A program made the translations under genes and the position numbers. A stretch of 43,766 bases of DNA from Candidatus Nomurabacteria bacterium (lineage in GTDB: Bacteria; Patescibacteriota; Minisyncoccia; Phycocordibacterales; UBA2100), in contig CALRFU010000007.1 of the NCBI GenBank assembly GCA_943356775.1, positions 1 through 43,766 of the forward strand. Reading direction: 5' to 3'. The notes beneath the pieces were generated by a model. It ran no database searches, had not been told where the DNA came from, and saw only the letters and a list, made by a program, of their open reading frames with translations. Shown piece after piece: positions 1-43,766 of the stretch. The first letter of the stretch is position 1; every line of letters starts with the position of its first letter.

Positions 1-169
1 CGGAAAGCTTACGCGCGGCTTGCGCGATTATCTCGGGATAATCGTCGGCAGGGTCATTCACAAAAGCACCGCAGTCTTCAACTTCGCAACCGAGAGAATC
101 TCGCACGAAATCCAAGAGCTCATTCTTGAGTTCGAACCCTGCATGGTCAGACGCGAAGTAGACCTTCAT
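1..169 (-). CDS. rpiB: Ribose-5-phosphate isomerase B (RpiB), N-terminal part, cut by window edge
   Basis: The first 56 residues are visible, beginning [15 protein letters not shown]. The SDHAGFELK stretch is the hallmark N-terminus of the RpiB/LacA/LacB family, and the later [11 protein letters not shown] segment matches the family's substrate-binding DYP region. RpiB interconverts ribose 5-phosphate and ribulose 5-phosphate in the non-oxidative pentose phosphate pathway, in the cytoplasm. The catalytic Cys normally lies about residue 65 and is outside the window. The gene follows gap on the same strand with a 10-nt gap, so the two are probably cotranscribed. The start ATG is at 167-169. No clear Shine-Dalgarno is seen. 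Confidence 0.9.
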
Positions 170-179
170 ACCATCATTT

Positions 180-1190
180 TTATTTCTTTATGTGAGCCGC
201 TACCCTCAACACGTGTTCTATCAGTGTATGTGTATACCCCATTTCGTTGTCGTACCATGCCAAGACCTTCACGAGCGTGCCATCTACCACGCGCGTCATT
301 CCAAGGTCTGCTATCGCACCATAGGGAAGTCCGAGAATATCAGACGATACGAGCGGCTCTTCCGTCACTGAGAAAATACTCTTCCAGCGGTCAGTCGTGG
401 CAGCCTTCCTCAGCGCGTCATTTACCTCCTCTACGGTAGTCGGCCGCTTCGACACAAAAGTCACATCAACGAGCGATCCTGCAGGTACGGGCACGCGTAC
501 TGATATACCGTCAAATTTTCCCTTGAGCTGCGGATACGCAAGCGCCGTCGCCTTTGCGGCACCGGTTGAAGTCGGGACCATATTCTGGGCGGCGGCCCGC
601 TGCTCGCGCATATCTTTTGCCTTGCCTCCATCCACGAGACTTTGGCTCGCCGTGTATGCGTGCGTGGTATTGAGAATCGCCCGCTCAATTCCAATCGCTT
701 CATCCAAAATACCAATGAGAGGCGACGCTGCATTTGTGGTGCATGAAGCATTTGAGGTAATGTCGCAGGTGCCGAATTTCTCTTCATTGGCTCCGATGAG
801 GATAGTCTCGAGACCCTCCCCCTTCCCCGGTGCGGTAATGACGACTTTCTTTGCACCGGCAGTAATGTGCGCTTGCGCCTTCTCCGCTTCCGTGAAAAAT
901 CCCGTCGACTCAATGACAATATCAATATCCATCGCGCGCCACGGGAGTGCGGCGGGATCCTTCTCTGCGAGAACGGCGATCTGCTTTCCGTCGACGACGA
1001 GCGCTTTCTCGGTTGCCGATACATCGAATTTTGCCCGCCCATACACCGTGTCGTATTTTAAAAGGTATGCGAGGTTTTCAGGGGAAGCGAGGTCGTTGAC
1101 CGCAACTACTTCAAACTCGCTGTGCGCATGCGCCGCGCGAAAAAAACCACGACCAATTCTTCCAAAACCGTTTATTGCTACTCGTATCAT
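180..1190 (-). CDS. gap: Glyceraldehyde-3-phosphate dehydrogenase (type I)
   Basis: This is a full-length 336-aa GAPDH, the usual length. It oxidises and phosphorylates glyceraldehyde 3-phosphate to 1,3-bisphosphoglycerate with NAD(P) in cytoplasmic glycolysis. The Rossmann motif INGFGRIGR is at residues 6-14. The catalytic cysteine is C150 in SNASCTTN, and the WYDNEMGY C-terminal signature is present. The ATG start lies 6 nt after a TAGAAT -10 box (1197-1202), so the message is probably leaderless. It is followed directly by rpiB, giving a small central-carbon operon. Identification is secure. Confidence 0.97.
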
Positions 1191-1196
1191 GGGCAG

Positions 1197-1202
1197 ATTC
1201 TA
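1197..1202 (-). promoter_or_regulatory. -10 box of gap, leaderless type
   Basis: TAGAAT on the minus strand ends 6 nt before the gap ATG. Transcription would begin at or next to the start codon. Confidence 0.6.
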
Positions 1203-1245
1203 TCACTTCTTTCTATCTCATCTGCAGTGCTCTTATCCCCACAAC

Positions 1246-2382
1246 TTACGAAGCCGCGGGTGTGTCACCCGGAGGTGTTGGAGCCTGAGTTGGCTCGGGT
1301 TCCGGCGCAGGCGCAGGAGTTGGTTCGGGCGTTGGTTCGGGCGTTGGTTCGGGTGTTGGTGTTGGTTCAGGCGTTGGAGTAGGAGTTGGTTCGGGCGTTG
1401 GCGTTGTTTCCGGAGTTGTTGTAGCAGCCTCCGGCTCGGGAGTAGGAGGTGGTGGCGATTCCCCTATGATGACTTGACGCTCAACAGAGGTGGTTCCTGC
1501 GGCATTGGTGGCTTCATACCGGATAGTCCACACCCGGGCAACACTCGTATCGAGGACAATGGATTCGGTCTTCTGATGACCGTCGACGAACACGTGAATG
1601 CTCAGATTCAAATCCTGAGCTGTCGGACCCGTTATTGATGCGCCTAAATCAGAGTAAGTGTCACCGACCGCTACGCGCGCAGGATTTTCACCCAGCACCT
1701 GCAGTGTTGGACCCGCTGGGGTCGAAGTCGAAGCCGTGGGCGGAACGGAGGTTTGATTTTCAGTGGTGGTCACAGACGGTGTAGTGACCGTTCCGTCGGC
1801 AGGAGGGGTAACCTCGGAGATAACGGCTGCCGCGACTTGTACAGGAGGAGGTGGCGGAGTTACGACAGGAGTATATCCGGGGAGCTCTTCGGTTGTGCTG
1901 TCCAAGAATTTCCCGATGAGACCACCGTATGCCGTTGCCACTGTTTTCTGAGTCACGCTCCTCCGCTCTATCTCTTGCGTCGAAACAAGACGCTCTATTT
2001 CTCTGTCGACAATCTGCTTGAGCTGCTGTGTCACGTACACGCCGAGGTCGCGATATTGTCCCAAGTCGGCCTTTGAGACCGTCATCGTCTCGGACTTCAA
2101 CACGTCCTGCCAGACACTGTTTTGAATATCTATGGTCATGAACCGGTAGGCGACGTAGTAATTTTCGGCATCTTCTGTCACGCCGACTATTTGCACCTGA
2201 GGCGAGTAGTTGGATATGTTTTTGTTGGCGATGTAGGTGTTATCAATGGAAACGACGGTCTGCTGTGCCGAATATATCGCCTCTGGATTAGTCGCAGCAA
2301 AAGTGGCGCCCGCACCGAGGAAGACAACTCCAAGAGCTACCGGGACGGCATTATGATATTGGAGGAAATGCAACACTTTCAT
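1246..2382 (-). CDS. Secreted/anchored protein with DUF5011-like Ig domain and Pro-Thr-Glu tail
   Basis: This 378-aa protein has an N-terminal signal or anchor (about residues 12-30, ending FAAT), an unrecognised extracytoplasmic region (30-170), a PPPPPVQ linker, and a Ser/Thr/Pro-rich linker. A bacterial Ig-like DUF5011-type domain covers about residues 225-308, with the typical VAVGDTYSDLGA opening and TIRYEATNAAG strand. The last 69 residues are a PTPEPT low-complexity tail. No sortase signal or C-terminal TM follows the tail. A surface-exposed structural or adhesive role is inferred from architecture only. The opposite-strand ORF over the tail, rich in Trp, Phe and Arg, is a shadow of the repeat. 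Confidence 0.75.
   Translation of the reverse strand: MKVLHFLQYHNAVPVALGVVFLGAGATFAATNPEAIYSAQQTVVSIDNTYIANKNISNYSPQVQIVGVTEDAENYYVAYRFMTIDIQNSVWQDVLKSETMTVSKADLGQYRDLGVYVTQQLKQIVDREIERLVSTQEIERRSVTQKTVATAYGGLIGKFLDSTTEELPGYTPVVTPPPPPVQVAAAVISEVTPPADGTVTTPSVTTTENQTSVPPTASTSTPAGPTLQVLGENPARVAVGDTYSDLGASITGPTAQDLNLSIHVFVDGHQKTESIVLDTSVARVWTIRYEATNAAGTTSVERQVIIGESPPPPTPEPEAATTTPETTPTPEPTPTPTPEPTPTPEPTPEPTPEPTPAPAPEPEPTQAPTPPGDTPAAS
1285..1455 (-). repeat. PTPEPT-coding tandem repeat
   Basis: Short degenerate 6- to 12-nt units (GGTTCGGGCGTT and variants on the plus strand) encode the Pro-Thr-Pro-Glu tail of the DUF5011-like protein. Such an array can change length by slippage in multiples of 6 nt without breaking the frame. 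Confidence 0.8.
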
Positions 2383-2475
2383 AGGAGTACTTGCCCGTCA
2401 TTTTAACACCCCCGTGTACCCTCCACCAACAAGGATGGGTCCGGTATGTGAACAGTCGCCGGGCATCTCATTGGG

Positions 2476-4377
2476 TTAGGGCGAGGTCTTTAGGTGCTGC
2501 AAGAGCTTCAGCGCATCCGCATAATCAGGCTTGAGTGCCAGAGCGGCTTCAAGTTTCGTACGTGCGGCTTCGGTGTCTCCGATTATAAAGAGAAACTGGG
2601 CTTCAAGATAAGGGATGTCCGGTCGCGTCGGCGCAAGGGCATGAGCCTGTTGAAAGGAATGCTTTGCCAGATCATCTCCGCCCTTAAATCCGACGGTCGT
2701 GAGCGAAGCATAGGTGAGAGCGCTCGCAAGCCACGTATCCGCGTTCTTGGAATCAATTTTGACTGATATATCGGCGTCCGCTGATATCCGATCAGCCGCT
2801 GACGTGAGAGCTTGCATATCGATACGCCCTGCTGCCTGCTGAGTATTTACAGTAGCAAATGTTACCGCTAATAATCCGCGTGACGCATCCCGTACGTACA
2901 ATCCTATCGGCCACGTATGCGCCGCTTGCTGCAACAGAGACACCAAAGCTGCGTCGGGAATAGTATGGGCGTGAGCACGCGCATGATTAGTCGCGGCGGA
3001 AAACTGGAGACTCGTGACCCATACGAGCCCCACGCCGATACACGCGGCAACAAACGCAAAGGATATACGTCCGAGTGTCGGAATATGCCGATAAACAACC
3101 TCCTCTGATAATTGTCGGGAGAAAAATCCGAATGCCATGCAACCGACAATCAGAAGCGGGAGGTCTATCGGGTATACGAACATCGCGAGATATACAAACG
3201 TCCCGAGAGTAAGGGATGCGTAGTCGAGGCGGGCACGACTCAAAGAAATGTGAGACCGGCCGCGACGGACGAATTGCAGTCCGCCGACTAAAAGCGGATA
3301 GAGGAGCAATGCGAGAAGTCCCAAAGAGCCGAAGATGAGCGCGACGTCTGTGACCGTGCTGTATGACGTATCCGGCACAACACCTGATTGCGACGACGCG
3401 TTCATTTCAATAGGTCGATACGCATTCCATACATAGGAGAACGAGCCGGGTCCCGCACCAATAAGTGCATTTTGAAGCGAATCAATATATTCAAAAGAGG
3501 CAATGTACTCGAATGCGAGGAAAGACGGGCGCACTGAGGGCTGAACTTCTGCGAGCGGAGCACGCAGGCCCCAGGAGAACGCGAGGGCAATAACGAAAAG
3601 CAACATCGCATGAACAAAAGGAAATCGTCCGAGAGGGGTGCTTCGGCGTGAAAAGAGGTACTGGCTGATAACGCCCACTGCCACCAGAGAACACACAAGA
3701 GCCGCGCCCGCCTGAAAAAGCATCAAAAAACCGGCAAGCGCTACCAGGGCAAACACTCCATGAATCACCTGAGTCACTCCCCTCGTCGCCCGGCCGGACA
3801 GCGACGCGGCGACAAGAGCCGCCGCAGAAAGGATAAGCGAGACCTGAGACCACGTGTCTCCCAAAAACAGCGCTGAGCCATTTTCTATATACAGCCCGAA
3901 GACGAAGAGGGCTATCGCGACTCCAATACCCTCAAAAATAAAAAGAAACAGCGCCACTGCCCTATCCGACGCGACAGTAGCAACCATTACAATCGCAGCG
4001 AGCAAAGCAATTGATCCAACCGTGCCGAACTCAAACCCGCCTCCGAAAATAGCAGCACGCAGATACGGTGCGTAGATTGCTGAAATACTGGCAACGAGCA
4101 GGAGTGGTGCGTACGCGTAAGCGAATGAGGGCATCGCGATGCCCGAAAGACCCGGTCTCGACACGACAAAGACAGCGGCCGCACAACAGAACACGCCGAA
4201 CGCGAGAGCGGCTCCGATGCTCTGCCAGAGACTAGCGTTCAGACCGAACAAAGAAATAGGTATAAGCAGAAACGGCAGCACGGGCATGAGGAAATTTGTC
4301 GCACTCAATACGTGAGGTTGCGGCGTACCGTGTTCGGAAGAAAATTGACTGCTCAAAAGCGACAAGCTTCTCCACAT
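2476..4377 (-). CDS. O-antigen ligase/polymerase-like (Wzy_C) membrane protein with C-terminal TPRs
   Basis: This 633-aa polytopic protein has about 11-12 hydrophobic segments over the first 460 residues. The Wzy_C/WaaL-type loop motif GAGPGSFSYVWNAYRP sits in the periplasm-facing region after the middle helices. The C-terminal 150 residues contain TPR-like helices (AHSFQQAHALAP, AARTKLEAALALKPDYADAL). Members of this superfamily transfer or polymerise undecaprenyl-linked glycans at the outer face of the membrane. The TPR-tailed form is common in CPR genomes. The acceptor cannot be told from sequence. The ATG lies 6 nt after a TACACT box (4384-4389), so the mRNA is probably leaderless. Confidence 0.82.
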   Translation of the reverse strand: MWRSLSLLSSQFSSEHGTPQPHVLSATNFLMPVLPFLLIPISLFGLNASLWQSIGAALAFGVFCCAAAVFVVSRPGLSGIAMPSFAYAYAPLLLVASISAIYAPYLRAAIFGGGFEFGTVGSIALLAAIVMVATVASDRAVALFLFIFEGIGVAIALFVFGLYIENGSALFLGDTWSQVSLILSAAALVAASLSGRATRGVTQVIHGVFALVALAGFLMLFQAGAALVCSLVAVGVISQYLFSRRSTPLGRFPFVHAMLLFVIALAFSWGLRAPLAEVQPSVRPSFLAFEYIASFEYIDSLQNALIGAGPGSFSYVWNAYRPIEMNASSQSGVVPDTSYSTVTDVALIFGSLGLLALLLYPLLVGGLQFVRRGRSHISLSRARLDYASLTLGTFVYLAMFVYPIDLPLLIVGCMAFGFFSRQLSEEVVYRHIPTLGRISFAFVAACIGVGLVWVTSLQFSAATNHARAHAHTIPDAALVSLLQQAAHTWPIGLYVRDASRGLLAVTFATVNTQQAAGRIDMQALTSAADRISADADISVKIDSKNADTWLASALTYASLTTVGFKGGDDLAKHSFQQAHALAPTRPDIPYLEAQFLFIIGDTEAARTKLEAALALKPDYADALKLLQHLKTSP

Positions 4378-4383
4378 TTCCCC

Positions 4384-4389
4384 AGTGTA
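4384..4389 (-). promoter_or_regulatory. -10 box of the Wzy-like gene, leaderless type
   Basis: TACACT on the minus strand is followed after 6 nt by the ATG at 4377. It lies back-to-back with the divergent promoter at 4441. Confidence 0.5.
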
Positions 4390-4440
4390 CCATCGCCGCC
4401 GGTGTCAAAAATCAAAAAAGGGTCGAGTGATTCCGTACGA

Positions 4441-4446
4441 TATACT
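4441..4446 (+). promoter_or_regulatory. -10 box of the 4454 gene, leaderless type
   Basis: TATACT is followed after 7 nt by ATG 4454. The GGAG in the spacer could mimic a Shine-Dalgarno, but it would lie at or upstream of the expected transcription start. Confidence 0.6.
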
Positions 4447-4453
4447 GGAGCGT

Positions 4454-4888
4454 ATGACTTGGTACTCTCGGATTGCTCTATTTCTACTCTTCGTAGGCTT
4501 CTCTCTAGGAATCTCTGTGTCCCATAAGACATTTTCTCCACCGAAGCTCGATAAGATCCCAATAACGACAAAGAAAATTCCTGAAAGCGTTCCTGAAAAT
4601 ATAAATATCTACGGAGTAGTGCGTGAAATCGACTCGTCCACAAAAAATATCGTCTTGGAAATTCTCGACCCGTACCGTATGGCTGGAAAAATCTTGCTCC
4701 GCACTTCATTCGCCGATCAAAAAGACTGGACAGTTACTGAGAAGGGCAACATACTGGTACGAGGGACGACTACCACACTTTCCCTGGAAAACGGTTTCGC
4801 GGGAAGATTCATTCTCCGCCGCCGAGCCGGAATACTCAGCATCGACTCTACCCCCTTTCAAGTAAAAGACGTAACTCCTACACCATGA
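4454..4888 (+). CDS. Small single-TM protein of unknown function
   Basis: This is a 144-aa protein with an N-terminal hydrophobic anchor (residues about 6-24) and a soluble extracytoplasmic part rich in beta-forming residues (GVVREIDSSTKNIVLEI; GNILVRGTTTTLSLENG), resembling a small OB-like barrel. The family is not recognised. The ATG at 4454 was chosen over an upstream start at 4385 because it places the anchor at the N-terminus and sits 7 nt after TATACT. Its stop overlaps the next start in ATGA, so the two small proteins are translated together and probably act as a pair. Confidence 0.65.
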   Translation: MTWYSRIALFLLFVGFSLGISVSHKTFSPPKLDKIPITTKKIPESVPENINIYGVVREIDSSTKNIVLEILDPYRMAGKILLRTSFADQKDWTVTEKGNILVRGTTTTLSLENGFAGRFILRRRAGILSIDSTPFQVKDVTPTP

Positions 4889-5340
4889 CTTCCGGCAAGA
4901 AACTCGGCTACATTTCGTTCTTAGGTATTGTACTCGTCGCGTCCACGCTTGCTGGAGTCGCGGTATTTACGTCACTCAGCAGTTTGTATGCGAATAAAGA
5001 ACTCCGCTCGATGAGTAAACAAATGAAGAACGTAATCCGAGCCCAACCAGTAGGGCGATACGCTAAAGTAAAAGTGGTCTCATCCAAGGACAGGACAATT
5101 ACGGTGGAACAAAAGAATTTCTTCAATATGGGAGATGTTGGGCTCTTAACGGTACTCATTTCAGACCAAACGGTCATTGCACACCAAGAACTTCTTGGAA
5201 CAGCAGGAGTGTACGATTCCCTCTCACCACTTACTCCGGCTAACCTTACAGATATCCACCCCGGCGATAAGGTTCTTATATTCACCGGCGCTCAGGGAAA
5301 GCTGACTGCGGACTTAGTGTTATTCGGAAATCCTCTGTAA
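4885..5340 (+). CDS. Small single-TM protein of unknown function, coupled to upstream gene
   Basis: This 151-aa protein has an N-terminal anchor (residues about 8-30) and a soluble beta-rich domain with VKVVSSKDRTITVEQ and DIHPGDKVLIF. It resembles the upstream protein in layout (anchor plus a barrel-like domain that starts with a V-x-V-x-S/D strand) and may be a distant duplicate. ATGA overlap with the upstream gene indicates translational coupling. The PGDKV element recalls DUF5666-like or OB-type domains, but the match is too weak to name. Function is unknown. Confidence 0.65.
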   Translation: MTSGKKLGYISFLGIVLVASTLAGVAVFTSLSSLYANKELRSMSKQMKNVIRAQPVGRYAKVKVVSSKDRTITVEQKNFFNMGDVGLLTVLISDQTVIAHQELLGTAGVYDSLSPLTPANLTDIHPGDKVLIFTGAQGKLTADLVLFGNPL

Positions 5341-5389
5341 GAGGAGAGAGGCCATACTGCGCCCGCGCACCATGCGCCAATTTAATCGA

Positions 5390-6868
5390 TTATGAGTACT
5401 GAGGAGAATTCACACCTGCTGTACGGTTTCTCAACCACAACCAAAGGCAGTACACAGCTGTGATAATCCAGCCTGAAAGCGCCCCTGAAAACTCGTACCA
5501 TTTCGCGGAGAACAGCGGGAGCGACTGACAAGCGTCAGCGGCGCTCCCGCAATATTTGCCCGTACCATAGAGAATGAGGCTCACGGCCATAGCAACAAGA
5601 ATCCCTCCGAACACATCGGGAATTATTCTCTTATCCACGACAAAGGCGACGATGGTTGGAATAAACAGCGCGGAACGAAAGACTCCCACGGCGATGGTAA
5701 GCGTCAACATATCAACTCCCGTGAGCGCAATCGCAGCCGCGATGAGAATGAAGACAACCATAGACAGGCGCTGTGCCAGTATTACCTGCTTCTCGGTGGC
5801 ATCAGGTCGCCACCATTTCTTGTAAACGTCCATCGCCCACACGCTACTGGAAGCATTGAGGGCCGTGTCACCGCTCGCCACAAAAGCGGCAATGACTGTG
5901 ATGGTGAAGAAAATCGCGGCTGTTGGAACAAGTGTGTTCATCGCCGCAAAACCCGCGATGCGAACAGAGTCCACGTGGATGCCGAGAGACGAGTTCGCTG
6001 CAAGGAATCCCAATGATGCGGCGGCAAGAATGTTGAGGGTGAAGAACGCTAGCCCCGCGACAAGTGGCAAACCCAATTTGCGCGCACCAGTTTGATTTAC
6101 GGAAAAATATCTCTGGAACATCGACTGGTCAATCACACCCGCAGAGATGAGCGAGACCACGAGAGGAATACCTATCGTGATTGCAAACAACCAAGCGGAA
6201 GTTGAGCCAGATGATGCAAGTCCGGGCGCGACGTACCCTGCGAGCCCGCCGATGACGGCACCAAATCCTCCAGCTTTCCAAATCGCAAGGGGGGCAAGGA
6301 TAACGATGAGCACGGTCATCATCGACCCCTTGATGAGGTCGAGTACGGCTGACGAGCGAATTCCACCAATAATCACAGGGATAATCATCGCGGCTGCCGC
6401 AGCAAGAACCGTGTGAGTCTTATCTGCCTGCATCGTAAAACTCAAAAGGGCGGCAGCAGCGAGAAACTGCAACGTAAGCGCGTATCCACCCTGAATGCCC
6501 ATCACGCCGATTGAGTAAATCCACCCAGTCTTACTACTGAAGCGTTCACCCATAGCTTCCACGATAGAATATTTTTTCTCAGGCACCGGAATCTTCGGGG
6601 CAAGAAAGAATGCCAAGGCGAGACCTCCTCCATTGCCGAGTAGGTAGAAACTCAATCCGAGCCAGCCGGCTGTATAAGCGAGTTGTCCTGCGTAAAAGAA
6701 AGTTGCGCCCCACGTAAAAGCGATTGCCATCCAGATTCCGACATATTGACGAGGAATTCGTCTGTTTGCTACGAGCTGCGCATCCAGTCCTCCGCCTTGC
6801 CTGAATAAAACATAGAATAGTGTGAGCGTGAAAATACTGACCCCCGCAAAGTAGAGAGTGGTAATCAT
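5390..6868 (-). CDS. Sodium:solute symporter (SSS family)
   Basis: This 492-aa protein has about 13 TM helices. It shows the SSS fold signatures: GVIDQSMFQRYFSV in the middle and the SGDTALNASSSVWAMDVYKK segment that corresponds to the Na+-site helix 8 region and following loop. SSS proteins couple Na+ entry to uptake of a solute such as a sugar, amino acid or carboxylate. Substrate cannot be deduced. The ATG lies 8 nt after TATAAC (6877-6882). It is a single-gene unit convergent with the 4885 gene. Confidence 0.88.
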   Translation of the reverse strand: MITTLYFAGVSIFTLTLFYVLFRQGGGLDAQLVANRRIPRQYVGIWMAIAFTWGATFFYAGQLAYTAGWLGLSFYLLGNGGGLALAFFLAPKIPVPEKKYSIVEAMGERFSSKTGWIYSIGVMGIQGGYALTLQFLAAAALLSFTMQADKTHTVLAAAAAMIIPVIIGGIRSSAVLDLIKGSMMTVLIVILAPLAIWKAGGFGAVIGGLAGYVAPGLASSGSTSAWLFAITIGIPLVVSLISAGVIDQSMFQRYFSVNQTGARKLGLPLVAGLAFFTLNILAAASLGFLAANSSLGIHVDSVRIAGFAAMNTLVPTAAIFFTITVIAAFVASGDTALNASSSVWAMDVYKKWWRPDATEKQVILAQRLSMVVFILIAAAIALTGVDMLTLTIAVGVFRSALFIPTIVAFVVDKRIIPDVFGGILVAMAVSLILYGTGKYCGSAADACQSLPLFSAKWYEFSGALSGWIITAVYCLWLWLRNRTAGVNSPQYS

Positions 6869-6876
6869 ATATGTAG

Positions 6877-6882
6877 GTTATA
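6877..6882 (-). promoter_or_regulatory. -10 box of the SSS symporter, leaderless type
   Basis: TATAAC on the minus strand lies 8 nt before ATG 6868. Confidence 0.55.
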
Positions 6883-6961
6883 CCATGTTCCCCACATCCT
6901 CTTCGTCAGGAGCTGTACAGAGGACATCTGGATTTTGACTGTGCATTAAAATGGTACGTAA

Positions 6962-7012
6962 GTGCAAAAAAAAACGAAACCCTCCCCATGACAATCGGAC
7001 ATGGGGAGGGTT
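6962..7012 (-). terminator. Rho-independent terminator of tctC-like gene
   Basis: Arms at 6978-6990 and 7000-7012 pair perfectly over 13 bp with a 9-nt loop. Read on the minus strand the hairpin is followed by CG and a run of nine or more T. It lies about 20 nt after the TctC-like stop codon and is the clearest intrinsic terminator seen in the window. Confidence 0.9.
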
Positions 7013-7030
7013 ATTTATTTGCCGAGCCTA

Positions 7031-8008
7031 TCAGGGCGCCTTGAGCGACGAAGCTTTGAGCGCATTGACTGCTTCGGACTGAAGATCGACTTCACGCTCC
7101 ATGGTCGCCGCAAGCACGGCAGGAGTCGAGGACTTTAACTCAAAGCCCAGTCCCTGAGCCCATGTCATGAAGGCGGGCTCCGAGAGAACTTTTCCGATGT
7201 GCTTGTTCAGAAGGTCCACGCGGTCTTTTGCGGTCCCGAGGGGTGCGTAAAGACCGAACCAGGACTTTGTATCGACCCCCGTCACTCCCGCCTCTTGCAA
7301 AGTCGGGACGTCGGGCAGATTCGGAGCGCGCTCCGCGGTCGTAACGGCAAGGGCCCGTAGCTTGCCCTCATCCATCATGCCCTTGAACGTGAAGTAGTTC
7401 TGGATAGCGATATGCGCATCACCACGCAACGCCCCCACAACTACGTCGGTCGACAGCTTGTAGGGAACGACCTCGAACTTAAGACCCGCATTCTTTTTCA
7501 GGAGATATGCGGTGAGGTAGTCCGGCGAACCCACTTGCAGCGTGCCCACATTGAGCGTCCCCGGATTCGCGCGTGCGGCGGCAATGAAGTCGCCGAGCGT
7601 GCGAAAGCGTGGATCAGCCGTCACTACCAGATTCGCAAACTGCGCGACTTGGGTAATGGGCTGAAAGTCCTTCCGGACATCATATGGGACGTCATCTAGG
7701 AGCGAGTGGGCGGCCGCGTGGATTCCCGCCAACATACCGATGACGTGGCCGTCCGGATTTGCGGAGCGCAAATGCCTGGCTTCGACGACGCCCATCCCAC
7801 CGGGTTGGTTGATGACGATCACCGAAACCCCGACGAGCGGTTCGAGGCCAACCGCGAGACGACGCAGAACCGCCGTTGACGCCGAGTCAGCGCCGAACGG
7901 CGAGAGTATCTGGATTGGTCGGCTTGGATATTTCTCCTCCGCCTCGACGAAGCTCGGCGAGAAAAAGAAGCCGATGAGCGCAAGTATTGCGAGTGTTTTT
8001 CTTACCAC
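7031..8008 (-). CDS. Tripartite tricarboxylate transporter substrate-binding protein (TctC/Bug family)
   Basis: This 325-aa protein has a cleavable-type signal peptide (residues 1-23, FVEAEEKYPSRPI after it). The Bug-family markers are YPSRPIQILSPFGADSAST, VINQPGGMGVVEA, MLAGIHAAAHSL and LPDVPTLQEAGVTG. Bug proteins bind carboxylates outside the cytoplasm and feed TctA/TctB. No tctA or tctB is in the window. Start is GTG at 8006-8008, supported by AGGAG 8 nt upstream, a proper Shine-Dalgarno that its neighbours lack. With its own terminator and proteobacterial-style sequence it looks acquired, or the contig is chimeric here. Confidence 0.9.
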   Translation of the reverse strand: MVRKTLAILALIGFFFSPSFVEAEEKYPSRPIQILSPFGADSASTAVLRRLAVGLEPLVGVSVIVINQPGGMGVVEARHLRSANPDGHVIGMLAGIHAAAHSLLDDVPYDVRKDFQPITQVAQFANLVVTADPRFRTLGDFIAAARANPGTLNVGTLQVGSPDYLTAYLLKKNAGLKFEVVPYKLSTDVVVGALRGDAHIAIQNYFTFKGMMDEGKLRALAVTTAERAPNLPDVPTLQEAGVTGVDTKSWFGLYAPLGTAKDRVDLLNKHIGKVLSEPAFMTWAQGLGFELKSSTPAVLAATMEREVDLQSEAVNALKASSLKAP

Positions 8009-8016
8009 CGCAGTTC

Positions 8017-8021
8017 TCCTT
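8017..8021 (-). promoter_or_regulatory. Shine-Dalgarno of the tctC-like gene
   Basis: AGGAG on the minus strand, within AGAAGGAGAACTGCG, is about 8 nt before the GTG start. It is unusual here because most first genes in this window appear leaderless. It decides the GTG start. Confidence 0.7.
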
Positions 8022-8095
8022 CTGGTTGATTTTCGAGATTGGCCACTTAATCAAAGGACCAAACGGCATCATACACTATCGAACAAAGCGATGGC

Positions 8096-8123
8096 TAGGG
8101 CCCCGAAATGAGTCGGGGCCCTA
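8096..8123. other. Strong GC-rich inverted repeat upstream of tctC-like gene
   Basis: Arms 8096-8106 and 8113-8123 pair perfectly over 11 bp around a 6-nt loop. Neither side carries a T-run, so it is not a clear intrinsic terminator. With the 6978-7012 hairpin it brackets the tctC-like gene. It may insulate the gene or mark an insertion boundary. Confidence 0.6.
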
Positions 8124-8167
8124 TTCTGTATCCCACAGCATATATGTACGAACCTAGACCAACCCAC

Positions 8168-8173
8168 TATACT
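8168..8173 (+). promoter_or_regulatory. -10 box of the 8181 peptide gene, leaderless type
   Basis: TATACT is followed after 7 nt by ATG 8181, the same spacing as for the two SCGG peptide genes near 26 kb. Confidence 0.6.
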
Positions 8174-8180
8174 TGTTCAC

Positions 8181-8360
8181 ATGATGAATCGACTGGCTCA
8201 AATCCTTCTGTACCTAATCGGGGAGGTCGTATTTTCCGGTGCACGAATATTTTTCTCCCTTTTCCCAAAGCGGCTCGAAAAGAAAAAAGCATTGCTAGAA
8301 AACTCTTCTCGAAAAACCGAAAAAGAAATATACTTCGCGAACTGCGGCGATTTCTACTGA
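8181..8360 (+). CDS. Short anchored peptide ending NCGDFY, divergent member of SCGG-type peptide family
   Basis: The 59-aa product starts MMNRLAQILLYLIGEVVF and ends EKEIYFANCGDFY. Layout matches the three other peptides in the window: an N-terminal hydrophobic helix, a polar spacer, then an aromatic-rich [IVL]-[YFL]-F-x-[SN]-C-G-[GD] end with two or three trailing residues. It has a single Cys rather than two. Basic residues cluster after the helix (FPKRLEKKK), so its C-terminus may face the cytoplasm, unlike the others. Support comes from the leaderless-type promoter and end similarity, not from a known family. It does not overlap the gene on the other strand, whose stop is at 8366. Confidence 0.6.
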   Translation: MMNRLAQILLYLIGEVVFSGARIFFSLFPKRLEKKKALLENSSRKTEKEIYFANCGDFY

Positions 8361-8365
8361 TGCCA

Positions 8366-9748
8366 TCAGTACTCCTCACGCGGCTTCATCCCCCTCTCCA
8401 GCTCGTAGGCTTCCCTTATTCGCGATCCCTGCATGACGAGATCCAACATGTCTGGCGTCAACTGTGGCAAGACCTCCTCACTTGAACGATAAGGACGGCC
8501 CTCAGTACTCACTCGCCCGTCCCCAATGAATTGAGACTCTTCGGGCAGACGCCACACACTTCGATTAAAAGTGAGGTAATAGAGACTTGGGTAGCTGTGA
8601 TTGAGGAGTCCACGATACGGTGAGTAGGTGCTCCCCGTTCCATTCAGCTTTCGACGACGTGCATAACTAATATTGAATTGCGCGTGCCGTATAAAAACGT
8701 CAAGCAACAAATCAAACATGCTAGAACGCTGCGTTTGCAGGTACCCCGCATTCAGATGTGGTCTCCTTTTCATATCTACAATGGTAGCAATATCCATCCA
8801 GTATCGTTGATCGCGCATCGTATAGAGATGCGTGGACGCCTCATAGAAGTAGGGTATCCCTCTCTCAATCAGCGACTTGTAATTTGCCGTCGATATGTCG
8901 TTGAATCGGAAATTGTGTTTATCAGCAAGTTCGTAAAAAATAAAGCTGTCGACACGAGATACCTCCATTCCTATACGCCCCGTTTTTTTATCACGCGTGA
9001 TATAGAGCATGAAATCGTGCGGCGACGGAACACCTTTGAAACCAGACAAAACGTGCCGAAACGGCCCGTGAGTTTCCAAAACATCTACGTTGCGAAACGG
9101 AGTTCCGTACATGGTTTCGAGCTTATGAACGCGAGCAGCCTCAGGCGAGAGTTCCACTTCTTTCGCTAGAAGCGGAGGTCTCTCGGATGCCGTACTCTTC
9201 AATTGCTCAGGATGAACACCCCCCGAAAGCAGTTGCTGACGCCCATGAGCCTCAGCCTTTAGCGCAATCGCGTTGCGCACCAGCGACGCGATTGCGTTAT
9301 GTATGTATGCCGAAGACGAAGAGTTGCCAAACCTATCTTCAAACAGGTTGTCGTTTGTGACACCTTCAAATGACCTGAACATTCTATGCAGGTTCATGTA
9401 TCGTCTCGCACACCGCTCCAGAACATCCGAACTCCTTTCCCATGCGAGCGCCAATTCGCTGGCAGTCTTCGAATTAGGATTCGCGAGATAAATTCTGCGC
9501 AGTCGTTCACTTTCAACAAAACTCCGCAGAAATGGTAGAGGCAGCGTATGCTGCCTAATTGGGTACCGCGCAAGAAACAATGTACGCATAAAACTACCAT
9601 CGCTCGATTCTCGTTCGACCGCCCTGATAGCACGCTCAAGCTCATTGAGCCCTTCCAGCGCACGGTCGATATCCATACCCTCAGCAGCAAGCAGCGGATC
9701 CTGTACGACCAGATTATGGAAGTATTCGTGTGAGTCGGGGTCGCTCAT
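8366..9748 (-). CDS. Unrecognised 460-aa soluble protein
   Basis: No family is recognised. The sequence is soluble, mixed alpha, rich in Arg, Tyr and Ser, without signal peptide or TM. It has a helical N-terminal half (GLNELERAIRAVERESS; ERSSDVLERCARRYMNLHRM) and a C-terminal half with beta-like segments (HDFMLYITRDKKTGRIGMEVSRVDSFIFYEL). The start at 9748 is preferred over the longer TTG start (9832) because TAAAAT lies 8 nt upstream. The longer version would overlap the divergent ABC-transporter promoter. It ends 5 bp from the convergent 8181 peptide gene. Function is unknown. Confidence 0.7.
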   Translation of the reverse strand: MSDPDSHEYFHNLVVQDPLLAAEGMDIDRALEGLNELERAIRAVERESSDGSFMRTLFLARYPIRQHTLPLPFLRSFVESERLRRIYLANPNSKTASELALAWERSSDVLERCARRYMNLHRMFRSFEGVTNDNLFEDRFGNSSSSAYIHNAIASLVRNAIALKAEAHGRQQLLSGGVHPEQLKSTASERPPLLAKEVELSPEAARVHKLETMYGTPFRNVDVLETHGPFRHVLSGFKGVPSPHDFMLYITRDKKTGRIGMEVSRVDSFIFYELADKHNFRFNDISTANYKSLIERGIPYFYEASTHLYTMRDQRYWMDIATIVDMKRRPHLNAGYLQTQRSSMFDLLLDVFIRHAQFNISYARRRKLNGTGSTYSPYRGLLNHSYPSLYYLTFNRSVWRLPEESQFIGDGRVSTEGRPYRSSEEVLPQLTPDMLDLVMQGSRIREAYELERGMKPREEY

Positions 9749-9756
9749 TTGTTGAT

Positions 9757-9762
9757 ATTTTA
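9757..9762 (-). promoter_or_regulatory. -10 box of the 8366-9748 gene, leaderless type
   Basis: TAAAAT on the minus strand lies 8 nt before ATG 9748 and supports the shorter start. Confidence 0.5.
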
Positions 9763-9792
9763 CCATTTCGTTGTGCTGCTGTTGCCACTTGT

Positions 9793-9823
9793 TATAATGT
9801 GGCGGCTTTAGATTTGCTATAAA
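9793..9823 (+). promoter_or_regulatory. Promoter region of the ABC importer operon
   Basis: Two candidate -10 boxes precede ATG 9833: TATAAT at 9793-9798, giving a leader of about 28 nt, and TATAAA at 9818-9823, 9 nt from the start and of leaderless type. The sequence does not decide between them. Confidence 0.5.
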
Positions 9824-9832
9824 TTGCTTCAA

Positions 9833-10837
9833 ATGAAACCGACGCTTATTGTACTCTTGATTGCTGTTGTAGCTACGGTCGGCGCATATATCGTAGGCAC
9901 GCAGAGAAAAACACCTCCGTCTTCACTCACAAAAGTGACCGTACAGCTCAGTTGGCTTGTAAACTCAAACCAAGCGGGATTCATAGTCGCCCAAAAGAAA
10001 GGGTTTTACGCAGAGGAGGGTCTCGACGTAACAAACGCTTCAGGCGGCCCAGACTTTCCCTCCATAGTACTCGTTGCATCGGGGGCAGCTGATTTCGGCG
10101 TCGAAAGCGGTGCGGAATCAATACTACTTGCCAAGCAAAACGACATTCCAATCAAAGCAGTCGCGATTCTCGATAGAAAGAGCCCGTATGTATTTTTTTC
10201 AAAAAAGAGTACCGGAATCGCAAGCCCCAAAGATTTTGAAGGAAAGACAGTCGCTGTGTCCTATGGGCGACCACTCGAAATCGTCTACCGTGCGCTCATC
10301 AAGAAAGAAAATGTGGCGACCTCAACTGTCCGAGAGGTAAAAAAGAATCCTGCCATTGCGAGTCTCTTCGGAGGTTCCGTAGACGTTCAACCTGGGTTCA
10401 TTTCTGATTTTATTTTCGCTGAAGTAGCGGGGAGGAAGGACGGCGTGGAATTGAACGCTTTGTACCCTGCTGACTACGGAATAGATTCTTACGGATATAC
10501 CATCTTCACTACTGACCTTTTTATCGAGAAACATCCTGATATCGTACAGAAATATGTACGAGCGACACTGCGGGGATGGCAGTATGCATTTGATTACCCC
10601 GAAGAAGCGGTTGATATCGTGGCATCGGAAATGCAGGGAACGGTCGACAAAGAGGCAGAACTGCAAGCGCTGAAAACGCGAGCAGAATACGTTCTGCCAC
10701 AAATCACGGGAGAAACGCTCGGTTGGATGGACGGAGCAAAGTGGCAAACGATGCAAGACACGCTTTTAGAACAAGAGCTTATATCGAAGCCAATTAACAT
10801 ACGAGACGTATACACAAATCAGTTCTTGGGGAGGTAA
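9833..10837 (+). CDS. NMT1/THI5-type ABC transporter substrate-binding protein
   Basis: This 334-aa protein has an N-terminal hydrophobic anchor or signal (residues 4-21, no lipobox Cys) and the NMT1/THI5/SsuA fold. VTVQLSWLVNSNQAGFIVAQKKGFYAEEGLDV is the typical opening, followed by GAADFGVESG and YPADYGIDSYG. This family captures thiamine or riboflavin precursors, taurine, sulfonates or nitrate. The substrate here is open, with a vitamin precursor (ThiY/RibY-like) a reasonable guess. It is first in an operon with the ATPase and permease at 10879 and 11613. ATG 9833 was chosen over TTG 9824. Confidence 0.88.
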   Translation: MKPTLIVLLIAVVATVGAYIVGTQRKTPPSSLTKVTVQLSWLVNSNQAGFIVAQKKGFYAEEGLDVTNASGGPDFPSIVLVASGAADFGVESGAESILLAKQNDIPIKAVAILDRKSPYVFFSKKSTGIASPKDFEGKTVAVSYGRPLEIVYRALIKKENVATSTVREVKKNPAIASLFGGSVDVQPGFISDFIFAEVAGRKDGVELNALYPADYGIDSYGYTIFTTDLFIEKHPDIVQKYVRATLRGWQYAFDYPEEAVDIVASEMQGTVDKEAELQALKTRAEYVLPQITGETLGWMDGAKWQTMQDTLLEQELISKPINIRDVYTNQFLGR

Positions 10838-10878
10838 CGCGGCCATCCGCAACTTGATACAGTGCAACTGGAAACAAC

Positions 10879-11616
10879 ATGATCAGGCTTGATGATGTCA
10901 CAAAAACGTATCACGGAGTAAGGAGCACCGTTGCACTGAGGGGCATCGACTTGGAAATCGCAGAGGGTGAGTTCTTATCTATTGTAGGGTCTTCGGGTTG
11001 CGGAAAAAGTACTCTCTTGAAGATAATAGGTGGTCTTATCGCCCCTACTTCAGGTTCACGAACAATCTCCCCACACACAAAAGAAGGCTCGTTTGCATTT
11101 GTATTCCAAGATCCAATACTTATGCGGTGGCGGACAGCACGAGAGAATGTGCGATTACCGCTCGAGATTCAAGGGAGTGTGTCCCAAAAAGAAGCCGGCA
11201 TCACGTCAGTCTTCGAAAACCTCGGATTAGGTGGTTTCGAGAATAGTTACCCATCAGAACTTTCTGGTGGTATGCAACAGCGGGTAGGTATAGCGCGAGC
11301 ACTTATTTCGGAGCCGACCACGCTCCTTCTTGATGAGCCCTTCGCAAGCCTCGACGAAATCACGCGTGAACGCCTCAACGATGAACTTCTCCAACTATGG
11401 AAGAGTGGCGCGACGACGGTGCAGAATGTCGTATTCGTGACACACAATATTGACGAGGCTGTCTTTCTCAGTGACCGAGTGGTTATTCTCTCCGGAAGAC
11501 CCGGCGAGATACAAGAAGTACTCACTATCGACTTACCTCGAGAGCGGACCGCGGAGATACGATACTCAGAAGAGTTTAATTCCTTGCGGCGGAAAATACG
11601 CAGCATGATGCTATGA
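10879..11616 (+). CDS. ABC transporter ATP-binding protein (nitrate/sulfonate/thiamine-precursor type)
   Basis: This 245-aa ATPase is complete: Walker A GSSGCGKST at residues 37-45, Q-loop Q77, signature LSGGMQQ at 128-134, Walker B LLLDEP at 149-154, D-loop SLDE and H-loop H189. It energises import by the 9833/11613 transporter at the cytoplasmic face of the membrane. It resembles SsuB/TauB/ThiZ. It begins 41 nt after the binding-protein gene and overlaps the permease start in ATGA, so it is in the same operon. Confidence 0.93.
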   Translation: MIRLDDVTKTYHGVRSTVALRGIDLEIAEGEFLSIVGSSGCGKSTLLKIIGGLIAPTSGSRTISPHTKEGSFAFVFQDPILMRWRTARENVRLPLEIQGSVSQKEAGITSVFENLGLGGFENSYPSELSGGMQQRVGIARALISEPTTLLLDEPFASLDEITRERLNDELLQLWKSGATTVQNVVFVTHNIDEAVFLSDRVVILSGRPGEIQEVLTIDLPRERTAEIRYSEEFNSLRRKIRSMML

Positions 11617-12377
11617 ACTCAACACTGAAACAGCTTCTCCCGCCTATACTCGCACCGCTCGTGGGGCTTGCCCTCTGGACACTTATCGTTCGGGTGTTCT
11701 CGATTCCCTCCTACCTCCTCCCCTCGCCTCAAAGCGTGCTCACGTCGATAAGCACCTCCTACCCAACGCTCCTCTATCACGCGAGTATCACATTTGCAGA
11801 GGCCTTGGCAGGGTTCGTTTTATGTATCATTGTGGGCATACTATTTTCAATCTCGTTTCAACTCTGGCCCATTACTCGACAATCACTCTATCCGTACTTA
11901 GTGGCGACGAGAATAGCACCCATAATCGCCGTCGCTCCTTTTCTCTTGCTCTGGCTCGGAAACGGATTCTTCGCTAAGGCGGCCACGGCCGCCGTGGTCT
12001 CAACCTTCTTTATTGTTATAAATCTGACGAAGGGCTTCGATGAAGTAAGTAACGGTGCGCGAGAACTCTTGCGCTCACTTTCGGCAACTCGCTTCCAAAT
12101 ACTCATGAAACTCCAGATTCCTAATTCTGTTCCGTACTTTTTCTCAGGAATCAAGGCAGCGCTCGCAACGTCTATCGCAGGAGCGGTTGCAGCAGAATTT
12201 ATAAGCTCTAACTCAGGTCTGGGGCACCTCATACTTTCGAACTATTACTACTTTCGAACAGCCGAGATGTTTGGAGCGCTTCTCGTATTGATTGCGGGGG
12301 GCGTGCTCATCTTTGGAGCCATCTCCATGATTGAGCGCATCTTCTTTTCTCACTACAGTATGCGCCGAGAGTCGTAG
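11613..12377 (+). CDS. ABC transporter permease (SsuC/ThiX type)
   Basis: This 254-aa BPD_transp_1-type permease has about six TM helices. The cytoplasmic EAA-like coupling loop is recognisable at ELLRSLSATRFQILMKLQIPNSVPYFFSGI, followed by AAALATSIAGAVAAEF-like sequence typical of SsuC/TauC. It forms the membrane channel for the preceding binding protein and ATPase. Its start is coupled by ATGA overlap. It converges on the partner gene at 12385 with only 7 nt between stops. Confidence 0.92.
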   Translation: MNSTLKQLLPPILAPLVGLALWTLIVRVFSIPSYLLPSPQSVLTSISTSYPTLLYHASITFAEALAGFVLCIIVGILFSISFQLWPITRQSLYPYLVATRIAPIIAVAPFLLLWLGNGFFAKAATAAVVSTFFIVINLTKGFDEVSNGARELLRSLSATRFQILMKLQIPNSVPYFFSGIKAALATSIAGAVAAEFISSNSGLGHLILSNYYYFRTAEMFGALLVLIAGGVLIFGAISMIERIFFSHYSMRRES

Positions 12378-12384
12378 CGCGAGA

Positions 12385-13149
12385 TTAGGATTTCTGAACG
12401 TTGATGGATTCGGATGGGATGCTCGTATCATAACGAAGTATCGGCGTGACCAATGACTGCTGTTTTGAAAGAACCAACGTCCCGCCGATGTTCTCAATGA
12501 TGCATCCGGGGAGCGGTACGAACACTTGCTCAGCCCCAAGGGTCGACTGAGCAAACGCTCCTGTCTCAGGAAGACTGAGTACGAGTCGTACATTCTTTAC
12601 GTATGGCAAAACCCATCGCATTCGCTCGCTTTGGAAGCGCGGACCGAGAATTGAGATGGATACGAGAGGCTCATGAGAATCCTCAAAAAAAGGACGGAGC
12701 CGTTCAAGTGATATTTCATCAGTAATCAGTGAATCAATTTGATATTTTCTTGCCATCGCAATCGCCACCACCTCGTTATGCACTTCTCCAATCAGAGGCA
12801 CCATTCCCCTCTCATAACACCACATGGACTTCTCTATACTTTCCGCGTTATCAGACAGATACACCATCGGTCGCTTCGTCTCAACGCCATATTCCTCTCG
12901 TGCCACATCTTCGTACGCCCATTCAGATACGAATGTCGTTGTCTCGTTTTTGACAATCTTCACCAAAGAACGAGCGGTCTTATGTCGACGCTCTGGGAGA
13001 GTGCACCCGAACAAGACCTCGCGCGTCATGACAGGCAACCGATTGAACACCCTTTCGATTCCCCAAAAATCTTGATAGATAGTCGACGAGTGACTCCTGC
13101 CTACATCCGCAACCAATTGCTGCACCGTATCGAGAACATTCTTATTCAT
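12385..13149 (-). CDS. Ligase partner protein 1: divergent ANL-like domain without P-loop
   Basis: This 254-aa protein is translated from an ATGA overlap with the upstream PaaK-like ligase. Its order of segments echoes the core of adenylate-forming enzymes: a substrate-side helix/strand region (VYLSDNAESIEKSMWCYERGMVPL), a SLITDE strand, a PGCIIENIGGTLVLS element and a final PILRYDTS similar to the RYRTGD region. The SSGTTGK-type P-loop and the C-terminal lid are absent. It is the most divergent of four partner proteins in the window. A regulatory or substrate-holding role with the ligase is inferred. Catalytic activity alone is unlikely. Confidence 0.6.
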   Translation of the reverse strand: MNKNVLDTVQQLVADVGRSHSSTIYQDFWGIERVFNRLPVMTREVLFGCTLPERRHKTARSLVKIVKNETTTFVSEWAYEDVAREEYGVETKRPMVYLSDNAESIEKSMWCYERGMVPLIGEVHNEVVAIAMARKYQIDSLITDEISLERLRPFFEDSHEPLVSISILGPRFQSERMRWVLPYVKNVRLVLSLPETGAFAQSTLGAEQVFVPLPGCIIENIGGTLVLSKQQSLVTPILRYDTSIPSESINVQKS

Positions 13150-14252
13150 ATATCGGTCCTTACGATTTTTATTTCTTTATGTTTGAGCGGAAACGGCGTA
13201 TGCGAAAACTCAACCGAAAGGGGTGAAAACTCGCCCGTATGTACAAGCTCTGCGAGCGTACGAGAAGGCGTAAGGTACAACTTCTTAGAAAATTCACGCT
13301 CTATTTGCGCCTGCAGCATGGGACTGTAGTGTCCATCCTTCCGAAATACTCGCAAAACCAATTTCCCCTGAAGCTTCCCTCCCGTGATGACCTGCGAGGC
13401 TTCTACTCGATAGTCATCAAAGAGTCCTATTTCCTTCGCTACCCGATCACATTCATCCCGTCTCACAAGCGCACCCGCAAGCTTTACATAGTCTCTCCCG
13501 CTTCGGCCCAGCAACTCGATGATTTGGGTCGCGCCACACCGACAGGCCCCTTTCTTCATTCTCCCTAAGTCTCCCGTACGATACTGCACGACATCGGGAC
13601 GTGCCTCCGGCGTGACGAGAATCTCTCCTACCCCATCTTCATCCGGGGTATCAATTTCAACAACCACCCCCTTATACGGATGGTAATGGTTGCGCGGTTG
13701 GAATCCACACGACACTTCAGAAATACGCCCGACTTCTAAAGCAATGTATCGACTCCTGAGGCTCGCATTGGGAAAGGTGTCGCGCAAGAGATTCTCCATG
13801 GCTTCAGTCATGCATTCTCCACTCAAAATGAGAGTCTTTACACCCAAGGCTGTCTTTTTGTCGATGTGCTCGGCAACGCGAACAACAAACGAGACAAAGC
13901 CCAGAATACTGTCGGGAGCATAGTCGGCCAATATCGCCCCCAAGCCTTGGTTCAAGTCCGCGCCATCCAATACGAGAGACCGCGACTCCGCCGGCATTCC
14001 GTGTCTCGCCTGTAAATTGTACGCAAGTCGTGTTGCCGAGGCTCCCAAACAAATAACCGGAGCATGGAGTTTCGCAAAACGTTTAACAGACTCAGGCTGG
14101 TACTGTAATATCGCACCGATGAGGTGCCCCCCTGTCGTCCCTGACGTGACGCGGACGCAATAACGCCAAGCATCTTCTTTTGAGGGAGGAGCTGATCTAA
14201 ATTGGTCGAATGTTTTCTCGGCTATTACGCTGTATCCGGCACGGTCGAGCAT
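13146..14252 (-). CDS. PaaK-like adenylate-forming ligase 1 (shortened N-terminus)
   Basis: This 368-aa phenylacetate-CoA-ligase/F390-synthetase-like enzyme would activate a carboxylate with ATP as acyl-AMP. Motif A3 is TSGTTGG (residues 36-42), RYRTGDLG-like YRTGDLGRM and CRCG follow in the C-terminal third, and GRSGRDYVKLAG marks the lid hinge. Compared with the other three ligases it lacks about 40 N-terminal residues and the MHWHE-type insert. It is followed by partner 1 with ATGA overlap. ATG 14252 lies 7 nt after TATAGT. The divergent region beyond holds the SCGG peptide at 14312. Substrate is unknown. Confidence 0.8.
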   Translation of the reverse strand: MLDRAGYSVIAEKTFDQFRSAPPSKEDAWRYCVRVTSGTTGGHLIGAILQYQPESVKRFAKLHAPVICLGASATRLAYNLQARHGMPAESRSLVLDGADLNQGLGAILADYAPDSILGFVSFVVRVAEHIDKKTALGVKTLILSGECMTEAMENLLRDTFPNASLRSRYIALEVGRISEVSCGFQPRNHYHPYKGVVVEIDTPDEDGVGEILVTPEARPDVVQYRTGDLGRMKKGACRCGATQIIELLGRSGRDYVKLAGALVRRDECDRVAKEIGLFDDYRVEASQVITGGKLQGKLVLRVFRKDGHYSPMLQAQIEREFSKKLYLTPSRTLAELVHTGEFSPLSVEFSHTPFPLKHKEIKIVRTDI

Positions 14253-14259
14253 ACGAGAG

Positions 14260-14265
14260 ACTATA
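14260..14265 (-). promoter_or_regulatory. -10 box of ligase 1, leaderless type
   Basis: TATAGT on the minus strand lies 7 nt before ATG 14252, allowing ligase 1 and partner 1 to be expressed separately from the peptide upstream. Confidence 0.5.
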
Positions 14266-14311
14266 GACCGAGTAAGGCGAGTTTACTACCCTTCTTTTTT
14301 CTGTATTGGGT

Positions 14312-14530
14312 TTATTGGATAAAACCACCACAGCTCACGAAAAGCAATTGATTCTCATTTTCTTGTGACGCTCCTGCGCTCGCATTGCTTGATATGTCCA
14401 CGCATTGATCAGGTGCTTGCGCAATCAAACCCTTGTCGGGTGTTGTAACAAACTCCGTAGATATATATATGCCTAATAAGGAAAGGACGAAGCCAGCTGA
14501 ATAGAGGGCGTAGGTATGCAATTTTTTCAT
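14312..14530 (-). CDS. Short anchored peptide precursor ending SCGGFIQ
   Basis: The 72-aa product has a basic N-terminus (MKKLHTY), one hydrophobic helix (about residues 8-26), a Ser/Asn/Gln-rich spacer with one Cys (QCVDISS), and the end LLFVSCGGFIQ. The charge pattern predicts an extracytoplasmic C-terminus, where the two Cys could pair. The family is not known to me, but the end is shared with the peptides at 25951 and 26244. It lies 59 nt upstream of ligase 1 on the same strand. ATG 14530 was chosen over the upstream start (14575), since it follows GGAAAG and starts the anchor. Confidence 0.72.
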   Translation of the reverse strand: MKKLHTYALYSAGFVLSLLGIYISTEFVTTPDKGLIAQAPDQCVDISSNASAGASQENENQLLFVSCGGFIQ

Positions 14531-14626
14531 ACTTTCCAGTACATAAATTGTAGCAACAACCCACGCAACAATCAATTCGCTCTCGTTTACATCTCATATA
14601 TACTCGATATACGCTTTTTTATTTCT

Positions 14627-15436
14627 ATGGCCGTGCATCGCTCACATACCTCCACACGAAACCCTGAGGATGCGTACCGGGGATTTGGCATTGAACCTAT
14701 CGCCGAGGGAGAGGAGACTTCTCGTGAGATTCTGTTGCATCTACTACAAAAAGCAGAACATAATTTCAAGAACGTGGCGTGCGGCCTCGTACCAACATCC
14801 TTCGACCCGCACGACCCGCTCCTTACCGCATTTCCGCGCCCACTGCAGTGGAAGTGGCCAGCGCTGCAGCGCTATCTCCAGACACTTCAAAGCGCCTCCG
14901 TGATGATGCTCCTACCTCAGTTTTGGCAAATGCAATCCTGCATCCATCGCGAATGCCATGATGTCGCAGCTCTGCTTTTCATAGCAGATATAGCGAACAC
15001 GCCGATTGCTGCTGCCGCGACCGAATCTCTCTCTATCGATACAGTCATTACCAGCACGCAAGACTGCAGCGAACTTCTTGATTATCTTTCTGAAAAAGAG
15101 ATGCCAGCACCACGCTCTTGGGTATTCGTACACGATGCAAATAAACCGACACCCCACATACCGGAAAATCTGAGGGAAACCCACTCCGTCGTTCAAGAAA
15201 TCCACATCTTCCCCTGCGTACCTATATTTGAACAGTGCGGCTCACTGATACAACGGCACTCAAACCGATTCCACACATCCGAAGCATACGTATGGGAATT
15301 CAAGGACGACCGTACTCTCATAACCAGTGCTAGGGAGGACCCTCTGCCGCTCCTCAAATACAGACTCCCCTTCACGGCAATCCAGACCGATATGTGTCCG
15401 TGTGGGAAAGTTGAGGTTGAATACCATCATGAATAA
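14627..15436 (+). CDS. Ligase partner protein 2: ANL-like domain without P-loop
   Basis: This 269-aa protein belongs with those at 20723 and 22597. Shared features are LVPTSFDPHDP near residue 60, a W-x-W shortly after, a VMM-x-LPQFWQMQ block, a NTPIAAAA segment, SWVFVHDA, QEIHIFPCVP and a terminal CPCGK. The last element and order match the N-terminal core of PaaK-type ligases (C-x-CG after RTGD), but no SSGTSGK loop or lid is present. It carries an extra 40-residue N-terminal part. It overlaps ligase 2 by 8 nt, so the two are made together. A TATACT box is at 14599-14604. It is likely a pseudo-enzyme partner. Confidence 0.68.
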   Translation: MAVHRSHTSTRNPEDAYRGFGIEPIAEGEETSREILLHLLQKAEHNFKNVACGLVPTSFDPHDPLLTAFPRPLQWKWPALQRYLQTLQSASVMMLLPQFWQMQSCIHRECHDVAALLFIADIANTPIAAAATESLSIDTVITSTQDCSELLDYLSEKEMPAPRSWVFVHDANKPTPHIPENLRETHSVVQEIHIFPCVPIFEQCGSLIQRHSNRFHTSEAYVWEFKDDRTLITSAREDPLPLLKYRLPFTAIQTDMCPCGKVEVEYHHE

Positions 15437-16718
15437 TTTCGAGAAATTGAAAGAGCTCGTTGCCGACTGCACTGCACCCACTGCACCGCGTATGTATCGC
15501 GCCCTCTATGGGATGCGAGACGATGAACCTGCCATCCAGTTGGGCGGATGGGATGAATGGAGGGCATTGCCCATGATGAATAAAAATACGCTCGTTGAAA
15601 CACCGTTTGCCGACCGATTCTTTGCATCGCATTCTGACATCGAAGACATACGCACCTCTTCCGGAACGAGCGGCAAGAAACCGCCGTTCATACCACGCGT
15701 TTTCCCGCGTGGTCTTGAATATCGCCTCCAATACCACTCTTTCAAAAATCCGATACTTGCATTCAAGGTCCCCTACATGATGCACTGGCATGAAGAGCTG
15801 CAGCAATCCTTGGGGTATGCTCCACGCGTTGTTGCTTTTGACCCCGTCCACGCAGAGGCATCTATTCGCTTGGCAAGAATCGCGGGAGTAGACGCAATCA
15901 TTACTTTTGCCTTCCATATACCCCTCATCGGTACGTTGATGTCTCGAGAGGGCATGACAGAGAACATTCGACTGATTGAAATCAATGGAGAAAATTGCAC
16001 GCGGTCACTTTTTAACTTTATGAGAGCGACGTTCCCGAACGCGGTCATCCTGCCTCAATTCGGCGCAGCAGAAGTCGAGGACAAACCACTTGGCGTTCCC
16101 TGTAGGGCAATTACGGGAGAAGAACCCCTATCGGTCTATCACGCAAAAGACACTCAGTACCATGAGGTTATTGATTCGGACACATTAGAAGTCCTGCCCT
16201 ATCAAGCAGGGAGTGAGGGCGAACTCGTTGTTACCTCGCACGTACCAAAACCGCGAGCGACTCCGCTTATACGATATCGCACGGGTGATATCGTCAAAAT
16301 CCTGCCCGAAAAATGTGCTGCTCATAATCAGCTTCAGTTTACGATAATAGGTCGGGTATCAATCGATTTCGTGAAAATCCCCGGTGGAGTATTGCGCGCC
16401 GACGAAATGGAACGCGTCCTACTCGCGATTGACAATGACATCTCAGATCGATTTGAAATTCATCGATATGTACACAATCACGAAGCCGGTCCAAAAATCG
16501 GAATGGTTGTGCATATAACTTCGCGAACGGGGCGCAATCTCGATATGGAACACATCGCCCGCGACATCTCCAACCATTTTCGCGTCGGACCCAAAAGGAC
16601 ATACGCGCAAGGCGTGCAAAGCGGTATGTACGTTCCGCTTTCTTGCGCTCTTCTTGTAAATTCAAGCCATACGGAAAAAATGAAGCGCATCATCGTTCAC
16701 GAGCCCGAGAAATCGTGA
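15429..16718 (+). CDS. PaaK-like adenylate-forming ligase 2
   Basis: This 429-aa member of the PaaK/LuxE/F390-synthetase branch has an N-terminal W-x2-LP-x3-K element (WRALPMMNK, residues 45-51), A3 loop SSGTSGK (77-83), A7 RYRTGD near 281-286 and the lid hinge GRVSIDFVKIPGGVLRADE, followed by a ferredoxin-like C-terminal lid. A5 is FGAAEVED, deviating from the canonical YGxTE. An MHWHEE insert shared with ligases 3 and 4 may form the substrate pocket or bind metal. It should adenylate a carboxylate in the cytoplasm. The substrate may be the SCGG peptides (inference). Its ATG is embedded in the partner 2 stop region. Confidence 0.82.
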   Translation: MNNFEKLKELVADCTAPTAPRMYRALYGMRDDEPAIQLGGWDEWRALPMMNKNTLVETPFADRFFASHSDIEDIRTSSGTSGKKPPFIPRVFPRGLEYRLQYHSFKNPILAFKVPYMMHWHEELQQSLGYAPRVVAFDPVHAEASIRLARIAGVDAIITFAFHIPLIGTLMSREGMTENIRLIEINGENCTRSLFNFMRATFPNAVILPQFGAAEVEDKPLGVPCRAITGEEPLSVYHAKDTQYHEVIDSDTLEVLPYQAGSEGELVVTSHVPKPRATPLIRYRTGDIVKILPEKCAAHNQLQFTIIGRVSIDFVKIPGGVLRADEMERVLLAIDNDISDRFEIHRYVHNHEAGPKIGMVVHITSRTGRNLDMEHIARDISNHFRVGPKRTYAQGVQSGMYVPLSCALLVNSSHTEKMKRIIVHEPEKS

Positions 16719-16731
16719 GAGGGGTTTTCTA

Positions 16732-19512
16732 TCACCGCTCGATTACCGTAATCTCACGATTAATCTCTACATTGTGTATCTCGGTAGTAATACCGGATGG
16801 CCACCGCACCCTTACCTGAACAATGCTGTCGGACGGGAGTGACCCCAATCCGAATATGACGCGCGAACTATTTTGTGAATAGAAACTACTGCCCGCCAAT
16901 ATCGGCTTGACTTGAGTCGAGGTTCCCGTAATCACTGATATTTCCGCGCCGATGCCATAAGAATTACTCTTCGTCCCCTGCAGTCGCACCTTAAGGTAGG
17001 ATGCCTTCGCATGATTTACGTAGAGAATATCAGGGCTCATACCACTCGCGCCGAGCAATATGTTGCCGACAAATACATCGGGAGTACCGTTGTTATCGAA
17101 GTCCGAGACCGCAACAGCTCTGCCACTTTGAGAATCGGGACAGAACGCACCCCACGTGACATCAACAAATGTGCCGTCTCCCTGATTCTCATATAAACGG
17201 TCCGCGCGATAGAGTGTACGGCTCAATGAACTATCTGTGCTTGCCATAATGCGCGGCACATCACCATTGGCGATGAAAATATCCTGCCGTCCGTCGAGAT
17301 TATAATCGAGAAAAGAAACTCCCCACCCGAGACCATGTGCCGCGAGCGTCTGGTCCGAGAGTTCATACGTACCACTTCCCGTCGATGAGAAAAGGTAATC
17401 ACGCAGCACATTCGTCGTAACAATGTCCGATGCACCATCGCCATTGAGGTCTCCGACATCTACACCCATGCCACTACCCGCGTAGTCAATACCAGCATCC
17501 GCGGTAACGTCCGTAAACGTAAAGTCACCCGTATTTTTTAATAGGAGATTGCCTCCCCAACCAGTCGCTATAAACACATCTTGTCTCTCGTCTCCGTCGT
17601 AGTCGAAAGAGACCGGCTGAAAGAAGTGTCGAGAAATCTGATCATAAGGATGCTCAAGATGGCGAATATCGTATGTGTACGAACGCCCAGCACCTAATGC
17701 CTTTTGTTCAAAATCCTCATGCTCAACAAAGGCGCGACCGCCTTTATTTTCAAAAAGATGCATGGACCCTGGCATGAACCAGAGAGCATCGACGGGGGCA
17801 CCAAAATGCGGTACCGGTAATTGAAACTTACTGAAAGATACCAATTGAAGCGAATCATTCACAATGAGACAACCTCCTGCGTTTATAAATCGCTCTACCT
17901 CAGGTGATGTACCGTAGGCACGAGCGCCAAACGAAGCATAGACGGAACGTGCTTCCTCTTTGTCACATATGAGGCGGGTCACATCGTCAAATCGTGGATC
18001 GAAAAGTGATTTCAGCATGGCCGGGTTTGTTTTCGCTACGGGATACACAAGACCGCCCGTTACAAACACAACGTCAAGAAGACCGTCATTGTTGTAATCG
18101 CCCAGTGAAAAGGCTGCGCCGGTGTAATTACGCACGCTCATATCCCCAAGACCGAGACGTTCCGTCACATCAGTGAATATACTGTTCGTGTTATTACGAT
18201 AGACACGAAAGGCTTGTGATTCATCTTGAGCACGCTGCAAAGGAGAGCGATTTAGTACAGCGTAATTCGGGACATATGCGACAAAGAGATCGAGTCGGCC
18301 ATCATCATCGTAGTCAGCGAACACGGCACTTGCGGAACTCTTGCCTGGGAGTCCAACTGTGGCAGTCACATCTCTAAATGTGCCGTCTCCGTTATTGCGA
18401 TAAAGAGTGCTCGGTCCGGCGAGATTCGATACAAACAAATCGTCATATCCATCAGCATCATAATCACTCCATGCAGCTCCTGAGGTATAGGTATCGGGAG
18501 CAAACTCCGCTGTCTGTGAGGACTGAAGAACTTGCCCGGAACCGCATTGCAAGATACGAGGGCTTTCAATTCCCCGCAGAAGAAAATCGGGCGATATACG
18601 GAATCCTTGTATAACCGCGGCTCCAGGGAACGCACACAGAGCGACGATGAACAACGCGGTACACGCAGTCATGAATGAGAACGCATTCGAGTAATTTCCA
18701 ATCCAAGGGATGCGACGGACAAAAGTCATGAACTCTACTCGCGAGAGTATATTTACGAGCGTTATGAGAAAAGCGGCCAAAAAGATCGAATATCGTACGC
18801 CGGATATTTCAAGTGCAAAGAGAAGAAGGGCAATTGATATGCCGTGAATGATGCGTTCGCGAAATATGCTTGGGGAGGTCTTCGGGTCCGTAATCATGAA
18901 CGACGCAAATAAAATTAAGGAGGGGCCGAGAAGGCCGTAGTGATGCACAGAGACAACGTCCGGATAAAAGGAGAGGAGCCCCAACAACAACACAAGGTAC
19001 GAAGTCAGAAATGACGTGGTTGTGACCAATACGCCTGACCGATACGCAACGAATAAAATCGCGGCATCGATAAGAAGATACTCATACACGTTGCCGCCCC
19101 ACTGCGTGAATTCAATCGTGGTCGACGCCGGAAATAGGAGGACAAAGAATACGATGGCGATGTTGGACGCATTGAATAATTGCCCACGTGCCGATGTCCG
19201 GATGACGTGTCTCGATAGCACCGCCGCACATCCCGCGAGAGCGAAAAAGAGAGGATTCGATGCGCGAAAGAAAATCGCGATGCCCAATGCGCTGGCAATC
19301 ACTCCCCTTGGAAAATAGATTGACCGCGTGAGGGCAAACTCAGTAGCGACACCCGCCATAAGCGCCAATGCGACATCTGTCCACGTGACGTTGAACCCCC
19401 AGTGAGTGATGCCGATTACGACAAATATTGCTTGCAAGACGATGAGCAAAGAAACGGGCTCAAGAGCCTTCTGCAATGTATCCGAATGCCTCCATCGTTC
19501 AATATAATTCAT
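16732..19512 (-). CDS. NqrB/RnfD-like membrane domain fused to FG-GAP/ASPIC (CRTAC1-like) repeats
   Basis: This is a 926-aa fusion. Residues about 20-310 contain 10-11 TM helices with NqrB/RnfD-like signatures (NASNIAIV; LGPSLILFASFMITDPKTSPS), as in electron-transport subunits that carry FMN. The remainder is extracytoplasmic: seven FG-GAP/VCBS calcium loops such as DYDADGYDD, DLNGDGASD and DFDNNGTPD, then an ASPIC/UnbV module (SNSYGIGAEI, FGLGSL, RWPSGI). The FMN-threonine motif SGAT was not found. ATG 19512 was chosen over TTG 19545, because it follows the upstream stop by 4 nt. It is cotranscribed with the Cys/His-family gene at 19517, suggesting a joint surface redox role. Confidence 0.8.
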   Translation of the reverse strand: MNYIERWRHSDTLQKALEPVSLLIVLQAIFVVIGITHWGFNVTWTDVALALMAGVATEFALTRSIYFPRGVIASALGIAIFFRASNPLFFALAGCAAVLSRHVIRTSARGQLFNASNIAIVFFVLLFPASTTIEFTQWGGNVYEYLLIDAAILFVAYRSGVLVTTTSFLTSYLVLLLGLLSFYPDVVSVHHYGLLGPSLILFASFMITDPKTSPSIFRERIIHGISIALLLFALEISGVRYSIFLAAFLITLVNILSRVEFMTFVRRIPWIGNYSNAFSFMTACTALFIVALCAFPGAAVIQGFRISPDFLLRGIESPRILQCGSGQVLQSSQTAEFAPDTYTSGAAWSDYDADGYDDLFVSNLAGPSTLYRNNGDGTFRDVTATVGLPGKSSASAVFADYDDDGRLDLFVAYVPNYAVLNRSPLQRAQDESQAFRVYRNNTNSIFTDVTERLGLGDMSVRNYTGAAFSLGDYNNDGLLDVVFVTGGLVYPVAKTNPAMLKSLFDPRFDDVTRLICDKEEARSVYASFGARAYGTSPEVERFINAGGCLIVNDSLQLVSFSKFQLPVPHFGAPVDALWFMPGSMHLFENKGGRAFVEHEDFEQKALGAGRSYTYDIRHLEHPYDQISRHFFQPVSFDYDGDERQDVFIATGWGGNLLLKNTGDFTFTDVTADAGIDYAGSGMGVDVGDLNGDGASDIVTTNVLRDYLFSSTGSGTYELSDQTLAAHGLGWGVSFLDYNLDGRQDIFIANGDVPRIMASTDSSLSRTLYRADRLYENQGDGTFVDVTWGAFCPDSQSGRAVAVSDFDNNGTPDVFVGNILLGASGMSPDILYVNHAKASYLKVRLQGTKSNSYGIGAEISVITGTSTQVKPILAGSSFYSQNSSRVIFGLGSLPSDSIVQVRVRWPSGITTEIHNVEINREITVIER

Positions 19513-19516
19513 AGAA

Positions 19517-20617
19517 TTAAATGGCAGGTATGGGGAGCCGGTCAATGAGACCTAAATCTGTTTTTGATTGGGTGACACAGTACTCAGTAGCTGCAGTTGA
19601 AAAATCGGCATTGCGACACATACGGGCAAACCCATCCACTTGCCCCATCCTCAGCCGCGTCATAATGCCCGTTGCGCAAAAAAGTCTGCTGAGTGAATCT
19701 GCAGTTGCTTTCTTACAAAATTCATATGAACTATCTTGATTCAGGTTTCCAGACACGGTGGCAACGTGACCTATTCCCTCATAACAAGCTCGCCTCTTGA
19801 ATACATCGGTGACCTTGTCACAAGATGTACCCATACGATTGAACAACTCTCGATCCTCTGTAGCGTCGCCCTGAGCACTCCACCACCACCATATCGGCAG
19901 TTCGTAATAGCATGAATTTTGAGCGGCATCGCCAAGCTCCATACAGGGACCGAGAATTGTGTCGGGAGTGACCGGTCGAGAAACGGGCTGCCCCTCTGGC
20001 CCGCTGTCAGTAAGAAATCGCAAGTTATATTCCATTATCGCGCCCTCAGCACAGCCTCCTCGACGTTCCTGCTGCAACGATGCACACATGGACAGAGACT
20101 CCCTGAGCTCAGGAAGGCTGTAACCAAAATATCCTACCAGCCCGTGACCAATACTATGCAGGCATGGATTATTATTCCCCTTGCGATCACCTTGGCACGC
20201 CTTATTCATTTCTTGCACAACTCCGAGTCCCTGCTGAAGGATAGCCGAACCGATGACCTGATGAGTACAGCCCCCAAAGTAATCCTCGGTGCACAACACA
20301 ATTCCGCCCGGACCTTTTGTATTGTATAAGGCTTCACCAAAAGCGTGTGCCAGTATATGCGATGCGTTTATCGGAAGAGCGTCGCCGGACTTTTTATATT
20401 CGGCATACGCCCGCTCGTACCCAAAGGTATTAATCTCTCCCGTCCAGTACATCGTTGCAAGCTTGAAATCAATGCCGCCGTTTTTCAAATACGATGATTG
20501 CGGAGAACGAGCTAGCCACAGAATCAAGAGGAGCGTACCCATGAGAAGAACGACACCGATAAGCAATGTCACGTTGGTTCGCCTCAACATACGGAACATA
20601 TACAATACCTGCGTCAT
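19517..20617 (-). CDS. Cys/His-rich anchored protein, type A, copy 1
   Basis: This 366-aa protein has one N-terminal TM (about residues 15-35) and a Cys/His-rich ectodomain. Family motifs in order are HILAH (H-x3-H), GCTHQ in place of the usual GCYHG, CLHSIGHG in place of C-x-HG-x-GHG, GCAEGAIMEYN, a Trp run (IWWWW) and paired Cys to the end. The family is not recognised by me. The many Cys suggest disulfides outside the cytoplasm, and the five His could hold a metal. It sits 4 nt upstream of the NqrB/RnfD-ASPIC gene. ATG 20590, preceded by TATATG at 6 nt, is an alternative start. Confidence 0.75.
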   Translation of the reverse strand: MTQVLYMFRMLRRTNVTLLIGVVLLMGTLLLILWLARSPQSSYLKNGGIDFKLATMYWTGEINTFGYERAYAEYKKSGDALPINASHILAHAFGEALYNTKGPGGIVLCTEDYFGGCTHQVIGSAILQQGLGVVQEMNKACQGDRKGNNNPCLHSIGHGLVGYFGYSLPELRESLSMCASLQQERRGGCAEGAIMEYNLRFLTDSGPEGQPVSRPVTPDTILGPCMELGDAAQNSCYYELPIWWWWSAQGDATEDRELFNRMGTSCDKVTDVFKRRACYEGIGHVATVSGNLNQDSSYEFCKKATADSLSRLFCATGIMTRLRMGQVDGFARMCRNADFSTAATEYCVTQSKTDLGLIDRLPIPAI

Positions 20618-20710
20618 CCGTCACCCCTGAGGAGAGTTGGAATAACTTCGCATTGAGCCAAGTATACATATTTTCTGTTCGTACGCGCAATCAATGAATA
20701 TTCAATTTGC

Positions 20711-20716
20711 TATACT
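20711..20716 (+). promoter_or_regulatory. -10 box of partner protein 3, leaderless type
   Basis: TATACT lies 6 nt before ATG 20723. Confidence 0.6.
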
Positions 20717-20722
20717 CTCCCG

Positions 20723-21430
20723 ATGACGCACACCGAGCTGATTGCAGAGTTAGAGCAGTTCTCTGCAGCCAACAAATCGCCTGCAAACAAAATCGTCCCG
20801 ACCTCATTTGATCCAACCGACCCGACATTACGGGGCTTTCCCATACCGCTCGACTGGAGATGGACATCGTGCGAGCAATCCCTCAGCTCATTCCATGCGG
20901 TGGGAGTCATGATGCGGTTGCCGCTCTTCTGGCAATTGGAAGTACCCCTCTTCCATGCGTGCAAAAATTCCGGTGCTTTTATTTTCGTGAGCGACAGAGG
21001 TAATATGCCGCTGGCAGCCGAGGCAATCCGCACGGCACAGATAGATTGCGTCGTCACCGACGCAGAAGACGCGCAAACTTTTTCCGATTTCTTAGTTGAA
21101 AAATCTGCATTGAAGCCTCGGTCATGGATTATCGTCCATCGAGCAACGGTGCCTGATACAGCTCTGTTGAATGGGCTGGGGGCTGTCGGAGCCCAGGAAG
21201 TACATATATTCCCTGGCGTGCCCGCCCTCGTGCAATGCGAGGTATTACGTTCCCTGGATACACCCTTATTTCATGTTCACCCAGACCTAAAGTGGGATGC
21301 AAAATCAAATACCGTGACGTCGTGTATCGAAATTCCAGTTCCGCTGCAAAATTATCCTCTTCCGTTCACAATAAAAGAAATCCGTACCTGCGAATGTGGT
21401 CAGGCGGTCGTAGCAAGTGCGACGTTATAA
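20723..21430 (+). CDS. Ligase partner protein 3: ANL-like domain without P-loop
   Basis: This 235-aa protein carries the partner hallmarks: VPTSFDPTDPTLRGFPIPLDWRW, VMMRLPLFWQLEVPL, NMPLAAEA, SWIIVHRA, QEVHIFPGVP and a terminal CECGQ. It is closest to partner 4 (22597), with long shared blocks, so the two look like a duplication. Unlike partners 2 and 4 it is not followed by a ligase. The next gene is the DctP-like protein on the other strand, so it must act in trans or its ligase was lost. It has no signal peptide or P-loop and is probably cytoplasmic. Confidence 0.68.
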   Translation: MTHTELIAELEQFSAANKSPANKIVPTSFDPTDPTLRGFPIPLDWRWTSCEQSLSSFHAVGVMMRLPLFWQLEVPLFHACKNSGAFIFVSDRGNMPLAAEAIRTAQIDCVVTDAEDAQTFSDFLVEKSALKPRSWIIVHRATVPDTALLNGLGAVGAQEVHIFPGVPALVQCEVLRSLDTPLFHVHPDLKWDAKSNTVTSCIEIPVPLQNYPLPFTIKEIRTCECGQAVVASATL

Positions 21431-21436
21431 CGAGAG

Positions 21437-22474
21437 TTACTTTGAAAACTGTGCCCCGTACGTGGACTCAAATTCCGTATATACTTTGCGCGTAGCATCT
21501 TGCATCATTTGTTTGTCCGGCGCCGTGAATATAGATACTACAGTGCCGTTCGCCGTGAGAGCAGCCTTGGTCTGCTCACCAAGCGATGCAGAATCCTCTC
21601 TTTCTACTTTCGCTGCGACAAGAGCCGCCTCGCGCAACGCTTTCTGGTCAGCGGCCGAGAGTGAGGCGTAGAATGAGTCGCTGGCGAGAATCACCGTCAA
21701 GAAAAGGCTGTGGTACGTCTCTGCGATATTCTCGGTGTACGAATTGTCCGAACCGAGCACCGCAGACAGACGGCTGTACGTCGTCTCCACTGCATCAATA
21801 GAATTTTCATCGATATCTCGCGCGGCACTTTCCAGGTCTGTCGGTACCGGTATGGCACCGAGCGCAGAGAGGGTCGCCTGAGCGACCGGCCCACCGGACG
21901 TGGCAATGCGCTTACCTTTTAAATCAGCTGAGGTTTTTATCGGAGATTTTGAGGCGATGATTCGGAATCCCCCGCTCATGGTGAAGGCGAGGGCGTGTGT
22001 ATCGGTGGTCGATTCGACAGTGTCGAGGAGCTTCATCCCGGTTGCACCATCCAATATCTGCCCTGCTGAAACATAGTCGGAGAAGCGGAACGGTAAATTC
22101 AGGCTCCACAATGCAGGGTCGTCTTGACCTAATCCTACGGTATACGTGGTGGCAAGCTCCACGCGTGCATTGGCAAGATACTCTAGTACATCAGCGTTTG
22201 GAATGTCACCCGTATCAGAATATCCGAGCTCTTGGGGATTCACTACGTCCAAAGTAAGTCGGCCCTCGGTACGTTCCGAAAGTTCTTGAGCAAAAACCGC
22301 GGCAGCACGAGTAAAAACATCAGTCGGCTGATGCGAAATCAGCCAGCGAACGTGGCGAACCTCCGATGATGCCTTTGATGCAAGCACGTAGTGAAATGTG
22401 GCAAGCACCCCAATCGCAATCACAGCAACGAAAAGAAAGAAACGCACCCGTCCAGACTTACGCGCGTTCAACAT
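21437..22474 (-). CDS. TRAP-type substrate-binding protein (DctP-like), orphan
   Basis: This 345-aa protein has an N-terminal TM anchor (residues about 10-30, basic ahead of it). The DctP fold is marked by LSERTEGRLTLDVVNPQELGY, LNLPFRFSDY, FTMSGGFRIIASKSPIKTSADLKGKRI and ALGAIPVPTDL. In typical DctP proteins the strand after DLKGxKI starts with the carboxylate-binding Arg. Here the position reads Ala (KRIATSGG), so the ligand may differ. No DctQ or DctM gene is in the window. ATG 22474 was chosen because TAGAGT lies 7 nt upstream and the anchor then begins the protein. Longer starts overlap the divergent gene. Confidence 0.82.
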   Translation of the reverse strand: MLNARKSGRVRFFLFVAVIAIGVLATFHYVLASKASSEVRHVRWLISHQPTDVFTRAAAVFAQELSERTEGRLTLDVVNPQELGYSDTGDIPNADVLEYLANARVELATTYTVGLGQDDPALWSLNLPFRFSDYVSAGQILDGATGMKLLDTVESTTDTHALAFTMSGGFRIIASKSPIKTSADLKGKRIATSGGPVAQATLSALGAIPVPTDLESAARDIDENSIDAVETTYSRLSAVLGSDNSYTENIAETYHSLFLTVILASDSFYASLSAADQKALREAALVAAKVEREDSASLGEQTKAALTANGTVVSIFTAPDKQMMQDATRKVYTEFESTYGAQFSK

Positions 22475-22481
22475 TACACAA

Positions 22482-22487
22482 ACTCTA
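22482..22487 (-). promoter_or_regulatory. -10 box of the DctP-like gene, leaderless type
   Basis: TAGAGT on the minus strand lies 7 nt before ATG 22474. Confidence 0.45.
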
Positions 22488-22582
22488 GCATCAGGTGAGG
22501 ACACGTCAAGACTCGTGATGCAAAATATAATCCGAGGATTACAGTCAGATACGCGAGAATGACAGGGTCGGTTAGTTTTTGT

Positions 22583-22588
22583 TACTAT
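22583..22588 (+). promoter_or_regulatory. -10 box of the partner 4/ligase 3 operon, leaderless type
   Basis: TACTAT lies 8 nt before ATG 22597. TGACA about 18 nt upstream could be the -35. Confidence 0.55.
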
Positions 22589-22596
22589 TGAGATAC

Positions 22597-23295
22597 ATGA
22601 TTGCATCAGGACAAATTCGGGCAATTCAAGATACTCTGAAATCTGTACCGTGCCGGATTATCCCGACTTCATTTGAAGCAGAAGATGTAAATCTAGTCGG
22701 CTTTCCCCTCCATCCCCTCTCCCGCTGGGATTCCTGCGCACAAGCGCTTTCGGAGTTCAAATCGCATGGGGTCATGATGCGGCTTCCCCTGTTCTGGCAA
22801 CTCGAAGTCCTTTTATGGTACGCCTGTAGAACGGTACCGGCTCCCATTTTTCTAAATGATCCCGAAAATATGCCCGTCGGTGCTGCGGCACTTCAGCTGG
22901 GGGGTATGGATACGGTAGTAACAGAGCAACGTGACGCAGGGATATTCGCTGAGTATGTTCAAAAAGAAAATGAAGTAGTTCCCAAAAATTGGATTATAGT
23001 CCATCGTGCAGACGACACTTGGAGCGTGCCTACCTCGCTCTCGGATTGCAAGGTGGCGCAGGAGGTTCACCTTTTCCCCGGTCTGCCTATATTGTCACAA
23101 TGCCCCGCCCTCATGACGGAAATCTCAGGTACACCGCGCTTCCACATAGCTCAAGGGAACCGATTTGAACCCAGCGCGAATACATTCGAGACTCCATCGA
23201 AAGATGCTGTGCCTTCATTCACATTAGACATACCCCGAATCACCGCAGGTGGGATGTGCGTCTGCGGGGACCTCATATACACACAGGCTCTATGA
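22597..23295 (+). CDS. Ligase partner protein 4: ANL-like domain without P-loop
   Basis: This 232-aa protein shows IIPTSFEAEDVNLVGFPLHPL, VMMRLPLFWQLEVLLW, NMPVGAAA, NWIIVHRA, QEVHLFPGLP and a terminal CVCGD, the same order as partners 2 and 3. The blocks resemble the N-terminal subdomain of PaaK-type enzymes, but the nucleotide loop is missing. The stop overlaps the ligase 3 start in ATGA, so subunits are made in step and probably form a complex. ATG 22597 was chosen over TTG 22579, since the -10 box lies between them. Confidence 0.7.
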   Translation: MIASGQIRAIQDTLKSVPCRIIPTSFEAEDVNLVGFPLHPLSRWDSCAQALSEFKSHGVMMRLPLFWQLEVLLWYACRTVPAPIFLNDPENMPVGAAALQLGGMDTVVTEQRDAGIFAEYVQKENEVVPKNWIIVHRADDTWSVPTSLSDCKVAQEVHLFPGLPILSQCPALMTEISGTPRFHIAQGNRFEPSANTFETPSKDAVPSFTLDIPRITAGGMCVCGDLIYTQAL

Positions 23296-24566
23296 GTACA
23301 TTCGATGATCTCTCGGCACTCGTTGAGCGAGTAACGTCTCAAGATGCTCCCGCGCTGTACAGGCGACACTACGGGATAGATTCAGATTCGGGCCCACTTC
23401 GTATTGCTGATTGGAATTCGTGGCAATCCCTTCCCTTTATTGATAAAGCAATCCTGCAGAACATCCCCATAGAGGAGCGCGTATTTATCGAGTGGGGGGA
23501 CATTAACTCCATTCACGCTTCGTCAGGAACATCGGGCAGACCACCACACTTCAGCCCCTGGGTACGACTCGACGGATATGAATATCGGACGCGATTTCAC
23601 ACGTTTACACGACCGGCTCTGTGCTCAATGCCAATTCATCATCAACACGAGAAATTCCTCGACGAATTCAACGTGAATCCGAAGCTTATTGTGTTTGACC
23701 CCAGGCGGGCGCGAGCTTCGGTAGAGCTCGCTCGTCTCGCGGGTATAGATTCACTTTTTATCTTCACCGGACATCTCACGCTCATAGGTCCCGAAGTAGA
23801 GCGACTTGGCATGGGTGCAGACATTCGCTTTATCGAACTCGCAGGCGAATCTTGCTCACGCTCTCTGTATAATTATGCGAAACGAGTCTTCCCGAATTCT
23901 GTGATTGTCTCATTTTATGGAGCAACTGAGGTCGAAAATCCTCCCATCACCTATCCATGCCGGCCACTTTCGGATGCAGAACCTCTCGAGGTACATCATC
24001 CGCGAGACGGGTATTACATAGAATTAATTCATCCCGATACACGCGAACTATTGCCGATACAATCCGGTACTGAGGGAGAAATTGTCATCACCGCCGACAT
24101 CACCAGGCCTAGCCTACAAGCAGTATCGCCACTGGTTCGATATCGAACAGGAGATATGGCACGCGTTTTCGAAGAGAAATGTTCCACGCATAATAATTGG
24201 TCCTTCACTATGCCAGGACGCGTGGCTATGGATTTTATAAAAATCCCTGGGGGAGTTCTGCGGGCAGAAGAGATTGAGCGAGTGCTCCGTAGTCTCGGCG
24301 AAAACGTAAGTGATATATTCGAATTGCACTTTAAAGAAATCGAGGATGCGGGAACGGTAAAAATCAGTATCACTCTGTATCTTGAAACAACGGGTGCGAC
24401 CGATTTGGAGAATCTCGCAAGACAAGTAGAGCGCAGCACCCGCGTTGGAGCCGCATTCACCTACGCCGACGGGATTGCGCGCGGTATGTACCTTCCTATC
24501 ACCTGTGTCCCATTCAAACCCGCCTACCGTGGCAAGCGAAAGCGAATGATACGTAACGGCTCATAG
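23292..24566 (+). CDS. PaaK-like adenylate-forming ligase 3
   Basis: This 424-aa ligase has WQSLPFIDK near residues 44-52, A3 loop SSGTSGR (77-83), the full A5 motif YGATEVEN (about 208-215, the only one of the four ligases that keeps YGxTE), A7 RYRTGDMARV and hinge GRVAMDFIKIPGGVLRAEE, then the lid domain. A 'HHQHEKF' segment stands where ligases 2 and 4 have MHWHE or PHWHE. This is the best-preserved catalytic copy. It is coupled to partner 4. The reaction is expected to be carboxylate plus ATP to acyl-AMP, then transfer to a thiol or amine. The acceptor is unknown. Confidence 0.84.
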   Translation: MSTFDDLSALVERVTSQDAPALYRRHYGIDSDSGPLRIADWNSWQSLPFIDKAILQNIPIEERVFIEWGDINSIHASSGTSGRPPHFSPWVRLDGYEYRTRFHTFTRPALCSMPIHHQHEKFLDEFNVNPKLIVFDPRRARASVELARLAGIDSLFIFTGHLTLIGPEVERLGMGADIRFIELAGESCSRSLYNYAKRVFPNSVIVSFYGATEVENPPITYPCRPLSDAEPLEVHHPRDGYYIELIHPDTRELLPIQSGTEGEIVITADITRPSLQAVSPLVRYRTGDMARVFEEKCSTHNNWSFTMPGRVAMDFIKIPGGVLRAEEIERVLRSLGENVSDIFELHFKEIEDAGTVKISITLYLETTGATDLENLARQVERSTRVGAAFTYADGIARGMYLPITCVPFKPAYRGKRKRMIRNGS

Positions 24567-24611
24567 TGTACGAGACGTCGCGAATTAAGGTTGGCCACAA
24601 AGCCTCCGTGA

Positions 24612-24617
24612 TACTAT
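24612..24617 (+). promoter_or_regulatory. -10 box of ligase 4, leaderless type
   Basis: TACTAT lies 7 nt before ATG 24625 and gives ligase 4 its own promoter. Confidence 0.5.
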
Positions 24618-24624
24618 ATTCGTG

Positions 24625-25884
24625 ATGCAATTCAGAGATGCGGCAGAGGTTGTGACGTACGTCACCGGAGAGACCCGCAGCATATTTTATAGAGAATTGT
24701 ACGGCTTGCGCCCTGAAAATTCTGCTCTTCGCATAGAGTCGAAAGAACAGTGGGAAGCACTTCCTTTTCTTACAAAAACCGACCTGTTGGCAAAATCGCT
24801 TGCAGAACGAAGTTTCATTCCCCTTTCGGAAATTGACCATTTGCGAGTGTCCTCGGGCACGAGCGGAAAAGGGGTGCTCTTCTCTCCGCGTACGCACGTT
24901 CGCAACATGGACTACCGTCTCAAGTATCACACCTTTGAGAACGCGTTCATGGCTTTTACGACACCCATGATGCCTCACTGGCATGAGCTGTTCCAAAAAG
25001 AACACGGCCACCTCCCACGCGTTATAGCGTACGACCCCGCAAACCCCGTCGCCTCAGTTCGATTGGCACAGTCGGCGGGCGTCGACGGGATGTCCGTATT
25101 TATTTTCCACATCACCGCCATTGGCGAAGAAATGAAACGGCTCGGCTTTGCGCAACACATACGCCTTCTTGAGGTGACGGGCGAGATGTGCACCCGAGCA
25201 CAGTTTGAATATATGCGTGACACATTTCCACACGCGACTATTGTTCAGTCTTATAATTCGAGCGAGGTCGAAGATGCGCATATCGGGATACCCTGTCGTC
25301 CGATAACAGGAGAAGAGCCTCTTGCTGTCTATCATCCGAAAGAGACTCACTATCTTGAAATCGTGAATCCCGAGACGGGCGCTTTGGTAGAACCCAAGGC
25401 CGGAGCGGAGGGTGATTTGGCGATAACAGCATACGCGGGTGAACCATCAGCATTTCCTCTCATTCGTTTTCGCATTGGCGATACCGTTCGTGTCGTCGAA
25501 GAACAGTGTCCTCACGGCTCATGGTCATTTACTGTTCTGGGACGGACTGAAATGGACTTCCTTAAAATCCCTGGCGGGGTACTGCGTGCTGACGAAATTG
25601 AGCGCGTACTTCGCACGATGCCCAGCGAAGTCTCTGACCGATTTGAAATATATTGCTCCGAAAAGGCAACCTCGAAGGGGCCTCTCCTCTCTCCCTTACT
25701 CCGCGTCGAACTCAAAAAATCGACTGATTTATCTGCATTGGCGACACGTATATCTCAAGCGCTGCGGGTCTCCGCCCGCATGACCTACGCTGATGGGGTT
25801 GCGGAAGGGAGGTATGCGGCGATTATATGCGAGGCCTTTCAACCATCCCTCGGTGCAAAGACAAAGCGCATTATCCACTCCTAA
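24625..25884 (+). CDS. PaaK-like adenylate-forming ligase 4
   Basis: This 419-aa ligase has WEALPFLTK (43-51), A3 loop SSGTSGK (76-82), the PHWHELFQ insert, a degenerate A5 YNSSEVED, A7 RFRIGD (Thr replaced by Ile) and hinge GRTEMDFLKIPGGVLRADE. It is closest to ligase 2. It has no partner gene directly upstream. Two SCGG peptide genes follow on the same strand, 66 nt downstream. Start is ATG 24625, with GTG 24622 immediately before it as a less likely choice. Loss of the canonical A5 and A7 residues could mean altered nucleotide or acyl handling. Confidence 0.82.
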   Translation: MQFRDAAEVVTYVTGETRSIFYRELYGLRPENSALRIESKEQWEALPFLTKTDLLAKSLAERSFIPLSEIDHLRVSSGTSGKGVLFSPRTHVRNMDYRLKYHTFENAFMAFTTPMMPHWHELFQKEHGHLPRVIAYDPANPVASVRLAQSAGVDGMSVFIFHITAIGEEMKRLGFAQHIRLLEVTGEMCTRAQFEYMRDTFPHATIVQSYNSSEVEDAHIGIPCRPITGEEPLAVYHPKETHYLEIVNPETGALVEPKAGAEGDLAITAYAGEPSAFPLIRFRIGDTVRVVEEQCPHGSWSFTVLGRTEMDFLKIPGGVLRADEIERVLRTMPSEVSDRFEIYCSEKATSKGPLLSPLLRVELKKSTDLSALATRISQALRVSARMTYADGVAEGRYAAIICEAFQPSLGAKTKRIIHS

Positions 25885-25937
25885 CTCGTCACTATGGGAT
25901 TCTACACACAGGAATGCATGAACAATTGAGAGTGGTG

Positions 25938-25943
25938 TATAAT
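25938..25943 (+). promoter_or_regulatory. -10 box of peptide gene 25951, leaderless type
   Basis: Consensus TATAAT lies 7 nt before ATG 25951, the best -10 match in the window. It suggests strong expression of the peptide relative to the ligases. Confidence 0.65.
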
Positions 25944-25950
25944 TTAACCG

Positions 25951-26178
25951 ATGCAGATATATAAGCGTCTGAAGCGTATAGGCTTGTTTGCTGCCGGCTG
26001 CACACTCGGAAGCTTGGCTGTCTTTACGTTCCAGAATGGCGGAACCGTATACATAACAGACCGCTTAGGTATGGAGGCGGGTAGTCAGTATGAAGGCGGG
26101 CACGAAGCGAATGCGTGTACTCCGACTTCACAAGAGAACGATAGCGTCTTCTTTGTCAGTTGTGGCGGTATATATTAA
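25951..26178 (+). CDS. Short anchored peptide precursor ending SCGGIY
   Basis: The 75-aa product has a basic N-terminus (MQIYKRLKRIG), one TM helix (about 11-28), a Gly-rich spacer and the end ACTPTSQENDSVFFVSCGGIY. It shares ACTP-x2-Q then [VF]-[YF]-FVSCGG with the peptide at 26244, and FVSCGG with 14312. The two Cys are 14 residues apart and, if outside the cell, could form a loop. The strong leaderless promoter suggests abundant product. It could be a ligase substrate, a signal peptide or a surface peptide. No known family was recognised. Confidence 0.78.
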   Translation: MQIYKRLKRIGLFAAGCTLGSLAVFTFQNGGTVYITDRLGMEAGSQYEGGHEANACTPTSQENDSVFFVSCGGIY

Positions 26179-26228
26179 TTTTGTTTTGCTGTGCGACCAT
26201 ATTCAATTGACACCCCTACCCCTACCGA

Positions 26229-26234
26229 TATACT
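26229..26234 (+). promoter_or_regulatory. -10 box of peptide gene 26244, leaderless type
   Basis: TATACT lies 9 nt before ATG 26244. Confidence 0.55.
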
Positions 26235-26243
26235 TCACCGTAT

Positions 26244-26453
26244 ATGGAACGCCTCCGTCTGACACCGACCGTCATCGCGTCGATAATCGCAACGCTCATC
26301 GTTGTTGCCTCTCTCACGAGCTCTCAGATTTTTAAATTTCTCAGCTCACACAGTATCTCCCTAAAATCAAAGACAGGTACGGTGGCGTCGGCCTGCACGC
26401 CAAGCACTCAAAGCGAAAAGGTATATTTTGTAAGCTGCGGCGGGACATTTTAA
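26244..26453 (+). CDS. Short anchored peptide precursor ending SCGGTF
   Basis: The 69-aa product starts MERLRLTPTVIASIIATLIVV and has a single TM helix (about 8-28), a basic/polar spacer and the end ACTPSTQSEKVYFVSCGGTF. It is clearly related to the 25951 peptide by its C-terminal 20 residues, while anchors and spacers differ. Selection thus acts on the tail. The two Cys are 13 residues apart. The first large tandem paralogue starts 7 nt downstream, so peptide and large protein probably share a transcript. Confidence 0.78.
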   Translation: MERLRLTPTVIASIIATLIVVASLTSSQIFKFLSSHSISLKSKTGTVASACTPSTQSEKVYFVSCGGTF

Positions 26454-26460
26454 AGACCTC

Positions 26461-28044
26461 ATGGACTGGCGTGCGGTACCCTGTATATTCGCCGGTTTCT
26501 TTTTATTTGTACTGTTTCCGCTTTCGATTGTTTTTAAACAATACAATGCGGAAAAGTTCTTCTCCGCCGCATTGAACACACACGATATTTCCACAGAGGT
26601 CCTCGTCGACGGACGCAGGCTCAGCATCCGTAGCGGGAAAGTGACTCTCAACGGTACCGTCCTCACAGGATTATCGGCGCATGAGGCCCTGAGACTTGGG
26701 TATGCGCGCACGATTGCCGAAAGAAGCCCCCTTTTCGCCTTACCCGGCACTTCACCTTCTGACCTAACGTATGCTGTAAACGAACTGCAGCAAACGGCAT
26801 ACCAACTCGCCGATATTCAGAAAGACGCTGCGTCTTCGGATTTTATTCGCAACTCACTCTATCCGATTGATTTTTTACATAAGGCGGCAAAGGCGGAGGC
26901 ATTACGATTAGAATTTATTGCTGCTGCTGACCTCGGTCGTGAACAAGCATATTATGATGCGATAGATGAAGAGTTCTCCTCGTATCTTCTCGGGATACGC
27001 AACTTCCGGGACGGAGTCATTCGAATGGTCCCCGACCAGACCCCGCCCTTTGTAGCGGCCGGTAAATTCATCAGCAAGGAGGCGATACTCTCCGCCTTGG
27101 TGGACATCGAGGAGCGCGCAAAGAAGACGAAGAAACTTTTTGATGCCCGCATACTGTGTCTCCGGGGTCGCACATCGAACTGTAACCCGCAGGACCTTCA
27201 ATTACCCACGTTGCGCGAGCAACCCACGGGCACCGTACCAAGTGATTCGATTCGCGCGGCACTCTCGATTAAATCGATATACGCAAACATAGGAGACGAT
27301 GACCAAATCCGGAACGCGCCGCTTATCGCCCTCTCTCAAAACGTGTGTGCATATAATTCCCCAAGCCCACCTATATACGTCGTAGCTATGCCAAAGATTG
27401 ATTCAGGTGCTCCAGCGCTTCGTCGGGGTATTTACATGGGCGACATCAGGGTAATTAATATCAATGAGTACAAAGATTTGCCTTTCTATCAAAGCCTCCA
27501 GTCCAAGGGCATTGAGTTTGTTCTGAGTCCACCCCTATTGCATTACGAATGCATGGACGAAGCACGCGACCTTTCCGCGATCTTATTTACGGAAAATATC
27601 ATGCGGGAGTCTTCCTCGACTGCATCTGTCTACTTCCAATCGGATGCAATCCGGATAGCCAATGACCGGGCTCGTGCAGGTGATTCCGCCGGAATTCAAT
27701 ACGTCCTTTCAGCACAGAATCATTCCACTCACTTTGACCAATCTTTGCGGGATATCTCGTGGATCGAACGGACAAACGTAAACCTCAACAACAACGGCGC
27801 GGGAACTGATTTGAGAACGTATAATTTGTTTTTCTCTCGAAGCGGTTTTGTTTCCCTCTTTGCGGTGAATAATCCTTCCTTCGTCGGAGATGCCGCTCTC
27901 TTCGACTCACTATATGTACCATCTTCAGAACAACCGTACTTATATTATTCGAGCCTCTCCGACGGAATCAAGAAAAATAAACTGTTACAAGATATGCGAA
28001 GTTATGTTTCCCTTCATCTCAAACACCTCCCTACCACACAATGA
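26461..28044 (+). CDS. Tandem four-Cys anchored protein, copy 1
   Basis: This 527-aa protein has one N-terminal TM (about 7-22) and a large ectodomain. Unknown family, shared by three consecutive genes. Conserved landmarks are LNGTVLTGLSAHEALRLGYARTIAERSPL-type sequence near residue 65, SLYPIDFL near 138, a CLRGRTSNCNP pair, NVCAYNSPSPP, and HYECMDEARDLSA. Four Cys are shared with the other two copies, consistent with disulfides outside the cytoplasm. No catalytic motif is seen. It begins 7 nt after the SCGG peptide at 26244, hinting that it handles, displays or receives that peptide (inference). Confidence 0.75.
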   Translation: MDWRAVPCIFAGFFLFVLFPLSIVFKQYNAEKFFSAALNTHDISTEVLVDGRRLSIRSGKVTLNGTVLTGLSAHEALRLGYARTIAERSPLFALPGTSPSDLTYAVNELQQTAYQLADIQKDAASSDFIRNSLYPIDFLHKAAKAEALRLEFIAAADLGREQAYYDAIDEEFSSYLLGIRNFRDGVIRMVPDQTPPFVAAGKFISKEAILSALVDIEERAKKTKKLFDARILCLRGRTSNCNPQDLQLPTLREQPTGTVPSDSIRAALSIKSIYANIGDDDQIRNAPLIALSQNVCAYNSPSPPIYVVAMPKIDSGAPALRRGIYMGDIRVININEYKDLPFYQSLQSKGIEFVLSPPLLHYECMDEARDLSAILFTENIMRESSSTASVYFQSDAIRIANDRARAGDSAGIQYVLSAQNHSTHFDQSLRDISWIERTNVNLNNNGAGTDLRTYNLFFSRSGFVSLFAVNNPSFVGDAALFDSLYVPSSEQPYLYYSSLSDGIKKNKLLQDMRSYVSLHLKHLPTTQ

Positions 28045-28113
28045 GGAGTCCCTACAAAAAACGCCGCGGAGTAAAGGCTCCGTGCTCGTATCCCGTTTAG
28101 AGCTCTTCTGCGG

Positions 28114-28119
28114 TAAGAT
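28114..28119 (+). promoter_or_regulatory. -10 box of tandem copy 2, leaderless type
   Basis: TAAGAT lies 8 nt before ATG 28128, so copies 2 and 3 may form a transcript separate from copy 1. Confidence 0.45.
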
Positions 28120-28127
28120 TACGAAAT

Positions 28128-29771
28128 ATGCGGCTTACGAGGCGTATTCTTATAGTGGGCGTACTGGTAGTAGCCGCAATAGTGGGGATGTACTCGGGTT
28201 ACGCGTACGCAGTCTCGTTTTACGCATCCGCACTTGCGGATACTCATATGTACGAAGTGGTCAATATTAACAATTCATCGTATACCGTTGACCGGGGCGC
28301 CGTCACACAGAACGGAAAATCGATATCCGGATGGAGTGCGTTTCGGGCACTCAGACTCGCATATGAAAAAGCTCTTGCGGAACGCTCGCCGGTACTCGCG
28401 CTACCGGGAGTAAACCCGGACAAACTCTTATCTGCCTTGGTCTTACTGAAAGACCAGCAGGAGAATCTTGCTCTTTCTCAAAAAGATGCGGACGAAGCAA
28501 GCCTGGTGAGAACCTCCCTCTATCCGATTCAATTTCTTGAAAGCGCGGCTGTGCTTGAACAAGCGAGACAGAAGTTTATCGCCACCGGAGATGTAACGGA
28601 CGTTGTGCGCTATAGACGCCTCCTAAAGTCGACTTTGCGTACGTACAAAGATGACCTCGAACAATTTCGTTCAGCCTTTCAAACAGTCGTTTCTTCGACC
28701 ACACCGGCGTACGGAACGGACACCTATATCATAGATTACCCGGGGATGGCGAGGGCGTTTGCAATGCTGGAGGATGGTATCGGGAAGATGAAGAGCGTCT
28801 TGCGGATGCGTACCCTGTGCATGCGCGGCATTACATTTGCATGCAATCCTGATGACATATCCCTTCCCGACACGCAGGATCGCAGTCAAGAAGCGCGACC
28901 CGACCTGAGCATGACTCACGATGTGACTGCCCTTTATAAAGCGGCGGGTTTCCTGATAAGCGACGAGCCGGCTATAACCCTGACTACAAGCTCATGTATC
29001 CCGAGCAACACTCCCGCCACATTCTCCTTCATACGGTATGCTAACACCGCATCAGACCACTACTTCGCTCCTTTGTTCACGGGCGACATACTTTTCATAC
29101 AAAGCGCACTATATAGACCAGAACCTTTTTATCGGTATTTTTACGACCGTGGAATCAACTACGTACCCGTCGACCCGCTCACCTACTATGAATGCCCGGA
29201 GAGCGCACGCGACTTTGCGTCGGCACTTTCCATCTTGGAAATTATCCGTTTTGCAAAAGAGCACGATGTTTCCCGGTACCTCGCTGATTCAGATGCGAGC
29301 CACATCAGATCGCTCAGAAATCGTCTGCTCGGAACAATGGTGCACGAGCACGACGCGACCGAGTACATCGCCACACTTCGGGTAACGCTCCCTTCTACCG
29401 GGGCGACCGAATCGCTCCATCAGACACTCGACGCCCTCTCTCTATCCCTCTCATACAAAACAGCAGGGCTCACAGAACTTATTTCAACCATAGTACAATT
29501 TGAAAGTGGAAACCGGGTGATTGCTGAGCGTGGAGTGGCATTTGACGTAAGTGCCAGAAATTTATTTTATATCAGGAGCGGGTTCGGTTCATTATTCCTC
29601 ATCACCACCCCCGCTGTCCTCAATCCCAGCACGTCTCCCTTTCGCCGGAATGGCATGGCAAAATCCAAGAAACCCTATGTGCAGTACTCTGAGATCAATA
29701 TGACACCCGCAACTCGCACCGCCATCCGGAAAGATATGAGCTTTTTCTGGGAGACACATATCCGCAGATGA
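28128..29771 (+). CDS. Tandem four-Cys anchored protein, copy 2
   Basis: This 547-aa paralogue has an N-terminal TM (about 7-30), YTVDRGAVTQNGKSISGWSAFRA, KALAERSPVLALPG, SLYPIQFLESA, the CMRGITFACNP Cys pair, SSCIPSNTP and YYECPESARDFASA. The segments match copy 1 in order and spacing, though identity outside them is modest, so the duplication is old. The C-terminal third is helical (LSLSYKTAGLTELIST) and ends in a segment with an IRSGFGSLFLI strand, also seen in copy 1 (SRSGFVSLFAV). Coupled to copy 3 by ATGA. Function unknown. Confidence 0.75.
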   Translation: MRLTRRILIVGVLVVAAIVGMYSGYAYAVSFYASALADTHMYEVVNINNSSYTVDRGAVTQNGKSISGWSAFRALRLAYEKALAERSPVLALPGVNPDKLLSALVLLKDQQENLALSQKDADEASLVRTSLYPIQFLESAAVLEQARQKFIATGDVTDVVRYRRLLKSTLRTYKDDLEQFRSAFQTVVSSTTPAYGTDTYIIDYPGMARAFAMLEDGIGKMKSVLRMRTLCMRGITFACNPDDISLPDTQDRSQEARPDLSMTHDVTALYKAAGFLISDEPAITLTTSSCIPSNTPATFSFIRYANTASDHYFAPLFTGDILFIQSALYRPEPFYRYFYDRGINYVPVDPLTYYECPESARDFASALSILEIIRFAKEHDVSRYLADSDASHIRSLRNRLLGTMVHEHDATEYIATLRVTLPSTGATESLHQTLDALSLSLSYKTAGLTELISTIVQFESGNRVIAERGVAFDVSARNLFYIRSGFGSLFLITTPAVLNPSTSPFRRNGMAKSKKPYVQYSEINMTPATRTAIRKDMSFFWETHIRR

Positions 29772-31390
29772 AAATCCCACTCAAATACGGCGTCCTGACT
29801 GTGTTGCTCCTCTTCTGTCTGTGCCTCGTCTACGGTACACACGCATATTTTTTCTTTGCACAGGAGTTGCGAAACCAGCATATTACTGCGACCGTGCGCA
29901 TCGGCATTCACTCGTATTCCGTCGACAAGGGCGTGGTTCTTTCCGAAGACGGCCGTACCACAGGAATTACGGCGCTGAGGGCACTTCGCATCGCGTACGG
30001 GAAGGCGCTTGCGGAACGCTCCCCCCTCATGGGACTCGAGGGAACTGACCCAGAGGCTTTGCGTACACAGACAGCACTGCTCAAAGAGACGATGGATAAG
30101 ATTTCTCTACTTCAAGATACGAGTGAGGATGCTGAATTGGTTAAAAATGCCTTGTATCCGATTGATTTTCTATATGCTCTCGCCTCTCTTGAATCTGCTC
30201 GGAAGCAATTCATTGCATCGGGTTCGGAGACTGATTTTAATTCTTACGAAAGGTTATTCAACCCTGTTTTCAAATCTGGAATAAGCGCTTCTGAAAGACT
30301 CTTAGATGGATTTATATACGAAACCCGTTCAGGTTATCTACCTCGTATAGTTGGATTTTCCGGCACCATAACGGCAACATCGAGCAGAAGATCTTTAGAA
30401 TCAATCCCAGATTCTTTATCGCGAATACAGGGGCAGGCGACGAGAAGATTCCTCTGTCTGTCCGGAGTAACGTGGATGTGCCCGACGCTGTCACCTCCCA
30501 CGATACCAGAATCCCAGACCCTTCAGCCATCTCAAACAGATGCAGATACCCGGGTTACGTTTGAGAAAAATATCGCCTCAATCCTACGCTCGGTCGTGGC
30601 AACGACTCGGTACGACAAACTGTATGCACCTGTACGCTTGAGACGAAGTGCTTGCCTCGCCGCGTTTCCATCACCCCATAACCTAGAGACGAGCATACTC
30701 TTACGAACAAACTTCGATCTCTTCCATTACTTGGACGACATATACTTTATACCGACCGCGGGCGAGAGCGGACCGGTGCCGGAGTTCTTACGCGATAGGT
30801 ACGGACTCAAATATTTAAAAATAAACCCAATGACATTTTATCTGTGTCCTCATCTTGTCGAGGATGTCGCCGTTGCACAAGCGATACTACAGACCGCGGC
30901 AATAGCAAGGAAATACGACGACATCCCGAACTCACATCGAACCACGCTCATAGCAGGAGTTCCGGCCGCCGAAGACGCAATCGCCTATATACGAGAGGCA
31001 ACCACCATGATTGAGCGCGAACCTCTACCCGCCGCATACATAGAAGAGGTGTTGTCGACCTCGCTTACCTTCGTTCAAAAAAGCGCAGGGCTTGATGCGG
31101 TCGTAGCCCACATTGCCTACGTCAACGAACATGACCTTGCACTCAAAGAAGGAGGAGCCCCTTTCGATCTCACGGCGAAAACTCTATTCCAGACACACGC
31201 GGCAGCACCGTCACTTTTCCTTTTCCGTCAGATAGGTGCTCTATCGCCGCTAGCCGCTAGTACGGCAGATGACTGGCGAAATCTCAACAATAAATTTGAA
31301 TCGTATTCAAATCTCCGTCAAAATATCACGGACGATGTGATAATTCATCAAATCCGAATCATGGACAACATCGAAAAAAGAGGTCTGTAA
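29768..31390 (+). CDS. Tandem four-Cys anchored protein, copy 3
   Basis: This 540-aa paralogue has an N-terminal TM (about 6-24), YSVDKGVVLSEDGRTTGITALRA, KALAERSPLMGLEG, ALYPIDFLYALA, the CLSGVTWMCP Cys pair, SACLAAFPSPH and FYLCPHLVEDVAVA. It keeps all four family Cys. It ends the peptide/large-protein block and converges on the type C Cys/His gene at 31420. ATGA overlap with copy 2 indicates the two are made together. No enzymatic motif is seen. A hetero-oligomeric surface assembly of the three is possible. Confidence 0.75.
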   Translation: MKIPLKYGVLTVLLLFCLCLVYGTHAYFFFAQELRNQHITATVRIGIHSYSVDKGVVLSEDGRTTGITALRALRIAYGKALAERSPLMGLEGTDPEALRTQTALLKETMDKISLLQDTSEDAELVKNALYPIDFLYALASLESARKQFIASGSETDFNSYERLFNPVFKSGISASERLLDGFIYETRSGYLPRIVGFSGTITATSSRRSLESIPDSLSRIQGQATRRFLCLSGVTWMCPTLSPPTIPESQTLQPSQTDADTRVTFEKNIASILRSVVATTRYDKLYAPVRLRRSACLAAFPSPHNLETSILLRTNFDLFHYLDDIYFIPTAGESGPVPEFLRDRYGLKYLKINPMTFYLCPHLVEDVAVAQAILQTAAIARKYDDIPNSHRTTLIAGVPAAEDAIAYIREATTMIEREPLPAAYIEEVLSTSLTFVQKSAGLDAVVAHIAYVNEHDLALKEGGAPFDLTAKTLFQTHAAAPSLFLFRQIGALSPLAASTADDWRNLNNKFESYSNLRQNITDDVIIHQIRIMDNIEKRGL

Positions 31391-31419
31391 TATGACCTTC
31401 GTGCGTTTAAACGCCAACA

Positions 31420-32541
31420 CTAATGATCTTCACTCCCCATTGCAAAGCATTTGCGCTCATTGTAATACGGAGGAAAGAGGTCACATAATTGCTCCTTTTG
31501 TGCCTCCGGAAAATATGCGGCAAGCGCCCACTCGAGCATGACATAACAATCAGAAGTCGCACCACGATTGGCGACACCCGTACTCGCGCAAAATGAAAGC
31601 CCGTTATTCAGTCGCGCTTCGTCGGCTCCGTTGATGAAGAGTCCGAGGATAATTCCCTTTACGCACGAGACGAAAGTATCCTGCTCTTTCAGCACTTCGC
31701 ATGAGGCGAAAGTGCCGTCCACGCCAAACGATAATTGTGCCACTATGGCATTCGTAAAGATGCAGGCATTTCTATAATCGGTCTTGAAGGTGAGACAATC
31801 CTTAAACAGCTCCGAAGCAGGGCCCGAAAAAGAGAATCCGTAATTATCCAAGAGTCGCCATTGCGCAATCACCGCAAACACGCCCAGGGGACATCGACTG
31901 AATTCATCAGGCTTCAAACCTGACAATTGCGAGCAGGTCGCAAGAGGAACGTCCGCGAATGCGTGAATATCTCCCCAGTCTCGACGCGTAAGTTTATCCA
32001 CCCGCCCAAGCACGAGCCCATGACCGGCACCATGAAAACAGGTCTGCCGTATGACGCGCCTGTACGGTTCCGGTCCGCTCGGAAGAGCCGAGCACGTATC
32101 AACAATGGAAGAAACTCCAGGATGCTCCTGAAAGTAGTGCTCGTAGAATCCGTGATAGAACCCGTAATCGCATACTGCCGATTCGGGCGGATGTGTAAAT
32201 GCAACAGAATCGGGATTAAAGACGTACAGATTGTAATACGCGATATCACCTACTCGGTGAGCGTAATCATGACAACCGGTATTGGAGCGCGGCAAGATCG
32301 AGAGGGCGCGTACAAAGAGCTTCAGGGCATCTCCGGTAGTTGTAGTCTTTAATTCATCTCCGATTACGCTGAATACACATTCCTCTCGGGCACTGTCCGC
32401 CGACAAAAAGCGACAAGAAAAGAGTTCGGCTGAGCGGTGAACCGCAGGAATGCGCAGTAAAATTGCACACAGTATTGCAAACGCCAACACAGAGAGAAGG
32501 AATGCTCGCCAAAAGTACGGATTGCGTACCATGTGTGGCAT
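31420..32541 (-). CDS. Cys/His-rich anchored protein, type C, copy 1
   Basis: This 373-aa protein has one TM (about 12-30) and an ectodomain with type C markers: GCHDYAHRVGD (H-x3-H), CDYGFYHGFYEHYF, CFHGAGHGLVLG and CPLGVFAVI. Subtype C places CxYGFYHGF where type A has FGCYHGF. It lies 4 nt after the stop of the cupredoxin gene 32546 on the same strand, mirroring the cupredoxin-type C fusion at 39631. The pairing suggests the two domains work as one unit. ATG 32532 is an alternative start. Metal binding is inferred from His placement. Confidence 0.75.
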   Translation of the reverse strand: MPHMVRNPYFWRAFLLSVLAFAILCAILLRIPAVHRSAELFSCRFLSADSAREECVFSVIGDELKTTTTGDALKLFVRALSILPRSNTGCHDYAHRVGDIAYYNLYVFNPDSVAFTHPPESAVCDYGFYHGFYEHYFQEHPGVSSIVDTCSALPSGPEPYRRVIRQTCFHGAGHGLVLGRVDKLTRRDWGDIHAFADVPLATCSQLSGLKPDEFSRCPLGVFAVIAQWRLLDNYGFSFSGPASELFKDCLTFKTDYRNACIFTNAIVAQLSFGVDGTFASCEVLKEQDTFVSCVKGIILGLFINGADEARLNNGLSFCASTGVANRGATSDCYVMLEWALAAYFPEAQKEQLCDLFPPYYNERKCFAMGSEDH

Positions 32542-32545
32542 ATGG

Positions 32546-32938
32546 TTATTTCACAATCACGACACCGGTAAAATATGAACGTATGTGGTCGTGATACCCC
32601 CAGACACCGGGCTGTTCTGCAACGAATATCCAAGACGCGTTCGCGGGAATTGCATCCTTTGGATCAAGCTCGGGGTAGAGCGTATGTGACGGATGAGGAT
32701 TAGAGCCTGGCCAGAAGGGTTTATCTCTGGTCGTGGTAAAGATGAGAGTAGTGTCGACGTCTACTATCACGCGCTCAGGTCGAAATCCCGCGTCTGTAAG
32801 TACGATGCTCACTTCGGATTGACCACGCATATCCGTGGCGCCCGAATCAGAATAGGTGCTCGGATCGAGCGAAAAGAACGCCACCGCAACGCCACACACG
32901 ATTACGCTGACCAATCCGATGAGGTACCATCTCCACAT
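32546..32938 (-). CDS. Membrane-anchored cupredoxin-like protein lacking the copper-ligand Cys
   Basis: This 130-aa protein has an N-terminal TM (about 5-23) and one cupredoxin domain. VLTDAGFRPERVIVDVDTTL is the typical opening, PFWPGSNPHPSHTLYPELDP the first His loop and GVWGYHDHIRSYFTG the C-terminal loop. Blue-copper proteins use a Cys in that loop. Here YHDH replaces it, so a type-1 site is unlikely. The His residues could still bind copper in another geometry. It is cotranscribed with the type C Cys/His protein at 31420. ATG lies 6 nt after TATACT. Confidence 0.82.
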   Translation of the reverse strand: MWRWYLIGLVSVIVCGVAVAFFSLDPSTYSDSGATDMRGQSEVSIVLTDAGFRPERVIVDVDTTLIFTTTRDKPFWPGSNPHPSHTLYPELDPKDAIPANASWIFVAEQPGVWGYHDHIRSYFTGVVIVK

Positions 32939-32944
32939 TGAAGA

Positions 32945-32950
32945 AGTATA
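32945..32950 (-). promoter_or_regulatory. -10 box of the cupredoxin/type C operon, leaderless type
   Basis: TATACT on the minus strand lies 6 nt before ATG 32938. Confidence 0.6.
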
Positions 32951-32986
32951 CGCTCCCGCTCCGGTTCTTCAAATCGGCGTACAAAT

Positions 32987-34138
32987 CTAATCACATTGCG
33001 TTTTCACATCGGCAGGGAGAGCGGCACAGAATGCCTCCAGCTCGCTCCTATTCTGCCCGAAAATAAATGTTGCTTGCGCGGCGAGCATTGTCATACAGCT
33101 TCGCGCGACCGGACCTTCAGCCCGAGCACACAGCGCAATCGCCCTTGAAGCATCGTCTCTGTTTTCCTCCAGAACCGATTGCGCCGCTGTTCCGAAACAT
33201 ACCTCTTGCCGATTTTGCGGAAGTTTCTCGCAAGCCAAAGCTGCCTTTTCGGGATTGCCAAGTGATAGACGACCGATAATAGCTGTCGCCGACTGATAAC
33301 AAGCAATCTCTTCCTCTTCATTTGGTTGACCAGAACAGAACGATTCCACGCCAGTTCCGTCTGTTATGCCCGCATGGAGCGGCCAACTCTCCCGCAGGCA
33401 CGCACCCTCATATGCAGGAGTGTCTCCAAACCGCGCACAGAATTGCCGTACCGTGCCCTTTGTCGGCTTCACCGGCATCTGCTCTATCATGAGAAAATCG
33501 TCTGGCTCGAGCGGCTGATAAATCTGCATAAAAACTCCCTCGATGCAGACACGTCGATACGTTTCTGTTGTCGTTTGCGTACATATATTTAGAGCCTTCG
33601 GCAAATTTGCATTCGTAATGAAATCGTAGAGGTGCCCGAGTCCATGGTAACAAATTGCTTGGTCGAGATTACTCGGTTTCCATCCCGTCCGCGGCTCGCA
33701 AGCGCGCCTAAAATCCGGCAGAAGCTTTTGCAGTGTAGCGTCATCAAGTACCTCCGCGCGGAAACGCCCCCCGACTACCCCGTGGATGAAACCGTTGGAG
33801 CACAGTCCGTCCGAAGGGTTGAGCGGGATAGCGTCAATCCAACGCTCCGGATCCTCTGCGACCACACGCTCCCCAATCTTATGTGCAAGGACATGACAAA
33901 ATTGATACGACGGGTCTTCCCTACGAATTTCACGAATAACATCGAAAATCTCCACCACGGGCAGCTTCGGATAGAGTGCGGATGCTTCTGCTTCGTAGCA
34001 CGCGGAGGGGTCTGCTACCTGCGCGCAATCACGCACTATCTTCAACGAAGGCGTTTCTCTTGATGGGGATACAAACCACGTCAGTAATACCGCAAGAGCG
34101 GCGAACAAGAAAATAATAGATACTTTTTTTATATGCAT
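32987..34138 (-). CDS. Cys/His-rich anchored protein, type B, copy 1
   Basis: This 383-aa protein has one TM (about 4-20) and type B motifs: FCHVLAHKIGE (H-x3-H with preceding Cys), CSNGFIHGVVGGRFR, CYHGLGHLYDF and CIEGVFMQIYQPLEPDD. The C-terminal half has regularly spaced Cys with intervening helices (CYQSATAIIGRLS; CFGTAAQSVLEE), like Sel1- or TPR-type helical repeats. It is last of a five-gene operon. Start ATG 34138 was chosen because the upstream stop TAG lies 1 nt before it. The longer GTG start lacks the anchor position. Function unknown. Confidence 0.74.
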   Translation of the reverse strand: MHIKKVSIIFLFAALAVLLTWFVSPSRETPSLKIVRDCAQVADPSACYEAEASALYPKLPVVEIFDVIREIRREDPSYQFCHVLAHKIGERVVAEDPERWIDAIPLNPSDGLCSNGFIHGVVGGRFRAEVLDDATLQKLLPDFRRACEPRTGWKPSNLDQAICYHGLGHLYDFITNANLPKALNICTQTTTETYRRVCIEGVFMQIYQPLEPDDFLMIEQMPVKPTKGTVRQFCARFGDTPAYEGACLRESWPLHAGITDGTGVESFCSGQPNEEEEIACYQSATAIIGRLSLGNPEKAALACEKLPQNRQEVCFGTAAQSVLEENRDDASRAIALCARAEGPVARSCMTMLAAQATFIFGQNRSELEAFCAALPADVKTQCD

Positions 34139-34139
34139 A

Positions 34140-35108
34140 CTAAGGTGCCGTCGGCTCATCTTGAGGTCTGTTTTCTGCACTGGCGATAGAGTTCAGGGCC
34201 TCGCTCAGACAAGCAGGGCGACCGGATTCGGGCATCATCGAACACCATGCCTGAATATGCTTCATATCATACTTACTGAAGACTCCAATTTGTGCGCCCG
34301 CACCCTGAAAACATATCGTTTGCAGGTGAGAATCGACTACAGACCCACATCTCTTGGCGATGACGTTGAATTGCTCTTCGTAAGAAGTCCTTCCGACTGC
34401 TGCCCACGCACGCCACCAAGCAGGCAATTCGTAATAACAGGCTGGTTGGAATTTCTTTGGGACACCGCTCACGCACGGCCCCTCAAGAGCCTCGGAATCA
34501 AGCTTTCGTATGGGCACGCCTTGATCACGCTGAAGAGTACTGAGAAAGTACTCCATAAAAACGCCGTTGTAGCATCCTCCCACACTTCCGGCCGGGGCCG
34601 GAGGACACAGCTCCAGTGCTTCAGTTAATTTATCGGACCCCAAATACGCAACAAGACCGTGACCAATACCGTGTTCACAATCCGTCACATTCTCTTGGTG
34701 CTTACACGCTTCTGTAAATTCCCCGACTCCGGTTATTCCTCTTCTCTCAATAACGCCTCCTGCGAACCCGTGATAACAACCGAACGCAAAATCACTTGTA
34801 CAGCTCGAGAGTCCTGCAATTCCGTCTCGATTGTATAGTATCGCTCCAACGATATGTGCAAGAGAGTGCGCTTGGTCGTATGGAAGTGTATTGGCAGTCT
34901 CGATGAAATCTGCGTACGCGACTGTGGGCGCTCGATTAAATATATCCTCCCATGTTCGCTTAAGCTCTTGATACGGAGACGAGGTGTTGCGAGGAGTGTT
35001 GTATCGAGGCGATTCCGTAGAGCGTAGGTGCACCAGAAATATCGTCGCACAGACAAGAGCGGCCCCGATGGCAAGTATAATGTGTGTCCGTAAGGTATAT
35101 TTTTTCAT
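34140..35108 (-). CDS. Cys/His-rich anchored protein, type A, copy 2
   Basis: This 322-aa protein starts MKKYTLRTHIILAIGAALV with one TM (about 8-26). Type A motifs are HSLAHIVGAIL, FGCYHGFAGGVIERRG, CEHGIGHGLVAYLG, GCYNGVFMEY, CYYELPAWW and CFQGAGAQIG. Here the last G-x-GH position seen in copies 1 and 3 (GIGH) reads GAGA. ATG 35108 is preceded by GGAAC and lies 13 nt after the stop of the upstream gene, in keeping with the operon. An upstream start at 35189 would overlap that gene and displace the anchor. Confidence 0.75.
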   Translation of the reverse strand: MKKYTLRTHIILAIGAALVCATIFLVHLRSTESPRYNTPRNTSSPYQELKRTWEDIFNRAPTVAYADFIETANTLPYDQAHSLAHIVGAILYNRDGIAGLSSCTSDFAFGCYHGFAGGVIERRGITGVGEFTEACKHQENVTDCEHGIGHGLVAYLGSDKLTEALELCPPAPAGSVGGCYNGVFMEYFLSTLQRDQGVPIRKLDSEALEGPCVSGVPKKFQPACYYELPAWWRAWAAVGRTSYEEQFNVIAKRCGSVVDSHLQTICFQGAGAQIGVFSKYDMKHIQAWCSMMPESGRPACLSEALNSIASAENRPQDEPTAP

Positions 35109-35121
35109 AATTGTTCCACGG

Positions 35122-36180
35122 TCATACGGGTTTGTTTTCAAATCGGCTACAACGTGCAAAATCCTCTCCCAAAAGTCCAAAGCGCTCACAGAGACCGAGA
35201 TAGTCTTTGAAGCCCTCTAATTTGAATCTTAACGCTGCCGAGGACAAACATGACGCTCGATAATCAGGAGATGCTGCAGAGGCGCAAAACGCAGCCACAA
35301 CATCAGGATTAAGATCGGAAAGTGGAGGCGCGATATGACCGATACCTTCAAAACACGTTTGAATGAGACTAGTGTCGTTCATCTGCGAGCAATAAATTCC
35401 CGCCTGAGTAAATCGCCCCTCAATATCGCCTGGGCTTGGAATCGCGGCGACCCACCAATCGGGCAGCTGATATACGCATTGAGCACGATACTGCATATCA
35501 ACATCAAAGCATGGACTGTGCACGTCTTCGACAGAGAACTTCCTCGGCTCAATCTTCCCCGATTTGTATGCGGTCAATCCGCGTATGTTGTACTCCATAA
35601 ACACACCGTCAATGCATCCATTCCTTTCCTCTCCAAGATGAGAGGCTTCACATACAGTAAGGGCTTTATTTAAATCTCCCAACGAATACCCGAGATATCC
35701 TAAGATATCGTGCCCGAGACCGTGGAGACAGGGGAAGACATCAAAAAAAGATTTAGAGGCGCACGCAGCTCTGAATTTCTCGACGACAGGGAGTCCGAGC
35801 ACGCCAATGGCATTGCCGATAAATTGGTGGTAACACCCGTACAAAAATTGAGTGCCGCATACGGAAAAGCCTTCGACTCCCTTTGTTTGAAAAAGAGCCT
35901 CGCCAAAACTATGAGCCATTACGTGCGACCGAGAAGCGGTCATGCTATTCCCTTTCAGTACCATTTCTTCGTATGCGCCGCCCTCACCTCTGCGTACTAT
36001 CTGAGTATGCCAATAGTCTTTTTCTTTTTGAAAATCGATAGCCGAATCTACTTTCTCTAATGGAGACGTGTCGAGGTTGGATGTCGAGCGGTAGTGGAAG
36101 AATGCGAAGCCTGTAGCGAGCACACACAAAAACCCTGCGAGCGCAAAAAAGCCACGATATCGAGATGACGTAATAGTCAT
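35122..36180 (-). CDS. Cys/His-rich anchored protein, type A, copy 3
   Basis: This 352-aa protein begins MTITSSRYRGFFALAGFLCV with one TM (about 9-26). Motifs are HVMAHSFGEAL, YGCYHQFIGNAI, CLHGLGHDILGYLG, GCIDGVFMEYN, CVYQLPDWW and CFEGIGHIAPP. It is the closest relative of copy 1 (19517), sharing the HQ variant and the G-E-A-L after H-x3-H. It is third in the operon. ATGA overlap with the upstream type B gene fixes the start at 36180. Anchored, ectodomain probably disulfide-bonded. Confidence 0.76.
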   Translation of the reverse strand: MTITSSRYRGFFALAGFLCVLATGFAFFHYRSTSNLDTSPLEKVDSAIDFQKEKDYWHTQIVRRGEGGAYEEMVLKGNSMTASRSHVMAHSFGEALFQTKGVEGFSVCGTQFLYGCYHQFIGNAIGVLGLPVVEKFRAACASKSFFDVFPCLHGLGHDILGYLGYSLGDLNKALTVCEASHLGEERNGCIDGVFMEYNIRGLTAYKSGKIEPRKFSVEDVHSPCFDVDMQYRAQCVYQLPDWWVAAIPSPGDIEGRFTQAGIYCSQMNDTSLIQTCFEGIGHIAPPLSDLNPDVVAAFCASAASPDYRASCLSSAALRFKLEGFKDYLGLCERFGLLGEDFARCSRFENKPV

Positions 36181-37394
36181 AGGCGCGTGCTCGTGCGTTT
36201 CGCGCAATTGGTGCGCCATGGCTCGGGCATTCCTCGGCAGAGCGCTTTTGTTTGTTGAGAGTCTTGCGGCATCCCCTGAACCGCATAGGACTCAAGCTCT
36301 TCCCAACACGCAGACTTCGACTCCTCAGGGACGACGGCGCTACAGATATTGAGCGCGACAGGAATATTACGCCAGTCTGCCCATACAAATTTTGATGCGG
36401 TACGAGCCCAACAGATATCTCGAATGCCCTTGTCTTTCATACCCCTACAAAAAGCTTCTGCGCGCGGCATATCATAATGAGAGGTTTCTATAACGGCGTA
36501 CATAAGACCGGAAGCGCACGTAATCTGCGCATTGCGGTCTGTGGTTTGTGCGCACAACGCTTCAAATCCCGCGGATGTATCAACGCTCCCCGAAACTGCA
36601 GGCCAGCTCTCTTTGACGCACACGTTGTAGGTAAGCCCTGTGAACTGCGCGCAGAATTTCTTCGTCTGTTTTGCTGCGGGCGCAATCCTGCGTATCAGCG
36701 TCTCATCCTCCGGCTCCAGCGGTTGGTACAATTGCATAAACACCCCGTCGAGACAGGTCTGACGGAAATCGTAATCTGGCGACTGTGCGACGGCCTCACA
36801 CAAGGCAACAGACTTCTTCACGTCCGCATCTGTCACGTAGAGGAGTAAGTGCCCCATCCCATGCATACAAGATGACCTATCGAGATAGGTCGGATTCCAT
36901 TCATCGCGTGGGTCGCACACACCTGAGAGCATGGATTGTATCTCGGACACGCTTGCGTCCGGAAACGAATCTTCACGGAAGCGTTCCTGAAAGGCGCCGT
37001 GCATGGCACCACTGCCGCACATACCTACGGGTGACCGAACAACAACGTCCTTCCATTTTGAAGTATCTTTTGCGACTTCTTTTTCCGTGATGACATGGGC
37101 GAGTACGTGACAGGATTGATATCCAGAATCTATTGTTTGAATACTTCTGACGACAGAAAACATCCGCTCCATGGAGAGTCCTTGTTCCATCAGTTTTGGT
37201 ACATTCTTTTCGTAGCAAATTTCTTTGTCCGCCTCAGTGGTACTCGTTTTACAGACAGCAACTTCACTACGAGCAATCATGGTATCGCTTTGCCAGGTAA
37301 TCGGCAGGAACAGGTGTGCTACAAAAAAGAGTGCTGGCAACGCTGCGAGTACTGCCAAAAGCGCTGCGAGATACTGTGTTCTTGAGAACGTCAT
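36177..37394 (-). CDS. Cys/His-rich anchored protein, type B, copy 2
   Basis: This 405-aa protein starts MTFSRTQYLAALLAVLAAL with one TM (about 8-27). Type B motifs are SCHVLAHVITE, CGSGAMHGAFQERFR, CMHGMGHLLLYV and CLDGVFMQLYQPLEPED. It is closely similar in plan to 32987, including the QPLEP-D acidic segment found only in type B. The C-terminal half again has Cys-bounded helical repeats. ATG 37394 overlaps the stop of the upstream type C gene (ATGA). Longer starts would run into that gene. Confidence 0.75.
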   Translation of the reverse strand: MTFSRTQYLAALLAVLAALPALFFVAHLFLPITWQSDTMIARSEVAVCKTSTTEADKEICYEKNVPKLMEQGLSMERMFSVVRSIQTIDSGYQSCHVLAHVITEKEVAKDTSKWKDVVVRSPVGMCGSGAMHGAFQERFREDSFPDASVSEIQSMLSGVCDPRDEWNPTYLDRSSCMHGMGHLLLYVTDADVKKSVALCEAVAQSPDYDFRQTCLDGVFMQLYQPLEPEDETLIRRIAPAAKQTKKFCAQFTGLTYNVCVKESWPAVSGSVDTSAGFEALCAQTTDRNAQITCASGLMYAVIETSHYDMPRAEAFCRGMKDKGIRDICWARTASKFVWADWRNIPVALNICSAVVPEESKSACWEELESYAVQGMPQDSQQTKALCRGMPEPWRTNCAKRTSTRL

Positions 37395-38578
37395 GACTGA
37401 CATACAGCATTCCGATACTCCCGCGGTACACGCGTGCAAATTTGTCGAATAACATCGGCTGTAAAGTATTCTTTTGAATTCGCCTGTATCGCTGAAAAGC
37501 AATACCGCCGCAACTCCGAGGGAAATCCCTCTGCCTCGCAAAATTGCAACGCTTCTTTATATTGTTGACCGGGTGAGCCGAATTCCATGACTCCGCCGAC
37601 AAGCCCACTCACGCAACTATTCTTCAATTCGTCAGTAGGTAATTCACATACCCGCGCATCTTCTACCGTGAGCAGTTTTTGTGCATTCTTCACAACTTGG
37701 ACATAAAACGAGACCGCTTCCTGAAGTGCGGTCAAACGATACCCTGAATCCTGTATGACGTTGGTATATCCCACCATAGCGGCAAGGTTATTGTTGCCGC
37801 GTGCTGCCGCCTCCGTGTTCATTTGGTTGTAACAAGCTTTTCGTTCTACAGGCGAAAATGGTCCTGTCCGACACAGGGCGTACGGGTCTGCGTCGGAATG
37901 CAGTTTGAATTTTGGATCTAGGTACATATTTCCTAACGCATTAAATACGCCGGATGCACAGCGCATGTGCCATTCGTCATTTGTAGCGGCGACTTTCGAG
38001 CACAAAGCAAGACCAGGTTCTACTATCGTCATGACACTCCCCCACGCTCTCGGATCGGTACCGTCGGTCACCCCATGCCCGATGCCGTGATAGCACGACC
38101 CCTCAGCAAATTCAGCAGACGGCGGATGAGGGACGTTCTCTCCCACGTACGCGCAAAACAATCGCGCCTTTTCCATATCATTTGTTTCCAGATACAAAGC
38201 GTCCATGAACCCATGGTAGAAGCCGTATCCGCAGTAGGAAGCCTTGCTTGAGAGTTCGGTCTCTCCGGTTTTTTCAAATTCATCGTATGCTGCGTCTCCA
38301 AGTTCGTGGGTAACCGCATGGCACGTACCGGCGAAATCAGGGTCAGTATCGTAAGAAGCTGCCAGCGCATCAAAGGCAGCAGGAATCCCTTCTGAACGCA
38401 GAATCTTCTCGATAACGTCCGAATAGCAAAGAGGTTTGTTATTGCTTGTCTTACACAGGGCGACCGCGCGTGCGGGGTCGGTGCTGAAATAAAAATAGGC
38501 TGAACCTCCCGCTAAAAGAACAATCCCACAGAGCACAATGCCCCATGCCCTCCAAGAGAACGCCCCGATGCGCAGCAT
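37391..38578 (-). CDS. Cys/His-rich anchored protein, type C, copy 2 (first gene of five-gene operon)
   Basis: This 395-aa protein begins MLRIGAFSWRAWGIVLCG with one TM (about 10-29). Type C motifs are TCHAVTHELGDAAYDEFEKTGE, CGYGFYHGFMDALY, CYHGIGHGVTDG and CASGVFNALGNMYLD. It aligns well with the C-terminal part of the cupredoxin fusion at 39631, including PRAWGSVM-IEPG versus GDFQAM-IEPG spacing and the CRTGPF-KACY segment. ATG 38578 lies 6 nt after TATGAT, so this gene heads an operon of type C, B, A, A, B genes in that order. Confidence 0.76.
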   Translation of the reverse strand: MLRIGAFSWRAWGIVLCGIVLLAGGSAYFYFSTDPARAVALCKTSNNKPLCYSDVIEKILRSEGIPAAFDALAASYDTDPDFAGTCHAVTHELGDAAYDEFEKTGETELSSKASYCGYGFYHGFMDALYLETNDMEKARLFCAYVGENVPHPPSAEFAEGSCYHGIGHGVTDGTDPRAWGSVMTIVEPGLALCSKVAATNDEWHMRCASGVFNALGNMYLDPKFKLHSDADPYALCRTGPFSPVERKACYNQMNTEAAARGNNNLAAMVGYTNVIQDSGYRLTALQEAVSFYVQVVKNAQKLLTVEDARVCELPTDELKNSCVSGLVGGVMEFGSPGQQYKEALQFCEAEGFPSELRRYCFSAIQANSKEYFTADVIRQICTRVPREYRNAVCQS

Positions 38579-38584
38579 ATGGTT

Positions 38585-38590
38585 ATCATA
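38585..38590 (-). promoter_or_regulatory. -10 box of the five-gene Cys/His operon, leaderless type
   Basis: TATGAT on the minus strand lies 6 nt before ATG 38578. It is the only clear promoter seen for the five overlapping or near-adjacent genes down to 32987. Confidence 0.55.
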
Positions 38591-38644
38591 GCAAATCAAG
38601 AATCGTGATGTATCCCTGTATTTCTGCTACCATTGCGTGGCATT

Positions 38645-39634
38645 ATGTCCCGAACGAACATTATCTGGATTATCGGGATATGTATCGTATGCGCCATCGG
38701 ATTGCTGGTTACACTGCCTCTCCGGAAAAGTCCTCCTGCACAAGCGGATACGCTCAATCGAGCTGAATGGGCAACGAAAATCGCATCGAATGGTGCGGGC
38801 GCATATGATGAATTTAAGAGGCTCTATGCTGATGCACCATTCGCTTCCCAGCATGAATCAGCGCATATACTCGGCGCACTCCTGTACGAATCTCAGAACA
38901 TCGGGGGTATTTTGATATGCGACGAATCTTTTGCGTTCGGATGCTATCACGGCTTCTTTGGTCGTGTCATTGCGGACAAAGGCACGGCGATTATCCCTGA
39001 ACTCGCACAGACTTGTCGCGACCGGTTCGGCGCACTGAGCACTGGATGTGAACATGGTATCGGACACGGCATCATGGAATATACGGGGCGGGCAAAGCTG
39101 ATGGAAGGCCTGGAACTCTGCAAAGATACCAAACAGGTCAATGAATTGTACGGGTGCACGAGCGGGCTATTCATGGAATACAATAGTGCAATGAAGTTCA
39201 GAGACGGGGTTGCATACACCGACGAGAGACTTCTCGATATGAAAAATCCGCTTGCCCCATGTGACTCGGTTCCCACACCCTACCGTACCTCATGTTATTT
39301 CGAGATAGGCCTGTGGTGGAAAGGGCAGTTGGGTACGGATTATGAAAAAATAGGAAACTTGTGTACGAAAGCGGGTACGCAACCTGAACGGGACGCGTGT
39401 TACCGCGGGTGGGGCACGGTCGTTGCCGAGAGTGTCGACCACGACTCCGCCGAAGCAAAAAAAGTATGCGGTCTCATCCACGCATCCTTCGGAACAGACA
39501 CTTGTCTTCTGGGGGTTGCTTCGCGATTCTTTCCGGCCGGCTATCCGCAAGCAGGACAAGAGATATGCACGGCACTTTCCGGGTCTCTCGCACGCGAATG
39601 CCTGAGCCTTGCACCGCAGAACGCAGCGCTATGA
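38645..39634 (+). CDS. Cys/His-rich anchored protein, type A, copy 4
   Basis: This 329-aa protein starts MSRTNIIWIIGICIVCAIG with one TM (about 5-23). Motifs are HESAHILGALLYE, FGCYHGFFGRVIADKG, CEHGIGHGIMEYTG, GCTSGLFMEYN, CYFEIGLWW and CYRGWGTVV. It resembles type A copy 2 most (Ala after HILG, CEHGIGHG). It is first in a four-gene plus-strand operon, divergent from the 38578 operon, with about 66 nt between start codons. ATG 38645 was preferred over TTG 38633. The stop overlaps the cupredoxin fusion start. Confidence 0.76.
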   Translation: MSRTNIIWIIGICIVCAIGLLVTLPLRKSPPAQADTLNRAEWATKIASNGAGAYDEFKRLYADAPFASQHESAHILGALLYESQNIGGILICDESFAFGCYHGFFGRVIADKGTAIIPELAQTCRDRFGALSTGCEHGIGHGIMEYTGRAKLMEGLELCKDTKQVNELYGCTSGLFMEYNSAMKFRDGVAYTDERLLDMKNPLAPCDSVPTPYRTSCYFEIGLWWKGQLGTDYEKIGNLCTKAGTQPERDACYRGWGTVVAESVDHDSAEAKKVCGLIHASFGTDTCLLGVASRFFPAGYPQAGQEICTALSGSLARECLSLAPQNAAL

Positions 39635-41151
39635 AAATTCCGGCGCTCATCCTCCGGGCATACCGAAGCGTGATCGGACGCGTGACCACGACCGCGCTCG
39701 TTTCCTTAGTCGTGTTCTCATGCCTTGCCGTATACACGATATTCAACAACTCGAACTCCCGTACCTATACCGTTGAACTCCGTGATTCAGGTTTTTCTCC
39801 CACAGAACTTACGGTTCGCATCGGCGATACCGTGACATTCAAGAATGCGGGTACACATGCCATATGGCCCGCAAGCGACCCGCACCCGACTCACGAAGAC
39901 CTCTCTCCGTTCGACCCGCGAAAAGGAGTGCCCCCGGGAGAATCCTGGGTCTACACGTTCACGACACCGGGTAGTTGGAGATACCACGACCATCTCAACG
40001 TAACAGCGCAGGGTGAGATATTTGTACTGAGCAGCACAGGAAAACTTCCCTCCTCCGTCATAAACGGATACTGCGATGGGCCGTGCTTCGATGACCTCAT
40101 GCGGGACACCGTGCATACGGAGGGCATTGATGCCGCCTACAAACTTTTTGAAGAGACGTACGCGGAGGGACAACTCCCTCGCGGATGTCATTGGACTGCT
40201 CATAGAATCGGCGAAGCGGGATACGACCTTTTCCGCGAAGGAAAAGATTTTTCTATATCGGTTGCTACAACCTACTGCGGATACGGTTTCTACCACGGGT
40301 TTATGGAGAGATTACTGCGGGAGAACCCTGATCCGACGTACGCTCTCGGATTTTGCGACAGAGTGAAAGAACAGCTGGGAAATATGGGGTTGTGGAATTG
40401 TTACCACGGCATCGGACACGGATATACCGAGGACCCGCCGGACCCCGCGAGCGAAGGAGACTTCCAAGCAATGATAGAGCCCGGCATTAAAATGTGTGAA
40501 TTCTTGTTCGGAAAAGAATTTGCAGACCTCAACCTCTGTCTCACCGGTGTCTTTACCGTCCCGGTCAACTTCGCAGCCGACGAGAAACACGGCCTTTCAA
40601 TGAATCCCGAGGACCCGTTCGCACCATGCCGCACACAACCGTACACGTATTGGAAAGCGTGCTACGGTGAATTCGCCGCGAAATTGGACACTGTCTTGAA
40701 CTGGGATATTCACGGTCTTCCCGCGTATGTGAACAAACTCCCCGACGAAAAACTAAAACGCCTCGTCATATGGGTAGTGCCGTCCGTTATGATGGCGAAA
40801 GATATTCTCTCCAACGACCATTCGATGTACATCACGAGTTGCCGTGAAAGTTTCTCGGGGAACCTCCGACGCATCTGCTGGGGCGGAAGCATCCTCGGCT
40901 TTTTCCAACACGGCGAACCTCAAAAACAATACGAAAAAATATTGAACTTCTGCAATTCGACGGCATGGAAAACCCAAGATGAGCGGGTTTTTTGTTGGGG
41001 AGAGGGATTGAGACAAATGCGACAAAATTACTCGCTCGATAAAGTGAAAAGCATTTGCACAAGCGTCCCCGAACACTACCGCTTTCTCTGTCTGGACGAG
41101 GCACAAACGCACATTTCACCGTATGATGACCCATCCTTCGTGACGCTATGA
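39631..41151 (+). CDS. Cupredoxin domain fused to type C Cys/His-rich domain
   Basis: This 506-aa protein has an N-terminal TM (about 17-34), a cupredoxin domain (about 45-135) and a type C domain (about 170-506). The cupredoxin has THAIWPASDPHPTHE and GSWRYHDHLNV, so YHDH replaces the copper-ligand Cys, as in 32546. The type C part has GCHWTAHRIGEAGYD, CGYGFYHGFMERLL, CYHGIGHGYTED and CLTGVFTVP. The fusion shows that the cupredoxin and the Cys/His domain work together and share a compartment outside the cytoplasm. Coupled by ATGA to genes on both sides. Confidence 0.82.
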   Translation: MKIPALILRAYRSVIGRVTTTALVSLVVFSCLAVYTIFNNSNSRTYTVELRDSGFSPTELTVRIGDTVTFKNAGTHAIWPASDPHPTHEDLSPFDPRKGVPPGESWVYTFTTPGSWRYHDHLNVTAQGEIFVLSSTGKLPSSVINGYCDGPCFDDLMRDTVHTEGIDAAYKLFEETYAEGQLPRGCHWTAHRIGEAGYDLFREGKDFSISVATTYCGYGFYHGFMERLLRENPDPTYALGFCDRVKEQLGNMGLWNCYHGIGHGYTEDPPDPASEGDFQAMIEPGIKMCEFLFGKEFADLNLCLTGVFTVPVNFAADEKHGLSMNPEDPFAPCRTQPYTYWKACYGEFAAKLDTVLNWDIHGLPAYVNKLPDEKLKRLVIWVVPSVMMAKDILSNDHSMYITSCRESFSGNLRRICWGGSILGFFQHGEPQKQYEKILNFCNSTAWKTQDERVFCWGEGLRQMRQNYSLDKVKSICTSVPEHYRFLCLDEAQTHISPYDDPSFVTL

Positions 41152-41618
41152 ACTACACAAACGCAAAGAAAACTATCGCGACTTTTCTCATACTGTATGC
41201 ATTCGTAGGTTTTGGAGCGCATGCGACCAGTGTGTCGACTGAGGATGCATACCCATTTTTCTCATGGTTCCTCTTTGTAACAGTCCCACCACGCATACAG
41301 AGTGGATTCGATATCATGCTCGTCTCCGTGGACGGAGAGCGGCTCGAGACCCCCGTCCACCTGCTCGACCGTCCCGACGTATTCTCGAGCGAAGGGGTGA
41401 CCGAGCGGGAGCTTTCAGAGATTACACAGAGATTCGCGCATTCGATTAGAGGAAAGCGACATGAACAAATCTCCGAACTGCGGCGCATGCTCGAGGTGCA
41501 CTTCAGTACACATGCATCATACGCCGTACGCGAATATTCCTACGACCCGCTGGAGTACTTCAAAAATAAGAAGGTCTCATCAAGCATAATCCTCGCGGAA
41601 TTCCTTGTCGGAAAATGA
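41148..41618 (+). CDS. Small protein preceding HTTM-like gene, unknown function
   Basis: This 156-aa protein has an N-terminal hydrophobic segment (about 9-27) that could be a signal or anchor, then a short soluble region with VPPRIQSGFDIMLVSVDGERL and a helical stretch (RHEQISELRRMLEVHF). The family is not recognised. ATGA overlaps on both sides place it tightly between the cupredoxin fusion and the HTTM-like membrane protein, so it is probably a dedicated partner of the latter. No Cys/His motif of the neighbouring family is present. Confidence 0.68.
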   Translation: MNYTNAKKTIATFLILYAFVGFGAHATSVSTEDAYPFFSWFLFVTVPPRIQSGFDIMLVSVDGERLETPVHLLDRPDVFSSEGVTERELSEITQRFAHSIRGKRHEQISELRRMLEVHFSTHASYAVREYSYDPLEYFKNKKVSSSIILAEFLVGK

Positions 41619-42607
41619 ATATGAGTATCTCCCCAGCCAAAATTATGAAAGATGCGTACGCGCGCCTCAGCGATACGCTCGATAATTTTATAAAAGGCGG
41701 AACAGATTTCGAAAAGGCGAAAGCTATTGTTCCCTTCTTCTACTATTTTCTGTTCTTCATCGCTTTCACGCACCTTGAAGGTCTGAATCATACGATTGCA
41801 GAGGGCGCCTCCGGTTTTACGCCTCGTTTCCCGCTATTCTGGGCACCGTATGTAGAGTATGGGACAGTCGTGACACTGGTGTTTTTAACCTGGGTCGGTA
41901 CCTCACTTCTTGCATGTTTGTTCCCGTATATCCGTACGGTTCGCATCTTCGCATTCGTCGGCTTTCTGCAGTACCACGCATATGTCGCATCGTTCGGGCA
42001 ACCGAACCATCAGTGGGACCACTGGCTTTGGATATCTCTCATTCTGGTATTTCTCCCTGGGCTCACACGCGAACCATCGGTGGAGACCCGTCGAACGTTT
42101 TCTCTGGTCTTCTGGGGCGCACAAGCATTCCTTCTTCTCACGTACACCATGGCGGGTATAGGCAAACTTACCTACGCGTTCATCCAGTTCTCTCAGGGAC
42201 AAGCGCACGCCTTCTCTCCCGATGCAGGGGCGCTCTACGCGGCAACTCAGCTCAATCTCATGCAGGAGACGGTCCCTCTCGCGGGTATCATAATCTCTCA
42301 CCCCTGGTTGGCCTGGCTCCCTTTCCTAATCCTCCTTGAACTTCAAACGTTTGCACTGGTGGCTGCATTTCGTCCACAACTGCATCGTATCTGGGGCTTT
42401 GGACTTATCCTCTTTCATATCGGCACATTCCTTACCATGCGAGCGGTCTTCACAGCACCGAGCGCTCTCCTACTTCTCTTTCTCCTTGCTTCACCATTCG
42501 CACCCGAAAAAAAGAAATGGAATGAGACACTGTCATCGATTCCTCTCTTCGGTCGCCTTTTTCAGTACGTCACAAAGAGGATAGAGAGCGGACGCAACAT
42601 CAATTAA
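41615..42607 (+). CDS. HTTM/vitamin-K-dependent carboxylase-like membrane protein
   Basis: This 330-aa protein has about seven to eight TM helices. A YTMAGIGKLTYAFIQFSQGQA segment followed by a LPFLILLELQTFALVAAFRP helix and a later GFGLILFHIGTFLTM helix resemble the HTTM/VKGC membrane fold (AG-x-x-K and the H in the late helix). Eukaryotic members carboxylate Glu in secreted proteins using reduced vitamin K. Bacterial relatives have mostly unknown roles. In this operon it could modify or reduce the Cys/His proteins (inference). Its stop overlaps the convergent gene at 42600 by 8 nt. Confidence 0.65.
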   Translation: MNMSISPAKIMKDAYARLSDTLDNFIKGGTDFEKAKAIVPFFYYFLFFIAFTHLEGLNHTIAEGASGFTPRFPLFWAPYVEYGTVVTLVFLTWVGTSLLACLFPYIRTVRIFAFVGFLQYHAYVASFGQPNHQWDHWLWISLILVFLPGLTREPSVETRRTFSLVFWGAQAFLLLTYTMAGIGKLTYAFIQFSQGQAHAFSPDAGALYAATQLNLMQETVPLAGIIISHPWLAWLPFLILLELQTFALVAAFRPQLHRIWGFGLILFHIGTFLTMRAVFTAPSALLLLFLLASPFAPEKKKWNETLSSIPLFGRLFQYVTKRIESGRNIN

Positions 42608-43607
42608 TAACGAAGAGGTATTCCCTGAGGCAGCGTTCCGATTCCGTCTTTTGCAAACCTTCGGTACAGGCGGAGATAGCGGCGTCATGCGCATTGGTTG
42701 CATACAAAGCCCACGCGTACCCTTCGCGACACCAGAGATTCCCGTCGTCGGATAAACCCCGGTATTGCTCACAGAAACGTGCGCCCTTCGCCGCATCAAA
42801 GTCGAGTGGCACCGCATAAGAATATCCGATGCCGCGGAAGCAGGCACTCCGTTCTTCCGTGTTTGTAAGCGAAACGCAAAATCTTCCGATTCGCGAGGAC
42901 GCGCCTACTTCTCCATTGAGTGATTGCCGCCACCATTCACCCTGATTAAATTGACACACAATCTTAAATTGCGATGCGACAGAGCCGCAGGGCTCATCGG
43001 GCGTTTCGGCTGAGAAAGACCTCGGAGTGCCACCTGTATCACTCTGCATAGTGCGTAGGTTGTATTCCATGAACGCGCCGTCGGCACAACCACCGTACAT
43101 ACCTTTCCACGATAAAGTGCCGCACACAGAAAGAGCTTTATTGAGGTCAGGGACTCCGTATCCGTAATAACTAACGAGCCCATGTCCGAGCCCATGAAAA
43201 CATCCCAGGCCAAGACTCCCGTGGCCACGGATACATGCGGCGTCCAATTCGCCTACTGCCTGTATGCCGCGCTCGCTTATCACTGCACCCATAAAGCCGT
43301 GGTAGCAGCCGTATCCGAATTCGGGTCCGCAGACAGGGAAGCCATCCATGCCTTCGCGCGCATAGAGCACATCGCCAAATACGTGCGCCGCAAGATGTTG
43401 CTTTTGCACAGCCTCATCTGCGTTTATTTTCACGAATGCGACGTATGCGCTTTTGGGCGTTCCCTGGGAGAAAGATTCTTCAATAATTCTTCGTTCCAGC
43501 GCGTCCGCGGTATCGGGCCCCGCTTGCGATGGTAAGAAAAATCCAAAGAGAAAAAGAACGGATGCAAAAGCGGCCACAAGGAGCGCAAGTTGATAACGCG
43601 AGGTCAT
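42600..43607 (-). CDS. Cys/His-rich anchored protein, type A, copy 5
   Basis: This 335-aa protein starts MTSRYQLALLVAAFASVLF with one TM (about 6-26). It carries 14 Cys, an even number. Motifs are HLAAHVFGDVLY, YGCYHGFMGAVISERG, CFHGLGHGLVSYYG, GCADGAFMEYN, CQFNQGEWW and CFRGIGYSY. ATG 43607 overlaps the stop of the upstream gene (ATGA), whereas the GTG at 43628 would run further into it, so the shorter start is preferred. It is the cleanest type A sequence for building a family model. Confidence 0.77.
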   Translation of the reverse strand: MTSRYQLALLVAAFASVLFLFGFFLPSQAGPDTADALERRIIEESFSQGTPKSAYVAFVKINADEAVQKQHLAAHVFGDVLYAREGMDGFPVCGPEFGYGCYHGFMGAVISERGIQAVGELDAACIRGHGSLGLGCFHGLGHGLVSYYGYGVPDLNKALSVCGTLSWKGMYGGCADGAFMEYNLRTMQSDTGGTPRSFSAETPDEPCGSVASQFKIVCQFNQGEWWRQSLNGEVGASSRIGRFCVSLTNTEERSACFRGIGYSYAVPLDFDAAKGARFCEQYRGLSDDGNLWCREGYAWALYATNAHDAAISACTEGLQKTESERCLREYLFVIN

Positions 43608-43766
43608 GATGAGAGCTCCGCCTGACACGAAGATTGTATATCAACAGGGACGAGGGTGCAGAGCTTCGCCCCCGGATACCGGAGAGAGGGATACTGTTTC
43701 GCTTCTTCGAATACTCCGGTGAAGCAGCGGCTACGATCTTCCTCCTCGGCAAGCCCGCAAAATCTG
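43604..43766 (-). CDS. Cys/His-rich family protein, C-terminal fragment (cut by window edge)
   Basis: The last 53 codons of a minus-strand gene run in from the right edge: RFCGLAEEEDRS then RCFTGVFEEAKQYP, KLCTLVPVDIQSSC and the end QAELSS. The evenly spaced FC, RC, LC and SC positions and the final helix match the C-terminal Cys-bounded repeats of the family, closest in style to type B or C tails. It is too short for any ORF list and the subtype is uncertain. The TGA overlaps the next ATG, so it is operonic with the 42600 gene. Confidence 0.65.
   Translation of the reverse strand, partial: RFCGLAEEEDRSRCFTGVFEEAKQYPSLRYPGAKLCTLVPVDIQSSCQAELSS

Follow-up and report, generated by a model that had tools for sequence, protein, structure and literature searches.

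A conserved four-part system of PaaK-like ligases, P-loop-less partners, short Cys-tailed peptides and S540 proteins in Patescibacteria

Results

Gene content of the locus

The window analysed here is a stretch of 43,766 nucleotides from a Candidatus Nomurabacteria genome; by our analysis, the genome belongs to a Patescibacterium of Kaiserbacteria type. It carries genes for PaaK-like ligases (LIG), P-loop-less partners (PART), short tailed peptides (PEP) and proteins of a family designated S540, together with associated transport genes:

7031-8008, minus strand: TctC-type solute-binding protein, associated
8181-8360, plus strand: p4, tailed peptide; tail ...IYFANCGDFY
8366-9832, minus strand: S540 of the cytosolic branch, with no membrane helix; convergent to p4; the TTG start is uncertain
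9824-12377, plus strand: NMT1-type ABC importer, complete with binding protein, ATPase and permease; associated
12385-13149, minus strand: PartB1, ligase-like partner without P-loop; overlaps LigB1 by 4 nt
13146-14252, minus strand: LigB1, class B PaaK-like ligase of 368 aa, without the N-terminal YRxxY segment
14312-14530, minus strand: pepB1, class B peptide; tail ...LLFVSCGGFIQ, 5 residues after Cys
14627-15436, plus strand: PartA2, partner without P-loop; start probably at 14627 in an ORF open from 14516
15429-16718, plus strand: LigA2, class A ligase; 8-nt overlap with PartA2
20723-21430, plus strand: PartA3, P-loop-less partner
21437-22624, minus strand: DctP-type solute-binding protein; start uncertain
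22594-23295, plus strand: PartA4, partner without P-loop; its AF2 model is similar to PaaK1
23292-24566, plus strand: LigA4, class A ligase; 4-nt overlap with PartA4; ortholog in genome G010 79% identical
24622-25884, plus strand: LigA5, class A ligase
25951-26178, plus strand: pepA5, class A peptide with N-in membrane anchor; tail ...ACTPTSQENDSVFFVSCGGIY (...FFVSCGGIY), 4 residues after Cys
26244-26453, plus strand: pepA6, class A peptide; tail ...YFVSCGGTF
26461-28044, plus strand: S540, membrane-anchored, predicted exoplasmic, four conserved Cys
28128-29771, plus strand: S540; AF2 model with pLDDT 90, no structural match
29768-31390, plus strand: S540

On re-check, we recovered every peptide, ligase and partner coordinate of the preliminary description, as well as the overlaps of 4 nt at 13146-13149 and 23292-23295 and of 8 nt at 15429-15436. 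The interval that it had given to the system (12385-26453) proved too narrow, because the S540 genes at 26461-28044, 28128-29771, 29768-31390 and 8366-9832 also belong. That description lacked both the S540 family and the orphan DctP solute-binding proteins found alongside the system.

Peptide tails

The tail motif is not a chance feature, since it is observed three times in the window against 0 in 150 simulated windows, and 33 peptides, drawn from 15 genomes, retain it. The tail Cys is invariant in this set. With search patterns that permitted Cys-to-C-terminus distances of 2 to 8, all 33 peptides end either 4 (19 peptides) or 5 residues (14 peptides) past the Cys. Gly-Gly follows the Cys in most peptides, and 2-3 more residues, specific to each class, lie beyond CGG in all 33. 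The C-terminal residue is Phe/Tyr in class A and Glu/Asp/Gln/Ser in class B; class A is not always aromatic, as one of its members (L032) ends in CGGID. The ortholog of pepA6 in G010 has an identical tail and lies beside the orthologous ligase and S540. Locus L092 also encodes a separate small protein, different from its tailed peptide, that ends in ...TGCGG.

Ligases, partners and S540

The ligases match PaaK-type profiles, and a ligase profile finds PaaK structures in the PDB (4r1l, E=7.6e-29; 9s3l, 1.6e-25; 2y27, 1.6e-23). Against the NCBIfam equivalogs they score at most 61 bits where the cut-offs are 300-700, which places them outside phenylacetate-CoA ligase proper. The catalytic set, that is the SGT P-loop, the YGxxE glutamate, the RTGD aspartate, the GR arginine and the C-terminal lysine, is invariant in 18/18 aligned ligases. 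Judged by these residues, LIG is assigned to the PaaK-like branch of the ANL superfamily with an intact catalytic set. At L089, a frameshift splits the gene of one distant ligase.

The partners are homologous to the ligase N-domain (hhalign 97.5%, E=7.8e-12), and the partner model resembles PaaK1 (Foldseek E=5.4e-5, TMq 0.60). In alignment they have no P-loop, and they lack the C-terminal domain. We class PART as an ANL N-domain pseudo-enzyme, predicted to be catalytically dead. Partners of the PartA3 type are found in G003 and G061 beside DctP and a LigA5-type ligase.

S540 proteins are about 440-590 residues long. A Pfam scan of one member gave no match, and the best hit among PDB sequences has E=0.12. 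Searches with the AF2 model returned a best Foldseek E of 0.65 and, at VIA Z scores of 6.7 or less, unrelated helical proteins; no known SGNH-like fold emerged from these structure searches. Because the model is confident (pLDDT 90), S540 may be a new fold, which an absent match alone does not prove.

Distribution and co-occurrence

Within the genus, the S540 and peptide profiles match the same 8 of 52 genomes and no others (Fisher 1.3e-9). A class-wide search yielded six genomes of other families, selected by S540 alone and blind to ligase and peptide, and in all six a ligase and a tailed peptide are encoded as well. In Candidatus Lloydbacteria, the identical gene order is kept. LIG, PART, PEP and S540 form one conserved four-part system.

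The preliminary description had proposed an undescribed system linking tailed peptides, PaaK-like ligases and P-loop-less partners, and the proposal holds against the two contrary patterns that it named. Peptides widespread apart from ligase and partner genes were not seen, as the peptide profile has no match in the 44 genus genomes without S540 (next best E=0.04). Ligases devoid of a nearby peptide were not seen either: in the loci read, each of the 33 ligases has a tailed peptide at most 4.2 kb away, 20 of them within 100 bp. Our search of the literature on phenylacetate ligases in Patescibacteria or Kaiserbacteria, and on orphan binding proteins, found nothing. The system, a ligase with its predicted-dead twin and a tiny, usually membrane-anchored peptide in some ultra-small uncultured bacteria, is previously undescribed, and three of its four protein families are unnamed.

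Transport genes recur around the system. DctP is found in 7/8 system genomes and 0/44 others of the genus, and no TRAP permease is found in any of the 52. Importers similar to the NMT1 type also adjoin the system at L088 and L091, TctC lies in island loci of 7 genomes, SSS transporters recur nearby, and UbiD and a TPP enzyme each occur in single loci. A Cys/His-repeat family at 31420-43628 was considered as a core part and rejected, being present in 19/52 genomes, 11 of which are without the system.

Tail class and membrane side

The peptide ending is matched to ligase type. On the ligase tree, the 4 versus 5 spacing changes once, on a single branch (SH-aLRT 100; 0/500 shuffles), and since LIG and PART classes coincide, tail class is not separable between the two. 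On the S540 tree the classes are scattered, with 5 changes against a shuffled mean of 6.2. Both tail classes occur in one genome, each ligase class with its own tail.

The membrane side of the tail, by predicted topology, follows S540. S540s without a transmembrane helix pair with peptides that have none or that have strongly positive flanks behind it, and they also lack the four Cys of the exoplasmic S540s. The p4 tail is probably cytosolic given the 7 K/R downstream of its hydrophobic stretch; p4 and the peptides of L088, L092 and L030, whose tails are likewise probably cytosolic, are paired with a helix-less S540. Such loci suggest that the system can operate on either membrane face. The tension noted previously, that tails outside the membrane are out of step with an ATP-dependent ligase inside, persists for most peptides, with tails predicted exoplasmic and LIG cytosolic, and is relieved for those with probably cytosolic tails.

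Discussion

A candidate mechanism

As our best overall explanation, tentatively held, the peptide's C-terminal tail would be the target of LIG, through adenylation and thiolactone chemistry. A covalent substrate role for the peptide is probable; activation of its C-terminal carboxylate is close to an even call; and a thiolactone as the product is plausible yet uncertain. More specifically, LIG would adenylate the C-terminal carboxylate, with PART as a recognition or regulatory subunit, and the tail Cys thiol would replace CoA in the second half-reaction to give a C-terminal thiolactone. The ring would comprise Cys plus 4 residues in class A (five residues, the size of a staphylococcal AIP) and Cys plus 5 in class B (six residues). 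Rings of AIPs have five residues (PMC10482373), and GrcB forms a peptide thiolactone through carboxylate adenylation (PMC12250964).

For exoplasmic tails, the ring would be closed on the cytosolic side, ahead of membrane insertion or while it proceeds. We infer the role of S540: it would meet the tail on the membrane side where that tail lies, and would then bind, present or read it in modified form. A small ligand that the neighbouring solute-binding proteins handle may take part as well. The complete scheme, in which the ANL ligase and its dead twin close an AIP-sized thiolactone through the peptide's own Cys and the ring is shown to S540 on either membrane face, in multi-copy, diversified arrays in Patescibacteria, is possible but somewhat doubtful. 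To our knowledge, no ANL-type enzyme cyclises a ribosomal peptide.

Some observations count against this model. Carboxylate-type solute-binding proteins and importers are constant neighbours, which suggests a small acid, and the thiolactone model has no need of them. Modification of the tail has to reckon with a cytosolic LIG and mostly exoplasmic tails. LigA2 of the window has no adjoining peptide of its own class, and the CGGID ending of L032 falls within class A.

Alternative explanations

We consider it unlikely, though a serious alternative, that LIG instead activates a small carboxylic acid supplied by the solute-binding proteins and importers and transfers it to the tail Cys as a thioester, as in acyl-protein ligases and cofactor attachment. 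The C-terminus would then be a mere recognition handle for LIG and PART, and S540 would use the loaded tail. Enzymes of the PaaK family mostly activate small acids, the tail Cys is invariant, and permease-less DctP, NMT1 importers, TctC and SSS transporters, with UbiD and the TPP enzyme in single loci, all suit such a supply. However, the transporter types vary from locus to locus, no conserved biosynthetic enzyme points to a given acid, and acid loading alone leaves the exact Cys-to-C-terminus spacing and the class-specific last residue unaccounted for.

Rather improbable is a non-covalent role. Here LIG would turn an imported acid into acyl-CoA or acyl-AMP for use in metabolism or signalling, and the peptide, as a docking or regulatory subunit, would keep LIG and S540 tethered at the membrane, with its tail serving as a binding motif instead of a substrate. 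Binding would equally make tail class track ligase clade, importers adjoin the system, and the full catalytic set is silent on what LIG activates. Yet a buried binding motif has no need of an invariant Cys with Gly-Gly, and exoplasmic tails are, after insertion, out of reach of a cytosolic LIG.

A DltX-like shuttle, in which the peptide's C-terminal motif (Cys for Tyr) would ferry an acyl group through the membrane to S540 as acyltransferase or acceptor, is very unlikely. DltX, a membrane microprotein, carries the hydrophobic motif FXYXXF at its C-terminus (PMC12148441), and the idea came from the G003 island, where an AcpS-DltC-DltA-MBOAT cluster adjoins S540. The MBOAT of that cluster is without an FXYXXF tail, no convincing FXYXXF microprotein was seen on follow-up, the other seven system genomes have no MBOAT, and G000 has none. 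Furthermore, G000 has no carrier protein match, the cytosolic versions require no transmembrane shuttle, and the structure searches gave S540 no SGNH-like fold.

Trimming to ...CGG, with the new -GG carboxylate activated for conjugation or sulfur transfer as in ThiS, MoaD or ubiquitin-like proteins, was raised in the preliminary description and recalls both the Gly-Gly after the Cys and the ...TGCGG protein of L092, but we reject it as extremely improbable because the residues past CGG are kept in every peptide, their number (4 or 5 after Cys) and chemistry following ligase clade, and because ThiS and MoaD are activated by E1/ThiF enzymes rather than ANL ligases.

Significance

Patescibacteria have few understood accessory systems, and members of the lineage are thought to live mostly attached to other microbes or in dependence on them. 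Here, four protein families are joined into one system of this lineage, and orphan solute-binding proteins without permeases gain a context. If the ligase modifies the tail, the ANL superfamily would gain a novel way of making peptide macrocycles or acyl-peptides, with a two-class specificity code built in. If the product is a thiolactone, an unrelated enzyme would perform AIP-like chemistry in Patescibacteria, making a ring comparable to a bacterial signalling peptide.

Comparison with known systems

Ubiquitin-like carriers (ThiS, MoaD) likewise combine a Gly-Gly near the C-terminus with an adenylating enzyme; here, the Gly-Gly is not terminal, the peptides have too few residues to form a beta-grasp domain and the enzyme is ANL, not E1. 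The acyl-shuttle motif of DltX and PatA similarly places a nucleophile within a hydrophobic C-terminal motif of a small membrane protein (PMC12148441), whereas our peptides have an invariant Cys and no Tyr at the FXYXXF position, most genomes lack the MBOAT and carrier, and cytosolic versions exist.

In agr, the AIP precursor AgrD is also membrane-attached, and the Cys+4 spacing of class A, known here from sequence, fits its five-residue thiolactone ring (PMC10482373). However, the ring segment of agr precursors is followed by a charged recognition tail of 14-15 aa at the C-terminus, whereas in each of the 33 peptides just 4 or 5 residues follow the Cys and there is no extension to cleave; class B is Cys+5, and closure would fall to an ATP-driven ligase. 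Identity with agr was rejected, AgrB (PF04647) being absent from all 52 genus genomes.

ThiF-like RiPP cyclases (GrcB, EnfB, IndF, MccB) adenylate a carboxylate of a ribosomal peptide at the expense of ATP (PMC12250964, PMC12150305), analogous to the chemistry proposed for LIG. These are ThiF/E1 enzymes, whereas the adenylating enzyme beside the tailed peptides is ANL at the loci read; no RRE domain or leader was seen there, the peptide is membrane-anchored and S540 is a partner. Finally, the PaaK-like ANL ligases (phenylacetate-CoA ligase, F390 synthetase, the DVU_1553 family) have the fold, P-loop, RTGD, GR and C-terminal Lys in common with LIG, which differs from them in scoring far under all equivalog cut-offs, in being encoded with a pseudo-ligase and a tailed peptide, and in a clade structure that tracks the peptide ending.

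Components and distribution of the system

The genes of the preliminary description were all recovered at their coordinates; the peptide tails are FVSCGG plus two to three residues in three peptides and FANCGDFY in the fourth. Contig C7, which constitutes the window, belongs to an 811-kb genome (98% complete). Among named assemblies in the public genome collection, those of Candidatus Kaiserbacteria are closest to this genome, which makes it a Patescibacterium. The tail motif ends short ORFs three times in the window versus none across 150 simulated windows matched to it in trinucleotide make-up. Besides PaaK-like ligases, P-loop-less partners and tailed peptides, the system has a fourth component that had been overlooked, a family of ~440-590-residue proteins termed S540:

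8366-9832, cytosolic relative
26461-28044, S540
28128-29771, S540
29768-31390, S540

The S540 structure model is confident. Pfam gave no match for the one member scanned; the best PDB sequence match stood at E=0.12 and the best Foldseek match to the model at E=0.65. A second structure comparison returned weak matches only, to helical proteins.

Among 52 genomes of the genus (the genomes compared are metagenome-assembled and partly fragmented), S540 is present in eight. A 23-residue tail profile reached E<1e-5 in exactly these eight, with a best value elsewhere of E=0.04; because all 22 significant matches belonged to its training set, it is the lack of such matches in the other 44 genomes that carries information. 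As an independent test, the S540 profile by itself was run across the class and recovered six genomes of other families. In each of these (6/6), a ligase lies only a few kilobases away and a short tailed protein is present. Six tails (ELFVNCAGFLE, NLFISCGGFLE, HFFVSCGGFIS, VLFAGCGGFF, YLFVGCNGFF and KLFISCGGFIE) were flagged by pattern or profile, the first weakly (E=0.24), and NCFSVGCSGIF was found by inspection. The Candidatus Lloydbacteria locus (L073) reads DctP, partner, ligase, peptide, S540, S540, and a second tail there, LFVSCFGFLE, adjoins a second ligase. Co-occurrence in the genus, the six other-family genomes and the Lloydbacteria gene order together establish that peptides, ligases and partners form one system, as originally proposed. 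Across the loci read, all 33 ligases have a tailed peptide no more than 4.2 kb away, 20 of them within 100 bp; for the L029 ligase the peptide (L029 19488) is 2.6 kb off.

Ligases and partners

Judged by sequence, the ligase belongs to the ANL superfamily. Adenylate formation requires an SGT P-loop, a YGxxE glutamate, an RTGD aspartate, a GR arginine and a C-terminal lysine, all of which are invariant in the ligase alignment, and a profile built from 18 ligases matched solved PaaK structures at 7.6e-29. The nearest NCBIfam neighbours are PaaK, F390 synthetase and DVU_1553-type ligases, with scores far under all equivalog cut-offs; these curated cut-offs rule out a phenylacetate-CoA ligase. The partner aligns with the ligase N-domain (hhalign, 97.5%), and PaaK1 is the top match (E=5.4e-5) to its structure model (pLDDT 91). 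Since both the P-loop and the entire C-terminal domain are missing, partners are dead twins of the ligase. A distant ligase at L089 is frameshifted and appears split (L089 2464-3674); upstream lies a small protein ending in NSGGC (L089 1309-1566).

Peptide ends follow the ligase clade

A peptide usually has a single hydrophobic helix; a variable region, in which A-x-A-C is common, leads on to hydrophobic residues and the C-G-G tail. Under search patterns that permitted 2 to 8 residues after the last cysteine, the distance to the C-terminus was exactly 4 (class A, 19 peptides) or 5 (class B, 14) in 33 of 33. The last residue is mostly Phe or Tyr, with one Asp, in class A, and Glu, Asp, Gln or Ser in class B. 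With peptides in crowded arrays assigned to ligases by adjacency or orthology, the classes part on one branch of the ligase tree (SH-aLRT 100; none of 500 shuffles needed so few changes); mapped onto the S540 tree, the class label takes 5 changes and fits as poorly as shuffled labels do. The peptide C-terminus thus follows the ligase. Lineage is not the cause of the split, because both classes stand side by side within single genomes (G000, G003, G026, G061 and Lloydbacteria). Partner classes match ligase classes one for one, so the two are indistinguishable as reader of the tail.

The L092 1996-4612 region encodes a small membrane protein of another kind, ending in SKTGCGG and flanked by two paralogous alpha/alpha-type proteins with weak C5-epimerase/GH88 matches. 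A second, divergent ligase lies next to this region, and the SKTGCGG ending may represent a third tail class.

Predicted membrane side follows S540

From hydropathy and charge, the side of the membrane on which the tail lies is predicted to follow S540. Four S540 proteins have no membrane helix (window 8366, L030, L088 and L092), a state that arose by one change on the S540 tree. Neighbouring peptides in L030 and L092 likewise have no helix, and those at window 8181 and L088 carry 7 positive residues after the helix against 1 and 2 before it; on these grounds all four tails are predicted to be cytosolic. Four cysteines conserved in membrane-anchored S540 are absent from the helix-less members, as would be expected of residues engaged in extracellular disulfides. 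L089 is the exception, with an anchored S540 that has lost some of the four.

In many exoplasmic peptides (window, L022, L024, L026, L032, L061, L073) A-x-A immediately precedes the first cysteine and looks like a signal peptidase I site; cleavage there would free a ~20-residue peptide with two cysteines.

Neighbouring genes

Several other families surround the system. Membrane-anchored Cys/His-repeat proteins with C.YGFYHGF..C.HGIGHG motifs form a large multi-copy family (window 19517-20617 and 31420-43628), one copy being fused to a cupredoxin; the repeat part had no Pfam match in the copies scanned, and the family occurs in 19 of the 52 genomes independently of the system. At 16732-19545, an FG-GAP/ASPIC-UnbV protein carries a fused polytopic membrane domain resembling RnfD/NqrB; homologs occur at the G010 and G061 island loci. 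A polytopic Wzy-like/TPR protein (2476-4377) and a small anchored protein (4885-5340) flank the island in seven genomes, and a similar polytopic TPR protein occurs in distant locus L087. In distant genomes, radical SAM (L093 10687-11715), UbiD decarboxylase (L092 11417-12394) and TPP-dependent (L090 1851-3461) enzymes lie near the system, possibly for tailoring or substrate supply. G000 encodes a second orphan DctP on contig 11 (L074 1319-2392); its neighbours include a DoxX-like gene and a transposase, with no ligase or peptide.

Possible mechanisms

The ligase belongs to the carboxylate-activating enzymes, and its evolutionary class sets exactly how the peptide ends; the simplest reading is that it acts on this end. 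The tail cysteine, at its fixed distance, would supply the thiol that in CoA ligases comes from CoA. Class A tails may close from the cysteine to the fourth residue beyond it, giving a five-residue, 16-membered thiolactone ring. Staphylococcal AIPs have such a ring (PMC10482373), and adenylation by GrcB, a ThiF-type enzyme unrelated to the present ligases, drives thiolactone formation on a ribosomal peptide (PMC12250964).

The main rival is that a small acid is loaded onto the tail cysteine. This rival is favoured by the solute-binding proteins that constantly accompany the system: DctP occurs in 7 of 8 system genomes but in none of the 44 others, no TRAP permease was found in any of the 52, and complete NMT1 ABC importers adjoin the system in the window as well as in L088 and L091. 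A third reading has the peptide as a tether only. A DltX-like acyl shuttle was considered on account of a gene cluster in the G003 island (L022 4338-7818). There, genes for AcpS, a DltC-like carrier, a DltA-like ligase and an MBOAT, the first two identified by eye, separate a class B peptide from an S540 gene. This MBOAT, however, is the only one among the eight system genomes, and G000 gave no carrier protein match. By contrast, G022 lacks the tailed-peptide system and has an MBOAT with the ending FIYFQF and, behind it, a probable SGNH-like gene (L075 8609-11180), which together look like a classic acyl-shuttle pair.

Comparison with known systems

The system is not agr, as AgrB was not found in any of the 52 genomes and the peptides have no C-terminal extension. 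Nor is it Dlt, since the peptides have no Tyr motif and most system genomes no MBOAT. The ubiquitin-like alternative put forward earlier fails because the peptides have no terminal -GG. No description of the system was found in the open-access literature, and we therefore rate it as categorically new. One caution is that, if the thiolactone reading is true, it would operate in the manner of RiPP macrocyclisation, the enzyme class being new.
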